Part shown: positions 1-64,000 of the stretch, piece after piece | Numbering within the stretch: position 1 is the first letter of the stretch | How the letters are laid out: each line of letters starts with the position of its first letter | NCBI RefSeq assembly: GCF_030643805.1 | Contig: NZ_CP094656.1 | Span: 1,364,001-1,428,000 of the forward strand | DNA: 64,000 bases | Reading direction: 5' to 3' | Source: Alkalihalobacillus sp. AL-G | GTDB lineage: Bacteria; Bacillota; Bacilli; Bacillales; Fictibacillaceae | Position numbers and translations under genes: made by a program | Notes under the pieces: generated by a model | What the model was told of the DNA's origin: nothing | The model's database searches: none | The model's input: only the letters and a program-made list of their open reading frames with translations

Positions 1-930
1 GTTTGATCCAGATCCTTATCTTCATACGTTAAGGGAAAACGCCGAAAGCATTACGTATCTCGCCATCTTCACGTATTCGTTCAATCGTGAAGGGGCCTTA
101 ATTGAAGCGGACGATGAAGCGATTTTACAGGCTGTCAACATGTATAATATACGACCGTTCATGGTTGTCAGTAATTATGAAGGGGGAACGTTCAGCACAG
201 AATTGGGTGATCAAGTGATAATCAACCCGGTTCTCAGACAAACTCTCGTTAGCAATATCGTGACTGCTGTCGATCAAAAAGGTTATGTAGGAGTGAGCCT
301 TGACTTTGAATTCATTTCTCCGGAGAGACGTACTGATTTCACCTCATTTTTGCGAGAATTAAAATTGGCACTCGGGAATCGTATTCTTCAAATCAATGCA
401 CATGCGAAAACGAGTGACGACCCGACCAATAGGCTGATCGGTTTTCTTGATTACCGTGCTATCGGTGAAATTGTTGATATCGTCTCTGTCATGACGATTG
501 ATTATGGTTATGCAATCGGACCACCTGACCCAGTTGCACCTGTCTGGTGGATTGAGCAAGTTTTACAATATGCCACAAGTCAGATCAATCGGCGGAAAGT
601 GATGATGGCGATGAACCTGTATGGTTATGATTGGAAGTTACCGCAACAGCCTAGTAATCGGGCAGAAATGGTTGCCGTCAATGCGCTGCAAAATCGTGCA
701 ATCGCAAATTGGGCACCGATCCAATATAATTGGAATGCCCATGCACCGGGTTATACGTATGTGGAAGATGGTGTCCGGCATGTTGTCTGGTTTGAAGATA
801 TCCGGAGTGTTACCCCGAAATACATGCAAATGGAAGTATATGATCTTTTAGGAATGACATACTGGCGATTACGTTTCCGTTTCCACAAAATTGGGCTTAT
901 GTACAGAAGAATATTGAGGTTTTGAAATGA
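1..930 (+). pseudogene. GH18 spore peptidoglycan hydrolase (YaaH/SleL-like), 5'-partial and frameshifted near its end
   Basis: The reading frame is already open at base 2, so the 5' end, where LysM domains would be expected in this family, is outside the window. The visible part is a glycoside hydrolase 18 barrel with the acid motif GVSLDFEF (around 295-315), as in spore cortex N-acetylglucosaminidases of the YaaH/SleL type. The in-frame stop is at 923-925. One T appears to be missing from the run at 874-876: adding it back gives YWRLRFPFPQNW and a tail ending at TGA 928-930, which fits the conserved LPFPQNW end of the family. As it stands the last 16 or so residues are scrambled. Family call is firm; mutation versus sequencing error cannot be told apart. 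Confidence 0.8.
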
Positions 931-1003
931 TCAACTCGGTTGTGTTTCATGATAATAAAGTCGTTTAAAAAACAATAAAGTTGTTTCAAAAACGTCAGTC
1001 ATG

Positions 1004-1076
1004 CTTTTCAACAATCGGGCGTGTTTATTTAGGAACGCGTCTTTTCCATGGATTGCGCTATATTACGGAAAATAAG
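1004..1076 (+). repeat. Palindromic intergenic repeat, copy R1
   Basis: Left arm TTTTCAACAATCGGGCG at 1005-1021 matches other copies closely. An inner GTG..ACGCGTCTTTT hairpin-like part follows, then a degenerate right arm (GATTGCGC..ACGGAAAATAAG). It lies in the gap between the GH18 gene and the phzF-like gene. The rest of the 926-1315 gap holds only a terminator. Confidence 0.6.
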
Positions 1077-1173
1077 TCAGAAAAAGCGGAAAATTTGTTT
1101 TGAGAGGTTCTGTTAAAAGTCACTTTTAAAATATGTCTGAATGAACAAGCCAGTTTAGGAAGTCGAAAAAAAG

Positions 1174-1208
1174 TAGCCCCAATATATTGAGAAAATGGGG
1201 CTATCCTT
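1174..1208. terminator. Rho-independent terminator-like hairpin
   Basis: TAGCCCCA (1174-1181) pairs with TGGGGCTA (1196-1203) across a 14-nt loop. TCCTTTT follows on the + strand and an A-run precedes it, so it could end transcription from either side (GH18 gene on +, phzF-like gene on -). Confidence 0.6.
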
Positions 1209-1315
1209 TTGAGTTGATTGATTTGTGTGATTTTAAGGTGAACGTACACTGAAGTTGATACGTATACTCTCTTACAATAGTTACATCTGAATAAGGTTAC
1301 TACTATAATTGTATA

Positions 1316-2233
1316 CTACAAGAAAATCTGCCCAGAACCGATCATTGTAGATTTACCGCCGATTTTAACCTCCTTAATTTCACTTCCTTCTTTCATGATG
1401 GTTATATCTATATAACTAGGTCTTCCCATTTCAAGTCCTTGTTCACTTCTAATGAAATAAGTCTTATGATCAGTGGGAGGTATGGCCCCATACTTAACTA
1501 AATACGCTCCTAAAGGGCCACTTGCTGCTCCGGTTGCAGGATCTTCTGATATCCCCATTGCAGGTGCGAACATTCTACTATGAACGGTAGAAGTTGGTTC
1601 TTCTGTTTCGGTTGTAAATGTAAATATATGTTTCGTATGTGGGTTTCCACTAAAATGCTTCTCCCATACATCAGTGCGAAAGTTCATCTTTTTCATCGAG
1701 GATAGAGATCGTATTGGGACATACAAAAAAGGTACTCCTGATGAAACAGTTTGAATCGGCATGGTAGGATCTAAGTCTCTAATGGATAGAGACAACAGTT
1801 TTGCTACAATTTCCGTTTCTATATATTTATCACCAAAAACGGGTAATGGTTGTTCCATCTCTACTTTTGATATTTGAGCATGATCTTTATACACTGTTAC
1901 AGGAACATCACCAACTCCTTCCTCAAAAATCCATTCATTCTTACCTTCTTTTGTTTCGATCATCCCTTTATGAGCCAATACGTATGCTGCCCCGATTGTT
2001 GGATGACCAGCCATCGGAAGTTCAACTTGTGGAGTGAATATTCTTAAACTTACTTCTTTTTCAGGATCGCTCGGTGGACGGATAAATACCGATTCGGATA
2101 GGTTTAGTTCCCTAGCTATCCTTTGCATGGTATCAGGTTTTAACGTTGAATCTGCTTGAAAAACAGCTAATTGGTTTCCTCCAAAAGGTTTTGTGGTGAA
2201 TACATCGACTAAGGAATAATTTAATGTTTTCAT
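1316..2233 (-). CDS. PhzF family isomerase/epimerase
   Basis: A 305-residue protein of the PhzF/YddE fold (diaminopimelate epimerase-like), usual length for the family. Visible marks: N-terminal VDVFTTKPFGGN (9-20), the acid residue Glu47 in NLSESVF that corresponds to the PhzF general acid, MAGHPTIGAA (74-83) and DPATGAASG near residue 225. The start chosen is ATG at 2233, behind GAGGAGG with correct spacing; an upstream TTG at 2248 lies inside that ribosome binding site. The substrate is unknown; in genomes without phenazine genes these are orphan enzymes. It is preceded by a small secreted-peptide ORF on the same strand and is divergent from a LysR gene, the likely regulator. Confidence 0.88.
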   Translation of the reverse strand: MKTLNYSLVDVFTTKPFGGNQLAVFQADSTLKPDTMQRIARELNLSESVFIRPPSDPEKEVSLRIFTPQVELPMAGHPTIGAAYVLAHKGMIETKEGKNEWIFEEGVGDVPVTVYKDHAQISKVEMEQPLPVFGDKYIETEIVAKLLSLSIRDLDPTMPIQTVSSGVPFLYVPIRSLSSMKKMNFRTDVWEKHFSGNPHTKHIFTFTTETEEPTSTVHSRMFAPAMGISEDPATGAASGPLGAYLVKYGAIPPTDHKTYFIRSEQGLEMGRPSYIDITIMKEGSEIKEVKIGGKSTMIGSGQIFL

Positions 2234-2265
2234 ATATATCCTCCTCAATTTGATTTTTAGTTTTT

Positions 2266-2403
2266 TTATGGGGCCAAAGGACTTACATGAATGGGTCTTT
2301 CATTGTTGTTATTTTCTAACTCCACTTGACTCTCTGCCGTAATAGTAAAATATCCTGCAAGAGACAGAATGACTAAAAAGAGAATAAATCCATTTCGTTT
2401 CAT
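2266..2403 (-). CDS. Small exported or membrane peptide, 45 aa
   Basis: A short ORF read from the sequence. ATG at 2403 is preceded by AAAGGAGGT with 6-nt spacing, and the stop TAA is at 2266-2268. The peptide starts MKRNG, has a hydrophobic stretch at residues 5-21 (FILFLVILSLAGYFTIT), then a polar tail rich in Asn and Glu ending HVSPLAP. That layout (signal-like segment plus short hydrophilic tail) resembles Phr-type or other exported signalling peptides, but no Rap-type partner is adjacent. It lies 32 bp upstream of phzF, so both may share the divergent promoter region with the LysR gene. Function unknown. Confidence 0.6.
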   Translation of the reverse strand: MKRNGFILFLVILSLAGYFTITAESQVELENNNNERPIHVSPLAP

Positions 2404-2458
2404 GTGATTACCTCCTTTCTATTTCATCATAAGCTGCCGCTTTACATTAATCAAATGA

Positions 2459-2478
2459 ATGTTTATAATAATAAACAT
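2459..2478. promoter_or_regulatory. Candidate LysR operator (perfect dyad)
   Basis: ATGTTTAT-AATA-ATAAACAT: 8-bp perfect inverted repeat with a 4-nt spacer. It lies in the 105-bp divergent gap between the small peptide/phzF unit and the LysR gene, ending 30 bp before the LysR start. LysR regulators typically bind T-N11-A dyads at such positions; binding here is inference. Confidence 0.5.
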
Positions 2479-2508
2479 GAAAAAAATTAATAATTAGGGG
2501 TGCTGGTT

Positions 2509-3384
2509 ATGACATTGCTTCAATATGAGATTTTTAAGACGGTTATCGATTCGGGAAGCTTTACAAAAGCTGGAGACAAGCTTGGTTTAACCCAATCAGC
2601 TATCAGCCATGCGATCAAGGGGCTAGAAGCTGAACTTAACCTTACTCTTTTGAAGAGGGGGCGTTCTGGAGTATCGCTAACTTCTGAGGGGGAGAGAATC
2701 ATTGGTTTTATAAGACAAATATTGAATCTTTCAGAAAAAATGAAACAAGAGGCTGGTCGTTTAAATGGTTTAGAGGTTGGTGCAATTAGAATTGGTACGT
2801 TTCCTAGTGTTTCGGCCTACTTGTTACCTTCGATTATAGAAAAATTTCATTCTGAGTTTCCCGCGATACAAGTTGAATTCTATGAAGGTGGATACAATGA
2901 ACTCAAACAAATGGTATCATCCAATATCATTGATATTAGTTTTCTGACGAATAACGATGCCGAGAACCTGGATTTTATACCATTATTTGACGATCATCTA
3001 CACGTTATTTTGCCCAGCGCTCATCCCTTAAAAAGTAAAAAAAAGATAAGTATTCAAGAAATAGCATCTGATCCCTTTATAATGCCAAAAGCGGGATGTG
3101 ATGAATTGGTAAAGGAACTTTTTAAGAAAAATAATCTTAAGCCTAATGTTTATTGTGAAATTGCAGATAATCAAACGATTATCGCTATGGTGCAAAAAAA
3201 CTTAGGTGTAAGCGTCGTGCCAGAAATAGTAATGCACAGCAATATTAATGATCTGAACTCGGTCGAGCTAAAGGAGGAGTGTTTTCGAGCGATAGGACTG
3301 GCGGTGCCGAATCTTAATCATGTTTCTCCAGCAGTTGCTGCATTTATTGAATTAACAAAATCCATGCTCAATAGAAATAATTAA
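2509..3384 (+). CDS. LysR family transcriptional regulator
   Basis: A 291-residue LysR-type regulator. The winged helix-turn-helix spans about residues 1-60 (AGDKLGLTQSAISHAIKGLE), followed by a substrate-binding domain starting near GAIRIGTFPSVSAYLLP, as in CysB/CynR-type members. The start is ATG 2509 behind AGGGG at 2496-2500; the in-frame GTG at 2500 lies within that site. Divergent from the peptide-phzF pair and separated from it by a short region with a dyad operator candidate, so it probably controls phzF and itself. The inducer is not predictable. Confidence 0.92.
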   Translation: MTLLQYEIFKTVIDSGSFTKAGDKLGLTQSAISHAIKGLEAELNLTLLKRGRSGVSLTSEGERIIGFIRQILNLSEKMKQEAGRLNGLEVGAIRIGTFPSVSAYLLPSIIEKFHSEFPAIQVEFYEGGYNELKQMVSSNIIDISFLTNNDAENLDFIPLFDDHLHVILPSAHPLKSKKKISIQEIASDPFIMPKAGCDELVKELFKKNNLKPNVYCEIADNQTIIAMVQKNLGVSVVPEIVMHSNINDLNSVELKEECFRAIGLAVPNLNHVSPAVAAFIELTKSMLNRNN

Positions 3385-3831
3385 AACACCGTGTTTTGGA
3401 GAAGAGAGCATTTGATATAATTCCTTTTGTAGTTATTATATGCCAATATATATGAATGAAAGGAAAAAAAGAAATAACTTAATATTTTTTATGACTGAAA
3501 GTAAATCGAGTCAAAAAACAATACCATATATATTATTCAAGAAACGGGCGCTTTTCTGTAATAAGGAAAGCGTCTTTCTTCATGAAAAGGGCCAGATTGT
3601 GGAATAAAGAAGGTAATTAATTGGTTCATCTTGAAATTGTAAGTTATGCCAAACAGTTTTCTTGAATAAGAGGGTTCTTAAAATCCGTGGAGGAAATTTA
3701 TTTAAATAAAGTTTTGCTTCTATTAAGTTAGTGAAGGAATGTCCCTTTCACTAAAAGAATAATTGATGTACAAATTTGATCCTAGAAAAATACTTATTAT
3801 AAAATAAAGTAACTAAAAATGGGGAGAGCGA
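3385..3831. other. Gene-free gap of 447 bp containing repeat R2
   Basis: No ORF with a ribosome binding site was found here. It is AT-rich, holds repeat copy R2 at 3535-3609, and 220 bp further on the next gene begins. The short CTTTCACTAAAAG stretch near 3750 was not interpretable. Confidence 0.5.
3535..3609 (+). repeat. Palindromic intergenic repeat, copy R2 (near complete)
   Basis: Best reference copy with R6 and R7. Order: left arm with ACGGGCGC, inner stem GGCGCTTTTC/GGAAAGCGTC followed by TTTCTT (terminator-like), then right arm GGGCCAGATTGTGGAATAA. The right arm read in reverse complement (TTATTCCACAATCTGGCCC) matches the left arm consensus CTTCAACAATCGGGCGC, so the whole unit is an imperfect palindrome. 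Confidence 0.75.
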
Positions 3832-4386
3832 ATGAGTAAATCACCTAATATAGAATCTGATAGTGAAACAAAACGATTTGAGGTCAGTTTACAGACTCGT
3901 AATTTTGAAATAGAGTTGTTTTGGAAGAGGTCATTGTTTTTTTGGGGTTTTATAGCCTCTGCATTTATAGGCTTTGCAAATCTATTTGACAAGAATTTCT
4001 ACTTATCAATTATTATTGCTAATTTCGGTTTTATTTGTTCTTTATGTTGGACACTTGTTAACCGTGGATCTAAATTTTGGCAAGAGAATTGGGAAAGTAA
4101 GGTTGCCGATAAAGAACTTAGCAAATATTCGAAGTTGTTTACAGAAATTGAGCCTGTACAAAACAAGTTCCCCTTGTTACAAGCAAGAAAATATTCAGTG
4201 AGTAAATTGGCCATTGGCCTAAGTGATTATGTAGTAATTCTTTGGGCCGGGATTATTATTTTTTCTGTGTGTTTTAGTAAGGAATTTATTTATTTACATA
4301 AAGAATTGATTGTTATGTTCTTTTCAATCTTTACATTGGTGTATGCAGCATACATGATTATTTTTGGAAGAACTTCAAAGGATTAA
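3832..4386 (+). CDS. Membrane protein resembling the RipA family octameric membrane proteins
   Basis: 184 residues with four hydrophobic segments (about 32-50, 56-76, 132-150 and 155-178). The short motifs EIELFWKRS, followed by FWGF, and GSKFWQENWE between the second and third segments match what I know of proteins annotated as RipA family octameric membrane proteins; the family name is moderately sure. Start ATG follows GGGGAG. A DUF4238 gene follows 127 bp downstream, and both lie between repeat copies R2 and R3, suggesting one mobile unit. In other genomes such membrane proteins turn up in accessory and defence loci; a role here is not shown. Confidence 0.55.
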   Translation: MSKSPNIESDSETKRFEVSLQTRNFEIELFWKRSLFFWGFIASAFIGFANLFDKNFYLSIIIANFGFICSLCWTLVNRGSKFWQENWESKVADKELSKYSKLFTEIEPVQNKFPLLQARKYSVSKLAIGLSDYVVILWAGIIIFSVCFSKEFIYLHKELIVMFFSIFTLVYAAYMIIFGRTSKD

Positions 4387-4513
4387 ATGCTCACTATTTT
4401 TCATAATCGGGGGAAGTTCATTTTTATTCACTATAATACGGGTTTATATAATATAGGTAATTATATTTCAAGTATCATTCATAAAAATAAATCACAAACG
4501 GAGATGCTTTGCT

Positions 4514-5482
4514 ATGGGTAAAACTAAAAAAAAACATCATTATGTACCCAAGTCTCTACTTGCAGGATTCACAAAAAAAGAAACTGTTGAAAGTCCACTA
4601 TGGGTATTTGACCAGGAAACAGGAAAACAGTGGGAATCGAAGCCTGTGAGGGTTGGTTTTAAGAACGACATTTACAAAATTGAAATAGCGGATGTTCTCC
4701 CAGATGCTTTGGAAGATTCATTTATGGAAATAGAAACAAAAACAGCGCCAATAATAAAAAAATTAAAAAATACATTAGAAATGCCAAAAGGAACAGATTT
4801 TATATGGCTAATTAATTACATAGCATTGCAGTATTCAAGGACTCCAGTTAGAAAAGAAACATTATCTGAACCAATGGCTAATATTGCAAAAATAATGATG
4901 CAAATGTCTATTGCAACACCAGAAAGGTATACAAAACTTATTGAGGATATGAAAAAGGACGGTAAAAACATTGGAGAGGAACTTTCCTATAAGGAAATGC
5001 ATGATTTTATAATGGATGAAGATAGATATAAAATTGTAATTGATAACAATACCAAAATGAACAATATACTTACCTCTATTGATGCAATAATACCGACTTT
5101 AATGAAAAGAAATTGGTCTGTTGTATATAGTCCAACAACGGTAGGGGATTTTATTTGTTCTGATAATCCGGTAAATTTACATTGGACAAATCCTCAGCTA
5201 AATAGAGGGTTTTTTAATTCGCCAGGACATGGCTTACCTGATACTGAAGTCAGCTTTCCTTTAAGCAGTAGAGTTATGTTGCTTGGTAGGTTTGATAATT
5301 TTCAACCATCTTCAGGCACTATACCAAACAAACTGACCTTGGCGGCATTAAATAGTTTTACAGGTAAACAAGCAGATCGTTTTATATATTCACGAAAGAA
5401 AGATTTCTATTGGCTAAGTAATGATAATAAGGTTGCAAATATTGAAGATTTTAAAAGCATGATAAGAGAAAAAAATTGTTAG
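4514..5482 (+). CDS. DUF4238 domain protein
   Basis: 322 residues. The N-terminal KKHHYVPKSLLAGF is the hallmark of DUF4238, with FICSDNPV (about residues 210-217) and SFPLSSRVML (about 247-256) typical of its C-terminal half. Biochemical function is not established; members are common in accessory and defence regions. Start ATG follows GGAG with about 10-nt spacing. Together with the upstream RipA-like gene it forms the content of the R2-R3 interval. Confidence 0.75.
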   Translation: MGKTKKKHHYVPKSLLAGFTKKETVESPLWVFDQETGKQWESKPVRVGFKNDIYKIEIADVLPDALEDSFMEIETKTAPIIKKLKNTLEMPKGTDFIWLINYIALQYSRTPVRKETLSEPMANIAKIMMQMSIATPERYTKLIEDMKKDGKNIGEELSYKEMHDFIMDEDRYKIVIDNNTKMNNILTSIDAIIPTLMKRNWSVVYSPTTVGDFICSDNPVNLHWTNPQLNRGFFNSPGHGLPDTEVSFPLSSRVMLLGRFDNFQPSSGTIPNKLTLAALNSFTGKQADRFIYSRKKDFYWLSNDNKVANIEDFKSMIREKNC

Positions 5483-5564
5483 TAACCATACCTCCTTGGA
5501 GCTTTGGTCATTAAGATAGAAGTTTTTTATAAAGGCTGTTTTCGTATTGATACATATCATTTTT

Positions 5565-5630
5565 TTAAACTAAAGGGGCGTTGAACTAAGAAGGATTACG
5601 CCTCTATTTGTTTAATACATAAGAATTGAG
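5565..5630 (+). repeat. Degenerate intergenic repeat, copy R3
   Basis: TTAAACTAAAGGGGCG, then a spacer, then GGATTACGCCTC and a T-rich stretch. It keeps the inner GGGGCG/CGCCTC stem but has poor arms. The TTAAACTAAAGGG start recurs in copy R16 at 21294, so it may be a sub-family. Confidence 0.45.
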
Positions 5631-5670
5631 CAGTTTTAAGGAGAAGTAATAATAGATGGGGGGAAGTTCT

Positions 5671-5886
5671 ATGTGTAACCATTATGAAACTCTTGAAGAG
5701 CAGTTTGAAATGTTATATGAAGAGGTAGATTTAGAATTCTTAAGATTCGACAATGAAAAGATTGTTGCTAAAGACCCTTATATTGACAGGGTGGTAGCCA
5801 TAGAGTTAAACGGATTTGATCCGCAACTACATGATATTGAGGACTTTACTAACATAGATAATATTAAAAAATTAATTCAGATTTAA
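5671..5886 (+). CDS. Small acidic protein, 71 aa, upstream of a HEPN protein
   Basis: Start chosen at ATG 5671 because GGGGGAAG at 5659-5666 is correctly spaced; the upstream ATG at 5656 overlaps that site. The protein is strongly acidic (runs such as LEEQFEMLYEEVDLEF) with no signal or membrane segment. It ends 26 bp before the HEPN gene and has the same orientation, so they are probably co-transcribed. No family recognised. The pairing of a small acidic protein with a putative HEPN RNase resembles an antitoxin-toxin arrangement, which is inference. Confidence 0.6.
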   Translation: MCNHYETLEEQFEMLYEEVDLEFLRFDNEKIVAKDPYIDRVVAIELNGFDPQLHDIEDFTNIDNIKKLIQI

Positions 5887-5912
5887 ATATATTTGAAGAT
5901 AAAGGTTTTCAC

Positions 5913-6752
5913 TTGAAGAATTATAGTGAACTTTTAATAGATATTTCTCCTACGGAATCAGATGTTTTGAGAGAGGAAGTAACGTTTAAAGTTAATGGAT
6001 ACAAAATAAAAATGGGCGAGCCTAGTAATTTATTTAAGTTAATATTTGGATATATGTCGCAGGACAAACATTCAGATGGATGGAATTACTTTAATACTAT
6101 TTCTATTGAAGGTGCACCTATAAAAGAACTTGAGAATACAGTTGAAACAGCAATATTCTTATTTGCTAATAATATGGATATTGATCTGTATGAATATCCG
6201 AAAATTTACAAACATATTAGTTATGATCAATCTGTTATAGATTATCTAGAAGCTACAAATATGATAGAAAGTACCGATGATTATAAAGTGGAGTATTACC
6301 AAGAGGCTTTAGCATTATACAATATAGGTAGGAGAAACGATGATCCACTTTCATTTTACAGAGTCCTAGAGTATTTCTTTTTAATAAACCACAAAAGTCA
6401 TATTATAGAGTTGGTCGAAAATTATAATACCAATAAAGAAGAAACCCAATTAATTAATGGAATTAGGAATGTCTTTACAAATTCTGAAGAAGCTTTGCTT
6501 ACCTATCTAGTAAATTCTTTAGACATAGAAGATGTAATAAAGAAAGCTTACAACTTATCACTAATTACCAGTGAGAATGAAAGAAGTTTTATTAAAGGAC
6601 TTTATACATTTAGAAATAGCATGGTGCACTCTAAAGAAGAGTCTAAATTTGATATTATAATTCCTGTAGCAATTATTGATGACAAGATTAATAACTGGAC
6701 AGAAATATTAGAAATTCTCGCCTTAAAAGCAATAATGAAGTTTTGTTTTTAA
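5913..6752 (+). CDS. HEPN-domain protein, putative RNase
   Basis: 279 residues, TTG start behind AAAGG with 7-nt spacing. The C-terminal helical region carries RNSMVH (residues 234-239), the R-x4-H motif of active HEPN ribonucleases, placed after GLYTF and before an acidic stretch as in HEPN domains of abortive-infection proteins. The N-terminal half is an unassigned domain. It follows a 71-aa acidic protein and is followed by repeat R4, so the pair makes up one repeat-bounded unit. A role in phage defence or as a toxin is plausible but inferred from the motif and setting only. Confidence 0.6.
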   Translation: MKNYSELLIDISPTESDVLREEVTFKVNGYKIKMGEPSNLFKLIFGYMSQDKHSDGWNYFNTISIEGAPIKELENTVETAIFLFANNMDIDLYEYPKIYKHISYDQSVIDYLEATNMIESTDDYKVEYYQEALALYNIGRRNDDPLSFYRVLEYFFLINHKSHIIELVENYNTNKEETQLINGIRNVFTNSEEALLTYLVNSLDIEDVIKKAYNLSLITSENERSFIKGLYTFRNSMVHSKEESKFDIIIPVAIIDDKINNWTEILEILALKAIMKFCF

Positions 6753-6783
6753 AGTTAACAAGTAAAGGCTAGATCATACAATG

Positions 6784-6850
6784 AACTTCAACAATCGGGG
6801 CTTATCTGCAGTAAGGATAAGCTTCTTTTTTGTGAAAATTATATTGAGTT
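6784..6850 (+). repeat. Palindromic intergenic repeat, copy R4
   Basis: Left arm ACTTCAACAATCGGGG (6785-6800), inner stem GGCTTATC/GGATAAGCTT followed by CTTTTTT, then a weak right arm (TATATTGAGTTAG). It lies 32 bp after the HEPN gene stop. Confidence 0.65.
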
Positions 6851-6957
6851 AGATTTAATTATTAATCGTCCTCATTTGCATTATACTGGTAGGACTATTA
6901 GCGGGAGTTGTTGAATAAGGTATTTGTTCGTCAATTATTAATAAGGAGAGGGTTTAA

Positions 6958-7968
6958 TTGACTTCAAAAATCATCTTTTCATCTAATAAACTAGGCGTAA
7001 TAACCGATGATCAATTACAAGAAATGCTTAACAAATTTAATTTAGGAAGGCTTATCTCTTCAAGAAATACAGAACAGGGTGTAATGAAACAAACAAGGTT
7101 TGTTTATTCAACTGAAGGAGAGTTCGTCTTCAAAGGAAATCCATTGTACCCTGGACAATTGATAGAAGAAAAGTTTTTTGTAGAAGAATTATATAAACGG
7201 ACAAATGTTAACGTCCCTATTCCTTATTTTTTAGATGATACAGATGATATTTTTGGCTGGAGTTATTCAATAATGCCTCGCCTACCAGGAGAACATCTAA
7301 ATTCAAAGCGACTATCAAGCAATTTAAACCGAAAAGACAAGTTTAATATAGCTGGCTTGATTGCTGAGACCCTACTTGAGTTTCATAGTTGGAAAGCAAG
7401 TCAATATGGAGATCTAGATACTAAGGATTTAACTATACGTCCTTTTGAAGAATCATATGTTTCTTGGCTTTATAATAGGATTAGGTATTGGCTTAATGAT
7501 GCCAAAAAGTACTCCCGAATAACTACTGAAGACGTTGAATGGGTTGAAGCTTTATTGGAAAACGCAAGATCTACATTTCAAGCCCTGTCTTCACCAACAT
7601 ATGTAATGGGAGATTTCAAACCAGGAAATTTTTTAGTTTCCGGTGAATCTAACAAATTTCATATAAGTGGAGTATTCGATTTTACAAACACTTATTTTGG
7701 TGATCCTATTTCCGATTTGATCAAGATGATAACGATATATATTGATAATGATGAAATAGAGGTAGCAAAGCATTTATTATCACATTATTTGGATGGATCA
7801 GTGGAAAAAGAAGACTACAAACAAAGATTACAAATACATATGCTCCACCAAAGAATCTTGGATTGGGGATGTGCAAAAGCGATAGGGATGGTTACGTGGA
7901 ATGATGATCTTGCATTCTCTGAATGGGCAGCGAGATACACTGACACTGTGGCAAATCTGATCGATTAA
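6958..7968 (+). CDS. Aminoglycoside phosphotransferase (APH) family kinase
   Basis: 336 residues, TTG start behind AAGGAGAGGG. Protein-kinase-like fold of the APH/choline kinase family: the catalytic loop is VMGDFKPGNFL (Asp219, Asn224), with Met in place of the usual His before GD, and the metal-binding Asp241 lies in FDFTNTYFGDP. The small-molecule substrate cannot be deduced; resistance is only one possibility for this family. Single gene between repeats R4 and R5, typical of the one-gene units in this region. Just downstream lies the IS21 insertion. Confidence 0.8.
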   Translation: MTSKIIFSSNKLGVITDDQLQEMLNKFNLGRLISSRNTEQGVMKQTRFVYSTEGEFVFKGNPLYPGQLIEEKFFVEELYKRTNVNVPIPYFLDDTDDIFGWSYSIMPRLPGEHLNSKRLSSNLNRKDKFNIAGLIAETLLEFHSWKASQYGDLDTKDLTIRPFEESYVSWLYNRIRYWLNDAKKYSRITTEDVEWVEALLENARSTFQALSSPTYVMGDFKPGNFLVSGESNKFHISGVFDFTNTYFGDPISDLIKMITIYIDNDEIEVAKHLLSHYLDGSVEKEDYKQRLQIHMLHQRILDWGCAKAIGMVTWNDDLAFSEWAARYTDTVANLID

Positions 7969-7974
7969 TCTTTT

Positions 7975-8016
7975 TAAGCTTTGGTAATCGGGGCCATAGA
8001 ATATATAAGGAGTTGT
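7975..8016 (+). repeat. Degenerate left half of repeat, copy R5, next to IS21
   Basis: GGTAATCGGGGCC keeps the core of the left arm, followed by weakly similar sequence. The IS21 element begins about 50 bp further on, so the right half may have been lost or displaced. Confidence 0.35.
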
Positions 8017-8128
8017 CGGTGTGACAGTTCCTATTTTATAATAGGCAAAAATTTTAGGGGGATTAGATTGTCAAGGACGTTTAAATTTATACAAAATCGT
8101 CGGGTTAAAATTGTACAAAAGTGGCACC

Positions 8129-8863
8129 TTAGTTGGTGCCTTTTTCATTCATTCGATAACTCGGTCCATCCATGGAGAATACTCGAGAATAGTGTAGGAG
8201 TCGATCTAAGATTGCAGTCGCAATTACCCCATCTCCTAATACTTCTCCCCACTCACTGAATGTCTTATTAGACGTTAATATGATCGAGCTGTTTTCATAC
8301 CTTCGACTGATCACCTGAAACAGATAATGTCCACCATTATTAGATAGATTCAAGTACCCCATTTCATCGATGATTAGAAGAGAAGGCTTGGCAAGCCCTC
8401 TCATTTTCTTATCCAACTTCCCTTGAGAATCTGCTGTTTGAAGCGAAGTGATGAGTTCTTGTGCCGTCATAAAGTATGTCTTCAAACCTTTACGGATGGC
8501 TTCCAAGGCAATTGAGACTGCTAAATGGGTTTTACCGACTCCAGGCGGACCAAGGAAGACTAAATTCTGATTCTGCTCTATGAAACTAAGACTCATATAT
8601 TCTTCAATGTCCCTGCGGGACACACCTTTCACACGATCAAAATCAAACGTATCTAACGTTTTCCTAAAGGGTAATCTTGATAGCTTTAAGAGCGTCTGTC
8701 TACTTCGTTCTATACGGGCTTGATTTTCAACTTCCAGTATTCGCTCTAGGAATGCATGGTATGGTATATTATTTTTAGAAGCTTCTTCAGTAAGGGTTCT
8801 CCATTCAGATTGAATGGTGGTTAATTTGAGCGATTCGCAATATGTATCAATAGCTTGATTCAT
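8129..8863 (-). CDS. istB: IS21 transposition helper ATPase IstB
   Basis: 244 residues, AAA+ ATPase of the IstB/DnaC type. Walker A GPPGVGKT and Walker B LLIIDEMGY are intact, and the C-terminal GVIATAILDRLLHYSRV is typical of IstB. It acts with the IstA transposase by remodelling target DNA. It begins 3 bp after the istA stop, as is usual. Appears full length and intact. Confidence 0.93.
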   Translation of the reverse strand: MNQAIDTYCESLKLTTIQSEWRTLTEEASKNNIPYHAFLERILEVENQARIERSRQTLLKLSRLPFRKTLDTFDFDRVKGVSRRDIEEYMSLSFIEQNQNLVFLGPPGVGKTHLAVSIALEAIRKGLKTYFMTAQELITSLQTADSQGKLDKKMRGLAKPSLLIIDEMGYLNLSNNGGHYLFQVISRRYENSSIILTSNKTFSEWGEVLGDGVIATAILDRLLHYSRVFSMDGPSYRMNEKGTN

Positions 8864-8866
8864 TTT

Positions 8867-10066
8867 CTATCGCTCTCCTTCCTGAAGGAATTGGTCGTAA
8901 ACGCTTAGTGGGCGAACAGCGACCTCTATATCCTGTGCAGCGTGGAGGGTGCCAGCCTTTGAACGCTGCTTTTTTCTTATCTGTTCGGAAAGTGGTAGAA
9001 CCTTATCGTCTCTTGTATAGGTCAGAATCGCTTCCCCATGATAATAAACGGTAATCGTGCCATCTAGCGTTTCCTTAATCATTACTTCTTGCCCTGCAAA
9101 TTTTGAGCTCATCAGGATCTTTCTAGAATGGTAATTCATGACCCCATCTCTCCCAATCTTTCGATACGTAATGTAACTGGAATCATATCTTGATGGGTTA
9201 AGAGGCTGCAGGGACTCTTTCAACCAAAGCTCTACCGGTTTCCGTTCTGTAGTAGAGTGAATGCGTTGATTCGCCGTTTCTTCCACCCATCTCAGGAGTC
9301 TGAGATTCAACTCTTGTAAAGATCGAACCGATGAAGTCTCTAGCCAACCATTCATATAACCGATAAATCGTTCAACTTTCCCCTTAGTTTGAGGGCGATA
9401 GGGACGATGTACGGAAGGCTTGAAAGCATAGTGATCAACAAAATCTAAGAACTTTTCATTCCATTCAACTTCTGGACCACTTCTCCGGTTGATAATCGTC
9501 TTCATATTATCAAACATTACCTTTTCGGTTACGCCTCCGAAGTATTCAAAAGCATTCGTCAGGCAGTACAATAGGTGTTCTCGATCCTGCCGTTCCGCAA
9601 AACAAGCATAACTCATTCGTGAGTAGGAAAGAGTAGCGACAAAGATCATGAGTGGTATGACTTCACCATCAATCTGGTAATGACCAGCTTCTTTCCAATC
9701 GACTTGCATCTGTTCTCCAGGTTCTGTTTCATACCGTCTGGTATGACTTTCTTTAAAGGCCTTACGATATGGTTGTACAAACTCTTTTAATATCGTACTG
9801 CCACCTGAATAACCTCTTTGTTTAATCTCAATAATCAGCTTCTCACAATTGAAAACATAGTCTTCTTGAATTCGCTTAAGCAGGTAATCTTTATATGGAT
9901 CTAACTTCGATCCTTTTTTTGAACGGTGCTGTACATGGTTTTTCTCTCGTTCACTTAACGCTCTTACCGTATGCCTATGCATTCCCAACATCTCCGCAAT
10001 ATCTGATTGGGACATGCCTCGTTCCAATAGTTCTTTCACTTTTCGTCGCTCTCCCTCCAACTTCAT
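8867..10066 (-). CDS. istA: IS21 transposase IstA
   Basis: 399 residues. N-terminal helix-turn-helix (GMSQSDIAEMLGMHRHTVRAL), then a DDE integrase core with Asp in MQVDWKEAG, Asp in VMFDNMKTI and Glu in TKGKVERFIGYM. All three catalytic acids are present and the length is normal for compact IstA proteins, so the element may be active. Start ATG behind GGAGG on the minus strand. Confidence 0.93.
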   Translation of the reverse strand: MKLEGERRKVKELLERGMSQSDIAEMLGMHRHTVRALSEREKNHVQHRSKKGSKLDPYKDYLLKRIQEDYVFNCEKLIIEIKQRGYSGGSTILKEFVQPYRKAFKESHTRRYETEPGEQMQVDWKEAGHYQIDGEVIPLMIFVATLSYSRMSYACFAERQDREHLLYCLTNAFEYFGGVTEKVMFDNMKTIINRRSGPEVEWNEKFLDFVDHYAFKPSVHRPYRPQTKGKVERFIGYMNGWLETSSVRSLQELNLRLLRWVEETANQRIHSTTERKPVELWLKESLQPLNPSRYDSSYITYRKIGRDGVMNYHSRKILMSSKFAGQEVMIKETLDGTITVYYHGEAILTYTRDDKVLPLSEQIRKKQRSKAGTLHAAQDIEVAVRPLSVYDQFLQEGER

Positions 10067-10187
10067 GAATCAAATCTCCTCCCCCTTAGGATTCAATCTA
10101 ATTATGAAGTTTGTCGAAATTTAAGGCGACGATTTTGTATATTTTTAGCCGGCTATATTGTCCATTTTAAATGCGACTCTTTCATAG

Positions 10188-10568
10188 ATGACGAGATGGT
10201 TAATAATTGTTGTTGCCATGTTGATTGTAATTATAGGTATTATCGCATTTGATAGTAAGTTCTATTATCCTGACCTCCCAGTCGATTCGGTAAGCAAAAA
10301 GGAAGTATTAGAAGCTTTGAATGAGTCATCAGAAGATATGGTGAAAATAGCTGAAGAAAATGGTTTTGAGTGGTATATTACACGAATGGAACAAGGAAAA
10401 GCACACGCAAATTTAAAAAACATGATTAGTGAAAATAGGTGGGAATTTCAAAAACAAGAGGGTAGTGGGTATTTTTTCGAAAAAGATGATGAGACACTAA
10501 TTGCAACTACACAGATGTGGACTAGAAAATATGTAATTGTAAAAATCCCGATAGATTGGAATGAGTAG
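10188..10568 (+). CDS. Membrane-anchored protein of unknown function, 126 aa
   Basis: One N-terminal hydrophobic segment (about residues 4-23, with a short positively charged start MTRW) and an acidic-to-mixed soluble part of about 100 residues. No recognised domain. The ATG at 10188 directly follows an in-frame TAG and lacks a visible ribosome binding site. The IS21 end lies about 30 bp upstream, so the insertion has probably displaced the native promoter and start signals. Expression is doubtful. The following repeat R6 closes this unit. Confidence 0.55.
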   Translation: MTRWLIIVVAMLIVIIGIIAFDSKFYYPDLPVDSVSKKEVLEALNESSEDMVKIAEENGFEWYITRMEQGKAHANLKNMISENRWEFQKQEGSGYFFEKDDETLIATTQMWTRKYVIVKIPIDWNE

Positions 10569-10663
10569 ATATTTATTGTTTGGGAAGTTTTGTACATAAA
10601 TAGTGCAATTCTTTAATTTCGTGAATCGCTTTTCTCCTTCAAGTATCGGGGTTGTTCTTCAAT

Positions 10664-10744
10664 AACGATCTTCAGCAATCGGGCGCAAATCTGGAACAAG
10701 GATGAGCGCTCGTTTTCCATTTTAGGGCCATATTCTGGAATAAG
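10664..10744 (+). repeat. Palindromic intergenic repeat, copy R6 (complete)
   Basis: Left arm AACGATCTTCAGCAATCGGGCGC (10664-10686); inner part with GATGAGCGCTCGTTTT; right arm AGGGCCATATTCTGGAATAAG (10724-10744). The right arm is close to the reverse complement of the left arm. With R2 and R7 it defines the consensus. Confidence 0.75.
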
Positions 10745-10820
10745 AATTAGATGTAATTAAAGGAATAGAACGATTTAACTTGAAATCTATGTAAGTATAT
10801 TTTTAAAGGAAGGTGATTAA

Positions 10821-11570
10821 ATGAGTACTAATTTGGAAGTTATTGATAAAAAAGTTGATGTTGGGGGATTTAAATTAAATTATAGCTATCATGTAATAAA
10901 TAAAGAAAGTCCAACTGTTATTTTGGAGTCAGGACATGGAATGTCCTCTGAAGTTTGGAATGAAGTTAAAAATGGTATCTCTTCGTTTGCTAATATTTTT
11001 TTGTATGATCGTGCAGGTCTAGGAAAGAGTGAATTAGGCAATAAACCACATCATAGTAACCAAGTTGTTGAAAATTTAAATACCTTACTACAAAAGGAAA
11101 ATATTAAACCACCTTATATTCTAGTTGGGCACTCTCTTGGTGGTATACATATACGTGTTTTTGCTCATACCTATCCCGAAAAAGTTATAGGATTAGTATT
11201 GGTAGATTCAGCACATGAAGAGCAAGATCAAAAGATGGTACCATATTTCTCTAAGGAAATACAGGATATATATTACTCTCAATTTGTTGCAGAAGGCACA
11301 TATGAAGATTTTAAAGACAGTTTGAGACAAGTTCGTGATACAAGAAATTCATTTGTGGACATACCAATACATATTTTATCAGCTGGTGTCAAAGATGACT
11401 ATCATAATGATAAGACGTACGGTTTATGGTTAAGATTCCAAAAAGATTTTTTATCTTTATCTAATCATTCAAAGCAGGTAATAGCTAAAAAAAGTAATCA
11501 CTTTATCCATAACAAAGAGCCGGAACTCGTTATTGAAAGTATTAAAAAAATTATTAATAAGAATAGATGA
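10821..11570 (+). CDS. Alpha/beta hydrolase
   Basis: 249 residues with the alpha/beta hydrolase fold: nucleophile elbow GHSLGG, a following LVLVDSAHEE strand that may carry an acid, and a late His in KSNHFIHN. The oxyanion region begins LESGHGMSSEVW. ATG start behind AAGGAAGGTGAT. Cytosolic: no signal peptide. Substrate unknown. A second, unrelated hydrolase follows 66 bp downstream; the two share the interval between repeats R6 and R7. Confidence 0.82.
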   Translation: MSTNLEVIDKKVDVGGFKLNYSYHVINKESPTVILESGHGMSSEVWNEVKNGISSFANIFLYDRAGLGKSELGNKPHHSNQVVENLNTLLQKENIKPPYILVGHSLGGIHIRVFAHTYPEKVIGLVLVDSAHEEQDQKMVPYFSKEIQDIYYSQFVAEGTYEDFKDSLRQVRDTRNSFVDIPIHILSAGVKDDYHNDKTYGLWLRFQKDFLSLSNHSKQVIAKKSNHFIHNKEPELVIESIKKIINKNR

Positions 11571-11636
11571 CAAGAAGTACCTTATTCCAAAGGGAAATAG
11601 CTGAAGATGCTAAGGTGTGTTTAGGAGGGGAGAAGT

Positions 11637-12470
11637 GTGGAACGATATTTTATCACCACAGGAAAATCAAAAATCCATGTTACAGAATGGGGAAACGAAA
11701 ATAATCCAGTAATTTTTTGCCTTCATGGCTTAGGGAGCACAAGTCTCAGTTTTATTGAAATCGCTGAACAGCTTAAAGATGATTACAGAATAGTTGCAAT
11801 TGATTCACCCGGACATGGCAAAACTTCTCCTTTTGAACATGCAGAAGAATATGAGATGTACTCATTAGTAGACTGGATTCATAATATTTTAAAACAATTA
11901 GGAATTGATCAATTTTACTTTTTATCACATTCCTGGGGGAGTTCTATAGCTTTATTTTACATAAAGAAATACCAAACAAAAGTAAAAAGTACCATTCTGA
12001 TCGATGGTGGATATCAAACAAAAAGATCTCAAGATCAAACAATGGAGGAAGAAGCCGCCTTTTATCGGAGGGATTTTGATGAATACGTTTTTAATGATTG
12101 GGTAAGTTTTATAAAATCCGAAAAAGAAGCATATACAAGATGGTCTCCGTTATTGGAGCGAGCAGTAATGGACTTAGGTATCGAAAAAGATAATAAAGTA
12201 CATTGGCACACTAGTGGAATTACAGCAAACCATATTATAAAAGCAATGTACAAAGATGAAACTGAAGATGTATACGAGGATTTATCTCCTAACATTATTC
12301 TTTTAAGAGCAACGTTACCAAAAAGTTGGGATGAGTATAGAAGTAAAACTAGCACTATATTTACACAAAAAACAGGTGGAATAGTGAAACAAGTTCCCAA
12401 TACAACCCATATGCTACATTGGGATAAACCTGAGGTTGTTGTGGAAGAAATACAGAAGAATTGGGTTTGA
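11637..12470 (+). CDS. Alpha/beta hydrolase
   Basis: 277 residues, GTG start behind AGGAGGGG. Nucleophile elbow SHSWGSS (Trp after the Ser, as in many MhpC-like esterases), HGLGSTS oxyanion loop and a catalytic His in TTHMLHWDKPE. Substrate not predictable. Its stop codon lies immediately before repeat R7, so the ORF plus repeat form a compact unit with almost no spacer. Confidence 0.82.
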   Translation: MERYFITTGKSKIHVTEWGNENNPVIFCLHGLGSTSLSFIEIAEQLKDDYRIVAIDSPGHGKTSPFEHAEEYEMYSLVDWIHNILKQLGIDQFYFLSHSWGSSIALFYIKKYQTKVKSTILIDGGYQTKRSQDQTMEEEAAFYRRDFDEYVFNDWVSFIKSEKEAYTRWSPLLERAVMDLGIEKDNKVHWHTSGITANHIIKAMYKDETEDVYEDLSPNIILLRATLPKSWDEYRSKTSTIFTQKTGGIVKQVPNTTHMLHWDKPEVVVEEIQKNWV

Positions 12471-12471
12471 T

Positions 12472-12547
12472 CTTATTTAACATAAGGGCGCGATTCTGCA
12501 GCAAGAGTGCTCTTTCTTTATGTAAAGGGCTAGATTGTGAAGTAAAA
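12472..12547 (+). repeat. Palindromic intergenic repeat, copy R7 (complete)
   Basis: Begins 2 bp after the hydrolase stop codon. Left arm with AAGGGCGCG, inner hairpin with GAGTGCTCTTTCTTT, right arm AAAGGGCTAGATTGTGAAGTAA. Same order and orientation as R2 and R6. Confidence 0.7.
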
Positions 12548-12762
12548 GAAAGGAATTACGTAAGTAACCGAAGTTCTTTATTTCGTAGACACAGCATTCG
12601 ATTCGGTGTAATAATTATTTTAATGAGGGTTGGTGAATGCAGAGAACATTATCGGAAATCAATATAAATCAGCTATGGAACAAGTTCGATTAGATTTATG
12701 TAGGGTCTCTTTACTTATGGGGACTTTTTAGCAGGAAAAATACTATAACTTAGGTGATAAAG

Positions 12763-13731
12763 TTGGAAATGGATGCTAAAACTTTTTGGGAAAATTTCAG
12801 TTTGGGGAAGGAATTGGATGTTGCTGGGTGTTTCATATTTAATGGTTTAAAAGCTTTTGATTCCCTGGAAAATTTCAAGCAAGAGGATGAAATATTTGAG
12901 TTCTTTTATAATACTTCTGTAGGGATAGAAAGGTTATTAAAAGTAGTAGTTATATTAATAGAACATAGTGATACAATCGATCAAGAGGAGTATGAAAAAA
13001 GTTTAATAACACATAATCATTTGGATCTTTTAAGAAGAATTTCGAAGAAACACAATTGTGGCCTTAGTAATCTGCATAATGAGTTCCTTGAATTGCTAAG
13101 CAATTTTTACAAAACGATAAGGTATGATAGGTACACTTTGAATAGTATTCAATATCATGATAAGGAGAGAGTAGGTCTAGTTACTTTTCTTGAAAAACAT
13201 TTAGGAACCAAGATTGATTATCAGGATATGTTCTTAACACCCAATGGATGGAGAGTTAAGAAATTCATCGGAAAAGTTGTAGGGAAGATTAGCGAAGTAT
13301 TATATGATCTTGTAGAGAGTGAAGCTAGGGCGCAAAATATTTATACATATGAATTACCACAAGGGTCTAAGGCAAGCATAATATTCCTTGGTAAAAAATA
13401 CAATTTTTTTGATTATGATATCGTTTGGAAGGAATTAATAATATATCTAATAAACACAAATGATCGTTCTGGTATTTTAGATTTCATCAGGGAAATAGAA
13501 CCTCTTAATTTTGAACCGGCGTTAGTTAACGAATATCTTAATGTTTTCAAATCTGATTTAGAGAAATACAGCTATATTTATGAGGTTGAGGAGTATTATC
13601 AAGATATTGATAATAAGAAAGAACGTTTTGAGATGCTAGAATTGTTAAGCAATCCTAATGTGCATTTTAATGCTGATGAAGATGATTTCAAAGAAGGTAT
13701 TGATGATGATTATCAAGGTGAGGAAGATTAA
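12763..13731 (+). CDS. Protein of unknown function, 322 aa
   Basis: No family recognised. TTG at 12763 is preferred because TAGGTGAT at 12751-12758 is suitably spaced; GTG 12754 and ATG 12769 are alternatives. The N-terminal half is predicted helical and contains LSNFYKTIRYDRY, which faintly recalls HEPN-like folds but lacks a clear R-x4-6-H motif. The C-terminus is very acidic (DEDDFKEGIDDD...). No signal or membrane segment. It is the only gene between repeats R7 and R8, another one-gene unit. Confidence 0.65.
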   Translation: MEMDAKTFWENFSLGKELDVAGCFIFNGLKAFDSLENFKQEDEIFEFFYNTSVGIERLLKVVVILIEHSDTIDQEEYEKSLITHNHLDLLRRISKKHNCGLSNLHNEFLELLSNFYKTIRYDRYTLNSIQYHDKERVGLVTFLEKHLGTKIDYQDMFLTPNGWRVKKFIGKVVGKISEVLYDLVESEARAQNIYTYELPQGSKASIIFLGKKYNFFDYDIVWKELIIYLINTNDRSGILDFIREIEPLNFEPALVNEYLNVFKSDLEKYSYIYEVEEYYQDIDNKKERFEMLELLSNPNVHFNADEDDFKEGIDDDYQGEED

Positions 13732-13819
13732 GATGCAGTCAGTGAGAATTAATGAAGTGAGATGATAGTACTGTTCAAAGATGGCATTGACAGCCGATAA
13801 CACTGCTTGATATTTAAAA

Positions 13820-13890
13820 CTATACCGCAATCGGGCGCTAATCTGTAATAAGGTAAGCGCCTTTATTAATGAAAATTAAGGATTGAGTTA
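13820..13890 (+). repeat. Palindromic intergenic repeat, copy R8
   Basis: CCGCAATCGGGCGCTAATC, inner stem GGCGCTAATC/GGTAAGCGCC followed by TTTATT, then a degenerate right arm ending GGATTGAGTTAG. Confidence 0.65.
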
Positions 13891-13898
13891 GTTGTCTG

Positions 13899-13921
13899 GT
13901 TTTGAAATAATTGGTATTAAG
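13899..13921 (+). repeat. 23-bp sequence identical to 20014-20036
   Basis: The 23 bases starting GTTTTGAAATAATTGG and ending TATTAAG occur identically here (before R9) and at 20014-20036 (before R14). In both places they are preceded by GATTGAGTTA and followed by an arms-only repeat copy. Confidence 0.7.
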
Positions 13922-13944
13922 CAATCGGGCAGGATTGTGGAAGA
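13917..13944 (+). repeat. Arms-only repeat, copy R9
   Basis: GCAATCGGGC is joined directly to AGGATTGTGGAAGA: left and right arms without the inner hairpin, as if the middle of the palindrome had been deleted. Confidence 0.55.
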
Positions 13945-13991
13945 CTCAGTTTCGAGATATTATGGGATGTTGTTGGATATATAATGGTTTG

Positions 13992-14011
13992 TTCTATTAA
14001 AATAGAATGTA
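13992..14011. promoter_or_regulatory. Candidate ArsR-type operator O1
   Basis: TTCTATT-AA-AATAGAA dyad (13992-14007) followed by TGTA. Its 20 bases closely match O2 at 14098-14117, 106 bp downstream, and both lie upstream of the ArsR-type gene. Confidence 0.5.
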
Positions 14012-14031
14012 CCGGAAAACTTTATGTATTT

Positions 14032-14072
14032 GAAAGAAGCCATTCTTTAAAAAAGAAGGGCTCTTATTTTAA
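14032..14072 (+). terminator. Terminator-like hairpin
   Basis: AAGAAGCCATTCTTT pairs with AAAGAAGGGCTCTT with minor mismatches and is followed by ATTTT. It sits between operator candidates O1 and O2, so it may insulate the ArsR gene from upstream transcription. Confidence 0.45.
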
Positions 14073-14091
14073 TATACGAAAAATATTGAAC

Positions 14092-14119
14092 AATATATTC
14101 TAATAATATAGAATGTATT
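14092..14119. promoter_or_regulatory. Candidate ArsR-type operator O2
   Basis: ATTCTA-N6-TAGAAT (14097-14114) extends outward with one mismatch on each side to AATAT/GTATT. It lies 14 bp upstream of the ArsR-type start codon, over the expected promoter/leader. Autoregulation is inferred from position and symmetry. Confidence 0.55.
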
Positions 14120-14132
14120 CAGGAGGGATAAT

Positions 14133-15182
14133 ATGGAATTATATTCTGCAAGCACCAAAATTTCTAGAGATAAATATAGTGTTGAAGTCAAATACTCTCT
14201 TTTATGGGAATCAGCTTTAGGTATAGCAGCTATAACAAATGAATCTTTAATTGACACGTTAGAAATCTCGAAAAAAAATAGGAAATTAATCGAACAAGCA
14301 TTATCACCAAAGATGATGGAGCATCTTGATTATGTAAAAAAACATAACACTTGGAAGACACTTCTCCAAATTCTTCACCAAAAAGACTTTGAACATCTGA
14401 CTTCTTTTATAGACTATGTTAATAGCTTATCCTCAAAACATCTAAAGTCCATTGCAATTCCTTATTTAGGTGAGGAATACCATGACTTGATAAATGAACT
14501 ATTGGAGGGTTCTGAAAAAGGTCTTTGTGAGTTGCAAAAAATCACAAAAAATCATCCCTTTCTTCCAAGTTACCTTAAATATATAAAGGACGTTTCCTCT
14601 GAGGAATTAAAGAGTCACTTAGTTGAAATTATGGCTGGTTGGTTTGAAACTGTCATTGAACCTGAAAAAGATATACTGAGCGCAATACTTTTAAGGGATA
14701 AGGCTTCCAAAGAAAATATGCTCAACAATTTAGACCCGGAAGAATTTATTGAATGGGCTACTGATGGTGTTAAATATTCTCCCGAACCAAGTGTGCATAA
14801 GGTTATTCTCATACCTCATTATTTTTACAGACCATGGAACGTTGAAGCAGATCTGGATGGTGTTAAAATATTTTATTATGCGGTGGCAAATGAAAGTATC
14901 TCAAATGAGAAATTTGTGCCGAATAAACAATTGGTACAAAGATATAAAGCATTAGGAGATGAAACACGGTTAAAAATACTGAAGATGATAAGAGAGGATC
15001 ATTTATCTCTGCAAGAGTTAACGTCTGAACTGAATTTAGGCAAAACAACCGTTCATCATCATTTGAAGATCTTAAAGTCAGCAAGATTAGTATCTCAGGT
15101 TTCAAACAACAAATATGACATTAATCAAAGCGCCATTGATTTCTTACCTATCGATTTAAGTCTGTATTTGGATAGTGAATAA
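14133..15182 (+). CDS. ArsR-type regulator with a long N-terminal domain
   Basis: 349 residues. The C-terminal third is an ArsR winged helix (ALGDETRLKILKMI, LTSELNLGKTTVHHHLKIL). The roughly 250-residue N-terminal part matches the layout of DUF5937-type proteins fused to ArsR domains. No cysteine metal-site motif is visible, so it is probably not a metalloregulator. ATG start behind AGGAGGG. It overlaps functionally with the MFS gene 15 bp downstream, and is therefore the likely local repressor of that exporter. A similar-architecture regulator controls an ABC exporter at 40505-41527. Confidence 0.85.
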   Translation: MELYSASTKISRDKYSVEVKYSLLWESALGIAAITNESLIDTLEISKKNRKLIEQALSPKMMEHLDYVKKHNTWKTLLQILHQKDFEHLTSFIDYVNSLSSKHLKSIAIPYLGEEYHDLINELLEGSEKGLCELQKITKNHPFLPSYLKYIKDVSSEELKSHLVEIMAGWFETVIEPEKDILSAILLRDKASKENMLNNLDPEEFIEWATDGVKYSPEPSVHKVILIPHYFYRPWNVEADLDGVKIFYYAVANESISNEKFVPNKQLVQRYKALGDETRLKILKMIREDHLSLQELTSELNLGKTTVHHHLKILKSARLVSQVSNNKYDINQSAIDFLPIDLSLYLDSE

Positions 15183-15197
15183 AAAGGGGAGAAGCTT

Positions 15198-16430
15198 ATG
15201 AATTATTCAGCAGTACAAGTGGAACCGAAAGAGAAAGTTCCTGAGTTCAAAAAGAATTTTCAAGTATTTAGATTTATTGGTGGTAACTTAGTTTCCTTTT
15301 TCGACGATCAAATATATTTAATTGCACTCCCATTGATTGTATTGGCAATCACCGGATCACCGCTGAGTATGGGAATAGTAGCAGCTCTCGAGAGATTACC
15401 TATTCTCATACAGCCCTTTACTGGAGTATTGGCTGATAATTTTAATCGGAAAAAAATTCTCTTGCTTTGTGATTTAGGTAGATTTCTAACGGTTGGTCTC
15501 TTAGGTTTTTTATACATAATTAATCACTTAACCATTTGGGAAATATATGGTGGTGCGTTAATCGTCGGTTTGTTAACGCAAATCTATAATACGTCTCAAT
15601 TTGCTTCCGTTCCTAAGTTAGTTCAAAAGAAAGACTTACAGCTAGTAAATTCAATAAATACAGGCATATTTCAAACGGCTGTATTTATTGCACCAGGATT
15701 AGGAGGAATCATCATTAGTTTCTTTAATCCAGGTGCGGGTTTAATTATCAATAGCTTATCGTTTTTTTTTGGATTTTTAGTTGTATTGAGTCTGAAAATT
15801 GATAGTAATGTACAGAAAGAGAAAATAAACAGTGCAAAGGTGTTTAGAGATATAAAAGAAGGATTTAAGTTTGTCATTGCTATGAAACCTATTCTATATA
15901 CGAACTTAGCCATGCTTTTTTCAATTTTTGGAACCACTTTATTTCTAACAATGTTGGTTATACATCTCAAATCTACAGTAAGTTTAAATGCTGTACAGAT
16001 AGGTTATCTTCTATCAATTGGAGGAGTTGCAGCTATAGGTGGCGCTTTAATATCCAACTGGTTAAGAAGGCATTTTACTTATGGGAATATTCTTTTCTAT
16101 GCAGGGGTAATAGGAGGAATCTCAATCATAGCTTTTGCTATGTATGAGTCATTTTTGTGGTTGGCATTAATGAATGCTTTAGGAACAGTTTGTGCATCCA
16201 TAAAGAGTCCTTGTATTGTAACCATACGCCAAAAACTAAGCCCTGATCATCTGTTGGGGCGCGTTCAAGCTACCTGTCGTTTCATGACATGGGTACTTAT
16301 GCCGGTTTCTTCTTTAGTTGCTGGAATTATAGCTGAACACTTTGGGACTACATTAACTTTACTAATAGGAGGTATAATTGCTACTATTGCTTCCTTTATT
16401 TATTTACATCCATCTCTAAAAACTGCTTGA
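15198..16430 (+). CDS. MFS efflux transporter
   Basis: 410 residues with about 12 hydrophobic segments. The signature between segments 2 and 3, GVLADNFNRKKILLLCDLGR, is typical of MefA-like/DHA3 exporters, as is the start FRFIGGNLVSFFDDQIY. Located in the cytoplasmic membrane; the substrate is unknown (drug efflux is the common role of the group). Co-transcribed with the upstream ArsR-type regulator (15-bp gap, ribosome site AAGGGGAG). Confidence 0.88.
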   Translation: MNYSAVQVEPKEKVPEFKKNFQVFRFIGGNLVSFFDDQIYLIALPLIVLAITGSPLSMGIVAALERLPILIQPFTGVLADNFNRKKILLLCDLGRFLTVGLLGFLYIINHLTIWEIYGGALIVGLLTQIYNTSQFASVPKLVQKKDLQLVNSINTGIFQTAVFIAPGLGGIIISFFNPGAGLIINSLSFFFGFLVVLSLKIDSNVQKEKINSAKVFRDIKEGFKFVIAMKPILYTNLAMLFSIFGTTLFLTMLVIHLKSTVSLNAVQIGYLLSIGGVAAIGGALISNWLRRHFTYGNILFYAGVIGGISIIAFAMYESFLWLALMNALGTVCASIKSPCIVTIRQKLSPDHLLGRVQATCRFMTWVLMPVSSLVAGIIAEHFGTTLTLLIGGIIATIASFIYLHPSLKTA

Positions 16431-16521
16431 ATTAAGTGCGTTATGAATATGAGTGCTGTGATTCCAATGTTGACCTCCCCGGTTACATATAGATCATTTT
16501 GGCTCTTATTTTTATATAAAT

Positions 16522-16556
16522 AAGTGCTTCTCAAAATGAGAAGCACTTTAATTTTA
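16522..16556. terminator. Bidirectional terminator between MFS and Shedu genes
   Basis: A 12-bp perfect stem, AAGTGCTTCTCA / TGAGAAGCACTT, with a 3-nt loop and T-rich sequence on the + side. It lies between convergent genes. Confidence 0.75.
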
Positions 16557-16570
16557 TGTAAGGCAAGAGC

Positions 16571-17704
16571 TTAATGCTCCCCTTTTTTTTCTGCTAATAA
16601 ATCAAGCAATAGTTGGATTCTCGTAAACAACTCATCAAAGGTGATAATAACAACATTTTTCATTTCTTTTCTATACAATTCAAATGACTGTAGCTTATCA
16701 TCCCCTAGATTACTAATGTTCCCTGCAATTACTACACAATGAGGACTAAACACATTGAAATCATTCCCACTATTTTGACCGAGAGAAGAATACTCTCTAA
16801 TGATTTGCTCTTTATAACTAAGCGCTTGTACAATACTACCTGTTAGATGAGGGTGAATTGAATAGACTCCTGCTCTGTACTCACTAGATAACAACTCTGT
16901 TTCAGGAGTCTTTATTTCTATCAGCGAAATCTCTTTTGAAAGCTCATTTTGATAAATAAAGTCTATAACCTTTCCGCCTCTATTATCTAAACCTTTACCT
17001 CCAATGTATGCTTTTTCTTGGAACAATAATGTGGGACTTGCAAAGACTTGACTTAGTACCCAAGCATTTTCTCTTAATGTTACCTGCCAGAACTCCTCGT
17101 CAGCATTTTCATTATTGTTTTCCCATATATTCAATAACTTTCTTAATTTAGCAATGCCTATTATATTATTTAATTGGTCTAACTCTTCCTCCTGTGCTTC
17201 AAGCAGCTTAGTTACAATTTCTTCAGAATTATCTGTGTCACTCATCCACTTAATTGTTTTTTCCAATAAGTTGCTTTTGTGATCATCTAACTTAAGTAAT
17301 GTTTCAAATAGTGAACTATTATCTTTAAGCATTTCAGTGATCTTCTCTAATTGTATGTCAGTCTTTGAAAAAGTTCTTTCGCCAGGTTGTATTCCGTATT
17401 CTTTATGTATCTTGTAGTAAACATCTAACTCAGTCATTAGCCTGAGCATTTCTTCTGATTTAATCTCTAACTTAATCCATTCATCAGCTTTGAGTTGGCT
17501 GTTATCTAATTCTTTATAATCTTCCCAGTCTCCACTTGGTCTCTTTCTTTGATAAACAAACCAACCTTTGACAGAAGCTTCTTGATTATGAACATTATTT
17601 GTAATCATTGGTCTGAATAATAACCTAGTAGTAGATTTTTCGCGTAAAATTATATCTTCTCCTTGAGCAGAATCCATAGATGTAGAAGTGGTACTTATTT
17701 TCAT
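16571..17704 (-). CDS. sduA: Shedu defence nuclease (SduA-like, DUF4263)
   Basis: 377 residues. The C-terminal part is the Shedu domain, a PD-(D/E)XK-type nuclease: FWQVTLRENAW (205-215), GKGLDNRGGKVIDF with Asp248, IEIKTPETELL with Glu263 and Lys265, then AGVYSIHPHLTGSIVQA (278-294). The N-terminal 200 residues are variable and helical, as is usual for this family, where they are thought to set specificity. Shedu is a known single-gene anti-phage system of Bacillus and other bacteria. It is transcribed against most of the array. Confidence 0.85.
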   Translation of the reverse strand: MKISTTSTSMDSAQGEDIILREKSTTRLLFRPMITNNVHNQEASVKGWFVYQRKRPSGDWEDYKELDNSQLKADEWIKLEIKSEEMLRLMTELDVYYKIHKEYGIQPGERTFSKTDIQLEKITEMLKDNSSLFETLLKLDDHKSNLLEKTIKWMSDTDNSEEIVTKLLEAQEEELDQLNNIIGIAKLRKLLNIWENNNENADEEFWQVTLRENAWVLSQVFASPTLLFQEKAYIGGKGLDNRGGKVIDFIYQNELSKEISLIEIKTPETELLSSEYRAGVYSIHPHLTGSIVQALSYKEQIIREYSSLGQNSGNDFNVFSPHCVVIAGNISNLGDDKLQSFELYRKEMKNVVIITFDELFTRIQLLLDLLAEKKGEH

Positions 17705-17840
17705 AAAACAACCCCCTAATTAATATTGTAGTTAAATAATAACATCAATAATCCAAATTTTGTATTAAATGTAAGGTTAGAGAAAGTTCGGCTACGCTAG
17801 TTGAAGGTTAACTCGAGGATATCTCGAAATCTTACGAAAA

Positions 17841-17872
17841 GTATAAGAGAACCATAAAAGTTATGGTCCTCC
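17841..17872 (-). terminator. Terminator-like hairpin downstream of the secreted protein gene
   Basis: On the minus strand GAGGACCATAA pairs with TTATGGTTCTC around a CTT loop and is followed by TTATACTTTT. It begins just past the stop of the gene at 17882. Confidence 0.6.
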
Positions 17873-17881
17873 TTAAATAAT

Positions 17882-18709
17882 TTATTTTACTTCTATAGAA
17901 TCATCGCTAATAGGGATAACAGAATGTGTTAAGTTTTGCCCATAAATGATTTTCCATTGTCTGTTTTCTTTAAAAACTGCATAAGTTTCCCTAGTTCCAA
18001 AGTGTTCAAAATTAGTTTCTATAAAAGCAATAGCTAGTGTGTCAGATATTATTTCAATTCCTACTGGCTTAATTTTAACTGCTGGCTTTTTACTAATTGC
18101 TTCAAGATGTTTGTCTAGATCAAATTTATTACTGATATGAAGATCTTTCCTATATTTCTTCATTTCATTTATATTCCCTGACTTTATCGCTTGAGTATAA
18201 TTAACGATTGTTTGTTTTACCTCTTCGTAAATTTTGTGGTTTTCCTTTAAATCGGAAAAATGTGCTGTTCCTGTTCCAGGTATACCTTTAACGATTTTCC
18301 ACTGTCCATTCATTTTTAGAACAGGTGCTGTGTTAACAAAGAGTTTATCCTTGTATTTCGCTTCAATTGATACTAATGCTAACTCATCATTTACAACAGT
18401 TACATTTGTAATGTCAGCTTGCTTAAGGGGATGTTTTTTGCAAATAATTGAGTAAAATTCCCTTTCATTACTAATATCCCGGAAATATTTTGAGTTTTCT
18501 ATCATACCATCAACATTACATTGTTTTTGGGCCCTAAGATAATTTAGGACAGCATTCATTGCATTCTCTTTTGTTGCAGCAGAACTATTGCTATTTGTTT
18601 CAGCTTGAGCAATTGAAGTGATGTTTAAGTTGATAAATAATAAGATAAGCACCAAAAATAGCCCAATTTTAACAAACCACTTGGATATTTTATGATCGAT
18701 TGTTGTCAT
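17882..18709 (-). CDS. Exported protein with two NTF2-like repeats
   Basis: 275 residues. The N-terminus is a long signal sequence (hydrophobic residues about 13-33, ending AQA, likely cleaved). The mature part has two similar segments, each with a helical ALxxYLRA or TQAIKSG start and an NGQWKIV or NRQWKIIYG strand, as in DUF4878/lumazine-binding-like NTF2 folds. Such domains are often lipid or peptide binding; the role is unknown. ATG start behind GAGGTAG. Minus strand, like the Shedu gene that it precedes by about 180 bp. Confidence 0.6.
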   Translation of the reverse strand: MTTIDHKISKWFVKIGLFLVLILLFINLNITSIAQAETNSNSSAATKENAMNAVLNYLRAQKQCNVDGMIENSKYFRDISNEREFYSIICKKHPLKQADITNVTVVNDELALVSIEAKYKDKLFVNTAPVLKMNGQWKIVKGIPGTGTAHFSDLKENHKIYEEVKQTIVNYTQAIKSGNINEMKKYRKDLHISNKFDLDKHLEAISKKPAVKIKPVGIEIISDTLAIAFIETNFEHFGTRETYAVFKENRQWKIIYGQNLTHSVIPISDDSIEVK

Positions 18710-18817
18710 CTAGCTACCTCATTTCGTTTGTAATTTTCACTGTGTATTGTTTACCAACTAAAGAAGATTATGTGTAGGAATTAAGTAGAGATGAGATTTT
18801 TAAACTAGTTGGTTTAT

Positions 18818-18843
18818 CACAGCATCGGGCACAATTTAGAAGT
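18818..18843 (+). repeat. Arms-only repeat remnant, copy R10
   Basis: CAGCATCGGGC joined to ACAATTTAGAAG, the same kind of arms-only junction as R9. One of three repeat remnants in the 18710-19094 gap. Confidence 0.45.
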
Positions 18844-18863
18844 ATTGCAATGTGTTCGTTATG

Positions 18864-18898
18864 TAAGAAATGGGGGCTTTTCTGCAATAAAGCCATTC
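18864..18898 (+). repeat. Repeat remnant, copy R11
   Basis: GGGGGCTTTTCTGCAATAAAGCC: the inner stem GGCTTTT/AAAGCC and the conserved TCTGCAATAA loop without arms. Confidence 0.45.
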
Positions 18899-18911
18899 AG
18901 AACAGTTTAAA

Positions 18912-19028
18912 AACGATCTTCAACAATCGGGCGCGTTTCTGAAATAAGGATAGCATCTTTATTATGTGCCCCAAAGGTTATGAGACTACCCTGAAAATCG
19001 TTTTTCTTAGATTGTTGAAGAACTTAAG
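18912..19028 (+). repeat. Repeat copy R12 next to the recombinase gene (possible primary recombination site)
   Basis: Left arm AACGATCTTCAACAATCGGGCGCG (18912-18935) and inner part (TTTCTGAAATAAGGATAGCATCTTT) fit the consensus. A right arm TAGATTGTTGAAGAACTTAAG sits at 19008-19028, further away than in other copies. CTTCAACAAT (18918-18927) and ATTGTTGAAG (19011-19020) are exact inverted repeats. The copy ends 66 bp before the recombinase start. Confidence 0.6.
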
Positions 19029-19094
19029 TATGAAATTTACTCTTTATGAGCATAATAGAATTAAGATTAAGTGGTTCATAACCTGGGAGAGTGA

Positions 19095-19943
19095 ATGGCC
19101 ATGCTATTATCTGAAGCTTGGGAGAAGTATCAACTTGATAAGAAAATCGAAGGGTATTCAGCTTTAACATTGAAAACCTATTGCTTTCAATACAATCTGT
19201 TATTAAGATTTTTTGGCAATATTGATATGAGTGAATTTACTACAGAAAAACTCAAAAGCTACTTAATTGAGGCAGGAGAACATTTAAAACCGTCTAGTCT
19301 GGGGTATCGTGTTCGTTGTATTCGATCACTTTTTAAATGGACATACGATGAAGGGTTCATTTCCAAGAATCCAGCTGCAAAATTGAAAGAACCTAAGCTG
19401 GGCAAAAGGATCCCAAAATTCCTTTCAGAGCTCGAAATAGAACATCTCAGAGAAGCTTGCCATACTTCCATGGAAAATGCATTATTTGAATTTTTTTATT
19501 CTACCGGATGCCGTATTGGAGAAGTTGTAAAACTCAATCGGGATGATATTAACTTCACTACGAATTCCGTTATTGTACATGGAAAAGGAGATAAGGAAAG
19601 AGAAGTGTATTTTAATACTCGATGCTCCTTGTGGTTGAAAAGATATTTAGATGAACGGAATGATGAGGAGCCATGCCTGTTTATCACCGAAAGAAGGCCC
19701 AAAAGACGTATGAGTATTGACCTTATGAGATATATCATTAAGCGTATATCAAGTCGTGCTGGAATAAAGAAGAGTATTCACCCGCATCAATTACGACATA
19801 GTTATGCGACTCACATGATCAACAACGGGGCACCTCTTGAAGTCATTCAGAGCTTACTTGGTCACGAGAAAAGTGAAACCACGAAGATATACGCCCACCT
19901 AAGTGGAAAACTGAGACATGATTTCTATAGCAAATATTTCTAG
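19095..19943 (+). CDS. Tyrosine recombinase, Xer-like
   Basis: 282 residues with a SAM-like core-binding domain (about 1-100) and a catalytic domain. The full catalytic set is present: Arg140 (GCRIGEV), Lys164 (HGKGDK), His231 and Arg234 (HPHQLRHSYATH), His257 (LLGHEKS) and nucleophile Tyr266 (KIYAHL). Length and spacing are those of XerC/XerD; I see no IntI-type extra helix between the Lys and the HxxR box. It is unlikely to be the housekeeping Xer because it sits in accessory DNA, flanked closely by repeat copies R12 and R13. It may move the repeat-bounded units. GGGAG precedes the start; ATG 19101 is an alternative. Confidence 0.92.
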   Translation: MAMLLSEAWEKYQLDKKIEGYSALTLKTYCFQYNLLLRFFGNIDMSEFTTEKLKSYLIEAGEHLKPSSLGYRVRCIRSLFKWTYDEGFISKNPAAKLKEPKLGKRIPKFLSELEIEHLREACHTSMENALFEFFYSTGCRIGEVVKLNRDDINFTTNSVIVHGKGDKEREVYFNTRCSLWLKRYLDERNDEEPCLFITERRPKRRMSIDLMRYIIKRISSRAGIKKSIHPHQLRHSYATHMINNGAPLEVIQSLLGHEKSETTKIYAHLSGKLRHDFYSKYF

Positions 19944-19985
19944 GTAAGCACGTTCTTCATGGAGCGAGCTTTTTTCATATTTAAT
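19944..19985 (+). repeat. Repeat copy R13 / terminator after the recombinase gene
   Basis: Starts within 1 bp of the recombinase stop. AGCACGTTC pairs with GAGCGAGCT (one mismatch) and is followed by TTTTTC, so it can act as a terminator. It matches the inner part of the consensus and continues into a weak right arm with GATTGAGTTA. Confidence 0.5.
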
Positions 19986-20013
19986 GGAATTAAAAGATTG
20001 AGTTATATACCGA

Positions 20014-20036
20014 GTTTTGAAATAATTGGTATTAAG
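20014..20036 (+). repeat. 23-bp sequence identical to 13899-13921
   Basis: Second copy of the shared junction sequence, again between a repeat with GATTGAGTTA and an arms-only copy (R14). Confidence 0.7.
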
Positions 20037-20064
20037 TTAAAGGGCAGTTATCAGGAATAAAAAT
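20031..20064 (+). repeat. Arms-only repeat, copy R14
   Basis: TTAAGTTAAAGGGC joined to AGTTATCAGGAATAA, a right-arm-like sequence, with no inner hairpin. Confidence 0.45.
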
Positions 20065-20106
20065 ACGCCGATTTCTTGAAGTCTTGTATTATGGAGGGTG
20101 ACGAAT

Positions 20107-20574
20107 ATGAAAAAATATTTGCCTTTACTAACTGTTTTACTAGCTATACTAATAGGATGTCAAAATGAAACAGTTAAAGATGAAAATTGGGAACCGTCAA
20201 GTACATTCAAAACTACCGAGAATAGAGAAATGATAGGAATGGAAAACCGAATTGGTGTCATTTGTACTACTGAATTAAAAAGCAATAGCCCAGCAAAGTG
20301 CATGTGGCATTTTTGGGATGATACGTTACAGACATCAAAAGAATATACTGTTAGGGTCGAGGGAATTATGGAAGAAAATAATAAAAAATTCCCCGTTTTA
20401 ACCCCATTAGATGGAGAGCCTACGTATACCCAAAAATTAGGTTTGATGGGTTCTAATAACGGAGCACCATTCCATCTCCCATCTCGTTTATTGTTTCCCC
20501 ACAGTGGGGTATGGAAAGTATCTATTTACTTCAATGATGATTATTTTGATTCAATTATATTAGATGTAAAGTAA
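20107..20574 (+). CDS. Lipoprotein, probably DUF4871-like
   Basis: 155 residues. Start set at ATG 20107 behind GGAGGGTG; the upstream GTG 20098 lies in that site. N-terminal lipoprotein signal with lipobox LIGC (Cys18), so the protein should be anchored on the outer face of the membrane. The rest (WHFW, EYTVRVEGI, HSGVWKVSIYF) forms a single beta-rich domain that resembles DUF4871; that name is only moderately sure. Single gene between R14 and R15. Confidence 0.6.
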   Translation: MKKYLPLLTVLLAILIGCQNETVKDENWEPSSTFKTTENREMIGMENRIGVICTTELKSNSPAKCMWHFWDDTLQTSKEYTVRVEGIMEENNKKFPVLTPLDGEPTYTQKLGLMGSNNGAPFHLPSRLLFPHSGVWKVSIYFNDDYFDSIILDVK

Positions 20575-20600
20575 TCACTTATGGGGAAGGTTAATGCGAC

Positions 20601-20676
20601 GTCGTTCTTCCACAAATACTGCATAAGGTTATCGTCTTTCTCTGACTGAAAATTGCGCAGGATTGTTAAGGATAGT
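20601..20676 (+). repeat. Repeat copy R15 (degenerate, full length)
   Basis: CGTTCTTCCACAAAT, then CTGCATAAGGTTATCGTCTTTCTC, then GCGCAGGATTGTTAAGGATAG: left arm, inner part and right arm in the standard order. Confidence 0.5.
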
Positions 20677-20728
20677 TGTAAATGACTTGGGGAAAATACA
20701 CCTAAATCTATATTTTCAGGTGATGTAT

Positions 20729-21292
20729 ATGAGCTATAGAACTTCCCTTTTAATACTTGTATTCAGTATCTTAATTTCTGATATAAGTTTAAGTGCAGCC
20801 TTTGCAAATGAAAATGTCAAGCCCAGACCTTATGAAGAGATTTATCCAGAAATCGGCTATAAATCGGTAGAAGAAGCGAAAAGGGAATTTGAACAACATT
20901 TTAAGAAAACCTTAAAATTACCGCTAAGAGTTCCTCCAATCGAATTCACACACTATGTCGGAAGATTTAGTGATTTAGAAGGAGAACTAAACGACTCATT
21001 TGAAGTGGAATTTATTAGTGATCAATCACCTAAAAATCACTATAAAATCAATGTGAGACCTATAAAGCATAAAATACCGATAAGAGATGATAATGTTTTA
21101 AGATTATATAAACTAAAAAACGGAAATGAAGCAGTATATACGAACATTTCAGGTTTTAATGTATTGGTTTTTGAAAGAGGTAGTTGGCAATATATGCTTA
21201 GTATAAATAAAAAAGTATCTGATAAGGTTTCCCCCGAAATCTTAGTTCAGATAGCGAATTCAATTGATTATTCTACTGAGATAAAAAATTAG
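20729..21292 (+). CDS. Secreted protein of unknown function
   Basis: 187 residues from ATG 20729, chosen because AGGTGAT at 20718-20724 is well spaced. Signal peptide (MSYRTSLLILVFSILI..) with likely cleavage after AFA near residue 25. The C-terminus (YTNISGFNVLVFERGSWQYML...SPEILVQIANSI) looks like a DUF4367-type domain found in exported and anti-sigma proteins; this is a weak assignment. Single gene between R15 and R16. Confidence 0.6.
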   Translation: MSYRTSLLILVFSILISDISLSAAFANENVKPRPYEEIYPEIGYKSVEEAKREFEQHFKKTLKLPLRVPPIEFTHYVGRFSDLEGELNDSFEVEFISDQSPKNHYKINVRPIKHKIPIRDDNVLRLYKLKNGNEAVYTNISGFNVLVFERGSWQYMLSINKKVSDKVSPEILVQIANSIDYSTEIKN

Positions 21293-21293
21293 T

Positions 21294-21326
21294 TGTTAAA
21301 CTAAAGGGAGCTTATCCGAAATAATC
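21294..21326 (+). repeat. Left half of repeat copy R16, cut by IS3
   Basis: TTAAACTAAAGGGAGCTTATCCG matches the start of R3. The IS3 terminal repeat begins at 21327. Beyond the IS (from about 22806) CAGCACTCCTTTTTTT could be the missing second half. Confidence 0.45.
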
Positions 21327-21359
21327 TGTATCCCTTGTAAAGGACAATTTTAAAAAAGG

Positions 21360-22218
21360 CTAGGCTGCGTTAAGAAGATGATCTCTGTATTGAACAGGGG
21401 TCATCTTTTTCATATTCCATTGGTATCTATAGGAGTTGTAGTATTTAATGGCAGTTTTTACTTCCCGTTTAAGATCTTTCAGTGTTTTACAGGATTTTAT
21501 TTCAGCTAAATCTTTGAAATGACCAAAAAAGGATTCCTGTGGGGCGTTGTCCCAACAATTCCCCCTTCTGGACATGGACTGGCCCAGTCGATGTTTCTTC
21601 ACCAACTTTTGATATACAGGGCTGGTATAATGACTCCCTTGATCAGAATGGATGTAGGCTCCTTTAGCCAGTTTAACCTTCCTATTCTTCTTTAACTTCT
21701 TAAGCGTGTCCATAGCGATGTCGAGCGTAATTCGATCCGAAACATTATGGGCCAATACTTCATTGGTAGAGGCATCTATAATGGTTGATAAATAAGCCCT
21801 TTCCCCTTTCCCCTTTCCCGAAGTAGAGATATGTGATGTCTGTAAGCAGCACCTTATAAGGTACTTCCTGTTTGAACTCTCTGTTAAGCTGGTTCGAAAC
21901 GACTTTGTGCTCCTGGGTGGCTTTCATAATACGCTTGTAAGGATTCGCTCTCCGGATAGGACATACAATGCCATACTTGTTCATGACTCTCCCGATTCTT
22001 TTAAGGTTATAGACAATATTAAATTGACCTGCCAGTATCATTTTAATTTGGCGGGCTCCTTTTTTACGGTTCTTAAAGTGAAAGGCTTTGAGAATAACAT
22101 CCCGGACAACTTCATCCTTTTTCTCTTTTTCCCTTCTTCGCTTTACTTGTTTCGCTGAAAAATAGTTATAGTAGCCTTGACGAGATACGCCTGCCGATTT
22201 ACAAAGGTAAGTGATCAT
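21360..22218 (-). pseudogene. IS3 transposase OrfB, disrupted by a 7-bp tandem expansion
   Basis: DDE integrase of the IS150 type: LLTDITY in the upstream piece (22218-21760) and HSDQGSHY plus WDNAPQESFFGHFK in the downstream piece (21755-21360). Between them three tandem copies of GGGAAAG (minus strand; CCCTTTC on + at 21797-21817) are present. Two copies would give YFGKGERAYLSTIIDAST in one continuous frame, the expected family sequence. The third copy shifts the frame and brings a stop after RCLYQ. All catalytic acids survive in the DNA but on separate ORFs. Confidence 0.85.
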
Positions 22219-22283
22219 GTTTTTTAACTTATATTTCTCAATGACGTATCGAATGAGGACGAACTTCTGATCAGCTGATAAGA

Positions 22284-22703
22284 TCAGTTCTTTTTCTTTA
22301 GCCCCCTTTCGGCGAACTTTATCTTTTTTAGCAATTCGTTCTCTGCTTTCAATAAATTATTTTCCGCCTCTAACCTTGCATATTTTTCTTCATTGGAAAG
22401 TTCTCTTTTCCTTGGTCTTCCTGATTGTCCTCTTCTTGCATCCTGAAGTCCCAGTGCTCCATTTTTACGATAGGCTTTCCCCCACCTTTCAGCAGAACAT
22501 TTAATACGTCTAGTTCCAATAATCTCTGTATCAAACCCGTACTCTTCAAAAATCTCTCTAGAGAATTTCCCACGTTCCTTTTGAACAATAAACAGCTGCT
22601 TGAATTCATCAGTATAGGTGATGGCTTTTGAAGTAACGGACTTAACATAAGGATTTTTTGATAATAGTTCGATCTCTTTTTTTGTGAAGCATTTTTTACT
22701 CAT
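22284..22703 (-). CDS. IS3 transposase OrfA (helix-turn-helix)
   Basis: 139 residues with an N-terminal part (YTDEFKQLFIVQ..REIFEEYGFD) resembling IS150/IS3 OrfA, a second helix-turn-helix (CSAERWGKAYRKNGALGLQD) and a C-terminal leucine-zipper-like coil (YARLEAENNLLKAENELLKK). In intact elements a -1 frameshift fuses it to OrfB. OrfA itself looks intact. Confidence 0.85.
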   Translation of the reverse strand: MSKKCFTKKEIELLSKNPYVKSVTSKAITYTDEFKQLFIVQKERGKFSREIFEEYGFDTEIIGTRRIKCSAERWGKAYRKNGALGLQDARRGQSGRPRKRELSNEEKYARLEAENNLLKAENELLKKIKFAERGLKKKN

Positions 22704-22829
22704 GTGTGTTCTCCCATCCCATTTTTCACTCTAATTGTACACAAAAAGACCCTGCAGAGTAGACCTTTTTTAATGTGTCTACTCTACAGGGTACAGTTTA
22801 ATATTCCAGCACTCCTTTTTTTAATTTTG

Positions 22830-23090
22830 TTTTAAGCAGTAGTAACAATTTGGAAAGTTACACCAAATTTATCCGTAACATTACCATAAGCAGGACTAAA
22901 TGGGGTTTCTCCAAGTGGATGATTTACTTGTCTTCCTGCAAGGCTTCAAACATTTGCTTTGACTTTTCCAAGTCCTTACTTGTAATGCATATTGTTAGTT
23001 GGTCTCCGGCATGAGTTGTTGTACCTATACAGTCTGAAAATAAAAGTTCTGTTTCACCAACTCATATTGTAATATTTTAAATTCCTTCCA
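22830..23090 (-). pseudogene. PhnB-like VOC family protein, remnant
   Basis: No long ORF, but on the minus strand two pieces read as a glyoxalase/PhnB-like protein: ETELLFSDCIGTTTHAG..LTICITSKDLEKSKQMFEAL, then in another frame GRQVNHPLGETPFSPAYG followed by VTDKFGVTFQIVT and a stop near 22834. A one-base frameshift near 22945 separates them, and the N-terminus has an in-frame stop and no start. It fills most of the gap between IS3 and the monooxygenase gene. Confidence 0.65.
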
Positions 23091-23161
23091 GGAAAAAACC
23101 ACCATACAAATTTGGTATTATCAAGTGGAATAATCAACATTAAACTTTAACAGAACCTTAT

Positions 23162-23464
23162 TTAAAATGGTGAGCCCGATTTTTCGATTTTATGCTTCTG
23201 CATCTCTCCTCCGAGAATTGGAGTAATCTCTTTCGGTGGATTTGCCACAGCACGCCACGAATCTAGATCTTCTTCGGATTGCCAAAATTCAAAATTATTC
23301 ACACGACCTGGATCCACTGGGTCTGCTGTGATTGCTAGGTCCATACAACCAGGTGCACTCCTTGCTCGTTTTACGAGATCCTCATGAGCCTTCACAACCT
23401 CATCACGTTTATTCGGGTCCACCTTAAACCACCCCGCTATAATCACCTTATTGTTTTCCACCAT
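23162..23464 (-). CDS. Antibiotic biosynthesis monooxygenase (ABM) domain protein, YgiN-like
   Basis: 100 residues from ATG 23464, following AAAGGAG; the first of two adjacent ATGs is too close to that site. Single ABM ferredoxin-like domain: IIAGWFKVDPNKRDEVVKAHEDLV, APGCMDLAITAD, FEFWQSEEDLDSWRAV. Such small dimeric proteins are quinol or heme-type monooxygenases. It is divergent from an HxlR regulator, a common pairing in Bacillus for quinone or electrophile responses. Confidence 0.82.
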   Translation of the reverse strand: MVENNKVIIAGWFKVDPNKRDEVVKAHEDLVKRARSAPGCMDLAITADPVDPGRVNNFEFWQSEEDLDSWRAVANPPKEITPILGGEMQKHKIEKSGSPF

Positions 23465-23539
23465 CATTCTCCTTTCAAATAGATTGTTCAATTTTTTAAT
23501 TTTCACTTTCATTATAATAGTAATATAACACAATTCACT

Positions 23540-23569
23540 TTGATTATCAAACTAAAAATTGATATAATC
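23540..23569 (+). promoter_or_regulatory. Sigma-A promoter for hxlR-type gene with overlapping dyad; predicted leaderless transcript
   Basis: TTGATT (23540-23545), a 17-bp spacer and TATAAT (23563-23568). The first transcribed base would fall about 7 bp later, at or next to the ATG at 23575, and no ribosome binding site is present. GATTAT (23542-23547) and ATAATC (23564-23569) form an inverted repeat across the promoter, a likely HxlR operator shared with the divergent gene. Confidence 0.65.
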
Positions 23570-23574
23570 AGATT

Positions 23575-24036
23575 ATGAAACGAGAAGAGAACAAATCCCA
23601 ATGTCCGATAAACTTTACGGTTGAAATATTCGGCGATACTTGGTCGCTACTTATCATCCGCGATATAGCCGCTCTCGGCAAGAAGACTTTTGGAGAATTT
23701 TTGGAGTCAGAGGAACGTATCGGTCCGAGCGTTCTGGCGGAACGACTTACTCACCTGGAGAGAAAGGGGATTATAAGAAAAAGGCCAAGCGAAAGCGACA
23801 AACGGAAGTTTATTTACTCACTAACCGACAATGGATTGAACGCACTTCCGATCCTGTATGAAATCGCATTTTACGGCTCGCAGCACAGTCCTGATCCAGA
23901 CGCGCCCGATGTATGGTTCAAATCGCTCGAATATGACAAACAGGAGGTTATCCGGTTATGGCGTGATGCGATTCAAGCAGGAAGTTCTTTTTTCCTTGGA
24001 CCGGATAGTGTAGTAAAAAGATTAGGACTAGAATAG
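23575..24036 (+). CDS. HxlR family transcriptional regulator
   Basis: 153 residues with the HxlR winged helix: CPINFTVEIFGDTWSLLIIRDI, FLESEERIGPSVLAERLTHLERKGII, and the wing ESDKRKFIYSLTDNG. One Cys near the N-terminus (CPINF) matches the redox-sensing Cys of HypR/YodB-type members, so it may respond to electrophiles. It is about 50 residues longer than typical HxlR proteins at the C-terminus. Divergent from the ABM monooxygenase gene, which it probably controls. Confidence 0.88.
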   Translation: MKREENKSQCPINFTVEIFGDTWSLLIIRDIAALGKKTFGEFLESEERIGPSVLAERLTHLERKGIIRKRPSESDKRKFIYSLTDNGLNALPILYEIAFYGSQHSPDPDAPDVWFKSLEYDKQEVIRLWRDAIQAGSSFFLGPDSVVKRLGLE

Positions 24037-24090
24037 TTATGAGTGGAATATATAATCAAACCATACACAAATTAAACGATGAAATAAAGT

Positions 24091-24135
24091 CTTCTCATTA
24101 GCATAAAAAGTCTAATGAGAAGGCTTTTTGCTTTT
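24091..24135 (+). terminator. Rho-independent terminator after the HxlR gene
   Basis: An 11-bp perfect stem CTTCTCATTAG / CTAATGAGAAG with a 10-nt loop, followed by GCTTTTTGCTTTTTT. Confidence 0.85.
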
Positions 24136-24333
24136 TTATGTGGTCAAAATATGGTCAATTCGTTGTCCTGTATATCTCCATTAGTTACTCTAAAGAAATA
24201 TAAATTCTGATTTTTATATTGTCACTTGAACAGGTCCAAGAACTGTTGATAGCTAATTAAATCAGTAGTTTTGTACTACGAAAGTTGAGTAATTTAATAT
24301 ATAAATTTTTATTCAATTGTAGATCTGTCTAAA

Positions 24334-24360
24334 AACAATCTTCAACAATCGGGCGCGTTA
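24334..24360 (+). repeat. Repeat copy R17 (left arm only)
   Basis: AACAATCTTCAACAATCGGGCGCGTTA, an excellent left-arm match. The sequence then diverges completely, so the rest has been replaced or deleted. Confidence 0.6.
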
Positions 24361-24615
24361 ATGGAGAAAAAAAGAGCTCAAATTCTCTATTTTAATACAG
24401 AAGAATTAGGCCATTTATATTGGAAATTCCATGACATTTTAAATCCGCATTTACTTTGACGCTACCATAAGGGGAAAAATAATATTTTTTTGGATGTGGA
24501 CATCATCATTTCCGTTATTGGCAATACGTTCCACTATTCTAATATCTATTTCTAATGTTTTGAGTTAAATAGCGGAATCAGTGACCTCCAAACCCAAGAA
24601 AAAGCAAGAATGTAC

Positions 24616-24649
24616 GGAAATCTAGCGGATCTATGTCCGCTAGATTTCC
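24616..24649. repeat. 14-bp perfect hairpin
   Basis: GGAAATCTAGCGGA / TCCGCTAGATTTCC with a 6-nt loop. No T-run follows on either strand, so it is not a standard terminator. It lies 77 bp after the end of the minus-strand DUF6220-like gene. Confidence 0.6.
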
Positions 24650-24726
24650 ATTTAAGGAGTCATTTCTCTTGTCTATACTTTACTTAAATTTACTTCCTTG
24701 TAATTCACTATTACACAGGGGATATT

Positions 24727-25125
24727 TCATCTTTCTCTTTCTTGAGAAAACATTCCTGTTTTTCTTATCACATTGAATGACAGTGCAAACAATATTAAAG
24801 CTATGACTGGATGAATGGCTCCTAAACCTGGAATATGAATGCTAATATATTGAAGTGGAACGATAAGAACGAATAATCCTACACTTTGCCACCGAATAGG
24901 TTTAGGAAGATTTCCGGTAAAGGATAAAATCAACATTACGATTGGTATTAACTGAAACCAAACTACAAACGTAGTATGATGCGTCCAATGAGAGGGATTG
25001 TCAAAAATGGCCATGCCAGCTAAGAATGTTTGAATAACAACACAGACGGTAAATGCACATGCTGAGACCAGGAAAGCTATTCTCGAAACTTGTACACGGT
25101 TGTTGGAATGATTTTCGGTATCCAA
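24727..25125 (-). CDS. DUF6220-like integral membrane protein
   Basis: 132 residues with four hydrophobic segments. FLAGMAIFDNPSHWTHHTTFV, PIVMLILSFTGNLPKPIRWQSVGL and LGAIHPVIALILF match the DUF6220 pattern of small four-helix membrane proteins. TTG start with a loosely spaced AGGTAGG site. Function unknown. Confidence 0.65.
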   Translation of the reverse strand: MDTENHSNNRVQVSRIAFLVSACAFTVCVVIQTFLAGMAIFDNPSHWTHHTTFVVWFQLIPIVMLILSFTGNLPKPIRWQSVGLFVLIVPLQYISIHIPGLGAIHPVIALILFALSFNVIRKTGMFSQERER

Positions 25126-25245
25126 TATATATTTACCTACCTTTTCATTATTTGTGGTGTAAGAGATAGTCCCCGCATTCTTTCCCTATTTTTTAGAAGA
25201 ACTAAGTCGTGGCTACGGTCTACCTCATTTTGGAGAGTAAAAGAT

Positions 25246-25950
25246 TTAATTAATCTTTTTAGGACGTTTAAAAAAAGCGATCAGACGGCCATCATGAGGA
25301 ACAACAGATGTAAGTTCCCATCCTTGCCTTCCCCATCGAGAAAGGGCATGATCCAGATTACTTACCTCTGTTGCATCTTGGTTCGAATGTAAATAATCGC
25401 TTAAGCCATTTTCCGCACTATATTCCCATCTTTGTATGGATTCGTCATTTATATCTCGGTGCACCACACCGCGAAACCTTTTATTTAGTCGTATAGAAGC
25501 ATTAGAAATCATCTCTATAATTGCATCTTTATCTGTTTCTTCTATGGCAAAAAAATTTGGAGCCAAAGGAACATCAAACTTTGTATGAGAATGAAAGACC
25601 CTTACAACAAGTGTTCCGATAGGGGTTTGATCCTTATTCTTTACTACACACCACATACACCTTTCACGTTCCTCAGGCGGTCCCCAGTGTTCGATTGAAT
25701 TAGGAAGAACAAAGCCAGGGTTTAAGATAAAACCAGCATTCGTCATTTCATCAAAGATTGGAGTCATTAACTTTTTGAGATAAATACCATACGTAGCCTC
25801 ACCTATGTCGTCGAACTTAGCTAATAGTTCATTATAGTTTATTTGTATAACAGATTTCCAATGTTGCTGTAAATATTGATTGATAGACTTTGCCATACTC
25901 TGAACTGTCATTTCTTCGGTTTGGCTAAAAAGTTTATTTTCTTCATTCAT
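25246..25950 (-). CDS. Protein of unknown function (possibly DUF6022 family)
   Basis: 234 residues, ATG start behind AAAGGAG. Soluble, with no signal peptide. A central block (ERERCMWCVVKNKDQTPIGTLVVRVFHSHTKFDVPLAPNF is its core region) and a C-terminal DUF4177-like tail (WGRQGWELTSVVPHDGR). The DUF6022 label is from memory and uncertain. Divergent from a TetR regulator across a 242-bp gap with a perfect 14-bp palindrome, so it may be a TetR target. Confidence 0.55.
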   Translation of the reverse strand: MNEENKLFSQTEEMTVQSMAKSINQYLQQHWKSVIQINYNELLAKFDDIGEATYGIYLKKLMTPIFDEMTNAGFILNPGFVLPNSIEHWGPPEERERCMWCVVKNKDQTPIGTLVVRVFHSHTKFDVPLAPNFFAIEETDKDAIIEMISNASIRLNKRFRGVVHRDINDESIQRWEYSAENGLSDYLHSNQDATEVSNLDHALSRWGRQGWELTSVVPHDGRLIAFFKRPKKIN

Positions 25951-26045
25951 TCTCTCAAAACTCCTTTATTCTTAAATTCTTACTATACAAAGTGCTCCCG
26001 CTTATTATTCTTCGATGCCCATTCCCCCAACACACTGTATACTTA

Positions 26046-26059
26046 AACAACATGTTGTT
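26046..26059. promoter_or_regulatory. Candidate TetR operator, perfect 14-bp palindrome
   Basis: AACAACATGTTGTT in the divergent region between the TetR gene and the gene at 25246-25950. AACA-type half sites recur nearby (GACAACAAAT at about 26125). Confidence 0.5.
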
Positions 26060-26192
26060 ATGTTATCATTGTATTTGTCATTATTTGCTATTACAACCGA
26101 TGATTACGGTGGAAATGTTGCTTAGACAACAAATAAACCCTTTTTATATTGAAAAATCGGAGAAAATAAACAAAAGGAGGCACATTGTTGTT

Positions 26193-26786
26193 ATGAAAAA
26201 AACAATCGATCCCCGCATAAAAAAAACACGACGCTATTTAAAAGAAGCATTGCTTTCTCTTATTAAACAAAAAGGATTTGATGCCATCACGGTACGTGAT
26301 TTAACCCAAGAGGCAGACATTAATCGTGCTACGTTTTACCAGCATTACCAGGATAAATTTGATCTGCTCGATCAGACCATCGACGATATGCTATTATCCA
26401 TGGCAACATATGTAGCACCAAAAAGTATGGGGGAATTTACGGAGAATAAAGATTCCAGTCCGGTTTTTGAGAGGCTGTTTCAATTTATCTATGAGAACGC
26501 CTTCTTTTTTCAAGTGATGATGGGAGAAAAAGGTGTTCCTTCTTTTCAACATCGTATGCTGAAGATCATCCAACAATTTATGAATGAAAGAATAGATCAG
26601 CTCCATCCACATCCTGAAAAAATGAATGTTCCTAAAGAGGTCCTCATTCATTATATTTCCTTTGCAAATCTCGGGTTGATCACCTATTGGTTAGAAAATG
26701 ATATGAAATATTCGGCAAAATATATGGCAAAACATTTATCTGAATTATCGGTGAGGGGTCTTTTATACGTAGCGAAATTTGAGTGA
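26193..26786 (+). CDS. TetR/AcrR family transcriptional regulator
   Basis: 197 residues from ATG 26193, preceded by AAAGGAGG with a long 12-nt spacer. The N-terminal helix-turn-helix TVRDLTQEADINRATFYQHYQDKFDLLDQ (core GFDAITVRDL) is standard; the C-terminal ligand domain resembles the YsiA/DhaS-type TetR_C. The longer upstream ORF has no ribosome site. It is followed by about 480 bp without an intact gene where a target gene may have decayed. Confidence 0.9.
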   Translation: MKKTIDPRIKKTRRYLKEALLSLIKQKGFDAITVRDLTQEADINRATFYQHYQDKFDLLDQTIDDMLLSMATYVAPKSMGEFTENKDSSPVFERLFQFIYENAFFFQVMMGEKGVPSFQHRMLKIIQQFMNERIDQLHPHPEKMNVPKEVLIHYISFANLGLITYWLENDMKYSAKYMAKHLSELSVRGLLYVAKFE

Positions 26787-27268
26787 AAAGGAGGTCCCTT
26801 ACAATAAAATGGTCCATTAATATCACATTCATTTGTTGTTTTGCCTATTAGCGAAGACTTTAGTTTGTGCTGCAGTGGAATCGTTATGGTTTGAGGATAG
26901 TATTAGGTATGGACTCAGTGTTTGCTAAACTCATGAGAGAACAGAATTTATTTATATAATGGATCCATATCCACAAAACAGGGATTCATTATAAAGGTTA
27001 TCTTTTTCATAAGTAGCCTTATCTGTAAGATTAGCGCCGGCATCCATCCTATAACGATCTTCAACGGACGCTATTGTGGAGTAACAAATAAATTTAAACG
27101 ACTTTATTATTTTAAGTGAAGTGAAGTATTTTACATCAAAAATTAAATAGTTTGAGGTTTTAAAATTAAACAACTTTATTTTCAATTTACAGGTAGGACA
27201 ATGATTTCTATGTTGTAAAATGATAAAATACAAACAACATTGAACTATACGGAAAAGGTGTTTTTAAA
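26787..27268. other. Decayed region after the TetR gene
   Basis: A strong AAAGGAGG at about 26788-26796 is followed by an ATG whose ORF stops after three codons. Downstream fragments contain several stops, so a gene once followed here. Repeat copy R18 lies at 27053-27084. The last 60 bp are AT-rich and probably hold the promoter of the FAD oxidoreductase gene. Confidence 0.4.
27053..27084 (+). repeat. Arms-only repeat, copy R18
   Basis: AACGATCTTCAAC joined to GGACGC and TATTGTGGAGTAAC: left and right arms with the centre deleted. Confidence 0.5.
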
Positions 27269-28393
27269 ATGGAGAAAATAATCGTAGTTGGAGCAGGGAT
27301 CCTTGGGGCGTCCACCGCTTATCATCTTGTAAAAGGAGGGGCGGACGTTACATTAGTTGATCGTAATGACGTTGGACAAGCGACTGAAGCGGCAGCAGGA
27401 ATTGTCTGCCCTTGGCTTTCGCAGCGGCGGAACAAGGCCTGGTATCGACTCGTAAAAGGTGGAGCAAGATACTATCCGGAATTGATGGGGAAGTTAGAGG
27501 CCGATGGTGAAACGGAAACGGGCTATAGCCGGGTCGGTGCAATCAGTTTACATACCGATGAGAAAAAATTAGATAAGATGGTAGAGCGAGCATTGAAACG
27601 CCACAAAGATGCACCAGAGATCGGGGAAATTACACGCTTATCACCTGCTGAAACAAAGGCATTGTTCCCGCCGCTATCCGAGGAATATGGTTCCGTTCAT
27701 GTAAGTGGAGCGGCTCGTGTGAATGGTGGGGCATTGCGTAAGTCTCTTATTACTGCTGCTAAAAAGAACGGTGCAACAATTTTAAAGGGGAATGCCAAGC
27801 TTGTCCATGAAGGTACGCGAGTGACAGGTGTGGTAATGAACGGGGAGACCTTATCTGCAGATCAAGTTGTCATAACGACAGGTGCATGGGGAAGTGAGCT
27901 CCTGCAGCCATTAGGTGTAACGTTCTTAGTATCCTATCAGAAAGCGCAAATCGTTCATCTCGATATTCCGAACTCATCTACGAATGAATGGCCGGTTGTG
28001 ATGCCACCAAATGATCAGTATTTACTCACGTTTGAAGGTGGACGAGTAGTCGTTGGCGCAACCCATGAAAATGAGGTAGGGCTTGATTGCCGTGTTACTG
28101 CGGGTGGTGTGTATGAAATTTTAGACAAAGCTTTGAAGGTAGCACCGGGCCTAATGAATAGCACGATGCTCGAAGCAAAGGTTGGCTTTCGGCCGTTTAC
28201 TCCTGGCTTTCTCCCGGTAATTGGTGCTGTACCAGAGTTTGAAGGGTTGTTGGTTGCAAACGGTTTAGGTGCGTCAGGATTAACAAGCGGGCCTTATTTA
28301 GGTGCTGAACTTGCAAAGCTGGCACTTGGAAAAGAACTGGAGCTAAATCTTGAGGATTATGATGTGGTCGGAGCAATTGGAAAAGTAGATTAA
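27269..28393 (+). CDS. FAD-dependent oxidoreductase (DAO/glycine oxidase type)
   Basis: 374 residues. N-terminal Rossmann fold VVGAGILGASTAYHL with Asp-Arg at VDRNDVG; C-terminal GFRPFTPGFLPVIGAVP and NGLGASGLTSGPYLGAELAKL, typical of the D-amino-acid oxidase/glycine oxidase family. Soluble, FAD-binding, probably acting on a D- or N-methyl amino acid. ATG behind AAAAGGTG. Codon usage is more GC-rich than its neighbours. The monocistronic setting gives no pathway. Confidence 0.85.
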   Translation: MEKIIVVGAGILGASTAYHLVKGGADVTLVDRNDVGQATEAAAGIVCPWLSQRRNKAWYRLVKGGARYYPELMGKLEADGETETGYSRVGAISLHTDEKKLDKMVERALKRHKDAPEIGEITRLSPAETKALFPPLSEEYGSVHVSGAARVNGGALRKSLITAAKKNGATILKGNAKLVHEGTRVTGVVMNGETLSADQVVITTGAWGSELLQPLGVTFLVSYQKAQIVHLDIPNSSTNEWPVVMPPNDQYLLTFEGGRVVVGATHENEVGLDCRVTAGGVYEILDKALKVAPGLMNSTMLEAKVGFRPFTPGFLPVIGAVPEFEGLLVANGLGASGLTSGPYLGAELAKLALGKELELNLEDYDVVGAIGKVD

Positions 28394-28497
28394 AAGAACA
28401 AAAAATTTTAATGAACTAAATATTATTAGATTTTTGGGCAAAATAATCCTTGATTAATCAGGCTTGAAAATATGTGTGATCGAGGATGGGATGTCCT

Positions 28498-28854
28498 ATG
28501 ACTAGTTTATTAATGAAAATCATTGCTTGTCCCGTTGCTGTCATCATTGCGATGTTCTTGTTTCCAGGTGTAGACTATGAATCCATGTGGCAGCCGATAA
28601 TCGTTGGATTGATTCTTGCAGTAGCAGGGGTTTTCATGGAGTATCTGATATTGAGACAAGGGACATTTTGGTTCAGTATCATTGCTGACTTTGTAGCGTC
28701 AGTTGTCATTGTGTATTTTGTTTCTAATTTGCTTTGGGTTCCTTCGGTAACACTCCTTGGGGCGGTATTAACAGGTGTTTTGTTGGCTGGAATGGAATAT
28801 TTCACCCATCGATTTTTACTTTCGAGCGGAAAAGCGCAAAAGACACCAGCCTAA
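28498..28854 (+). CDS. DUF2512 (YndM-like) membrane protein
   Basis: 118 residues from ATG 28498, preferred over ATG 28486, which abuts the GAGG site. Four hydrophobic segments, a short loop after each pair, and a C-terminal FTHRFLLSS. It matches the YndM/DUF2512 family of Bacillus membrane proteins, as does the longer protein at 29299. Function unknown; many members are sporulation associated. Confidence 0.72.
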   Translation: MTSLLMKIIACPVAVIIAMFLFPGVDYESMWQPIIVGLILAVAGVFMEYLILRQGTFWFSIIADFVASVVIVYFVSNLLWVPSVTLLGAVLTGVLLAGMEYFTHRFLLSSGKAQKTPA

Positions 28855-28874
28855 GTTCACATTAAATCAGTGTA

Positions 28875-28920
28875 TTCCCCAATCGGATTGTTTTCCGATT
28901 GGGAACATATACCCCCTTTT
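28875..28920 (+). terminator. Terminator after the DUF2512 gene
   Basis: TTCCCCAATCGGA pairs with TTCCGATTGGGAA around a short loop. The T-run (CCCCCTTTTTC) comes about 10 nt later. Confidence 0.6.
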
Positions 28921-29148
28921 TCATGAGTAAGGAATTCCTTCCTTAGATACCGTATACCCCGATTGTACAATTGTGTTTACAATTTGTTCCTCTTTAAGGT
29001 TTTGATCATTGTATTCAATTTTAACTAACCCGCTTTTGTAATCTGCAAGCGCTCTTTCAACTCCACCAAGCTTAGATAGTGCATTTTCCACGGTTTCAAC
29101 GCATTCTTCACATTTCATCCCATTGACATGCAATGATAAATCACTCAT
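28921..29148 (-). CDS. Heavy-metal-associated (HMA) domain protein, CopZ-like
   Basis: 75 residues from ATG 29148 behind AAGGAGG. A single ferredoxin-like HMA domain with the metal-binding MKCEEC motif (Cys13, Cys16) and the conserved C-terminal IVQSGYTVS. Probably a copper chaperone, although a CopA ATPase or CsoR repressor is not adjacent. It is flanked by two DUF2512 genes on the opposite strand and is divergent from the second. Confidence 0.85.
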   Translation of the reverse strand: MSDLSLHVNGMKCEECVETVENALSKLGGVERALADYKSGLVKIEYNDQNLKEEQIVNTIVQSGYTVSKEGIPYS

Positions 29149-29298
29149 ATGAATTAGCCTCCTTGTTTCTTGTATTATCCATCTGATTCGATATAATAAA
29201 CTAAAATGAGAAAAATTAAGTTCTTCCTTACTAGTTGGAAACTTTTTCCGAATAATGGATACATAATTGGGGAAATTATTGTAAAAAGGAGGTTGAAG

Positions 29299-29766
29299 AT
29301 GAAACATCTAAGAGCTTTGTTAATAAAATTCATCATGGTTACTGCAGTTCTGTACATCGTTTTAGGACTGGTATATGGGGTAACATTCGGAGATATTTTG
29401 GGTATCAGCCTTTTTGTTACGGTCGCAGCTTACTTGATTGGTGATTTATTCATTTTACCGAGATATGGAAATGCAGTTGCCACTTTAGCTGACTTTGGCC
29501 TGGCTTATCTCGGGATTTGGTTGGTTGGGGGTGCGTTTATTGAAGTTGATTTTCCATTAGGATTAGCTTCATTTTATGCGACAATCGGGATTGTAGTAGG
29601 TGAATGGTTTTTCCATAAATATATGCTGTCACAAATATTACCTGATGAAGACCCTGATCGAAACCGGGAACTCGTACCGAGAGAACGCTTTGTTACAGAA
29701 TTTGCAGAAGAACCAGATGGTCCCGACACGAGTATTGATAAAATCGAACAACGTGATAAGGATTAG
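29299..29766 (+). CDS. DUF2512 (YndM-like) membrane protein
   Basis: 155 residues from ATG 29299 behind AAAAAGGAGG. Four hydrophobic segments (KFIMVTAVLYIVLGLVYG.., DILGISLFVTVAAYLIGDLFILPR, ADFGLAYLGIWL.., FYATIGIVVGEWFFHKYML). This is the canonical YndM arrangement, followed by a charged tail of about 45 residues. Paralogue of the gene at 28498; the two bracket the HMA gene. Confidence 0.85.
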   Translation: MKHLRALLIKFIMVTAVLYIVLGLVYGVTFGDILGISLFVTVAAYLIGDLFILPRYGNAVATLADFGLAYLGIWLVGGAFIEVDFPLGLASFYATIGIVVGEWFFHKYMLSQILPDEDPDRNRELVPRERFVTEFAEEPDGPDTSIDKIEQRDKD

Positions 29767-29773
29767 ATTAAAG

Positions 29774-29808
29774 GAAAAGTGTCTATAGCTAGGCACTTTT
29801 TTGTTTCC
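29774..29808. terminator. Bidirectional terminator
   Basis: AAAAGTGTCTA / TAGGCACTTTT stem with a small loop, followed by TTG and TTTCC on the +. Lies between convergent DUF2512 and amino-acid permease genes. Confidence 0.75.
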
Positions 29809-31143
29809 TTAGTCGTTGGCTTTGTCCCAGACTCTTTTTTTCATGATCATGCAAATAACACCAATAAGGATAATGAACACTAAGGTAACTAAAAAGCCTG
29901 GGCGTACATCCTTTTCCATAATAGTTCCGCTTATAGCTGTAAGAATTAAAAGGATGCCTATAACTGAAGCGAGTTTATCCCATAGCTTGATTTGAAGGAT
30001 TTTATAGGCGGAAATTATGATGAAGAACCAGTTATACAAAATTAAGATGCCTGCGGCAGTCGTAATATACTCATAAATTTTTTCTGGAAGTAAAAGTGCT
30101 GTAATGACCGACCCCAATAATCCAGCAGCACCCAGACCTAACGAAGGAAGAGGCAAGTCTTTAAACCATTTGATTTTTTTAGAAAAAGCAGAAGGAGCAT
30201 CTCCATCCTTTGCCATTGTGACTAGAAGGGTGGTGACTCCGTATAATGCTGCCGTCATTGTTGAAAACCCAGCGATAATTATAGCCCCGTTAAAAACGTG
30301 CGGAAAAAAGGGTAACTGATAGGAAGACAGTGCAGTTACAAAAGGGCTTTCTTTCTCAGTGAACGCTTCCAGGGGAACCATTGTTACTGCGAGTCCGAGG
30401 GAAATGACATAGATCACCATCAGTAAAGTCAACATGACTTTTCCGGCTTTTGGGGCATCTTCTTTATTTTTGAGCTGTATCGCCAAAAGTCCAATCACTT
30501 CAATTCCTCCATAAGCATAGAAAGCATAGATGAGAGAGGACCAAAATCCGATCGGACCCTCAGGAAAGAATTCATTAGTGGAATTAGGGATACCCGGTTG
30601 TTCAGTACCCCCGTCCACCCATCCAAAAAGTGCAACAGTGGCAAGGATAATAAACATGAAAATTGCAGCGGTTTTGATGACGGCAAGGATATCTTCGACC
30701 TTATCAAATCCCTTCGTCCCTAACAGAACGACGAAGATCGAAAGCACGGCAAATCCCGCTGCAAAAATCCACAGAGGGACATTTTGGAACCAAAACTTTG
30801 AAAGGATTGAAAGAGCGGTCAATTGACTACCCATGATCAGGATATTTGAAAACCAATAGTTCCAACCGCTACTAAAACCAGCCCACCTGCCAAAAGCTTT
30901 ATGTGCATAGTAACAAAACGATCCTTCTTGAGGATCATCAGCTGTCATTTTTGCAAGTAAATTAAATACGATATACGTTCCGACCGCTGCCAAAATGAAT
31001 GAGAAGACAATGGAAGGTCCAGTGATCTTTATACCAATGCTTGTACCTAGGAAATAGCCCGTCCCAATCGTGCAGCCAATCCCCATCAAGGATAAGTGCC
31101 ACCACTTTAAGCTACCCTTATTTCCTTCCTTAACTTTGCTCAT
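29809..31143 (-). CDS. Amino-acid permease (APC superfamily)
   Basis: 444 residues with about 12 membrane segments. The first segment has MGIGCTIGTGYFLGTS, the substrate-binding glycine motif of APC transporters; FYAYGGIEVIGLLAIQ in segment 6 and FSTMTAALYG in segment 8 are also typical. Start behind GGGAGG. Substrate unknown. The stop overlaps a terminator shared with the convergent gene. Confidence 0.88.
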   Translation of the reverse strand: MSKVKEGNKGSLKWWHLSLMGIGCTIGTGYFLGTSIGIKITGPSIVFSFILAAVGTYIVFNLLAKMTADDPQEGSFCYYAHKAFGRWAGFSSGWNYWFSNILIMGSQLTALSILSKFWFQNVPLWIFAAGFAVLSIFVVLLGTKGFDKVEDILAVIKTAAIFMFIILATVALFGWVDGGTEQPGIPNSTNEFFPEGPIGFWSSLIYAFYAYGGIEVIGLLAIQLKNKEDAPKAGKVMLTLLMVIYVISLGLAVTMVPLEAFTEKESPFVTALSSYQLPFFPHVFNGAIIIAGFSTMTAALYGVTTLLVTMAKDGDAPSAFSKKIKWFKDLPLPSLGLGAAGLLGSVITALLLPEKIYEYITTAAGILILYNWFFIIISAYKILQIKLWDKLASVIGILLILTAISGTIMEKDVRPGFLVTLVFIILIGVICMIMKKRVWDKAND

Positions 31144-31351
31144 CGTAATCCTCCCAATAACAGCTTAGAGACGACTTAATTGGTACCAATAAATATATGT
31201 TGTGCGAAATGAAAAGGGTTTATTATAGGAGATAATAAAAGCGGAGGATTATGTAAGGGTCGACTTAATCCAAAAATTTACAGGTGAAATAACCTGTTGA
31301 GGTGGCAAAATAATACTATAAAAAGGGTTTTGAGGAAGGAGAAATAAATAT

Positions 31352-31603
31352 ATGGATTCAAACCAACCGAGTTTTGATGGTGTTATGGACCAATTGAACA
31401 ATGCAAAGTTAGCAGTAGAAAGGGCTCAGGAAGACCAGACAGGGTTTACAGAGGCACAACAGCACGTAAAACTAGCGGAGGAAACATTAAATCGAGCGGA
31501 ACATGATCCATTGTTGAATACAGAAGCTAATAAAAAACAAGTGCAAAAGGCAAAGGATCTATTGAGATTGATTGAGGAAACCAATCAAGCAACCAAGCGG
31601 TAA
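31352..31603 (+). CDS. Small helical protein of unknown function, 83 aa
   Basis: ATG behind AAGGAG. Glutamine- and alanine-rich helices (LNNAKLAVERAQED, EAQQHVKLAEETLNRAEHDPL, KKQVQKAKDLLRL) suggest a coiled coil. It resembles short Bacillus proteins of the DUF2564/DUF3813 kind, but I could not decide between them. No signal peptide. Confidence 0.65.
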   Translation: MDSNQPSFDGVMDQLNNAKLAVERAQEDQTGFTEAQQHVKLAEETLNRAEHDPLLNTEANKKQVQKAKDLLRLIEETNQATKR

Positions 31604-31715
31604 ATGCTTTAATTCCCCATATTTTATAGGGTTCGGATTAATAGTATAAGGTAATACATCTTAAAGCTGATGAATACATTTGTACAAGCTACTAAGTTTT
31701 TAAGGAGTGAAAGCT

Positions 31716-32345
31716 TTGAGTGTATTCTTTAGTTATATTTTCCTGGGATTATCTCTTGCTGCGCCCCTTGGTCCGATCAATGCTGCTCAAATTGATCAAG
31801 GGATTAAAAATGGCTTTTTTCATTCATGGGTAATCGGTCTAGGTTCCATTGTTGCAGAATTATTTTTTATCATGGCCGTCTTTTTTGGGGTCGTTCATTT
31901 TTTAGAGATTCCATTCATGAAATCCTTTTTATGGCTGTTCGGAACTTTCGTATTGATATATACAGGCGTTGAGAGTATTGTTAGTTCGCAAAAGATAGAA
32001 GTTAATGACAGCAGAGAGACAAGCTCGTTAAAAAGAACATTCACAACAGGATTTTTAATATCGATAACGAATCCCCTATCTATTTTGTTTTGGCTTGGTA
32101 TCTATGGTTCGGTATTAGCGAATACGATTACTCGATATGATCAAATTCATTTAGTGTTGTATGGCGGAGCAATTTTAATCGGATTGATGCTATGGGATAT
32201 TACGATGGCTTGTGTTTCAAGTGGTTTTAGAAAAATCCTTACGGTGCGAATGTTAAAAGGCATTTCGGTTTTATCGGGGTTATGCATGTTTGGATTCGCT
32301 TTTTATTTTGCTTTTCAGGCACTTAAATTACTATTTCATTTATAA
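31716..32345 (+). CDS. LysE/RhtB family exporter
   Basis: 209 residues from TTG 31716; AAGGAG is 8 nt upstream and the in-frame GTG 31707 overlaps it. Six membrane segments, with GLSLAAPLGPINAAQIDQGIKNGFFHSWVIG at its N-terminus (family motif APLGPINA) and FLISITNPLSILFWLGIYG in the middle. Exports amino acids or related solutes; substrate unknown. Confidence 0.87.
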   Translation: MSVFFSYIFLGLSLAAPLGPINAAQIDQGIKNGFFHSWVIGLGSIVAELFFIMAVFFGVVHFLEIPFMKSFLWLFGTFVLIYTGVESIVSSQKIEVNDSRETSSLKRTFTTGFLISITNPLSILFWLGIYGSVLANTITRYDQIHLVLYGGAILIGLMLWDITMACVSSGFRKILTVRMLKGISVLSGLCMFGFAFYFAFQALKLLFHL

Positions 32346-32410
32346 TATTACTTATGACGGTATCCTGGAAATTAAATTCCATATTTTACATTAGCTAGCA
32401 GGCTGGATTT

Positions 32411-32422
32411 ATAGTATACTAT
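32411..32422. promoter_or_regulatory. 12-bp palindrome in the S14 promoter region
   Basis: ATAGTATACTAT, within GGATTTATAGTATACTATCC, 33 bp before the S14 start. It contains a TATACT -10-like element. It does not match the B. subtilis Zur box I know. Confidence 0.4.
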
Positions 32423-32454
32423 CCTTTTATACAAATAAGAAGGAGGTTGCTAAC

Positions 32455-32640
32455 ATGGCCAAAAAGTCTTTAGTTGTAAAAGGACATAAGCCTCAGAAGT
32501 ATCAGGTACGTGAATATACCCGATGCGAGCAATGTGGCAGACCACACAGTGTGTTGAGAAAATTCAAGCTATGTCGAATCTGCCTTCGTGAATTTGCTTA
32601 TAGAGGACAAATACCCGGACTTAAGAAAGCTAGTTGGTAA
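32455..32640 (+). CDS. rpsN: Ribosomal protein S14, zinc-binding type, stand-alone copy
   Basis: 61 residues, the length of zinc-type (C+) S14. The four Cys are intact (CEQC and CRIC), with [19 protein letters not shown] and the C-terminal [14 protein letters not shown] behind GAAGGAGG. Normally this form lies in the S10-spc operon, while stand-alone copies in Bacillus are usually the longer zinc-independent form. Here an isolated gene encodes the zinc form, with no ribosomal neighbours. It is either a second copy or a relocated one. Confidence 0.93.
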
Positions 32641-32653
32641 ACAGCATAATATA

Positions 32654-32697
32654 GATATACCCCCTTTCTCAAAAATGAGGAGGGGGTTGTTTTATTT
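32654..32697. terminator. Terminator after the S14 gene
   Basis: ACCCCCTTTCTC pairs with GAGGAGGGGGT with slight mismatch, followed by TGTTTTATTT. It can serve the convergent SRPBCC gene too. Confidence 0.75.
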
Positions 32698-32727
32698 GTG
32701 AAAATTCAATCTAATTTGGCACCCTAT

Positions 32728-33159
32728 TTACGAAAGGGTTTTATCCATAGCTTCAAGCATGATTGTCCAGGCGTTTTCTGACTCACTTTTGTAACCTGCC
32801 CAGTCTGGATGTAATTCGTGAATTAAAGTTAGAACAGATCCGTTTTCTACAGGAGCGATATTAATGGAGACCTGATCGAAATCTGGAGATTCTGCCGGGA
32901 TTCCCCAAGTGAATACAAGACGGTTCGGCTGCTTAATTTCAAGATATTCCCCAGTATGGTCAACTTCCTCGCCATTCCTTTTATCAACAAAAGAAAAATG
33001 GCCACCGACACACTGATTGATTTCGACCCGAACTATCTCACCTTTAGGAAACATCCATTCGATCACTTTTTCAGGCTCGAGCCATGCGTCGAAAACTTGT
33101 TCTGGTGAGGCATTAAAACGTCGAGTGACACGTGCATTTACATAGGTTTCTGCAGACAT
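32728..33159 (-). CDS. SRPBCC/AHSA1-like domain protein
   Basis: 143 residues, a single START-like fold: RRFNASPEQVFDAWLEPEKVIEWMFP at the N-terminus and GSVLTLIHE, NAWTIMLEAMDKTL at the end. This is the activator-of-Hsp90-ATPase-like group (AHSA1) common as stand-alone proteins in Bacillus. Probably binds a hydrophobic ligand; function unknown. ATG behind AAAGGATG. Confidence 0.82.
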   Translation of the reverse strand: MSAETYVNARVTRRFNASPEQVFDAWLEPEKVIEWMFPKGEIVRVEINQCVGGHFSFVDKRNGEEVDHTGEYLEIKQPNRLVFTWGIPAESPDFDQVSINIAPVENGSVLTLIHELHPDWAGYKSESENAWTIMLEAMDKTLS

Positions 33160-33280
33160 CCAATCATCCTTTCTTCCATTGAATCCATTCTTTTAATACA
33201 GTATATCGGAGCGTGTTGTCCAGTTCTAGATTATATATTGAACTATCTTTTTTCGTATGTAAAATTAATACTGTAAAAAC

Positions 33281-33306
33281 GAAACAATTTTTTCAATTTT
33301 CCCGTC
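33281..33306 (+). promoter_or_regulatory. ECF-type promoter upstream of the sigma factor gene
   Basis: GAAAC at 33281-33285, a 17-bp spacer rich in T, and CGTC at 33303-33306. This is the GAAAC-N17-CGTC pattern recognised by Bacillus ECF sigma factors (SigW/SigX/SigV group). It lies about 35 bp before the start of the ECF gene, so autoregulation is likely. Confidence 0.65.
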
Positions 33307-33340
33307 AAACAAAATAGGAGAGGTAAGGGGGAATGGTAAA

Positions 33341-33874
33341 TTGGAAGACACCATACATTTTGTCAATAATGAATCACTCGAAGAAATTATTGAACAACTC
33401 ATTGATGAATACGGTGATGCAATCAAGAGACTGATATATACATATATCAAGGACTGGAGTATAACTGAGGACGTAACACAAGAGGTATTCATTACATGTT
33501 ACAACAAATATCATCTTTTTCGTGGAGAATCAAATATAAAAACATGGGTGTATCAAATTGCAGTCAATAAAGCAAAAGATACGTTAAGGCTTAGATCTTA
33601 TAGACAGTTCAATATCGTTGAGCGCCTTAGGGATAATCTGCATAATGGTGAACCTTCCATAGAAGATCAAGTGATTGAGGAAGATGAAAAGCTTGATTTT
33701 TCGAATAAGGTACTATCACTTCCAGTAAAATACCGGGAAGCCATCATCCTTTTTTATTATGAAGACCTAACAATAAGGGAAATAAATGAACTTACGGGAA
33801 TCAACCAACAAACCATTAAGAGTAGACTTAGAAGAGGAAAATCATTACTCCGAAAGGAAATTGAAGGGAAGTGA
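33341..33874 (+). CDS. ECF RNA polymerase sigma factor
   Basis: 177 residues, TTG start behind AGGGGGA. Region 2 (IKRLIYTYIKDWSITEDVTQEVFITCYNKYHLFRGESNIKTWVYQIAVN, core DVTQEVF) and region 4 (LPVKYREAIILFYYEDLTIREI..TIKSRLRRGKSLL) are complete. Resembles the SigV/SigX/SigM size class. The next gene, 10 bp downstream, encodes a membrane protein that is the likely anti-sigma factor. Confidence 0.92.
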   Translation: MEDTIHFVNNESLEEIIEQLIDEYGDAIKRLIYTYIKDWSITEDVTQEVFITCYNKYHLFRGESNIKTWVYQIAVNKAKDTLRLRSYRQFNIVERLRDNLHNGEPSIEDQVIEEDEKLDFSNKVLSLPVKYREAIILFYYEDLTIREINELTGINQQTIKSRLRRGKSLLRKEIEGK

Positions 33875-33884
33875 GTAATCAATC

Positions 33885-35018
33885 ATGGATGAGAAATTAA
33901 CTAAACTTCGTGAAAGTATGGATGAGACAGTATTTAAAGATACTGGAATTAGTACAGAAGAAAAATATAAAATACTCAATGCACTGGGCCATCAAAAAAA
34001 GTTGGGTTTGTTTAAAAGTAGAATCCTAAACCCTATCTTAACGGTAATGGTGAGTCTTGTGCTCATTCCCTATATCTTTTATTTTGGATATGAAAATTTG
34101 ACTGAGTCAACGTACACACAAACAAATCGGAATCAAGAGGGTTATGAGAATATTTTTTCTAGTAAACATATTGATGATATAGGAGTTAGGACTGCAATCA
34201 AAATGGGTCATGGGCAAATTCTTGATCAAACATTTTATGACAAGACGCAGGACATAAGAGTGAATTTTGAAAGAGTAATGACTGATGATAAGGAGACGAA
34301 GCTTTTATTAACCTTTCAAAGTAAAAAAACAGATTTAAAGAACTATTATCTGGATATTTTTGAAGGTAAAACGTCGATCAACCTCATAGCCGGTAATCAT
34401 AAAGTCGAGTTAGATAATGTTGGTTGGGGGAGCAGGTATTATAATCGTAAGGAAAACTTAGTAGCAGAAGCCCTATCATTCGAATCCATCAAAGAATATA
34501 CAGGACAGGACATTCGTTTAGAAATACAAGATTTGACGATTTATGATGGTAATGGGTCAGGGAGAGTACAGACCGATTGGCCACTAGAGTTCAAGGTCGA
34601 TCAATCGGCTATTTTAGAAAGAGAAACAATAGAGATTAATAAAGAGTTTACTTTTAAAAATATAACCTACACGATTAGGCAGGTCGAGTTTTCTGCACTT
34701 GAAACAAGAGTTGTGGTCACTGGCCCTGACACCAGACTCCTAACTGATGAAAATGGAGTACAATACCAAGTAAAGAGCAAACTGGAACTTCAATACCTTA
34801 ATGCAAGGAAAATTGATGAAGAATTTGGTTATATTGTTGATGGAAAAAAATCTGGTGTATTCTTGAGGTCATCTGGAGCAAGAGTCGATCCGATTTTCAG
34901 TAAAGGTGAAATGCAGGGGGCAGATGATGAATATATCATGGTATTTGCTCCTGTAAAGGATCGTGAGGATTGCATTCTCTTAATAGGTGATGATATTAAA
35001 ATACCTTTAACTAAGTAG
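33885..35018 (+). CDS. Membrane-anchored anti-sigma factor with DUF4179-like domain
   Basis: 377 residues. An N-terminal cytoplasmic part of about 50 residues (MDEKLTKLRESMDET) should bind the sigma factor, one membrane segment follows (about 48-68, LNPILTVMVSLVLIPYIFYFGY), and a large extracytoplasmic part of about 300 residues carries DUF4179/DUF5643-like beta domains (TYTIRQVEFSALETRVVVTG). The layout is that of Bacillus ECF anti-sigma factors such as RsiX-like proteins. Start ATG 10 bp after the sigma gene. Confidence 0.82.
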   Translation: MDEKLTKLRESMDETVFKDTGISTEEKYKILNALGHQKKLGLFKSRILNPILTVMVSLVLIPYIFYFGYENLTESTYTQTNRNQEGYENIFSSKHIDDIGVRTAIKMGHGQILDQTFYDKTQDIRVNFERVMTDDKETKLLLTFQSKKTDLKNYYLDIFEGKTSINLIAGNHKVELDNVGWGSRYYNRKENLVAEALSFESIKEYTGQDIRLEIQDLTIYDGNGSGRVQTDWPLEFKVDQSAILERETIEINKEFTFKNITYTIRQVEFSALETRVVVTGPDTRLLTDENGVQYQVKSKLELQYLNARKIDEEFGYIVDGKKSGVFLRSSGARVDPIFSKGEMQGADDEYIMVFAPVKDREDCILLIGDDIKIPLTK

Positions 35019-35072
35019 TAATTGGGTTTATTGATTTTACCAACTGGCGCATTCCTCTTTAAAGTGTAATAA

Positions 35073-35124
35073 GCTTATTCTCAAACGGGCACTTCTCTTT
35101 CAAGATAAGTGCTCCTTTTTCACG
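35073..35124 (+). repeat. Repeat copy R19 (inner hairpin conserved)
   Basis: CTTATTCTCAAACGGGCACTT, then GATAAGTGCTCCTTTTTC: GGGCACTT pairs with AAGTGCTC before a T-run. The right arm is replaced by a Nudix remnant. Confidence 0.5.
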
Positions 35125-35149
35125 CAATTCAAAACAATAAGGTTGTGGC

Positions 35150-35339
35150 CTTTCTTATCGTTGATGCTTTCCAGACTTACTCTCAGGACTTTGACCCTGC
35201 TGAATTTGTTGATGTGAAGCTGATAAATATTGATGAAATTGAATCAATGATTGAACATCGTAAAATTACACAGCGGTTTACTGTAAGTGCATATTACATG
35301 GCAATAGGAAAAGGACTTTTAGAGGTCAAGAGGGGGTAA
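35150..35339 (+). pseudogene. Nudix hydrolase remnant (C-terminal part)
   Basis: About 60 residues in frame with an open stretch from repeat R19: DFDPAEFVDVKLINIDEIESMIEHRKITQRFTVSAYYMA is typical of the C-terminal end of ADP-ribose pyrophosphatase-like Nudix proteins. The Nudix box (GX5EX7REUXEEXGU) is absent, so the 5' two thirds are missing. The ATG at 35109 belongs to the repeat and is not a native start. The stop is 3 bp before the racemase gene. Confidence 0.6.
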
Positions 35340-35342
35340 TTT

Positions 35343-36044
35343 ATGAAAACGATCGGTCTTATAGGAGGAATGAGTTGGGAATCGTCTCTTGAATACTATC
35401 GAGTCATTAATGAAGAGGTGAAAAAACGTCTAGGAGGATTACATTCGGCGAAGTGCATTTTATATAGTGTTGATTTTGACGAGATTGAGCGTTATCAGTC
35501 AGAAGGCAACTGGAACGAAGGTGGGAAAGTATTGGGGAATGTTGCACTCTCGTTAGAAAAAGGGGGTGCGGATTTTATTGTCATTTGCACGAATACGATG
35601 CATAAGGTTGTTCAGGATATCCAAGATCACATCAACATTCCGGTTCTACACATTGCAGACGCAACAGCGATTAAAATTAAGCAACAGGGTAGCACTACAG
35701 TAGGTCTGCTCGGTACCAAGTATACGATGGAGCAAGATTTTTATAAATCACGAATCGAGTCCAACGATATAGAGGTTCAAGTGCCCAATGCCAGCGAAAG
35801 AGAAACCATTAATAAAATAATCTTTGACGAATTATGCTTGGGCAAAATCAATCCGTCATCGAGAGACTATTTTAAAAGAGTGATTGAATGCTTAATCGAG
35901 AATGGGGCAGAAGGAATAATACTAGGTTGTACAGAAATTGGATTGTTGATTAAACAAGAACACTCGGACGTCCCACTATTTGATACAACTCTAATTCACG
36001 CAATAGAAGCCGTTAACTACGCATTGGAGGAGAAATTAACATGA
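35343..36044 (+). CDS. Aspartate/glutamate racemase family protein
   Basis: 233 residues. MKTIGLIGGMSWESSLEYYR is the family start, with the two catalytic Cys in ICTNTMHK (Cys82) and LGCTEIGLL (near 195). Length and motifs fit the YgeA/RacX group of broad-specificity amino-acid racemases. Start ATG behind AGAGGGGG. Probably makes D-amino acids; the substrate is not determined. Confidence 0.9.
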   Translation: MKTIGLIGGMSWESSLEYYRVINEEVKKRLGGLHSAKCILYSVDFDEIERYQSEGNWNEGGKVLGNVALSLEKGGADFIVICTNTMHKVVQDIQDHINIPVLHIADATAIKIKQQGSTTVGLLGTKYTMEQDFYKSRIESNDIEVQVPNASERETINKIIFDELCLGKINPSSRDYFKRVIECLIENGAEGIILGCTEIGLLIKQEHSDVPLFDTTLIHAIEAVNYALEEKLT

Positions 36045-36136
36045 TCATGGTTCAAAAAGCCAATCTTCAGCATGTGTAGGCATCTCTAAAGTATGTTCTC
36101 ATGGCTATAGGAATGCATTTGAAGACAGTCTGGTGA

Positions 36137-36388
36137 ATATACATCGAACGAATTAATGGAGAGTTCTACAATCATAAAAGAATCAGAATAGAAGTATCAT
36201 GCTTAGATGAAGGCTGGGACGGATGGTTCGTCGCTTTGGAAAATAATGAGGTTTTAGGTGCAATCGGGGATACGATAAACCTAACATGAAATAATTCTGT
36301 TTATGAAGGGCACACTGGTATAAGTATTCAAGAAATTCCAAAAGAACTCCTGGAAATACTAATTTTCCACCCAAAATATCCTTGTTAA
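36137..36388 (+). pseudogene. Probable GNAT acetyltransferase remnant
   Basis: One frame reads RIRIEVSCLDEGWDGWFVALENNEVLGAIGDT, which looks like the central beta sheet of a GNAT protein. It is interrupted by a TGA at 36287, then continues in the same frame (HTGISIQEIPKELLEIL) to TAA 36386. There is no start codon or ribosome site. It fills the 355-bp gap before the RNase H-like gene. Confidence 0.45.
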
Positions 36389-36399
36389 GGAGGGGAATT

Positions 36400-37065
36400 A
36401 TGAATGTCAGAATCGAATTTACATATAAAACGCCAAAAGGAACAGTAACAACATTCAGTTCTGGGGAAATGAGTGCGGGGGACGGTATATTAATAGCTGA
36501 GGACTTAGAAAGAACAGGGCGTACAAAAAGTTTAACGTTCGTCGACAGCCTTGAAAATACATGGAACATGAAAGAATTAAAGAAATTTTTAAAGGGAATC
36601 GAAACCGAGCCACACAACGTCACTGTTTATTTTGATGGCGGTTTTGATCTTGAATCAAAAAAATCAGGTTTAGGCTGTGCAATCTATTATGATCAAAGCG
36701 GGAAATCATTTCGACTTCGAAAAAACGCTTTTATCGAAGAACTGGATACTAATAACGAGGCAGAATACGCTGCGCTTCATCTCGGATTACAAGAATTAGA
36801 GCTTTTAGGAGTCCATCATTTGCCTGTAAAATTTATTGGTGATTCCCAGGTTGTGATCAATCAGTTAAAGGGTGAATGGCCGTGTTTTGAAGAGGAATTA
36901 TCAAAATGGGCTGAACGAATTGAAAGTAAACTCAAGCAGTTAGGTATTACTCCAGATTATGAACTCGTTTCACGAAAAAGAAATAAGGAAGCGGACCAAT
37001 TGGCATCCCAAGCTTTAAAAGAAATTGAAATAACAAGTGCAAGTGAAACCAGCCCGGAACAATGA
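36400..37065 (+). CDS. RNase HI-like protein (YpeP-like)
   Basis: 221 residues from ATG 36400 behind AAGGAGGGG. An N-terminal domain of about 70 residues precedes an RNase H fold carrying Asp79 (YFDGGFD), Glu122 (NNEAEYAAL), Asp148 (IGDSQVV) and Asp199 (RKRNKEAD), so the DEDD set is complete. This arrangement matches Bacillus YpeP/reverse-transcriptase-like RNase H proteins. Activity on RNA-DNA hybrids is likely but some of these homologues are inactive. Confidence 0.85.
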   Translation: MNVRIEFTYKTPKGTVTTFSSGEMSAGDGILIAEDLERTGRTKSLTFVDSLENTWNMKELKKFLKGIETEPHNVTVYFDGGFDLESKKSGLGCAIYYDQSGKSFRLRKNAFIEELDTNNEAEYAALHLGLQELELLGVHHLPVKFIGDSQVVINQLKGEWPCFEEELSKWAERIESKLKQLGITPDYELVSRKRNKEADQLASQALKEIEITSASETSPEQ

Positions 37066-37142
37066 CATTGGAGTGGCTTTAATTCGCAACAATGCTTTAA
37101 GCAACAGCCTTGGGTATTAAAATCCTAAGATCTACCTTGTTT

Positions 37143-37679
37143 TTAATTTGGCTTATTGTTTCGTAAAACGGTTATAAACCCATCCAATATATCATGATTA
37201 ACAGAAAATCCTTTACGTTTATAGAATTCCAAGGCGTTATCATTACCGTTCGAGACAAAGATAAAATAATCTTCAACATCATCAAATTTCTTCAACCACT
37301 TCATAGACATCTTGAAAAGTGTAGACCCAACTCCATATTGTCTGTATTCTTCTTTAATATAAAATTGAGATAAGCAACCTACATTATTTCTACTAATAGA
37401 AGAAAGGTCAAAAAAAGTGGCAAATTCATTCGAATACGTTTCTTTGGGAGAGATATTTGTATATACATAACCTACTATTTTATCATCATCTTTAACTATC
37501 ACAATATAATTGTATAGTGCACTTTTTACTGAAGGAACCATCCGTGTGTCAAAACTCATACTGTCGAATAATTCCGGTGTTATGTATGCTTTTGACTTTT
37601 GAAAGGTCATAAGTTCATTGCATATATCCCTACAGCATTCAATTTTATCATCGGGTATAATTTTATATTTTAAATTCAT
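37143..37679 (-). CDS. GNAT family N-acetyltransferase
   Basis: 178 residues, ATG behind AAGGAG. GNAT fold: IVGYVYTNI (strand 4), QFYIKEEYRQYGVGSTLFKMSMKWL (acetyl-CoA loop Q/R-x-x-G-x-G/A as RQYGVGS) and ALEFYKRKGF near the C-terminus. Substrate unknown. Confidence 0.87.
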   Translation of the reverse strand: MNLKYKIIPDDKIECCRDICNELMTFQKSKAYITPELFDSMSFDTRMVPSVKSALYNYIVIVKDDDKIVGYVYTNISPKETYSNEFATFFDLSSISRNNVGCLSQFYIKEEYRQYGVGSTLFKMSMKWLKKFDDVEDYFIFVSNGNDNALEFYKRKGFSVNHDILDGFITVLRNNKPN

Positions 37680-37887
37680 ATTTAATCTGACTCCTTATCA
37701 GTTTAATCTGAAAATCAACACTTAAATAAGTGACAGTAATCTTACATGTGTGCTAGGACTTAAAGCCTTGTTACGATGAATCTATGATTAATTTTAATAC
37801 ATAATTAAATTAAGACAAGTTGAATTTCTTTTTAAAGGAAATCAAAGGGTTGACCCTAGTTTTGAATCAACCCTTTTCAAATTTCAA

Positions 37888-38700
37888 CTAGAACAACACC
37901 ATATTTCCTGATTGTTTTGCGTGTTTTTCTGCTAATTTCATGAGCAAGGTTGTGAGAAAAATGAGTCCAATCAAAATCCCTGCCAATATGAAAAGTGAAG
38001 TGGAGAGTTGGCTAAGATGTTGCCCTTTAATTACTAATCCACGAAAAATATCGAGTACGAAGGTGAGCGGGAACACGACAGCGATCACTTTCCCCCAGAT
38101 TGGAAAGGCTGCTACAGGTAATCGGACACCGGCGAAGAATTGCATCGGCTCCTCTAAAATCGTGAACAGGATGGATGCATCTCTTGAGAATAAAAACACG
38201 ACATTGAGGAATCCACCCCATACGACCGCGGAAATGATTAGAATCAGAAATGCGATTGGAAGTGCTGACCAGATAATGCTTTGTGGACCTCCAAGCGCTA
38301 CTAATAAAAGAACTGAAAAGACGGTGAACAGCCAAGCCGCTTCGAATAAATTTCCAGCAGATCTTCCATACACGAATGCAAGCCTTGAGACAGGAGTCAG
38401 GAAAATCAGTTCGAGTGTTCCTGTCTGACGTTCATAGGACGTTTGCCAAGCGGACTGCACCAGACTCCAGAAAAAGATATAACCGAGAAATCCCGTCAAC
38501 AGAAATAACATGATCGAGTCTGGATCAACAAATTCGGCTATTGGCGAAGTAGCTTCCAAGTTAAATGGTTTCAATGAATAGTAGGAAGTCAGAAATAGCA
38601 GTACCGGCCAGATCAACAATGAAAAATAGATCATTTTACTGTGAAAATTGTGTTGATGGCTTTTGACCATTTCTGCCCACATTCCTGTTATCCATCTCAT
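37888..38700 (-). CDS. ABC-2 type transporter permease
   Basis: 270 residues with six hydrophobic segments. ERQTGTLELIFLTPVSRLAF is the usual cytoplasmic signature of ABC-2 permeases. Last gene of a four-gene minus-strand operon (ArsR, permease, ATPase, permease). Its start overlaps the ATPase stop by 4 bp (ATGA). The two permeases probably form a heterodimer with the ATPase for efflux; substrate unknown. Confidence 0.87.
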   Translation of the reverse strand: MRWITGMWAEMVKSHQHNFHSKMIYFSLLIWPVLLFLTSYYSLKPFNLEATSPIAEFVDPDSIMLFLLTGFLGYIFFWSLVQSAWQTSYERQTGTLELIFLTPVSRLAFVYGRSAGNLFEAAWLFTVFSVLLLVALGGPQSIIWSALPIAFLILIISAVVWGGFLNVVFLFSRDASILFTILEEPMQFFAGVRLPVAAFPIWGKVIAVVFPLTFVLDIFRGLVIKGQHLSQLSTSLFILAGILIGLIFLTTLLMKLAEKHAKQSGNMVLF

Positions 38701-39680
38701 GCGGATCGCTCCTTCGCGAGTTGAAGTATCGCATCCTCCAGTTTAGGCAGCTTCATTTCCATTTTTAAAATAGGCAGGTTGTTCGTGATGAATAGATCGA
38801 TGACGACTTGGGTCGGATCGAAGCTCGCTACCGCCTCGCACCGGGAGCCTTCTTCCGTTAACTCGAAGGCTAGTTGAACCTGTTTGTTTGAAGCGGTGTA
38901 AAACATTCTCTGTTGCATCTCATCCGGTAAAATCGTGGTAGACACAACAACTCGATAGTCGGTGACGATTTGCCCGACGATCCGTGCCGGGCTGTCATGC
39001 ATAATGACTTCTCCTTTATCGATAATATAGACACGGTCACACAATTCCTCGACTTCTTCAAGGTAATGGCTCGTCAGTAAAATTCCTTTATGCTCCTGTT
39101 TAGCAAGGTTTCTAACTGTTGAACGGAGCTGGCGGGCGATCGGTGCATCCAAGCCTAAGGTCGGTTCATCGAGAAACAAGTACTTCGGTTCATTCAACAG
39201 ACCACGAGCGATTTGAAGCCGTTGTTTCATTCCTTTTGAATACCGTTCGACGGGCATGTCTTTAGCGTTCTCTAATTCGACTTGGTTGAGTAAGATGTTC
39301 ACACGACTCGCGAGTTGCTTCCCTTTCAACCCATACAACCGTCCGAAATAATCTAGATTTTCTTTTCCGGTCAGGCGGAAGTAGAGCATCCTTTCGCCGC
39401 CTGCGATCATGTTCACCTTTTGTTTGAGATATTTCGCATTTTGTACAACGTCATATCCATCAATTGAAATCGTTCCCGAGCTTGGTGTGAGTAATGTCGA
39501 AAGCATTTTGATTGTCGTTGTTTTACCTGCCCCATTAAGTCCGAGTAACCCGACGATTTCCCCAGGATGTATAGTTAAATCAATGCCTTTTACGGCATGG
39601 ACGGGTTGTTTTTTTGAGCGTAATAGACCTGCTTTTTGCTTAACTGTATAGGTTTTCGTAATGCCTTTTGCCTCTAACAT
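38697..39680 (-). CDS. ABC transporter ATP-binding protein
   Basis: 327 residues. Walker A GLNGAGKTTT, signature YSKGMKQRLQIARG, Walker B YLFLDEPTLGLD and H-loop TSHYLEEVEEL are all intact. The DrrA-like C-terminal extension of about 90 residues is present. The ATPase of an export system with the ABC-2 permeases on either side. Confidence 0.92.
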   Translation of the reverse strand: MLEAKGITKTYTVKQKAGLLRSKKQPVHAVKGIDLTIHPGEIVGLLGLNGAGKTTTIKMLSTLLTPSSGTISIDGYDVVQNAKYLKQKVNMIAGGERMLYFRLTGKENLDYFGRLYGLKGKQLASRVNILLNQVELENAKDMPVERYSKGMKQRLQIARGLLNEPKYLFLDEPTLGLDAPIARQLRSTVRNLAKQEHKGILLTSHYLEEVEELCDRVYIIDKGEVIMHDSPARIVGQIVTDYRVVVSTTILPDEMQQRMFYTASNKQVQLAFELTEEGSRCEAVASFDPTQVVIDLFITNNLPILKMEMKLPKLEDAILQLAKERSA

Positions 39681-39695
39681 ATATGTAGCCCCCTT

Positions 39696-40505
39696 TTATC
39701 CGAAATGTTTTTCGAGTACAGTTCGTTCCATCCGTTGTAAAAATAGTGAGCCTACTGGAAAGTAGATGATCGTCAGTCCAATGAGCCAATAAATACTTTC
39801 TCTGACAGCGATTATCCCAGCACCTTCCACAAATACATCGCGGAATGCATCGATTCCATGTGTCAAAGGCATGATGAGTCCGATCCACTGGACTGATTGT
39901 GGTAAATATTCAATCGGAAACGTAATGCTGCAGACAAGCCCCATCAAAATGAACAGGGTATTTTGTGTCAGATACGTATCTCGGAACTGGAGCATGAAGC
40001 CTCCTAATACCAACGCTTGACTGAATAGGCAGGTGATGAATACAGCCAGGACGGTGCCAGTTGCAAGTAAGTTTACATTGGAAAACGTCAAGCCGAACAG
40101 GGCTCCTAATAAAAGCATCGCAATAAATTCAATACCCATCCGCATGAAGCCTTGGCTTAAATACCCGAGAAAATAACCTTTGCGTGAAGATGGTGTCAGG
40201 AGAAGCGCTTCAAGCGTTCCCTCTCTTAATTCCGTTATCAGAGCGCGGCTTACGATCATGAGAAGTGAAACTGAAAACGTATAAAGCAATGCGCCAGATA
40301 TGACGTACGACAAGTAATCTCCTGTTTCAGCATATGATTGGAATTGACCATCCATCGACTGATCAAATACATAATGATAGGTAAGAAATGCAAACAAAGT
40401 AAGATAAACACCTGTCAGGATATGACCGACGAAAAAGGACCACGGATAGGCGCGTTTCATTGTGATGAAATTACGGATGAAAGTTGCTCGGAACGTTAAC
40501 CACAT
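39696..40505 (-). CDS. ABC-2 type transporter permease
   Basis: 269 residues with six hydrophobic segments and the LREGTLEALLLTPSSRKGYFLGY signature. It overlaps the ArsR-type gene stop by one base (TAATG) and uses a GGAGG inside that gene, so expression is coupled. Confidence 0.87.
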   Translation of the reverse strand: MWLTFRATFIRNFITMKRAYPWSFFVGHILTGVYLTLFAFLTYHYVFDQSMDGQFQSYAETGDYLSYVISGALLYTFSVSLLMIVSRALITELREGTLEALLLTPSSRKGYFLGYLSQGFMRMGIEFIAMLLLGALFGLTFSNVNLLATGTVLAVFITCLFSQALVLGGFMLQFRDTYLTQNTLFILMGLVCSITFPIEYLPQSVQWIGLIMPLTHGIDAFRDVFVEGAGIIAVRESIYWLIGLTIIYFPVGSLFLQRMERTVLEKHFG

Positions 40506-41527
40506 TAAGATTCCTCCTTTTGAAGCAATGGCTGATCGAAAAACTGATCGAGATCCACCCGAAGCATGCTCAGCCGAGTTACATCTGTTTGATAAAAAAC
40601 GTAATGACCTTGGCGTACACTTGTGATCACATTTGCATTTTCGAGAATTTTCAAATGCTTTGAGATGGTCGCTTTTGCCAGACCGAATTCGTCACCGAGC
40701 TGCTGTGTACAATAGCTGTGATACAAAAGCTTGCGTGCTAATCGTAATCGATTCGGATCAGCCAGGGCTTTTAAAATTTCGATTAAATCACTTGGAACAT
40801 CATCGATCGGACGTTCTTCGCTTGGAAGTTGAACATGCATGTATACGATCAAATGCGGAACCTCGAGCCCAACCAGTAAATGTGGTGCTACGAACGTTGA
40901 CGGATAGAGGGTCAGGGATTCCAGCTGATCGATTTGAAAACGATATGTGTCTGCTTTATAAAAGGCTAGCGCTTTGTCCGTTATCTGAAAACGTGGGTGC
41001 AACGAGTCGAGCGCCTCGACTGGATTTTCTGTATATTGTTTTTTAAGCTCATGGACAGCTTTAATTAGCCAAGGTTCAACTCGAAACAATTCCCTCGCAA
41101 AAAATTTCATGTGATAGTCATACAAAAAATCAGTAAGCTTCCGTTTGATCATTGGTGTTCGGTCAAATGCATATTGTTCGAATTTCGTCCGTTTTTCTGG
41201 GACGATCTTGTAACGGTCTCCAAGCAGAAAACGGAGAAAGGCGTAATCATCTAACTGTACTAGCCGTTCAATCGCTTCCTCCACTTGTTTTTCACGGATT
41301 TGTAAATAGTCGTCAAGGTCCAAGAAGTTGAACCACTGATTCGTAATCTGAGCGAAAAACTCGAAATCCTCCGTCAATTTTTTTGAAAACTGCTCTTTTG
41401 TTTGCTCTGCCCACTGTTTTCTCGCTAAATGATGACTTGGATTCGTAAGAACATGTAAGCTCGCCACCATTTCGCGAAATGGGGAATAAACCATGTGCAC
41501 ATGTGAAATAAACCAATCTGTATTCAA
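40505..41527 (-). CDS. ArsR-type regulator with long N-terminal domain (DUF5937-like)
   Basis: 340 residues, TTG start behind AGGTGAT. Like the protein at 14133, it has about 240 residues of a DUF5937-like domain followed by an ArsR winged helix (LKALADPNRLRLARKLL, GDEFGLAKATISKHLKIL). First gene of the exporter operon, preceded by a perfect dyad that is a likely operator. No metal-site cysteines are evident, so the signal is probably a toxic compound or peptide. Confidence 0.85.
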   Translation of the reverse strand: MNTDWFISHVHMVYSPFREMVASLHVLTNPSHHLARKQWAEQTKEQFSKKLTEDFEFFAQITNQWFNFLDLDDYLQIREKQVEEAIERLVQLDDYAFLRFLLGDRYKIVPEKRTKFEQYAFDRTPMIKRKLTDFLYDYHMKFFARELFRVEPWLIKAVHELKKQYTENPVEALDSLHPRFQITDKALAFYKADTYRFQIDQLESLTLYPSTFVAPHLLVGLEVPHLIVYMHVQLPSEERPIDDVPSDLIEILKALADPNRLRLARKLLYHSYCTQQLGDEFGLAKATISKHLKILENANVITSVRQGHYVFYQTDVTRLSMLRVDLDQFFDQPLLQKEES

Positions 41528-41546
41528 TCAAAATCACCTGTTTTTA

Positions 41547-41570
41547 ATTGATTCGATAAAGTACGAATCA
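41547..41570. promoter_or_regulatory. Candidate ArsR-type operator
   Basis: TTGATTCG-N8-CGAATCAA, an 8-bp perfect inverted repeat 20 bp upstream of the ArsR-type start on the minus strand. The remaining gap to 41840 is about 270 bp; it holds a GC-rich stretch (41660-41745) that I cannot interpret. Confidence 0.55.
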
Positions 41571-41840
41571 AATTTATAATTTTGCAAAATTATTCAATAG
41601 CTTATCGGAGTCATGAGGAAAAGTCAATGAAGTTATAAAAATTTAAATTGTATTCCTTTAGTACGCCGGAATTATCCAGGCGAACAGCCGAGGGGCGAAT
41701 GGACGTGTTTCCGCATGAACCCCCGAAGCTTTACCGGTGAAGTTTCATATCTGAGCACCTAACCTATTTACGTTTAAACATAAATTAATGACAATCACAG
41801 TGCTTATTTTTGCTAAACTTGAACAAGAGAGGTGAACTGA

Positions 41841-42452
41841 ATGATTATCATGATTAACGGGGCATTCGGAGTTGGGAAAACGAGTGTTGCCAATGAACTC
41901 GTGAATGCGATCGGGAACAGCATGCTGTATGATCCAGAGGAAGTCGGTTACATGCTACGGAATATCGTCACCGAAGACGTCATGCTACCAGGAGAGAGAA
42001 CTGGCGACTTCCAAGATATTGAACTTTGGAAAATACTAACTGTAAATGTAGCTCAACTTTTAAAAAAGAGATACGGAAAGAACCTGATCGTTCCTATGAC
42101 CATCTACGACAAGGAGAGATTCCAGTACATATACAAAGGATTTAAACAACTGGACAAACAAACCTTTCATTTCTGTCTCAATGCCGAGGAGGAAACCATC
42201 TACGAGAGGCTTGAAAAACGTGGCGAGAAGGAAGGGAACTGGTGCTTCCAACAAACGAAAAAGTGTGTAGAAGCCTTCAAGAGTAAATGCTTTCAAGAAT
42301 TGATCAAAACAGATAAACTGAGTGTCAAAGAAGTGAGTTCTCAAATTGTGGACCATGTCAAATCAAGATCTTCTTATAAATCCTATGGGGGTATCGAAAA
42401 TGACGGATCTGAACCGCTTATTCCGCAAAAGAATCGGTTATCCGGAAAATGA
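41841..42452 (+). CDS. TmrB-like P-loop protein
   Basis: 203 residues. P-loop INGAFGVGKTS at the N-terminus, then DPEEVGYMLRNIV, DFQDIELWK and LIVPMTIYD. These match B. subtilis TmrB, an ATP-binding tunicamycin resistance protein, in order and spacing. ATG behind AGAGGTG. The last 50 bp overlap the start of the next gene in another frame, so its C-terminal tail after about residue 186 is not conserved. Confidence 0.78.
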   Translation: MIIMINGAFGVGKTSVANELVNAIGNSMLYDPEEVGYMLRNIVTEDVMLPGERTGDFQDIELWKILTVNVAQLLKKRYGKNLIVPMTIYDKERFQYIYKGFKQLDKQTFHFCLNAEEETIYERLEKRGEKEGNWCFQQTKKCVEAFKSKCFQELIKTDKLSVKEVSSQIVDHVKSRSSYKSYGGIENDGSEPLIPQKNRLSGK

Positions 42453-43182
42453 AACGATTACTTTTGAAGCTTTGAAAACCGTTCTTGAAAAGGCAGCAGT
42501 GACCATTCCTTTTGAAAATTTATCGATCATAACCAAGAACACAAAAGAAATTACGAGGGAAAACCTGATTGAGAAGCTATTGGTAAATAATGAAGGTGGC
42601 CTATGCTATGAACTAAATCCGCTTCTTTATTTTTTCCTTGTTGAAAGTGGCTTTGATGCAAGGTTGATTCGAGGAGAGGTTTTCAATAATGAAAAAAATG
42701 CGTGGTCGGACCTTGGCAGAACCCATGTTGCCATTCTTTTGAATCATGATGGGGAGACTTATTTGATCGATTCTGGCTTTGGGGGAAACTTGCCGTTAAT
42801 ACCCGTTCCTTTGACCGGAGAGATCGTCACCTCTCGAAATGGTGAGTTCCGAGTTAAGAAAGAAGAAACCGATTTTGGTGATTTTATCCTTGAAATGAAA
42901 TTGAAGAATAAGCATTCAAATTGGAACATCGGATACGCCTTTGATTCGAAACATCCTGTATCTCATGTATGTGAATTCGATGAGATCCAATCGATCCTGA
43001 TTCATAAGGAAGAATCTCCTTTTAACAAAAGACCTCTCATCACTCAGCTCACTAAAAACGGGAATAAGACGTTGACGAATACAACGTTTACAAAAATGGT
43101 GGATGGTATTTCTACGAAAGAAGAAATCGACAGCAATGGATTCAATGAATACGCAAAACTGCACTTCGGGATGGAACTGTAA
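42400..43182 (+). CDS. nat: Arylamine N-acetyltransferase
   Basis: 260 residues from ATG 42400 behind GGGGGT. The catalytic triad is visible: Cys69 (GGLCYELN), His109 (GRTHVAIL), Asp124 (YLIDSGFGG). N-terminal RIGYPENETITFEAL is typical. Soluble; transfers acetyl from acetyl-CoA to arylamines or hydrazines. It overlaps the TmrB-like gene by 53 bp, so the two are probably co-transcribed. Confidence 0.92.
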   Translation: MTDLNRLFRKRIGYPENETITFEALKTVLEKAAVTIPFENLSIITKNTKEITRENLIEKLLVNNEGGLCYELNPLLYFFLVESGFDARLIRGEVFNNEKNAWSDLGRTHVAILLNHDGETYLIDSGFGGNLPLIPVPLTGEIVTSRNGEFRVKKEETDFGDFILEMKLKNKHSNWNIGYAFDSKHPVSHVCEFDEIQSILIHKEESPFNKRPLITQLTKNGNKTLTNTTFTKMVDGISTKEEIDSNGFNEYAKLHFGMEL

Positions 43183-43280
43183 ATGTACATGGAAAGCTGA
43201 TTTTTTAAAACTAGTAGAATTGTAAATTGCAGGATACAGTTGATCCAGTTGAAGTATTGATTGAGGTTTGGTGAACCATT

Positions 43281-44046
43281 ATGGATGAAATGCAAGTCAG
43301 AATGACTGAAAAAGCGATTAACTATATGAAAGAGAATTTTGAAGAAGATCTGACGACAGAGGAACTTGCACGGTATGTCGGTTATAGCCCGTTTCATTTT
43401 ACCAGAGTCTTCAAAAGTGTTACAGGTGTAACGCCACGCCACTTTCTGTCCGCACTCAGAATCGAGGCTGGGAAACATAAGATCATCAACTCATCTTCAT
43501 CCGGTTTTGAAATCCATGCTGAGCGTCGGTTTCAGAAGCATGGGTACATTCAGCACACGATTCAAAAAAACAGTTGGACTTTCACCGAAAGACTTCCGAG
43601 ATAATGTGATTAAACTACATTGTTTCACAAATCAGTATGAACCGGAAAATCGAATGGATTTGCAAGGGAAAAATCCTTCAATAACGTGTCACATCAAGTC
43701 ACCTAATCATTTCAAAGGTCTTATTTTCATTGGGTTATTTCCACGTCCTATCCCTGACCAGAAGCCGATAATGGGAACAGCGATTAGTCATCATCAAAAT
43801 GTTGTTTCCTTTACAGAAATTCCTGATGGATCCTTTTATATATTAGCGGCCGCTTTGCCTTGGAGTTTAAATCCGAAAGATTACTTTTTAGCTGATTCCT
43901 ATTTAAGAGGGAGGTCAGATGCGTGTTTCCAAGTTTCTAGAGATACAGAGCTCAAAGTGATCATCAAGATAAGGGAACCGTTGCCATACGACCCACCTAT
44001 TTTGATTAATTTACCGCTGCTATTATTTGAAAAGGAGAAAACATAG
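43281..44046 (+). pseudogene. AraC family regulator, frameshifted
   Basis: Two overlapping ORFs together make one AraC-type protein. 43281-43500 gives the first helix-turn-helix (EELARYVGYSPFHFTRVFKSVTGVTPRHFL), and the second frame from about 43498 gives VLKSMLSVGFRSMGTFSTRFKKTVGLSPKDFRD and then a roughly 140-residue C-terminal domain. An extra base (or loss of two) in ATCTTCATCCGG near 43490-43503 causes the shift. The DNA-binding domain is therefore split. Either a true pseudogene or a sequencing error. Confidence 0.75.
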
Positions 44047-44115
44047 CAATCTAGAAGAAGTTCTGTGTACATAAGTTTGATAGATTAGAAATATACGATG
44101 TAAGGAGGTAGTGCC

Positions 44116-44478
44116 ATGTTAAATAAGATTTGTGTCCTGACAGTGAAAGTACATAACATGAATGAAGCTTTGGATTTTTATACGAACGTGTTAGGTTTCA
44201 AGGTGTCGAAGCGTTATGGTGAAAAAATCGTTAGCTTAGTAAACACAGATTATCCGATCGTACTGGAGGAAGAGGAGGGTCGTTCATCAAGATCAGGTCA
44301 AGGTGTCTTGTTTGGGCTTGTTTCTGAAAACTTGAATGAAGATATTGAGTTTCTAAAATCGAAGGGTGCTCCAGTCATGTTCGATGAACCGCGTCCATGC
44401 CCACCAGGTCTATATACGGTTATTAAGGACCCTTCTGGAAACGAAATCGAACTATTGGAATTCTCGAGTGAAAGCTAG
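44116..44478 (+). CDS. VOC (glyoxalase/bleomycin resistance) family protein
   Basis: 120 residues, ATG behind AAGGAGG. Typical VOC pattern: TVKVHNMNEALDFYTNVLGFKV, then GLYTVIKDPSGNEIELLEF with the metal-ligand Glu region. Substrate unknown. First of three consecutive small genes (VOC, SRPBCC, VOC). Confidence 0.87.
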   Translation: MLNKICVLTVKVHNMNEALDFYTNVLGFKVSKRYGEKIVSLVNTDYPIVLEEEEGRSSRSGQGVLFGLVSENLNEDIEFLKSKGAPVMFDEPRPCPPGLYTVIKDPSGNEIELLEFSSES

Positions 44479-44490
44479 GTGGAATGAATT

Positions 44491-44952
44491 TTGAAAAACG
44501 TACCAGCAATCAATCATAAGACGTTGATACGTATAGATGCTGATAAAGTGTATGAAACCTTAACTACAGGAGCAGGGTGGGATGCTTGGTTTACGGATGG
44601 AACAAGAGTGGATATTGAAGACGGGGTAGGTGAAATCCGATTAGTATGGAAAAAATGGGGACCTGACAGCGTGACTGCTGAGGATGGTGGAACCATTACC
44701 AAAGCAGAACCTAATCAATGTTTTGAATTCCAATGGTCACCTGGAAAAGAGCTGGTTACGACCGTGAATTTCCAGCTTGAGGAAGTGGAGGATGGAACCG
44801 TTGTTACTGTAACTGAAACAGGCTATGATGTTGAAAATCTGTCTACGTGTATAATGTGTGCAACAGGCTGGGGTGAAGCTCTTACACTTCTGAAATTTTA
44901 CCTGGAGCACGGAATTTCAGTGAACCATCGAGAGGAGGAGATAAAACGATGA
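44491..44952 (+). CDS. SRPBCC domain protein (AHSA1-like)
   Basis: 153 residues, TTG start behind AGGTGGA. SRPBCC fold with GAGWDAWFTDG, CFEFQWSPGKELVTTVNFQLEE and VVTVTETGY. The stop overlaps the next VOC gene by 4 bp (ATGA). Ligand unknown. Confidence 0.8.
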   Translation: MKNVPAINHKTLIRIDADKVYETLTTGAGWDAWFTDGTRVDIEDGVGEIRLVWKKWGPDSVTAEDGGTITKAEPNQCFEFQWSPGKELVTTVNFQLEEVEDGTVVTVTETGYDVENLSTCIMCATGWGEALTLLKFYLEHGISVNHREEEIKR

Positions 44953-45335
44953 TTTACGAAATGACATTTCAAGTACGTGTTTCAGACTATGAGGAAGGTC
45001 TGCATTGGTATCAAACATTGCTTAACCGTGAACCGGATTTCGTTCCGCATGATGGATTTGCAGAATGGGAACTTATTCCTGGTAGTTGGCTTCAGGTAGC
45101 GGAAGGCATTCCAACAGAAGGGAATGGACCGATGCGTTTCGGGGTTAACGATATTGAGGGTGAACGGGAACGTTTGAAGCGGGAACTTCAGGTGGAACAT
45201 TTTGAAATCGCTTCACGAGATGAGGTGCCAGTGAAATGGGCGACGTTTTTGGATCCATGGGGTAATCGAATCGGATTTTTCGAGTATAAAAATGAAGCCG
45301 AAATGAACGAGCGAATCCAGATGATCTTAAAGTAG
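44949..45335 (+). CDS. VOC family protein
   Basis: 128 residues, ATG behind GAGAGGAG, overlapping the previous stop. VOC marks: MTFQVRVSDYEEGLHWYQTLLN at the N-terminus and WATFLDPWGNRIGFFEY near the end. Translationally coupled with the SRPBCC gene. Confidence 0.85.
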   Translation: MIYEMTFQVRVSDYEEGLHWYQTLLNREPDFVPHDGFAEWELIPGSWLQVAEGIPTEGNGPMRFGVNDIEGERERLKRELQVEHFEIASRDEVPVKWATFLDPWGNRIGFFEYKNEAEMNERIQMILK

Positions 45336-45349
45336 AACATATACGATTT

Positions 45350-45385
45350 CCAAGAGTCTATTTCACAGAATAGGCTCTTTTTGTA
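45350..45385 (+). terminator. Rho-independent terminator
   Basis: AAGAGTCTATT pairs with GAATAGGCTCTT (one bulge) and is followed by TTTTG. Ends the VOC-SRPBCC-VOC run. Confidence 0.75.
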
Positions 45386-45504
45386 TGGTATAAATAGATT
45401 CAGGGAAAATTTTTTTATGAATTAAAACTATTTGTTGTAAAGCTACGAATATAAGAGTAGCTAAGGAAAGTTGCAGCGTATGATTGGATGTGATTGCGGA
45501 CGTT

Positions 45505-46056
45505 ATGAACCAAGAACTGAAATGGATAAAATCGATTAAGAAGCATTCAAGTGAGAGTTCCGCAAATCAGCTTGTACATAAGTATTATAAGGAGATCTTT
45601 GCGTTTGTGTATAAGCAAACTTTGGATCAGGAGCTTGCAAAGGATATTACTCAAGAGATTTTCATTAGTATGCTAAGAACGGTTCACAGCTTTGATGGAA
45701 GAGCATCATTTCGCACGTGGCTTTATAAAGTGGCGAATTCCCGATTGATTGATTTCTACCGGTCAAAATTTTATAGGCAGCAAAAACAAACGGAAGAGAT
45801 TCAAGAGGAATCATTATATGAACCAGATGACTTTACAGTCGATGTGGAAACGAAGGAACATGCAGAACTAGTTCTCAAAGAGCTAGCACGTTTTGATCAA
45901 GAGCTCCAACACATTGTCCGGTTGAAAATTTATGGACAGTACACATTTGCTGAGATTGCAGCAAGTACAGAAATTACCGAGTCGACTGTGAAAACCAAGT
46001 ATTACGCGACCATCCGTAAGCTTCAACAACGGTTAAAGGAGGATGAAAATGAATAG
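45505..46056 (+). CDS. ECF RNA polymerase sigma factor
   Basis: 183 residues from ATG 45505, preferred because GGATGTGAT at 45487-45495 is suitably spaced; an in-frame TTG at 45484 is the alternative. Region 2 (YYKEIFAFVYKQTLDQELAKDITQEIFIS) and region 4 (LARFDQELQHIVRLKIYGQYTFAEIAAST..TVKTKYYATIRKL) are complete. It overlaps the next gene, a membrane protein likely to be its anti-sigma factor, and heads an operon that includes an ABC-2 transporter. The promoter was not clear. Confidence 0.88.
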   Translation: MNQELKWIKSIKKHSSESSANQLVHKYYKEIFAFVYKQTLDQELAKDITQEIFISMLRTVHSFDGRASFRTWLYKVANSRLIDFYRSKFYRQQKQTEEIQEESLYEPDDFTVDVETKEHAELVLKELARFDQELQHIVRLKIYGQYTFAEIAASTEITESTVKTKYYATIRKLQQRLKEDENE

Positions 46057-46807
46057 AGATTGGAAAAATATCCCTTACCCTGATGAAGAAACCATATCAA
46101 AAGAGGTTCGCACAATTGTTGCAGATGGACTTGATCCAAAGGCATCCTTTTGGTCGTATCTAGTAACGATGTACCGACACGTTGGATTCCGTCATGTTTT
46201 TCATGATTTAACGGAGATTCTTTTTACACTATTTGTTTTAGTTGCAGTCTTGCTTACATTCGGATTAAGTATTTCTGATTGGGTCGAGCTTGAGAATATC
46301 AACTTGTATACAGCTATCTTCATTTGGTCACCGATTACATATGCTGTGATGGCATATCTGTTCATTTTCAATCAAAAACAGAAACCGTCATATGAGGTGG
46401 AGATGACTTGTAAGTATAATCTACACCAATTGGCTGCGTTCCGAATGCTCGCATTCAGTGTCATCAGTATGATCATGAATGGTGTTTTGATCTATTTTCT
46501 GATGATACAGCAGGAGTTGAATTATTTCTATGCAATTTTGTTATCAAGTACTTCCTTGTTTGTGTTTGCTGTAGTGTTTCTACTTGTTCAACTCCATGCG
46601 AAATCCCCACAGCCAAAATTGATGATCGCATCTGGTTGGGTGATTGGGAACCTAGTTGTATCCTATTACAGCACAGAGTTCTACCTTAACTTCCTCACCC
46701 ATATTCCGTTTTATGTATATGGGGTAATCGCAGTAAGTAGCATTGTTCTATATTATAAAAAACTTAATGAATTGTTGTTTGCCACACGGATGAAAGGATT
46801 GATTTAA
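46049..46807 (+). CDS. Membrane protein, probable anti-sigma factor
   Basis: 252 residues from ATG 46049 behind AAAGGAGG (ATG 46043 is too close). A cytoplasmic N-terminus of about 50 residues (WKNIPYPDEETISKEV) is followed by six hydrophobic segments. Its overlap with the ECF gene and its soluble N-terminus suggest an anti-sigma role of the kind seen in SigY/YxlC-like systems; this is inference. Stops one base before the ABC ATPase start. Confidence 0.65.
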   Translation: MNRDWKNIPYPDEETISKEVRTIVADGLDPKASFWSYLVTMYRHVGFRHVFHDLTEILFTLFVLVAVLLTFGLSISDWVELENINLYTAIFIWSPITYAVMAYLFIFNQKQKPSYEVEMTCKYNLHQLAAFRMLAFSVISMIMNGVLIYFLMIQQELNYFYAILLSSTSLFVFAVVFLLVQLHAKSPQPKLMIASGWVIGNLVVSYYSTEFYLNFLTHIPFYVYGVIAVSSIVLYYKKLNELLFATRMKGLI

Positions 46808-47692
46808 ATGCTCGTTATCAATGAGGTCAGTAAGCAATTCGGAAACTTCACTGCATTAGAGAATATTAATCTCGAGTTTGAAAACGGGGTGTACGGCTTG
46901 TTGGCGCCAAATGGTGCTGGAAAAACGACTTTGATTAAAATGCTCGTGACGCTGTTGTTTCCGACAAATGGTGATATTTTATACAACGGAACTGAGGTTA
47001 CGAAGCTTGATGAACAATACCGTGATAAACTCGGTTATCTTCCACAAGAATTCGGCTATTATAAAAATTACACGCCAGAGAAGTATTTAATGTATTTATC
47101 AGCGCTAAAAGGAATCGATAAAAACGAGGCGAAACGGAAAATTTCTGAGCTGTTGAGGCTCGTCGGTTTGGCGGACGTTACGAGAAAAAAGATGAAAAAG
47201 TTTTCGGGTGGGATGATCCAGCGTGTTGGAATTGCTCAAGCGATGTTGAACGATCCGAAGATCCTGATTCTTGATGAACCGACCGCTGGACTGGACCCAA
47301 AGGAGCGTGCGCGTTTCCGGAAGCTATTGACAGAACTTGCCCGTGATCGAATCATCATCCTATCGACTCATATTGTATCGGATGTTGAGTCGATTGCAAA
47401 TGAAATCATCATGATCAAGGACAAAACCATTTTATATAATGATACAATCCCTAATATTTGTGACATTTTAGCGGACTCGATTTACGAAACGGACGTATCT
47501 TTTTCAGAAGCTGATTCGTTTCGTAACAAGTATATGTCGATTGAAGAGAGGCAGGATGGAGGTCAAATGACGATTCGGTTTATTTCAAGGGATAAGGCAC
47601 TACCAGAATGGAGAAAGGTGAAACCGACGTTGGAGGACGTGTTTTTACACGTTTATGAGGACGACATGACGTTAGCTGGCAGCACTCAATGA
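46808..47692 (+). CDS. ABC transporter ATP-binding protein
   Basis: 294 residues. Walker A LAPNGAGKTTLIK (Ala in place of the common Gly before Pro), Q-loop LPQEFGYY, signature FSGGMIQRVGIAQAM and Walker B ILILDEPTAGLDP. Third gene of the ECF operon; it overlaps the next permease gene by 4 bp (ATGA). Confidence 0.92.
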   Translation: MLVINEVSKQFGNFTALENINLEFENGVYGLLAPNGAGKTTLIKMLVTLLFPTNGDILYNGTEVTKLDEQYRDKLGYLPQEFGYYKNYTPEKYLMYLSALKGIDKNEAKRKISELLRLVGLADVTRKKMKKFSGGMIQRVGIAQAMLNDPKILILDEPTAGLDPKERARFRKLLTELARDRIIILSTHIVSDVESIANEIIMIKDKTILYNDTIPNICDILADSIYETDVSFSEADSFRNKYMSIEERQDGGQMTIRFISRDKALPEWRKVKPTLEDVFLHVYEDDMTLAGSTQ

Positions 47693-48945
47693 TTATCAAG
47701 CATGAATTATCGAAGATTGCCCGAACGTTAATCCTACCAGCACTTATCGGGTTTTTCATAGTTCTGAACATATTCATTGTGATGAGTCATTCGGATATTA
47801 AAGAGGATCTGGCTGTATTGAGCAATCTCGTTGATACGTATGGGTATGAAGTGGACGACGGGATGTTGACGGAGTTCGGGGCAGATTATAAACAGAAAGT
47901 CGCATGGGTAAACCAGGTTGCGCCAGATAAAGGGGAGCCTTATCAGCATCCATCAGAGCTACTGTCCGATGATGAATTCCGGTTCGATAATATACTTAGT
48001 GAATCAGAATTTCAGAAGCTTTTGAAGTATGGCTTGATAGAGGGTTACTACCGAACCGCACAAAACATTGATGAAACTTACCAAGATATCAACTTAGAAG
48101 GTACGGCCAAATCGTTGATTAGAATGTATGGATTTAAGGGTGAAGCTGCTGATTCGATTCGAGATCAATTTGAACAACTAGACGTGCGTTTGGACCAACT
48201 GATCGAAAATGGTGAACATAAGAATTTGTTTTTCATGGGTAAGCTGTACCAAATGCACTCGTTGCTTTTCAAAGATTTAGGGAGAGCGCTAATCTTTGAG
48301 TTAATTATTCTCGTCGTCCTCATTACAGCTTCAATCACGAATTATGAGTTCGAAAATCGGACGCATTTGGTCAGCTACACATCGAAAAGAGGCCGAAAGC
48401 TGGTACAGAACAAGCTGGCAGCTGCAGCGATTGCGAACCTCGGTGTAATTGCTATTTTAATAGGTACAACACTCGCTGCTTATTTTTTCACTTATGATTA
48501 TACAGGTCTATGGCAAGTGCCGATCAGCAGTTATTTTAATGCGGAAATGCCGTTGCCATATATCTCTTGGTGGAATTTTTCCTTTCTCGAATATCTCGGT
48601 CTGTTCGTTCTTTGTATCACGCTATGTCAGCTGCTATTCATGGGGATCTCGTTCATTTTGTCGGTGTTTATAAAAAATACATATCTCGTATTCTTTGCAT
48701 TCGCGATTTTACTAGGTATCGGTGTGTTAATACCAGGATTTGTTCCACTTGATACCAATATGGTGTTTGCAATGTATTTTAACCCGTTTGCACTAATCAT
48801 GAATCCACACGGGTGGTGGATGGGGAACGGTGCATTTACGATCTATTCTTATTATGAAATGGCAACCATCAGTATATGGGCGTTGATTTTAGTTGTTTTG
48901 TGTGGCTTAAGTATGTACTTTTTTAATCGGCAACAATTGCAGTAA
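47689..48945 (+). CDS. ABC-2-like permease with a large extracytoplasmic loop
   Basis: 418 residues. One N-terminal hydrophobic segment (about 12-30), a soluble loop of nearly 170 residues, then five or six C-terminal segments, the layout of ABC-2/FtsX-like or lantibiotic-immunity permeases. Translationally coupled to the ATPase. Together with the next gene it forms the membrane part of the transporter. Confidence 0.78.
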   Translation: MIIKHELSKIARTLILPALIGFFIVLNIFIVMSHSDIKEDLAVLSNLVDTYGYEVDDGMLTEFGADYKQKVAWVNQVAPDKGEPYQHPSELLSDDEFRFDNILSESEFQKLLKYGLIEGYYRTAQNIDETYQDINLEGTAKSLIRMYGFKGEAADSIRDQFEQLDVRLDQLIENGEHKNLFFMGKLYQMHSLLFKDLGRALIFELIILVVLITASITNYEFENRTHLVSYTSKRGRKLVQNKLAAAAIANLGVIAILIGTTLAAYFFTYDYTGLWQVPISSYFNAEMPLPYISWWNFSFLEYLGLFVLCITLCQLLFMGISFILSVFIKNTYLVFFAFAILLGIGVLIPGFVPLDTNMVFAMYFNPFALIMNPHGWWMGNGAFTIYSYYEMATISIWALILVVLCGLSMYFFNRQQLQ

Positions 48946-48958
48946 GGGGGAGAGGATT

Positions 48959-50095
48959 ATGAGAATTGTAGGTTATGAGATTCGAAAGCTGTTGAATTGG
49001 AAAGTGCTCGGTCTCGTTTTGCTGATCAGTTTGCTTTTTTTTGAGATGTTTTTACGTTTTAATTTCGAGGTATTTCCAAACGGAAGACCCACACTTGATC
49101 ACTTCAACGTTTCCAAGCAGATGATTGACAAGTATGGAAACGAAATGGATGAAACCGAATTCAAGAATTTTAAAGTGACGTATGAAGAAGAGGTCCAAAA
49201 AGCGAGTGGCTATTTGCAATCCCGAGACGATTTTGCAGCAGTTGATGTCACGACATACGAGCAGTTCAGGGAAATGGACCTTTCAAAAGAAAAATTGAAA
49301 AAATTACATGGTGACGTTATTTTTCATGAAGAAGTCGATGTGTTTTGGGAATTGCAGGCGAGAGATAGTATAATTGAACATTATGAGAAAAGAAAAGAAA
49401 GCTTTTTGAGGAACACGAGTGAAATAGATAAACCTGCTTGGAAGGAAAATGTTGTAGAAGGTTCCTCAATAAACGCCATCCTGCCCTCCTTTGTACATGA
49501 AAACTACTTAAACCTGATAACGATGCTTGTAATCCTGATCCTTTTGAGTGTCATGATTGTGGTTGGTCGGATTCACATCACTGATCAAAAGAACAATGCC
49601 ATTCTGCTGCAGTATACGACACATTCAGGGCGGAATCTTTTTAAGAAAAAAATCGTCGCTTCCATCGTAACGGCTTTACTTATTACAACGGTGTATTTGG
49701 TTGTATTTTTTATTTTGTACTCTCAAAACGAAACTGGTGCGTTCTTTGATTCAAGTGTCCATTCCTTCGATGGTTGGTTTACTTTTTGGGTTGATATCAC
49801 GTTTTTCCAATACATTGTCTTAACTGTGTTGGGAGTGTATGTACTTGCAATAATAACCGCTGCCATTTCAACTTTTTTATCAAGGTTAGTCGGAAGTTAC
49901 ATATCGCTGATCGGGGTCCATGTCCCTGCTGCAGTGATCTTGATTTTGCTAATCCGCGAGTTCCTTATCAGGAATCTGATGAGTATTCAATATCCGATGT
50001 ACTTAACGGTATGTACATACACAGGATTGCTGATACTTGGCAGTGCTCTATTAATTTTAAGATGGATAAAAGAACGTCGAATAGATATTGTTTAA
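48959..50095 (+). CDS. ABC-2-like permease with a large extracytoplasmic loop
   Basis: 378 residues with the same layout as the preceding permease: an N-terminal anchor (about 14-32), a loop of about 140 residues, then five segments. GRIHITDQKNNAILLQYTTHSGRN and its counterpart in the first permease (NYEFENRTHLVSYTSKRGRK) are equivalent cytoplasmic signatures. ATG behind AAGGGGGAG. Last gene of the ECF-ABC operon. Confidence 0.78.
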   Translation: MRIVGYEIRKLLNWKVLGLVLLISLLFFEMFLRFNFEVFPNGRPTLDHFNVSKQMIDKYGNEMDETEFKNFKVTYEEEVQKASGYLQSRDDFAAVDVTTYEQFREMDLSKEKLKKLHGDVIFHEEVDVFWELQARDSIIEHYEKRKESFLRNTSEIDKPAWKENVVEGSSINAILPSFVHENYLNLITMLVILILLSVMIVVGRIHITDQKNNAILLQYTTHSGRNLFKKKIVASIVTALLITTVYLVVFFILYSQNETGAFFDSSVHSFDGWFTFWVDITFFQYIVLTVLGVYVLAIITAAISTFLSRLVGSYISLIGVHVPAAVILILLIREFLIRNLMSIQYPMYLTVCTYTGLLILGSALLILRWIKERRIDIV

Positions 50096-50182
50096 ATAAA
50101 AGTATTACCCCTAGGCTTATATTGTGTAGAGGCTTTTCGGAGGGCAATCTATAAGCGTTCCGGTGGTTCTTTCACTTTAGTC

Positions 50183-50308
50183 CGCCGAACTATTCGTTCT
50201 AAGCGCCGGACTTTAGGGTTTAACCGCCGGACTTTTACAGATGAGCGCCGAACTGCACCCCTCAAGCGCCGAACTTTGGCTGTTAGCCGCCGAACCGACA
50301 TAAATAAT
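50183..50308. repeat. Six tandem units of exactly 21 bp with conserved CGCCGRAC
   Basis: CGCCGAAC or CGCCGGAC begins at 50183, 50204, 50225, 50246, 50267 and 50288, with a constant 21-bp period. The 13 bases between cores vary, with a bias to end in AAG/GAG/AAC. The array is between the ABC operon and the NERD gene and far more GC-rich than its flanks. Confidence 0.85.
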
Positions 50309-50342
50309 ACCCATTTTTAGAGCAATAAAAAAGATAAAAGGG

Positions 50343-50367
50343 ATTTTTCTACATTTGTAGAAAAATA
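50343..50367. repeat. Hairpin upstream of the NERD gene
   Basis: ATTTTTCTACA / TGTAGAAAAAT with a short TT loop, 30 bp upstream of the NERD start. AT-rich and without a GC core, so it may be an operator rather than a terminator. Confidence 0.45.
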
Positions 50368-50397
50368 CAATGAATCAAATAAAAAGGAAGTGGTTCA

Positions 50398-51366
50398 TTG
50401 AATATCAAAGAATGTGCAAAGCCTCTCCAACTTCTAAAACTAGAAGCTTTGGACAAAAGAATCCCGATTGAACATGTAAAACACAAAATAATTATTGGCT
50501 CATTAGTTCGTTATCGAGCTGGGTTCAAAGGCGAGCAATCCATAAACTACTACTTATCTTTACTCCCACCGGAACACTACCTCTTTTTCCACAATGTTCG
50601 ACTGTATGATGGTTCACACTATTTTCAAATTGATACTCTTATACTTACGAAGCACTATCTATTGATTTTAGAAGTGAAAAATATAGCAGGTACTATTGTA
50701 TTTAATCATGTAACGAAGCAATTAGTTCGGATGATTAATGAGAAAGAAGAAGCCTTTAAATATCCAATAATTCAAAATGAAGCTCAACTAGCACATATGA
50801 AAAAATGGTTGAAATTGCACAAATTGCCTTCAATTCCAGTAGAAGGGCTTGTAGTTATCGCTAACGAAAATACCGTTATTAAAACATCTGACCAATCACC
50901 TCACTTTTCAGATGAAGTCGTTCCAAGTCCAGCATTACCTGATCAAATTAGGAAGCTTGATAAAAAATATCAGTCTGTTAAAAAATCAAAGAAAGTTCTG
51001 GAGAAACTATCCCAAAAAATTTTGGCGCAGAATTCTGAACTTGATCAAAATATATTGAATCAGTTCGAGATTACAAAAGAAGATCTTATTACAGGAGTAC
51101 AATGCCAAGGATGTACAAACTACTCTATGGTTCGAATCGACAGAATGTGGAAGTGCTCACACTGTGAAATACAGTCAAAAGATGCACATGTTTCTGCATT
51201 ATTAGATTATTCACTCCTCATTTCCCCTACAATATCCAATCGTGAGGCACGACAATTTCTCCAAATAAGTTCTCCTGACATTGCCAAAAGAATCCTGAGT
51301 AAATATCCAGTTGCAGAATCGGGTCGTACTTGCAATCGAAGGTACATTCTCCGACCACATATCTAG
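50398..51366 (+). CDS. NERD (nuclease-related) domain protein
   Basis: 322 residues, TTG start behind AAGGAAGTGG. The NERD domain is at about residues 38-150: GFKGEQSINYYLSLL, FQIDTLILTKHYLLILEVKN with the Asp and the Glu-x-Lys of a restriction-like active site. A zinc-ribbon-like C-terminal part (CQGCTNYS..WKCSHCE) follows. Function is unproven in Bacillus; NERD proteins are suspected nucleases in DNA processing. Confidence 0.85.
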   Translation: MNIKECAKPLQLLKLEALDKRIPIEHVKHKIIIGSLVRYRAGFKGEQSINYYLSLLPPEHYLFFHNVRLYDGSHYFQIDTLILTKHYLLILEVKNIAGTIVFNHVTKQLVRMINEKEEAFKYPIIQNEAQLAHMKKWLKLHKLPSIPVEGLVVIANENTVIKTSDQSPHFSDEVVPSPALPDQIRKLDKKYQSVKKSKKVLEKLSQKILAQNSELDQNILNQFEITKEDLITGVQCQGCTNYSMVRIDRMWKCSHCEIQSKDAHVSALLDYSLLISPTISNREARQFLQISSPDIAKRILSKYPVAESGRTCNRRYILRPHI

Positions 51367-51392
51367 CCTTGTTTTAACATATGATAATTCTC

Positions 51393-51550
51393 TTAACCTA
51401 CGTTAAACTGGTATCCTATTGCGAAAATCAGAAAAGCGAATAGTAAAGTAATGAGGCCTGTGAAATATAAGTGAAATAATCACTGGATACTCCGATTGCA
51501 AATCCAATCAACATTACTATAGAAATAAACCTCATCAGTTTTAACAACAT
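51393..51550 (-). pseudogene. Small membrane protein, apparently frameshifted
   Basis: ATG 51550 follows GTAGGAGGG and opens a 40-aa ORF ending at 51428: MLLKLMRFISIVMLIGFAIGVSSDYF then an unlikely tail. In the neighbouring frame the sequence continues as FTGLITLLFAFLIFAIGYQFNVG to TAA 51393, giving a second hydrophobic helix. A one-base indel near 51462 would restore a protein of about 50 residues with two helices. It lies in the gap between the NERD and MBL genes. Confidence 0.5.
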
Positions 51551-51740
51551 GCATTTCCCTCCTACTTTTAAAAACACTCTATTTTTTACAGAAACCACCT
51601 ACCTTAGGACTGTTTTAACGATAACAATCCGTTAATATTTACGACTATCGATGTAGAAAGGTTCATTCGTTTGGATGTTTTTCTGCTGGGATCCGTTATT
51701 TAAGATAAAGATATAAATCAGTTATGAGGAGTGGAGTATT

Positions 51741-52565
51741 ATGACCAAATTCATTTGTACTACGTGTGGGGTCCAATATCTAGAAAGTGAGCAACCGCCC
51801 GATACGTGCCTGGTTTGTAATGAGGAGCGGCAGTATGAAAATCCGTTTGGCCAGGAGTGGACGACACTTACGCAAATGCGTGAATCTGACACTTTTAAAA
51901 ATGAAATTGTCCAGGAGGAGGAAAATCTGTTCAGCATAACAACAACACCTAGTTTCGGGATTGGACAGACGGCGTATCTCGTGCGGGAAAATGGCTTGAA
52001 CATACTTTGGGATTGTATCACTTATTTAGACGAAGAAACGATCCGCAAAATTAATGAGCTTGGCGGAATTGATGCGATTGCCCTTTCCCACCCGCATTAT
52101 TATTCGACTCAGGTTGAATGGGCTGAGAAGTATGATGCCCCGATTTATATTCATGAGGATGATCAGGAGTGGGTGATGGAGCTGAGTGAACGAATCAAAT
52201 ACTGGTCCGGTGAGCAGATGGAGTTATCAAACAAAATTACGCTTCAACGATTAGGTGGTCATTTTAAGGGTGGAGCAGTCCTGTATTGGCCAAATGGAAA
52301 TGCAGGTAAAGGAATTCTATTGACCGGCGACATCATTCAGGTCGTGGCGGATCGCAATTGGGTTAGTTTTATGTACAGCTATCCGAACCTGATTCCACTC
52401 CCAGCGAGTAAGGTGAAAGAGATCGCAGCACGAGTGAAGAGCCTCAAATTTGATCGTATTTATAATGCGTTTCATAAAATAGTTCCGACCAACGGAAATA
52501 AAGCTGTTCAACGATCGGCTAATCGATATATCAGTGCACTGGAAGAAACCCTTTTTGATACGTGA
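51741..52565 (+). CDS. MBL-fold hydrolase with N-terminal zinc ribbon
   Basis: 274 residues. The first 30 residues contain a rubredoxin-like zinc ribbon (CTTCG..CLVCNEE). The metallo-beta-lactamase fold follows with SHPHYYSTQVEW, a variant HxH motif (HPHYYS), GGHFKGGAVL, TGDI and AFHK. ATG behind GGAGTGG. Substrate unknown. Confidence 0.85.
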   Translation: MTKFICTTCGVQYLESEQPPDTCLVCNEERQYENPFGQEWTTLTQMRESDTFKNEIVQEEENLFSITTTPSFGIGQTAYLVRENGLNILWDCITYLDEETIRKINELGGIDAIALSHPHYYSTQVEWAEKYDAPIYIHEDDQEWVMELSERIKYWSGEQMELSNKITLQRLGGHFKGGAVLYWPNGNAGKGILLTGDIIQVVADRNWVSFMYSYPNLIPLPASKVKEIAARVKSLKFDRIYNAFHKIVPTNGNKAVQRSANRYISALEETLFDT

Positions 52566-52624
52566 CTTTATAAGTTCATATTTTACAAGGCTGTTAATTG
52601 GATTATTCCATGCTAACAGCTTTT

Positions 52625-53173
52625 TTATAATCGATCATCGAGTTCAATATCTGTATAAATTGCGATTAATACTACTGCTGGTTCCTCACCTATATTTTTC
52701 ACATTATGCGGGACACTCGCATTCCAGCTGAACGAATCACCTTCCTCTAAAACAACTGAATCCTCACCTTGTACAGCAAGAATTTTCCCTTGCAATACTA
52801 GATGACATTCTTCTCCTTCATGAGCGTGTGGCTCATCTCCAGTTGAAGCCCCAGGAGGAAATTCAACACGCAGCATCGTAAGTCCACCTTTGCAAGTTAA
52901 ATGTTCGACTTTAAGATTTTCTTTATTGTGAGTCGTATATTGCCGTTCATGTTTTCTAACTACACGTATACGCTGCTCTTTCTCTAAAAGGAGATAAGGC
53001 AAAGGGATCCCGAGGAAATTAGCGACTGTTTGTAACGTGTTAATAGATGGCGACGTATTGTTGTTTTCCATATTGCTGATAAATCCTTTGGAAAGTCCTG
53101 TACCCTCACTCATTTGTGCGATCGTAATCTTTTTTCTATTGCGTATAGCCCGAATCGTTGTACCGATATCCAT
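52625..53173 (-). CDS. XRE-cupin transcriptional regulator
   Basis: 182 residues from ATG 53173 behind GAGGTGGT. Helix-turn-helix GTTIRAIRNRKKITIAQMSEGTGLSKGFISNMENN (about 3-60) and a C-terminal cupin (FPPGASTGDEPHAHEGEECHLVLQGK, metal-ligand His residues in HAHEGEE). Such regulators sense small molecules. Divergent from the dioxygenase-DoxX-GTP cyclohydrolase genes, so it is the likely controller. Confidence 0.88.
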   Translation of the reverse strand: MDIGTTIRAIRNRKKITIAQMSEGTGLSKGFISNMENNNTSPSINTLQTVANFLGIPLPYLLLEKEQRIRVVRKHERQYTTHNKENLKVEHLTCKGGLTMLRVEFPPGASTGDEPHAHEGEECHLVLQGKILAVQGEDSVVLEEGDSFSWNASVPHNVKNIGEEPAVVLIAIYTDIELDDRL

Positions 53174-53370
53174 GTTATTCAACCACCTCTATATGTTTCC
53201 TAATAAACAACTTATTTATATATTAGCAAAAAAAACGTTGACAATCTACAATGCCCATTGTTACTCTATAAACAACAAATATTCATATTTAAAAACACAT
53301 CAATTTAGTGTAACTATACAATTCCACATTATTCTTTATGCAATTCATTGAGAAAGGAGGAGAGGTTACG

Positions 53371-54156
53371 ATGATGCCATCTTTTTTTGTCGCTCATGGA
53401 GCGCCACTTCTAGCGATTGAAGATAATGACTACACACAGTTTTTAAATAATTTGGGTTGTGCAGTGCCACGTCCAAAAGCGATCGTATTGTTTTCAGCCC
53501 ATTGGGAGTCATCCGTTCAAAAGGTAAGTAAAGTTGATGGATATTATAAGACGATCTATGATTTTGGAGGGTTTCCTGAAGAGCTGTATCGCATTCAATA
53601 TGCGGCTAAAGGTGATCAGCGGATTACGACTGATATACAAGAATTGTTCACTAAACACGGTGTTCCACATGAACTAGAAACGGAACGCGGTCTAGATCAT
53701 GGAGCTTGGGTTGTCCTTAAGCTGCTTTACCCAAATGCCGATATTCCTGTCATCTCAATGTCAGTAAATCCGCAGCTTACACCTGAGGAGCAGTACAAGG
53801 TTGGGGAATCCCTATCAGCGTTACAGGCAAATGACATCTTGATCATCGGCAGTGGTGGGACCGTGCATAACCTCAGTGCTTTAAATATGGTTGAAGACAA
53901 CGGGGCAATCGATCAATGGGCACGTGATTTCGATGAGTGGTTGGCGCGTCATTTGAAAAAGTGGGATGTAGACTCTCTTTTCAATTACAAGTCATTAGCC
54001 CCAGCAGCAAATCGTGCGGTGCCACCCTATGGGAACGAGCATTTCATACCGATATTTTATGCTATGGGGGCAGCCGATGATAGACGAGATGCAAGATTAT
54101 TACACCGTAGCTATCGATATGGAAACCTAAGTCAAAGTGTCTGGCAGTTTGGATAA
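53371..54156 (+). CDS. DODA-type extradiol ring-cleavage dioxygenase
   Basis: 261 residues from ATG 53371 behind AAAGGAGG/GAGAGG. Class III extradiol fold of the LigB/YgiD group: FFVAHGAPLLAIED with the ligand His, FSAHWESS, RGLDHGAWVVLKLLYP and GSGGTVHNLSAL. Cleaves catechol-like rings using metal; the natural substrate is unclear. First gene of a probable operon with DoxX. Confidence 0.9.
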   Translation: MMPSFFVAHGAPLLAIEDNDYTQFLNNLGCAVPRPKAIVLFSAHWESSVQKVSKVDGYYKTIYDFGGFPEELYRIQYAAKGDQRITTDIQELFTKHGVPHELETERGLDHGAWVVLKLLYPNADIPVISMSVNPQLTPEEQYKVGESLSALQANDILIIGSGGTVHNLSALNMVEDNGAIDQWARDFDEWLARHLKKWDVDSLFNYKSLAPAANRAVPPYGNEHFIPIFYAMGAADDRRDARLLHRSYRYGNLSQSVWQFG

Positions 54157-54213
54157 TCGAAAAACAGCATTTTATTTTAAAGAATTATTGATATTTAATA
54201 GGAGGTAAGAAGA

Positions 54214-54642
54214 ATGGAAAATAAATATGAGTGGAGTACGTTTATTTTACGTGTCGTGTTAGGAATCACATTTTTTGTTCACGGGTTGGCGAAATTCCAA
54301 GGTGGCATTGAAAACACCGTTGGATGGTTTGGAAGTATCGGCCTGCCAGGATTTCTCGCTTATGGTGTTGCCTTGTTAGAGTTAGTTGGTGGAATCGCAT
54401 TAGTTGTTGGCTTGGGAACTAGAATCATATCAGGCTTACTTGCATTACTGATGGCTGGAGCTATTTTAAAAGTGAAATTGCCTGTTGGCTTTATAGGAAA
54501 TGGACAGGCAGGCTATGAATTAGATCTCGCTTTCTTAGCAATGTCAGTAGCGATAGCTATAAATGGCAGTAATTTGTATGCACTGGATTCTAAACTTTTT
54601 AAAGGGCAAAAGCATCAAAACGAAAACACCAAATCAGCTTAA
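54214..54642 (+). CDS. DoxX family membrane protein
   Basis: 142 residues with four hydrophobic segments. ILRVVLGITFFVHGLAKF, and GFLAYGVALLELVGGIALVVGLGTR are typical DoxX motifs. ATG behind AGGAGG, 57 bp after the dioxygenase. In B. subtilis a comparable DoxX-dioxygenase pair (catDE) handles quinone and catechol stress; here a similar function is inferred. Confidence 0.88.
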   Translation: MENKYEWSTFILRVVLGITFFVHGLAKFQGGIENTVGWFGSIGLPGFLAYGVALLELVGGIALVVGLGTRIISGLLALLMAGAILKVKLPVGFIGNGQAGYELDLAFLAMSVAIAINGSNLYALDSKLFKGQKHQNENTKSA

Positions 54643-54740
54643 GTAAAACGATAGTCTGAATATCTGGTATGGAAGGGAATTGCAATGGCAATTTCGTTTC
54701 CGTTTCGGGGGTTTGTACGGTACTGAAAGGGGATGACATC

Positions 54741-55496
54741 ATGGCACAACTCGAACTTAAATCAAAAGTTCTATCCATTTTAAAAGATAAAATCCAATTG
54801 ATTAATACAGATGAAGGTGCTATTTACCTTGTAGGTCCAATTCGTCTCCCGGTTAATTTATTTGGCGAAACGGCTGTATTTCACTGGTATTGTTGGTTGA
54901 ATTGTGAGGAAGATACAAAAGATCTTCAACAGATCATTGATAAGTTGTCTTCGTCTAATTTAGCTGAATTGCAACAATCGAGTGTTTTGGTCTATGGGGA
55001 TTTTCAAAATCAAGAGGATGCCATCATCAGAATGCATTCAATCTGCCATACGGGGGATATCTTCGGAAGTAAACGATGTGATTGTGGTTATCAACTGAAA
55101 CAATCCATGCGTATGATTACTGAATATGGGGCGGGGGCATTATTTTATCTTGCAAATCATGAAGGTAGAGGGATTGGTTTATTCAGTAAGGCGATGGCTT
55201 ATTTACTTCAAGAAAACGGGTATGACACAGTAGAGGCGAATTTAGAACTTGGTTTTGTTGATGACGCTCGAAATTACAGTGATTCTATAGAAGTTTTGAA
55301 AGCATTACGTTCAAAACCGGTAACGCTTATGACGAATAATCCAAAAAAACTCGCAGCATTGAAAGCTGCTGATTTGCATGTGTCTGGCAGAACACCACTA
55401 TGGGGAGATATTACCGAGTATAACAAGAATTATCTACGGACAAAAATAAAGCGTTCTGGTCATTTAGAAGATGGTGGAGCTTGTCCCAATGACTAA
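54741..55496 (+). CDS. GTP cyclohydrolase II, stand-alone
   Basis: 251 residues from ATG 54741 behind AAAGGGG. The catalytic zinc Cys are in ICHTGDIFGSKRCDCGYQL, with HEGRGIGLF, YDTVEANLELGF and LMTNNPKK following, all in the order of RibA. Opens GTP to the pyrimidine precursor of riboflavin. It lacks the DHBP synthase domain normally fused to it in Bacillus, and no other rib gene is near, so it may be a second copy serving another pathway. No FMN riboswitch is visible upstream; only a small AATTGC/GCAATT hairpin. Confidence 0.88.
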   Translation: MAQLELKSKVLSILKDKIQLINTDEGAIYLVGPIRLPVNLFGETAVFHWYCWLNCEEDTKDLQQIIDKLSSSNLAELQQSSVLVYGDFQNQEDAIIRMHSICHTGDIFGSKRCDCGYQLKQSMRMITEYGAGALFYLANHEGRGIGLFSKAMAYLLQENGYDTVEANLELGFVDDARNYSDSIEVLKALRSKPVTLMTNNPKKLAALKAADLHVSGRTPLWGDITEYNKNYLRTKIKRSGHLEDGGACPND

Positions 55497-55502
55497 CCAG
55501 CG

Positions 55503-56507
55503 TTATTCTCTTATCAGCCTATTATGATCGGGAGAATGGGGTGGTTCTTCAAACCAACCTTTTTCAATCATGATGTTTGCTCCGTCTTCTGCATATAACG
55601 AAATTTCTACTAAAAGACGTCCGTATTTCAACGCGACATCCTTTCTCGGACTAGATCCCATTGCTGCCCCGTATTTTGCAATACCACCGGCTGCCATAGC
55701 TGTGATCAGGAACATCATCAATTTATCCGAAAAAGGGGAAACCTTTGAATTTGTAACCGCGGAGTCCCAGAGCATTGGCGCTGGAAGGTCATCCTGCGTT
55801 AACACTTGTTTTAAAATTTTCATTTGTTTATTAGCAATTTCTTTTCCTCTAATGAAGTAATTTTTTACTTTCTCGCTTTTGGCAACCTGTGCAAATCCAA
55901 GCAACGTCTCTTTTGCAACAAAGTTGGTTTCGTTCGTGAGAAATAAATGTGAAATTTCAATCACTGTCAAAGGACGTTGTTTCCCCATTAAATTTCCTAA
56001 AAAATTTTGATTGGTCACAAATTCTGCTTGGTCCGGTAATGATATATATGGAGGGCGAACATAGACCCCCTTTTTTAACAAAACCTCCTTGATCATTACC
56101 TGCAATTGTACGGCATCATTAAGGAGCTTTTCGTGAAAAGCAACAATATCGTAACGACTCCCCAGTCCAATTGCTAGCGCATCTGCTGACATTTGAGCAA
56201 CAGTCATATCCTTTAGGTTGTAAATGAAATAAAGATCCGAAAATAAACGAGGAGCATTTGTATTTACATCCTTGTTCGAAAAACCGGTTGGAATCGGAAA
56301 GTTTTCCCTTTCAAATAAATCGGTCAAAGATGTGAGGTATTCTTCCGTAGAACGCACTCCAAACTCAATGACTGTACGGAAATCACGATCTTCTACCTTT
56401 GCGGAAAAATACTTCAATACACAAAGTTTCGCGGTATCCTTAACATATTGTAACCATAAACTAGCCATTTCTGCTGAAGTTAAACGGGTTTCATGATTCA
56501 TTTCCAT
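55503..56507 (-). CDS. DUF3231 family protein
   Basis: 334 residues, ATG behind AAAGGGG. Two similar halves of helical bundles. LTSAEMASLWLQYVKDT at the N-terminus and FLITAMAAGGIAKYGAAMGSSPRKDVALKYGRLLVEISLYAEDGANIMI near the end (core SPRKDVALKYGRL) match DUF3231. Ferritin-like or coat-like roles have been guessed; the function is unknown. Tandem paralogue of the next gene upstream. Confidence 0.82.
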   Translation of the reverse strand: MEMNHETRLTSAEMASLWLQYVKDTAKLCVLKYFSAKVEDRDFRTVIEFGVRSTEEYLTSLTDLFERENFPIPTGFSNKDVNTNAPRLFSDLYFIYNLKDMTVAQMSADALAIGLGSRYDIVAFHEKLLNDAVQLQVMIKEVLLKKGVYVRPPYISLPDQAEFVTNQNFLGNLMGKQRPLTVIEISHLFLTNETNFVAKETLLGFAQVAKSEKVKNYFIRGKEIANKQMKILKQVLTQDDLPAPMLWDSAVTNSKVSPFSDKLMMFLITAMAAGGIAKYGAAMGSSPRKDVALKYGRLLVEISLYAEDGANIMIEKGWFEEPPHSPDHNRLIRE

Positions 56508-56520
56508 TTTAATTGCCCCT

Positions 56521-57522
56521 TTACTTTACTAACTGATTTCGGTCAGGTGCATGAGGCGGCTTTTCCAACCAACCGTGGTCAATCATGATGTTTGCTCCGT
56601 CTTCTGCATAAAGTGAGATTTCCATTAAGAGTCGGGAATATTTTATCCCTATATCTTTTCTTGGACTCACTGAAATGGCTGTCCCGTAATTTCCAATTCC
56701 AGCTGCAATCATAGCAGTCACGTGGAACATGATCAGTTTATCGGAAAATGTCGGTACCGTTGAATCTGTTACAGCTGTGTCCCAACTCATAGTCGCTGGA
56801 ATATCATCATCCAATTGGATTTGGCTGAAAATGTTGACATGTTTTTCGGCAATTTCTTTTCCGCGTACCAAAAACTCCTTTACCTTTTTCCTTTTTGCCA
56901 CTTGAGTAAATGCGACCATCATTTGTTTTCCAACGACATTTGTTTCGATATTTAAAAACAAGTGGGTCATTTCAACCGTCGTTAATGGACGTTGGTCTCC
57001 CCAAAGTTTCCCTAAGAAGCTTTGTTTTGTGGCAAAATCAACTTCATCTGGGGTGGAGATATAAGGGGGGCGAACATAAACGCCTTTTTCCATCATGACT
57101 TCCTTTGCTGCCTTATGTAATTTCACCGCATCTGCAAGGACCTTTTTATGAAAAGAAACAACATCAGAACGGGCAGCCAACCCAATTGCTAAGGTACTTG
57201 CTGTCATACCTAGGATCGACATATTTTTTAAATAAGACAGGTAAAATAAATCTGAAAACAAACGCGGGGCTTGTAAATTCACATCTTTTTTTGAAAAGCC
57301 TACGGGAATCGGAAATGTTGCTTGTTCAAAGAAACCCTGAAGAAACTCAATATGGTTTTTACATGAAGAAAAAGCCAATTCAAGAACCAAACGAACCTGG
57401 CTATCCTCAACGGTCATCAAAAAATGTGCTAATACACTTCTTGCGGCAGTGTCGTTTATATATTGTCCCCACAAACCCGCCATCTCCGCAGATGTTAATT
57501 GAGCATCATGATCCCTGTCCAT
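56521..57522 (-). CDS. DUF3231 family protein
   Basis: 333 residues from ATG 57522 behind AGGAGG; the longer upstream reading has no site. Clear paralogue of the neighbouring gene: the same LTSAEMAGLW start, YVRPPYIS, KQRPLT-like DQRPLTTVEM and EDGANIMI end. The 13-bp gap suggests one transcript. Confidence 0.82.
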   Translation of the reverse strand: MDRDHDAQLTSAEMAGLWGQYINDTAARSVLAHFLMTVEDSQVRLVLELAFSSCKNHIEFLQGFFEQATFPIPVGFSKKDVNLQAPRLFSDLFYLSYLKNMSILGMTASTLAIGLAARSDVVSFHKKVLADAVKLHKAAKEVMMEKGVYVRPPYISTPDEVDFATKQSFLGKLWGDQRPLTTVEMTHLFLNIETNVVGKQMMVAFTQVAKRKKVKEFLVRGKEIAEKHVNIFSQIQLDDDIPATMSWDTAVTDSTVPTFSDKLIMFHVTAMIAAGIGNYGTAISVSPRKDIGIKYSRLLMEISLYAEDGANIMIDHGWLEKPPHAPDRNQLVK

Positions 57523-57849
57523 GAATAAGGTCCTCCTAAGCACCGATTCTGAAAAAGTCATATTTTGATTTTAATAACTATAAATATAGAATTTTTTACA
57601 CGTTAGGCAAGCATAACTTTTCAGCAAGAAGAATTACCGACGTTGGAGAAAAGTTTACGTCCCAAGTATAAGTGCAACTAGGGCGATCGCCTACACAAAG
57701 GCTTGGCGCTAGCCAAGTTTTCTTTATAAGTTGTCCAAAAGATAAAAAAATATTATTAAAATACATCTTTAATCTGTTATAACAAAAAAGTCAGAGTCGG
57801 AACGCTAAGGGCCATCTCTGACTTTTTTGGTTGGCAAAATGAACACATG
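57523..57849. other. Gap of 327 bp without a gene
   Basis: Contains a perfect GGCGATCGCC palindrome at 57682-57691, a CTTGGC-GCTA-GCCAAG hairpin followed by TTTTCTTT (57702-57724) and the bidirectional terminator at 57784-57830. No ORF with a ribosome site was seen. Confidence 0.5.
57784..57830. terminator. Bidirectional terminator
   Basis: AAAAAAGTCAGAG / CTCTGACTTTTTT: a 13-bp stem that includes its own A and T runs, with a loop of about 19 nt. Confidence 0.75.
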
Positions 57850-57987
57850 TTAAAAGAAGAGTTTGAATGACTTTGTGACCGCCACCCACACGAATATGAT
57901 TATGAAGATAGAAAATAAAAAGCTTACACCTATGATTGGAACGGTATAGTTGTAAATTCCACCGTACTGAGACCCGAAAAAGCCCAT
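57850..57987 (-). CDS. Small membrane protein, 45 aa
   Basis: Short ORF from the sequence: ATG 57987 behind GGAAAGGAG, stop TAA at 57850-57852. Starts MGFFGSQYGGIYNYTV, then a hydrophobic helix (PIIGVSFLFSIFIIIFVWVAV) and a TKSFKLFF tail. The glycine/tyrosine-rich N-terminus before one helix resembles small YjcZ/SscA-like sporulation peptides of Bacillus, an uncertain comparison. It ends just before a terminator. Confidence 0.65.
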   Translation of the reverse strand: MGFFGSQYGGIYNYTVPIIGVSFLFSIFIIIFVWVAVTKSFKLFF

Positions 57988-58096
57988 GCAAGTTCTCCTT
58001 TCCCATTTTTACTACATAGTATGAAGGCATCCCTTTTTCAGATTAGAGTTTGCCCTATGGAAAGAAGAAATAGGCTTTCTTGTATAAAAAATTCAG

Positions 58097-58127
58097 TTGA
58101 CTCTAACGTTACGTTATACTTTATAGT
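58097..58127 (+). promoter_or_regulatory. MerR-type promoter with 19-bp spacer
   Basis: TTGACT (58097-58102), then 19 bp, then TATAGT (58122-58127). The spacer holds ACTCTAACGT .. ACTTTATAGT, an imperfect dyad. An overlong spacer with a central dyad is the hallmark of MerR-activated promoters. It precedes a Mta-like gene, so autoactivation is likely. Confidence 0.7.
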
Positions 58128-58151
58128 GAATTTTGAAGGGAGAGCAAAACG

Positions 58152-58904
58152 ATGGCAATGAAAGTGAAAGAAGTCGCGGATTTAGTTGGAATTAGTGTGC
58201 GCACACTACATCATTATGATGAAATCGGGTTATTAACACCTGAGCAGACGACCGACTCCGGGTATCGACTTTATTCTAATGAAAATCTTGAAATGTTACA
58301 ACAAATCCTATTTTTAAAAGAGTTAGGCTTCCCTTTGAAAAAAATTAGTAAGATTATCAGTAGTCCTTCATTTGATCGTAAAGAGGCATTGAAATTACAT
58401 CGGAAAATGTTGCTTGAGAAACGCGGTCGACTGGATAAGATGATTGCGACGATTGATAAAACGATCCTAAACACGGAAGGAGAAATTCAAATGTCTAACA
58501 AAGAAAAATTCGAAGGGTTCGATTTCAGTCATAATCCATATGAAAAAGAAGCACGAGAGCGTTGGGGTGATGAAACCGTCGATAAATCCAATGCCAAGTT
58601 AGGGAACATGTCTGAAGAAGAACAAAAAGCGATGGGCGACAAAATGAATACAATTTATCGTAAGCTTGCAGACCTCCGAAATAGCTCGCCAGATTCAGAT
58701 GAGGCACAACAAGCAATAAAGGAATGGTATGACTTTTTAAACGGAAACTTTGGTCATCACTATTCACTCGATGCCTTCAAAGGATTAGGTCAAATGTACG
58801 TTGAAGATGAGCGCTTTACCAAAAACATCGACCAGTTTGGTAAAGGGCTAGCAAGGTTCATGCGTGATGCGATGGCGGTTTATTCAGACAACAACAAAAA
58901 TTAA
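58152..58904 (+). CDS. MerR family regulator with TipAS domain (Mta-like)
   Basis: 250 residues. MerR helix-turn-helix and wing (KVKEVADLVGISVRTLHHYDEIGLL, DSGYRLYSNENL), a long coiled linker (about 80-115), and a C-terminal TipAS antibiotic-recognition domain (ERWGDETVD.., FLNGNFGHHYSLDAFKGLGQMY). This is the architecture of B. subtilis Mta and Streptomyces TipA, which activate multidrug exporter genes on drug binding. ATG behind AAGGGAG. Confidence 0.88.
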   Translation: MAMKVKEVADLVGISVRTLHHYDEIGLLTPEQTTDSGYRLYSNENLEMLQQILFLKELGFPLKKISKIISSPSFDRKEALKLHRKMLLEKRGRLDKMIATIDKTILNTEGEIQMSNKEKFEGFDFSHNPYEKEARERWGDETVDKSNAKLGNMSEEEQKAMGDKMNTIYRKLADLRNSSPDSDEAQQAIKEWYDFLNGNFGHHYSLDAFKGLGQMYVEDERFTKNIDQFGKGLARFMRDAMAVYSDNNKN

Positions 58905-58938
58905 TGTGGAGATTTAACCTAAAATAAAAATTTACGTA

Positions 58939-58980
58939 AAAACACCCCACCTATGCCATCGATCGGAGTGGGGTGTTTGA
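58939..58980. terminator. Bidirectional terminator
   Basis: AAACACCCCAC / GTGGGGTGTTT stem, with A- and T-rich sequence on the outside. Between convergent Mta-like and uppP genes. Confidence 0.8.
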
Positions 58981-58993
58981 CTGTAATAAATCT

Positions 58994-59827
58994 TTATAAG
59001 AAGTAAAGTACGTAAATCAGCACTGCGATAATCATACGATAGATTGCAAATGGTACAAGCTTGACTCGGTCAATCAGTTTTAAGAAAAATTGGATTGAAA
59101 TAAGTGCGAAAATAAATGCACTAATAAATCCGACGATCATAAACGGTAAGGCATCCATCGTGAAATACTGCCAGTTTTTAATGAGTGATAGACCACTTGC
59201 TCCAGCCATGACAGGGACAGCCATAATAAACGTGAAATCTGCCGATGCACGGTGACTTAACCCGAGCAAAACACCGCCAGAAATCGTTGAGCCTGAGCGT
59301 GAGAACCCTGGCCATAAACCGATACACTGAAAGAAACCCATTCCTAGTGCTTGCTTATATGAAATGTTATCTACTGATTCTGTAACATGCTTCTTTTTCT
59401 TATTATAGCGGTCAGCAATGATCATCAGGATTGCTCCCACGAATAACCCGATGATGACAGTTTCAGTACGAAAAAGGTTTTCGTCAATGTAGTCCTCGAA
59501 CAAAAATCCGATGATTCCTGCAGGAACGATGCCAACAAAAATATGGGATAATTTAAGCCGGTTTTCATTAGCAGTATATGAAGTTTTTTTGCCGAGATGT
59601 AACATGTTGAGAATGCGGTCTTTAAAGATGATTACAACAGCTAGTATCGAACCGAGCTGAATGACCACTTTAAATGTGACAGCTACTTCTTCGTTAAACA
59701 ATTGCTTTGATTTTAACCATAAATCATCGACGATAATCATGTGCCCTGTGGAAGAGACAGGCGCAAATTCGGTTAAACCTTCTACAAATCCAAGTATGAT
59801 TGCAACTAAAAATTCCCAAGTAGTCAT
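58994..59827 (-). CDS. uppP: Undecaprenyl-diphosphatase UppP (BacA)
   Basis: 277 residues with about eight membrane segments. Both active-site motifs are present: GLTEFAPVSSTGHM (first) and PGFSRSGSTISGG (second). It dephosphorylates undecaprenyl pyrophosphate to recycle the cell-wall lipid carrier and gives bacitracin tolerance. ATG behind AAAAGGAG. Fourth-position Ala-Pro-Val in place of the usual Leu-Pro-Ile is a minor variation. It lies 3 bp after the next upstream gene, so it appears to be part of the PadR operon. Confidence 0.95.
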   Translation of the reverse strand: MTTWEFLVAIILGFVEGLTEFAPVSSTGHMIIVDDLWLKSKQLFNEEVAVTFKVVIQLGSILAVVIIFKDRILNMLHLGKKTSYTANENRLKLSHIFVGIVPAGIIGFLFEDYIDENLFRTETVIIGLFVGAILMIIADRYNKKKKHVTESVDNISYKQALGMGFFQCIGLWPGFSRSGSTISGGVLLGLSHRASADFTFIMAVPVMAGASGLSLIKNWQYFTMDALPFMIVGFISAFIFALISIQFFLKLIDRVKLVPFAIYRMIIAVLIYVLYFL

Positions 59828-59830
59828 CTA

Positions 59831-60481
59831 TTAATCTCCTTTTAATCCTGTTAATTTCTTATAGAACATCGCATCAAACAACTTATAAAGAAAAAACATA
59901 CCGCATAGTCCGAGTCCATAAAGGAAGATTGTTGTTTCCAAAACGACTAGGACCAACGAAGATAAGAATACCATTTCTGTTACTAAGAATAAACAAATAG
60001 TTACAATTGCCGCAATACATGTATAACCCCATAAATAGTAATGTGCATGGAGGTTGAAGAGCATTGTATTTTTCGATAAAGTGGTGAACTCTTTCACTTT
60101 GAATTGCTGAATCGCTTGTTTGGCTGCGTCGTGTTTGTTCAAGCCCTGATCAACCAAATCACTAGCATAATCCTCTAAATAGGTTTGCAGTTCAAGTTGA
60201 TCGTCAGGGTCTAAAGCGAGGTTGTTCACGAATGCTTGTATATCATTATATTTTTGGTACATTGCATTCATTCGAATATGACCAATATAATTCAAAATTC
60301 CCCATAAAACTGCAAGGAAAAAGGCCAATAAACATCCCGCTAGCGTATACAATTGGATCGTGGATGGATCGTTGTAAAGATCAACATAAACGGTGACGAC
60401 GAAAAGCAGGATGGAGACGATAAGAAGCCAACCGTATGTAATATCTCTTAAACTGAAAATCTTTTTCATCAATGGACTCAT
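59831..60481 (-). CDS. Membrane protein paired with PadR
   Basis: 216 residues: two N-terminal hydrophobic segments (about 17-60), a helical cytoplasmic part of about 70 residues (LALDPDDQLELQTYLEDYASDLVDQGLNKHDA, core of a DUF1700/permease-prefix-like helical domain), and two C-terminal segments. Such proteins often follow PadR genes and are regulated by them. ATG behind AAGGAGG, 12 bp after padR. Confidence 0.7.
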   Translation of the reverse strand: MSPLMKKIFSLRDITYGWLLIVSILLFVVTVYVDLYNDPSTIQLYTLAGCLLAFFLAVLWGILNYIGHIRMNAMYQKYNDIQAFVNNLALDPDDQLELQTYLEDYASDLVDQGLNKHDAAKQAIQQFKVKEFTTLSKNTMLFNLHAHYYLWGYTCIAAIVTICLFLVTEMVFLSSLVLVVLETTIFLYGLGLCGMFFLYKLFDAMFYKKLTGLKGD

Positions 60482-60493
60482 CTTTATCCCTCC

Positions 60494-60808
60494 TTAGGTA
60501 AACTTTGAAACGATGCTGGCCATCTGTTCCCAATCCTGTTTTATTTGCTGCAGTCGTTCCTGCCCATCCGATGTGATCCGGTAGTATTTCCGCCGACCGC
60601 CTTGAGTTTCGCTCCCCCAATAGGATTCGATGGATCCCTGTTTTTCAAGGCGTTTCAGAGATAGATATAATGTAGCTTCTTGTACAATGAATGCGCCTTC
60701 GGTCCGCTCCTTTAACTCTCTGGAAATTTCATATCCGTAGTTGTCCTTTTCCAGTAGTAAGGAAAGGATAAGAAGGTCGATGGTACCTTTCAGCATTTCT
60801 TTATTCAA
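60494..60808 (-). CDS. PadR family transcriptional regulator
   Basis: 104 residues from TTG 60808, 8 nt after GGAGG. Winged helix with LKGTIDLLILSLLLEKDNYGYEIS and EATLYLSLKRLEKQGSIESYWG, then GGRRKYYRIT. Small subfamily-2 PadR. First gene of the PadR-membrane protein-uppP run; the upstream ORF extension has no ribosome site. Confidence 0.9.
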   Translation of the reverse strand: MNKEMLKGTIDLLILSLLLEKDNYGYEISRELKERTEGAFIVQEATLYLSLKRLEKQGSIESYWGSETQGGRRKYYRITSDGQERLQQIKQDWEQMASIVSKFT

Positions 60809-60828
60809 CGTCAGGACCTCCGAATAAT

Positions 60829-60847
60829 TACTTAAGTATATTAAGTA
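60829..60847. promoter_or_regulatory. Candidate PadR operator
   Basis: TACTTAA-GTATA-TTAAGTA: a 7-bp perfect inverted repeat with a 5-nt spacer, 20 bp upstream of the PadR start, over the expected promoter. Confidence 0.55.
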
Positions 60848-61040
60848 CTCAACAATTAATAATATAAAACATATTACTAAACATTGCAAGGTGATTTTCC
60901 GGAAAATTAAATGCTGACCAAAATTGCATGTATTATGGGTTTTCCGCTTAAGTAATGGTATGATTTGCATGTTAATGTAAAGAAATTTAAAAGAATGTTG
61001 CGTAAATCGAACGGCTGAACAACTGAATGTTTATTATTAA

Positions 61041-61130
61041 TGCGAACTTACAATAGATACTGCGAAAAACAGAAATTAACTGCGAAAGAAACCATGATAT
61101 TAACTGCGGAAAACAAAAAGTATTACGGAA
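61041..61130. repeat. Loosely periodic TGCGRAA motifs
   Basis: TGCGAAC, TGCGAAA, TGCGAAA, TGCGGAA and TACGGAA begin at 61041, 61061, 61081, 61105 and 61124, at intervals of 20, 20, 24 and 19 bp. Three are preceded by TAAC or ATAC. Confidence 0.55.
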
Positions 61131-61458
61131 GTCACAAACCAATCAAAAAGCTGACCCAATAACGCTCTTATGGGTCAGTCACCTACTGATTTTCTATTTT
61201 AGTTGTTTGTTTTGCCATACATGTGCATGTGTCATAACATAGGCGATTGCTTCAGATTCATCACCTATTCCGATGTATTGTGGGGTTCATAATGGACAAA
61301 ATATAAAGGGGTTTTTATCTAATAACTTGAAGACATTAGGGAGGAATCAAGGCTCAAAGTTTTAAGGAAATTAGTTTTTATGGTATATTTATAACTGGTT
61401 GTTTCAAAATTGTTACGGTTTTCATCGTAATTAAACCACTCAACAAGGAGGAGAATTC

Positions 61459-62232
61459 ATGAAGAAATTTAGTTTCGTTTCAATGATCTTAATCCTAACA
61501 TTAGTACTCGCAGCATGTGGTTCCTCAGATGGAGAAAACGCAGGTGGTGATGGCGAAGCGAAAGTATACAAAGTCGGAGTAGATACGACTTATCCGCCAT
61601 TTGAATTTAAAGAAGGTGGAGAGTACAAAGGGATCGACATTGATTTGATCAATGCGATTGCTGAAAGCCAAGGCTTTGAAATTGAATTGAAGCCGATGGA
61701 CTTTGGCGGTATAATTCCAGCACTTCAGGCAGGTCAGCTTGATGTAGCGATAGCAGGGATGAGTATCACAGAAGACCGTAAAAAGATTGTTGATTTCTCT
61801 GAGCCATACTTTGATGCTGGTTTAAGCCTTGTCGTTGGTGAAGGTAACACAGATATCAAATCCGTAGACGACCTAAAAGGAAAAACGGTTGCAGTAAAAA
61901 AGGGAACAACCGGTGCAACTTATGCCTTAGAAAACAAGGACAAGCTTGGTATTGAAATTACTCAATTTGACGACAGTCCTTCTATGTTCCAAGAAGTTGC
62001 AAACGGAAATGCAGATGCATTAATAGAGGACTACCCGGTAATTGGTTATGCAATCAAACAAAAAGACCTTGGACTTAAGATTGTTGGAGACCGTCTAAAT
62101 GGTGACCAGTATGGAATCGCAGTTCTAAAAGGTGAAAATCAAGACCTGTTAGAAAAAATCAACAAAGGTCTTGCAGAACTTAAAGAAAATGGAAAATATG
62201 ATGAAATCTTAAACACTTACCTCGGGGAATAA
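61459..62232 (+). CDS. Polar amino-acid ABC transporter, substrate-binding lipoprotein
   Basis: 257 residues. Lipoprotein signal with lipobox LAAC (Cys20), then SBP_bac_3 domain: VGVDTTYPPFEF, GIDIDLINAIAE, AGMSITEDRKKIVDFSEPY and VAVKKGTTGATYA. ATG behind AAGGAGGAG. Likely binds arginine, glutamine, histidine or cystine; motifs alone do not decide. First gene of a three-gene operon of ArtPQR/GlnHPQ type. Confidence 0.93.
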   Translation: MKKFSFVSMILILTLVLAACGSSDGENAGGDGEAKVYKVGVDTTYPPFEFKEGGEYKGIDIDLINAIAESQGFEIELKPMDFGGIIPALQAGQLDVAIAGMSITEDRKKIVDFSEPYFDAGLSLVVGEGNTDIKSVDDLKGKTVAVKKGTTGATYALENKDKLGIEITQFDDSPSMFQEVANGNADALIEDYPVIGYAIKQKDLGLKIVGDRLNGDQYGIAVLKGENQDLLEKINKGLAELKENGKYDEILNTYLGE

Positions 62233-62247
62233 AACGTAGAACTTCTT

Positions 62248-62276
62248 GAAAACGCGCGGTAGCGCGTTTTCTTTTT
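62248..62276 (+). terminator. Internal terminator in the transporter operon
   Basis: GAAAACGCGC / GCGCGTTTTC, a 10-bp perfect stem with a GGTA loop, followed by TTTTTG. It lies between the binding-protein and permease genes, as expected where the binding protein must be made in excess. Confidence 0.8.
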
Positions 62277-62370
62277 GAAAGAAATCATATGTATTTTATG
62301 AATAAAAGAAAGCTTAATATCAATTTTTTAAACAGAACAGTTTTTTCTTTTTTTGAAAGGAGTGGGACTT

Positions 62371-63015
62371 TTGGATACAATAATAGAAGCGTTACCCTAT
62401 TTGCTTGAGGGATTGCAAGTTACGCTATATGTCTTTGTTATTGCTGTTCTAATCGGGTTTGTTATTGGTCTTGTGATGGCGTTATTCCGATTGGCGCCGA
62501 TTAAAATCCTGAATTGGATTGCAAAAATCTTTATCGATGCGATTCGCGGAACACCGTTTATCGTTCAGTTGTTCTTCATTTATTTTGGACTGAATTCTTT
62601 AGAATGGATTTCAATGAGTAACACTACTGCAGGTATTGTAACAGTTGCAATCAATGCAGGTGCTTACCTAGCTGAAATCATCCGTGCGGGAATCATGTCG
62701 ATTGATAAAGGACAAACCGAAGCTGCACGTTCACTCGGTTTATCAGGTGGACAAAATATGCGTTTTATCGTTTTACCGCAGGCGTTCAGAAGAATGCTAC
62801 CTGCGTTTACGAATCAATCGATCATCAGTTTGAAAGATACGTCCTTGCTATCAATCATCGGGATTGCTGATTTGACTCAGCAAGGTCAGATTCAAATGGC
62901 TGTAACATATGAAGCGTTTAAAATCTGGTTTGCGGTCGGTGTCATTTACTTTATCATTATTTATCTCTTATCGATCCTTGCAAATTATTTAGAAAGGAGA
63001 TTTGAACTCCGATGA
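62371..63015 (+). CDS. Polar amino-acid ABC transporter, permease
   Basis: 214 residues from TTG 62371 behind AAAGGAGTGG. Five membrane segments with the HisM/GlnP-type motif [28 protein letters not shown] (EAA loop core EAARSLG). Its stop overlaps the ATPase start by 4 bp (ATGA). Confidence 0.93.
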
Positions 63016-63740
63016 GTATAATACAAGTTAATAATCTAAAGAAATCCTTTGGGAAGTTAGAGGTTCTTAAGGATATAAATGCGGATGTAAAAGAGCAGGA
63101 AGTGGTTTGTGTCATCGGTCCTTCAGGTTCAGGTAAAAGTACATTTCTTCGATGCTTAAACCGGCTTGAAGAAATTACCGACGGCCACGTAATCATTAAT
63201 GGTCATGATATTACCGACAAAAATGTAAAAATCAATCAGGTTCGCCAGGAAGTAGGTATGGTGTTCCAGCAGTTCAACCTTTTTCCGCATAAAACTGTTC
63301 TTCAAAATATTACACTATCGCCGATGAAGGTGAAATCTCAATCAAAGACAGCGGCAAAGGAAAAAGCACTTGGATTGCTCGAGAAGGTTGGCTTAAGTGA
63401 GAAAGCAAACAGCTATCCTGGTGAATTGTCTGGTGGTCAAAAGCAGCGTGTCGCAATCGCTCGAGCACTTGCGATGGACCCGAAAATCATGCTGTTTGAC
63501 GAACCGACTTCCGCACTTGACCCAGAAATGGTCGGGGATGTCCTCGAGGTTATGAAACAGCTTGCTAAGGAAGGAATGACAATGGTCGTCGTTACTCACG
63601 AGATGGGATTTGCTCGTGAAGTAGGAGATCGCGTCATCTTCATGGATGGCGGTTTCATCGTTGAAGAAAACGTACCGAATGAGTTGTTCGGTAACCCTCA
63701 GCACGAACGGACAAAAGCCTTTTTAAGTAAGGTCTTATAA
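63012..63740 (+). CDS. Polar amino-acid ABC transporter, ATP-binding protein
   Basis: 242 residues. Walker [15 protein letters not shown]-loop [10 protein letters not shown], signature [15 protein letters not shown], Walker [15 protein letters not shown] and H-loop VVTHEMGFA: the GlnQ/HisP pattern. Third gene of the operon, energising uptake. Confidence 0.95.
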
Positions 63741-63751
63741 AAATGAATGTC

Positions 63752-63787
63752 AGGTACTACTCATTTCTCTGAGTAGTGCTTTTTTAT
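63752..63787 (+). terminator. Terminator after the transporter operon
   Basis: GTACTACTCA pairs with TGAGTAGTGC (one mismatch) around a short loop, followed by TTTTTTA. Confidence 0.85.
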
Positions 63788-63916
63788 TTGAATTTTTATA
63801 GCTTAAGACAAAACCTGTATACATCGATTGATTTTGCTAAAAATAACCTTAGCCAATGAATTCTTTGATTTTCACGGACAGCAGAAGAAAATTTACATAT
63901 ACAGGGAGAAATTTCA

Positions 63917-64000
63917 TATGAACTTAGCAAATTATTTAACAATCATCAGCTTCTTTACGGCAATCGTGATTCTTATCGGATTGCTTATTGTAATTGTTTA
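63917..64000 (+). CDS. Start of a membrane protein, cut by the window end
   Basis: ATG 63917 behind AGGGAG opens a frame that runs to the window edge: MNLANYLTIISFF then a hydrophobic helix (TAIVILIGLLIVIV). 28 codons are visible, too few to identify. Confidence 0.6.

Follow-up and report, generated by a model that had tools for sequence, protein, structure and literature searches.

Core sites and units in the window

The window, the whole 64,000-nucleotide stretch of Alkalihalobacillus sp. AL-G DNA analyzed here, contains a series of short sites, standing head-to-tail, between which lie units that mostly carry one or two accessory genes. Each core site is 32 bp long, its asymmetric 6-bp centre, GGGCGC, being flanked by two 13-bp arms, the left one approximately TTMTTCMRCWAWM and the right one its inverted counterpart; in the position weight matrix of the site, the inverted 13-mers are nearly symmetric around the centre. 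Sites were scored with this matrix, and those scoring at least 16 were considered strong. At this threshold, positions 1 to 28000 hold 14 sites on the plus strand and none on the minus strand, positions 28001 to 64000 hold none, and a sample of 20 stretches, each of 10 kb, from across this genome yielded one site, on the minus strand. Sites are given below by their span, with the first central G and the score in parentheses, and features lie on the plus strand unless another strand is named.

The first site (1004..1035; G at 1017, 29.2) is followed by a pair, 3533..3564 (G at 3546, 39.8) and 3576..3607 (G at 3589, 35.5), enclosing an ORF-less hairpin mini-unit of 43 bp (3546..3588). The former is the best covariance-model match in the genome, its copy having been in the model seed. 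The unit at 3589..5574 carries, according to Pfam, genes for an 8xMP membrane protein (3832-4386) and a DUF4238 protein (4514-5482), and its right border is a weak site (5562..5593; G at 5575, 13.3). A decayed site with a 1-bp deletion in its centre (6783..6814, score 6.7; R1 match 6781-6853) precedes a gene for an APH-fold phosphotransferase (6958..7968, PF01636), whose unit is interrupted downstream by an IS21-type element on the minus strand (8.13-10.07 kb). Its istA (8867-10066) was recognized by the rve domain in Pfam, and the minus-strand gene at 8129-8863 is, from its sequence, presumably the istB of the pair.

Beyond this element, sites at 10668..10699 (G at 10681, 37.7) and 10712..10743 (G at 10725, 30.0) bound a 44-bp mini-unit (10681..10724), followed by a unit with two alpha/beta hydrolase genes by Pfam (10725..12485; genes 10821-11570 and 11637-12470). 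Another pair, 12473..12504 (G at 12486, 32.2) and 12514..12545 (G at 12527, 22.0), bounds a 41-bp mini-unit (12486..12526), and the unit at 12527..13832 has one gene (12754-13731), with no Pfam match at E<=0.001. Sites at 13820..13851 (G at 13833, 27.5) and 13914..13945 (G at 13927, 26.9) lead into a long unit (13927..18871) in which Pfam identified four genes, for an ArsR-type regulator (14133-15182) and an MFS transporter (15198-16430) and, on the minus strand, for Shedu SduA (16571-17704) and a lumazine-binding-like protein (17882-18709). This long unit may be split by a very weak site at 18827 (score 7.8).

A further pair, 18859..18890 (G at 18872, 28.5) and 18916..18947 (G at 18929), encloses a 57-bp mini-unit (18872..18928), and its second member, with the window's maximum score of 41.9, lies 166 bp upstream of the start codon of an Xer-like tyrosine recombinase of 282 aa (19095..19943, PF00589). 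The recombinase unit spans 18929..20041, contains an isolated half-site upstream of the gene (19010..19022, GATTGTTGAAGAA) found by upstream alignment, and is closed by a site at 20029..20060 (G at 20042, 22.1). The unit at 20042..21305 holds a DUF4871 gene (20098-20574) and a gene at 20663-21292, with no internal site near 20.6 kb, and ends at a site at 21293..21324 (G at 21306, 20.8). A pair of genes at 21.36-22.7 kb, which we take from their translations to be an IS3-type element, then interrupts the series, and the last site lies past it (24338..24369; G at 24351, 34.6).

An earlier note on this DNA had described functionally unrelated genes separated by a degenerate repeat of constant orientation, whose inverted arms enclose an inner hairpin, and this is what the window contains. 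The 75-85 bp "full copies" of that description do exist as repeats with inverted arms, but each consists of two core sites rather than one palindrome, with a spacing of 41-57 bp, or 94 bp for the pair at 13833/13927. Of the copies it placed, the one at 5.57 kb is weak, the one at 6796 is the copy with the 1-bp deletion, and those near 4.4, 7.99 and 20.6 kb (scores 5.4, 5.6 and -1.9) found no support. The series runs beyond the proposed 3.5-21.3 kb, to 24.35 kb.

Arm matching of the attC kind, within a repeat or between neighbouring repeats, became interpretable only once the two-site structure had been recognized. Within 80 sites, the arms did not covary beyond composition (191 of 500 shuffles were equally high). 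For a given gene unit, the half at one end matched the half at the other above permuted halves (z 3.0, p 0.002, 511 units), a small correlation of 3.23 vs 3.09 of 6 positions, and halves outside a gene unit had no excess match (z -0.1); sites as found also show an excess half match (z 1.4 and 2.6 at the two ends of 569 gene units). An Rfam search of the window gave no match.

Mini-units and cargo

The mini-unit class of 3546..3588 occurs in eight loci, with seven different left and eight different right half-sites. Across 138 mini-units, the mean folding energy was -12.1 kcal/mol vs -6.7 kcal/mol for mononucleotide shuffles, and 60% had a T-run; these elements look like mobile transcription terminators. 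Among 411 units, 241 had one ORF of at least 80 aa and 93 had two, and the largest ORF lay on the site strand in 334 of 383. The cargo is accessory, as is that of integron cassettes, with GNAT, glyoxalase/bleomycin-resistance fold, HAD and MFS proteins among 100 sampled.

The recombinase

The recombinase has a PF00589 catalytic domain (E 8e-40, Pfam), and R140, K164, H231, R234, H257 and Y266 are conserved in at least 90% of 32 stop-free sequences; we take these to fill the roles of the R-K-H-R-H-Y set of tyrosine recombinases. It narrowly passes the XerA profile NF040815 (220.9 bits, cut-off 220) and fails the IntI profiles TIGR02249 (103.2 bits, cut-off 265) and PRK15417 (63.9, cut-off 435). 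Its closest solved relatives by sequence and fold include an archaeal Xer (4a8e), XerA (5hxy) and E. coli XerD (1a0p); in the ranking by fold, XerD comes after the integron IntI4 (2a3v), which is seventh. The gene is under purifying selection, with dN/dS of 0.03-0.07 in those three of eight pairs whose dS could be measured.

Copies occur in many Bacillaceae-type genera, usually amid sites of their own orientation; they are accessory, patchy, spread over multiple genera and often broken, and they lie inside cassette arrays. In most of the longest DNA matches to other genera, similarity sets in at about 18909-19010 and runs to about 19939-20063. In 39 full-length alignments, a site lies within 400 bp upstream in 25 (median 165 bp), sites lie within 400 bp on both sides in 17, and no site was detected on at least one side in 22. 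The half-site at 19010..19022 is conserved among many copies and may be a regulatory binding site. The earlier note had pointed to a complete tyrosine recombinase in the series; the enzyme is indeed there, though as one of the units and not as a platform gene.

In 77 recombinase-centred loci (1.32 Mb, oriented by the recombinase), which also served to train the site matrix, we counted 568 plus and 67 minus sites, with at least three plus sites in 61. Eight loci of diverged recombinases (62.8-65.8% identity) had 11 plus and 16 minus sites in total, seven of the 11 plus sites being in one locus and three loci having at most one site. Two copies of 83% identity (L198 and L199) had two and zero strong sites.

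Distribution across genomes

The arrays lie on the chromosomes of Bacillus-type bacteria, with the recombinase gene in some of them only. The window series is one of about 13 clusters in its genome, where a covariance-model search gave at least 53 matches at E<=1, two of them opposite-strand shadows, with 150 of 1107 candidates scored. Across the order, 263 of 299 genomes have some site, and sites are more numerous where the recombinase is present: the median is 16 sites in 62 genomes with the recombinase vs five in 237 without it (p 7e-11), on per-genome counts that saturate near 22. The same note held that a repeat common in genomes lacking the recombinase would speak against a cassette system, and this is in part what we observed, with at least one site in 201 of the 237 recombinase-free genomes. 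Such sites may be relics or arrays served in trans. One genome with 42 repeat matches (G031) matched the recombinase at E 4e-42 or weaker only, matches which we take to be general Xer proteins.

In a phylum-wide control, 28 of 199 genomes had a site at E<=0.05. Three of these, the window genome among them, belong to the same order as the window; outside the order the count was 25 of 196, vs about 10 expected from the E-value. The recombinase matched 19 plasmid records, with relatives of 59-66% identity in nine and below 40% in the other 10, and 22 phage records, all below 60% identity and at least 15 of them below 38%.

Borders and exchange of units

In a set of 98 loci, we examined DNA shared between loci after removing matches to the recombinase and to recognized group II introns. 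This gave 54 clusters; the starts of both copies fell no more than 20 bp from a site in 10 of 51, and the ends of both did so in 11 of 51, against random means of 0.026 and 0.034 (maximum 1 in 500 trials); about 80% of shared-DNA borders are not at sites in both copies. At base level, many shared units end at the central GGG. Several shared segments starting at GGGC proved to be group II introns and were removed, L173 through its similarity to L148 rather than its own intron scan. The scan covered 17 loci, 15 of the 98 plus L202 and L214 outside the test, and unrecognized introns may therefore remain in it. A 1.8 kb WYL-regulator segment common to five loci was rejected as a border example because its right end lies at another sequence.

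Of 51 whole-unit pairs found, we retained 46. The neighbouring DNA differs on both sides in 35 of these (29 recombinase pairs, which are not independent, and six others), one flank could not be judged in 11, and none had a similar flank. Two arrays that are 98% identical, L175 and L180, differ by 3,587 bp extra in L175, running from GGGGGC at 5603 to GGGGGC at 9190; this block consists of seven units with six further sites inside. The three remaining length differences between them are not at sites. Two other loci, L204 and L135, are 99.8% identical over 3.6 kb and then diverge at a site. Gain or loss of whole cassettes at sites was seen, in all, in one near-identical array pair, six non-recombinase pairs and 29 recombinase pairs.

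Proposed mechanism and alternatives

We consider it likely, with a probability of roughly 0.8, that the arrays consist of gene cassettes which a dedicated tyrosine recombinase moves, with the 32-bp core as the recombination site. Sequence comparison points this way through the site architecture, the orientation bias, the unit ends at GGG, the units in differing contexts, the block insertion or deletion between near-identical arrays and the co-localization with the recombinase, which is probably the enzyme acting on the sites. Two sites of the same orientation would bound each unit, and strand exchange in the centre would release it in circular form, carrying a single hybrid site in which its 3' left arm meets its 5' right arm; the circle could then enter any other site, the substrate presumably being double-stranded. 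Since the sites in an array point one way, exchange would delete or insert units without inverting them. The earlier note's idea of a system analogous to integrons is supported: shared units end precisely inside the repeats, the same unit lies between differing neighbours, near-identical arrays differ by a whole-unit block cut at the central GGG, and the recombinase sits in such arrays. Its likening of the repeat to attC fares less well, as the repeat is two tyrosine-recombinase core sites around a separate mini-unit and not one attC-like palindrome.

The units might instead be site-specific cassettes moved by the host's XerC/XerD or another recombinase, with the recombinase unit as a passenger, a reading that we consider unlikely, if the strongest of the alternatives. 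Some genomes that lack the specific recombinase have rich arrays, and dif modules are described as shuffling between Xer-type sites. However, sites are about three times more numerous in recombinase-bearing genomes, the recombinase unit has the window's strongest site and often conserved flanking sites, and its gene is under strong purifying selection. The core site, in our judgement, does not look like dif.

A true but much diverged integron, with attC-like sites recombined as folded single strands, seems less probable still. Double copies are able to fold through their left arm, hairpin and right arm, and 86 of 252 two-sided changes lie in the outer arms; group II introns also appear to occupy sites as class C introns do in attC, and the cargo is similar. 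Against this, the IntI scores are far under the cut-offs, and borders occur at both sites around a mini-unit, so the folded whole is not the unit. Nor do arms covary beyond composition within the 80 sites; the covariation in the double copies, taken from a model-fitted alignment, belongs for the most part to the mini-unit hairpin (166 of 252), and the window recombinase is embedded in the array, between sites.

Two further readings are very improbable. Introns of two Rfam families do lie at sites in seven of the 17 scanned loci, several of which were picked because shared DNA began at a site, yet assembly and movement of units by group II introns instead of the recombinase sits poorly with the lack of an intron match in L175, the locus of the indel, and in six scanned loci of the 10 with the seven non-recombinase whole-unit pairs, and units end with a left half-site that intron insertion would not be expected to make. 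The alternative raised in the earlier note, a dispersed family of palindromic repeats or terminators with no link to recombination, in which units are apparent since repeats follow genes, would suit the terminator-like mini-units but is contradicted by the borders at sites, the exchange of units between genera and the seven-unit indel cut at GGG.

Comparison with known systems

No earlier description of the system was found in the open-licence literature searched. If cassette movement by the dedicated recombinase is correct, an order-wide counterpart of integrons has escaped notice because it lacks attC sites and has a recombinase named only tyrosine-type or Xer-like. It would explain how Bacillus, Lysinibacillus, Virgibacillus and relatives exchange accessory genes, with cargo including a defence gene and antibiotic-modification folds, and a simple cassette recombination on ordinary core sites to compare with the folded-strand chemistry of integrons. 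It would also fill a niche nearly empty of integrons in Firmicutes, passing accessory genes between genera. The IntegronFinder 2.0 paper (PMC9024848) describes integrons as extremely rare in Firmicutes, with one complete integron and a few CALIN, and calls it unclear why some clades lack them.

The arrays resemble integrons in their tandem accessory-gene cassettes, mostly of one or two genes, in their same-orientation sites with introns in them, and in movement by a tyrosine recombinase, which here is our inference. In integrons, the cassette genes are promoterless and run in one direction, and the attC sites have R/L boxes and recombine as a folded single strand. They differ in that the recombinase is Xer-like, far below the IntI cut-offs and itself a unit within the array, whereas the integrase lies by a primary attI with the array to one side, and in having 13-6-13 core sites by sequence and ORF-less mini-units. 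We read the system as working like an integron without being one, because the enzyme fails the IntI profiles and is housed within the array, and because the sites have the look of ordinary double-stranded core sites. It looks like an independent counterpart of Gram-negative integrons.

The dif modules of Acinetobacter plasmids similarly have genes bounded by Xer-type core sites (pdif) with a central spacer, and modules that shuffle. Their pdif sites are 28 bp long (11-6-11) and alternate in orientation, with the host XerC/XerD as the enzyme. The present arrays instead have one orientation each (568 plus vs 67 minus), 32-bp sites with 13-bp arms, chromosomal locations in Bacillales and a dedicated recombinase travelling as a unit. 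Xer dimer-resolution recombinases (XerA, XerC/D) are among the enzyme's closest solved relatives, but its own copies are accessory and patchy, often broken, and housed inside arrays in multiple genera. We consider it somewhat more likely than not that the Bacillales have a gene-capture system of their own, which derives from an Xer-type recombinase and arose separately from integrons and dif modules, with same-orientation 13-6-13 sites throughout the genome, the recombinase as a cassette and mobile gene-less terminator cassettes. We class it as a variant of tyrosine-recombinase cassette arrays that belongs to neither the integrons nor the dif modules.

Core site and array architecture

We read the arrays as a tyrosine-recombinase cassette system that would work like an integron; the movement of its units is well shown at the level of sequence, and we infer its enzyme, its circle and its chemistry. 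Ninety-eight loci (L numbers below) were compared: the first 24 kb of the window, 20 array regions and 77 recombinase-centred loci, these being 77 of the 79 from the genome-contig search (L137 and L164 overlap or repeat other loci and were left out). GGG often marks the start or stop of DNA common to loci, and an iterated weight matrix, trained on the same loci it then scored, gave 13-bp inverted arms around GGGCGC, a core of 32 bp here called a site. Placing each site on its better-scoring strand gave 1005 plus and 129 minus sites, or 622 vs 38 at a score of at least 22, with about 17 per strand expected by chance. The 20 array regions had been pre-oriented by their own repeats, so the clean strand figure is that of the recombinase-oriented loci, with 568 plus vs 67 minus sites at a score of at least 16.

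The spacing of adjacent sites is bimodal, at about 40-60 bp and 0.4-5 kb. The earlier note had described full repeat copies as single palindromes with inverted arms and an inner hairpin. The arms and hairpin are real, but the spacing resolves each full copy into a left site, a mini-unit (a short, gene-less hairpin unit) and a right site, rather than one palindrome.

A covariance model built from eight repeat copies was run on the window genome, a single contig of 4.16 Mb (window at G000:C1:1364001-1428000). With 150 of 1107 candidates scored, it gave at least 53 matches at E<=1, two of them opposite-strand shadows, grouped in about 13 clusters. All 31 plus-strand matches fall within 0.758-2.310 Mb and all 20 minus-strand matches within 2.930-3.529 Mb. 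Base 1 of the contig starts a translation that we take to be DnaA-like, and GC skew is above zero in all 11 stretches sampled up to 2.0 Mb and below zero in all nine from 2.2 Mb on, though near zero at 2.2 Mb itself. Given this start and this switch in skew, 44 of the 51 copies are co-directional with replication, the other seven (2.18-2.31 Mb) lying in the change-over zone.

Movement of units between loci

The borders of shared DNA were scored from 567 matches (at least 300 bp, 78% identity), of which 86 of at least 80% were left once matches due to recombinase genes or recognised group II introns, and those between neighbouring loci, had been taken out. These formed 54 clusters, each represented by its longest match, and a border was assigned to a site when it lay within 20 bp of one in both copies. 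Starts coincided with a site in 10 of 51 clusters and ends in 11 of 51, where chance would give 0.03; without clustering, the figures were 12/81 and 16/76. Most borders in the 54 clusters lie away from sites, probably owing to IS elements, to decay and to degenerate sites that escaped detection.

Whole units also recur in new surroundings. Fifty-one whole-unit pairs (at least 90% of both copies covered, at least 75% identity) were found, and 46 were kept after removal of same-genome neighbouring loci and the near-identical L175 and L180. Both flanks differ in 35 of these (29 recombinase units and six others, two of the six joining separate arrays of the window genome itself), one flank could not be judged in 11, and in none was either flank similar. 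Mini-unit classes likewise reappear beside different neighbours; that of window 3546 has eight copies in eight loci, with seven left and eight right half-sites. Separately, a 4.9 kb block is shared at 94% identity by two window-genome arrays (L078 5674-10553 and L082 5489-10363), its start coinciding with a site.

The earlier note had proposed comparing strains for gain or loss of single units with ends inside the repeat; two near-identical arrays differ in this way by a block of several units. The array of Rossellomorea sp. AcN35-11 (L175) carries 3,587 bp more than that of Bacillus sp. RO3 (L180), a gain or a loss whose ends lie at the GGGGGC of two sites and which encloses six others. On both sides, the sequence carries on at about 98%; three further length differences between the two lie away from sites. 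In a second pair, L204 and L135 are 99.8% identical over 3.6 kb and diverge at a site. To the left of its GGG, the arms are unlike, and further out only a 17-bp stretch is alike, one also seen ahead of other sites.

Departure of units as circles would require that the half-sites ending a given unit function together. In 511 gene units without the recombinase, a unit's own two half-sites match at 3.23 of 6 positions vs 3.09 when permuted (z 3.0, p 0.002); no such excess is seen in the outer half-sites (z -0.1). The contrast is modest, because sites as found are themselves somewhat above expectation (z 1.8 at the left site of the 511 units; z 1.4 and 2.6 at the two ends of all 569 gene units). 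In 80 sites sampled separately, the two arms showed no covariation beyond composition. Mini-units under 70 bp across all loci show a different pattern: the two arms of the left site as found match better than chance (z 3.9), more so than in gene units, and the unit's own halves give z 1.2.

Cargo and interrupting elements

Among 411 gene-sized units, ORFs of at least 80 aa number one in 241, two in 93 and none in 28, and in 334 of 383 the largest ORF runs in the direction of the sites. The commonest Pfam families in 100 sampled unit proteins were GNAT acetyltransferases, glyoxalase/bleomycin-resistance folds and HAD hydrolases, followed by MFS transporters and others. Units of the window carry 8xMP, DUF4238, APH-fold, alpha/beta hydrolase and MFS proteins, and the Shedu defence protein SduA (16571-17704, minus strand) within a long unit. 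The array is interrupted by an IS21-type element (8129-10066), including what we take to be istB, and by an IS3-type element (21360-22703) whose gene pair is presumably of that type.

Five loci from different genera (L091 2116-3947, L125 7821-9650, L096, L154 and L117) share, at about 89-94% identity, a 1.8 kb segment with a regulator that we take to be of the WYL type. The right end of this segment is sharp, at CCTGACGCTACCC, in four of the five, and the segment may be a further mobile unit that has its own kind of border. Three tandem T-box leaders occur at L165 16676-17590.

The recombinase and its distribution

The recombinase gene (window 19095-19943, plus strand) is itself a unit of the array. 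It encodes 282 aa with a Phage_integrase catalytic domain, for which an XerA-type profile scored barely over its cut-off and XerC, XerD and IntI under theirs. By sequence, archaeal Xer, XerD and XerA are the closest solved structures and IntI4 ranks below them; by predicted fold (mean pLDDT 82.6, pTM 0.57, last 25 residues low), XerA and archaeal Xer rank first, IntI4 seventh and XerD tenth. The 79 recombinase loci come from many genera, presumably Bacillaceae, Planococcaceae and relatives, and about half exceed 80% identity over nearly the full length. Compared with the window gene, dN/dS is 0.03-0.07 in the three of eight pairs with measurable dS; in the others, dS is saturated and dN at most 0.13.

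Of 39 full-length alignments, some of them with stops, 25 have a site no more than 400 bp upstream (median 165 bp), 24 have one downstream (median 72 bp) and 17 are flanked on both sides. Elsewhere, many copies are fragmentary or interrupted by stops. A half-site upstream of the gene is kept in many copies, and one might speculate that it serves autoregulation.

In the order, 263 of 299 genomes have one or more sites at E<=0.05; in a sample of the phylum, three of whose 199 genomes belong to the order, 28 do. Recombinase matches at E<=1e-50 occurred in 71 genomes, of which 62 were counted once nine with matches of about 37-46% identity had been left out. The co-occurrence of recombinase and repeat is significant yet far from exclusive: all 62 have sites, with a median of 16 vs 5 in the other 237, most of which hold sites too (36 have none), these counts saturating because scoring covered about 22 candidates in each genome. 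One genome (G031) has 42 repeat matches without a close recombinase relative, and another (G057) has a recombinase fragment (C13:52387-52608) about 2 kb from a repeat match (C13:50232).

Eight loci with diverged recombinases (L210-L217, 62.8-65.8% identity) show mixed association. L216 and L214 have seven and three plus sites; L210, L213 and L215 have mostly minus sites (6, 5 and 4); L211, L212 and L217 have none or one. These enzymes perhaps represent a second specificity. Similar recombinases are carried by large Bacillales plasmids.

Comparison with known systems

Open-licence literature was searched on integron-like cassettes in Gram-positive bacteria, Bacillus repeats, dif modules and intron targets, with parts of PMC8618304, PMC9024848, PMC8138268, PMC4424553 and PMC13141974 as background. 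No title or abstract opening among the papers listed described such a system; an earlier description, for example in subscription papers or preprints, is possible. As defined, both integrons and dif modules differ from this cassette system.

Rfam identified two families of group II introns in seven of 17 loci scanned: L165 2580-3280, L189 from 18722, L202, L214, L148 from 1713, L158 from 4999 and L079 from 8635 and 14931. Several of these loci had been picked for shared DNA that starts at a site. Taking the onset of shared sequence as the intron start places them about 2 bp past the site centre. The review PMC4424553 describes class C introns inserting at intrinsic terminators and integron attC sites. 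The group II introns here, classed by the two Rfam families, appear inserted in the cassette sites, a parallel to introns in integron attC sites.
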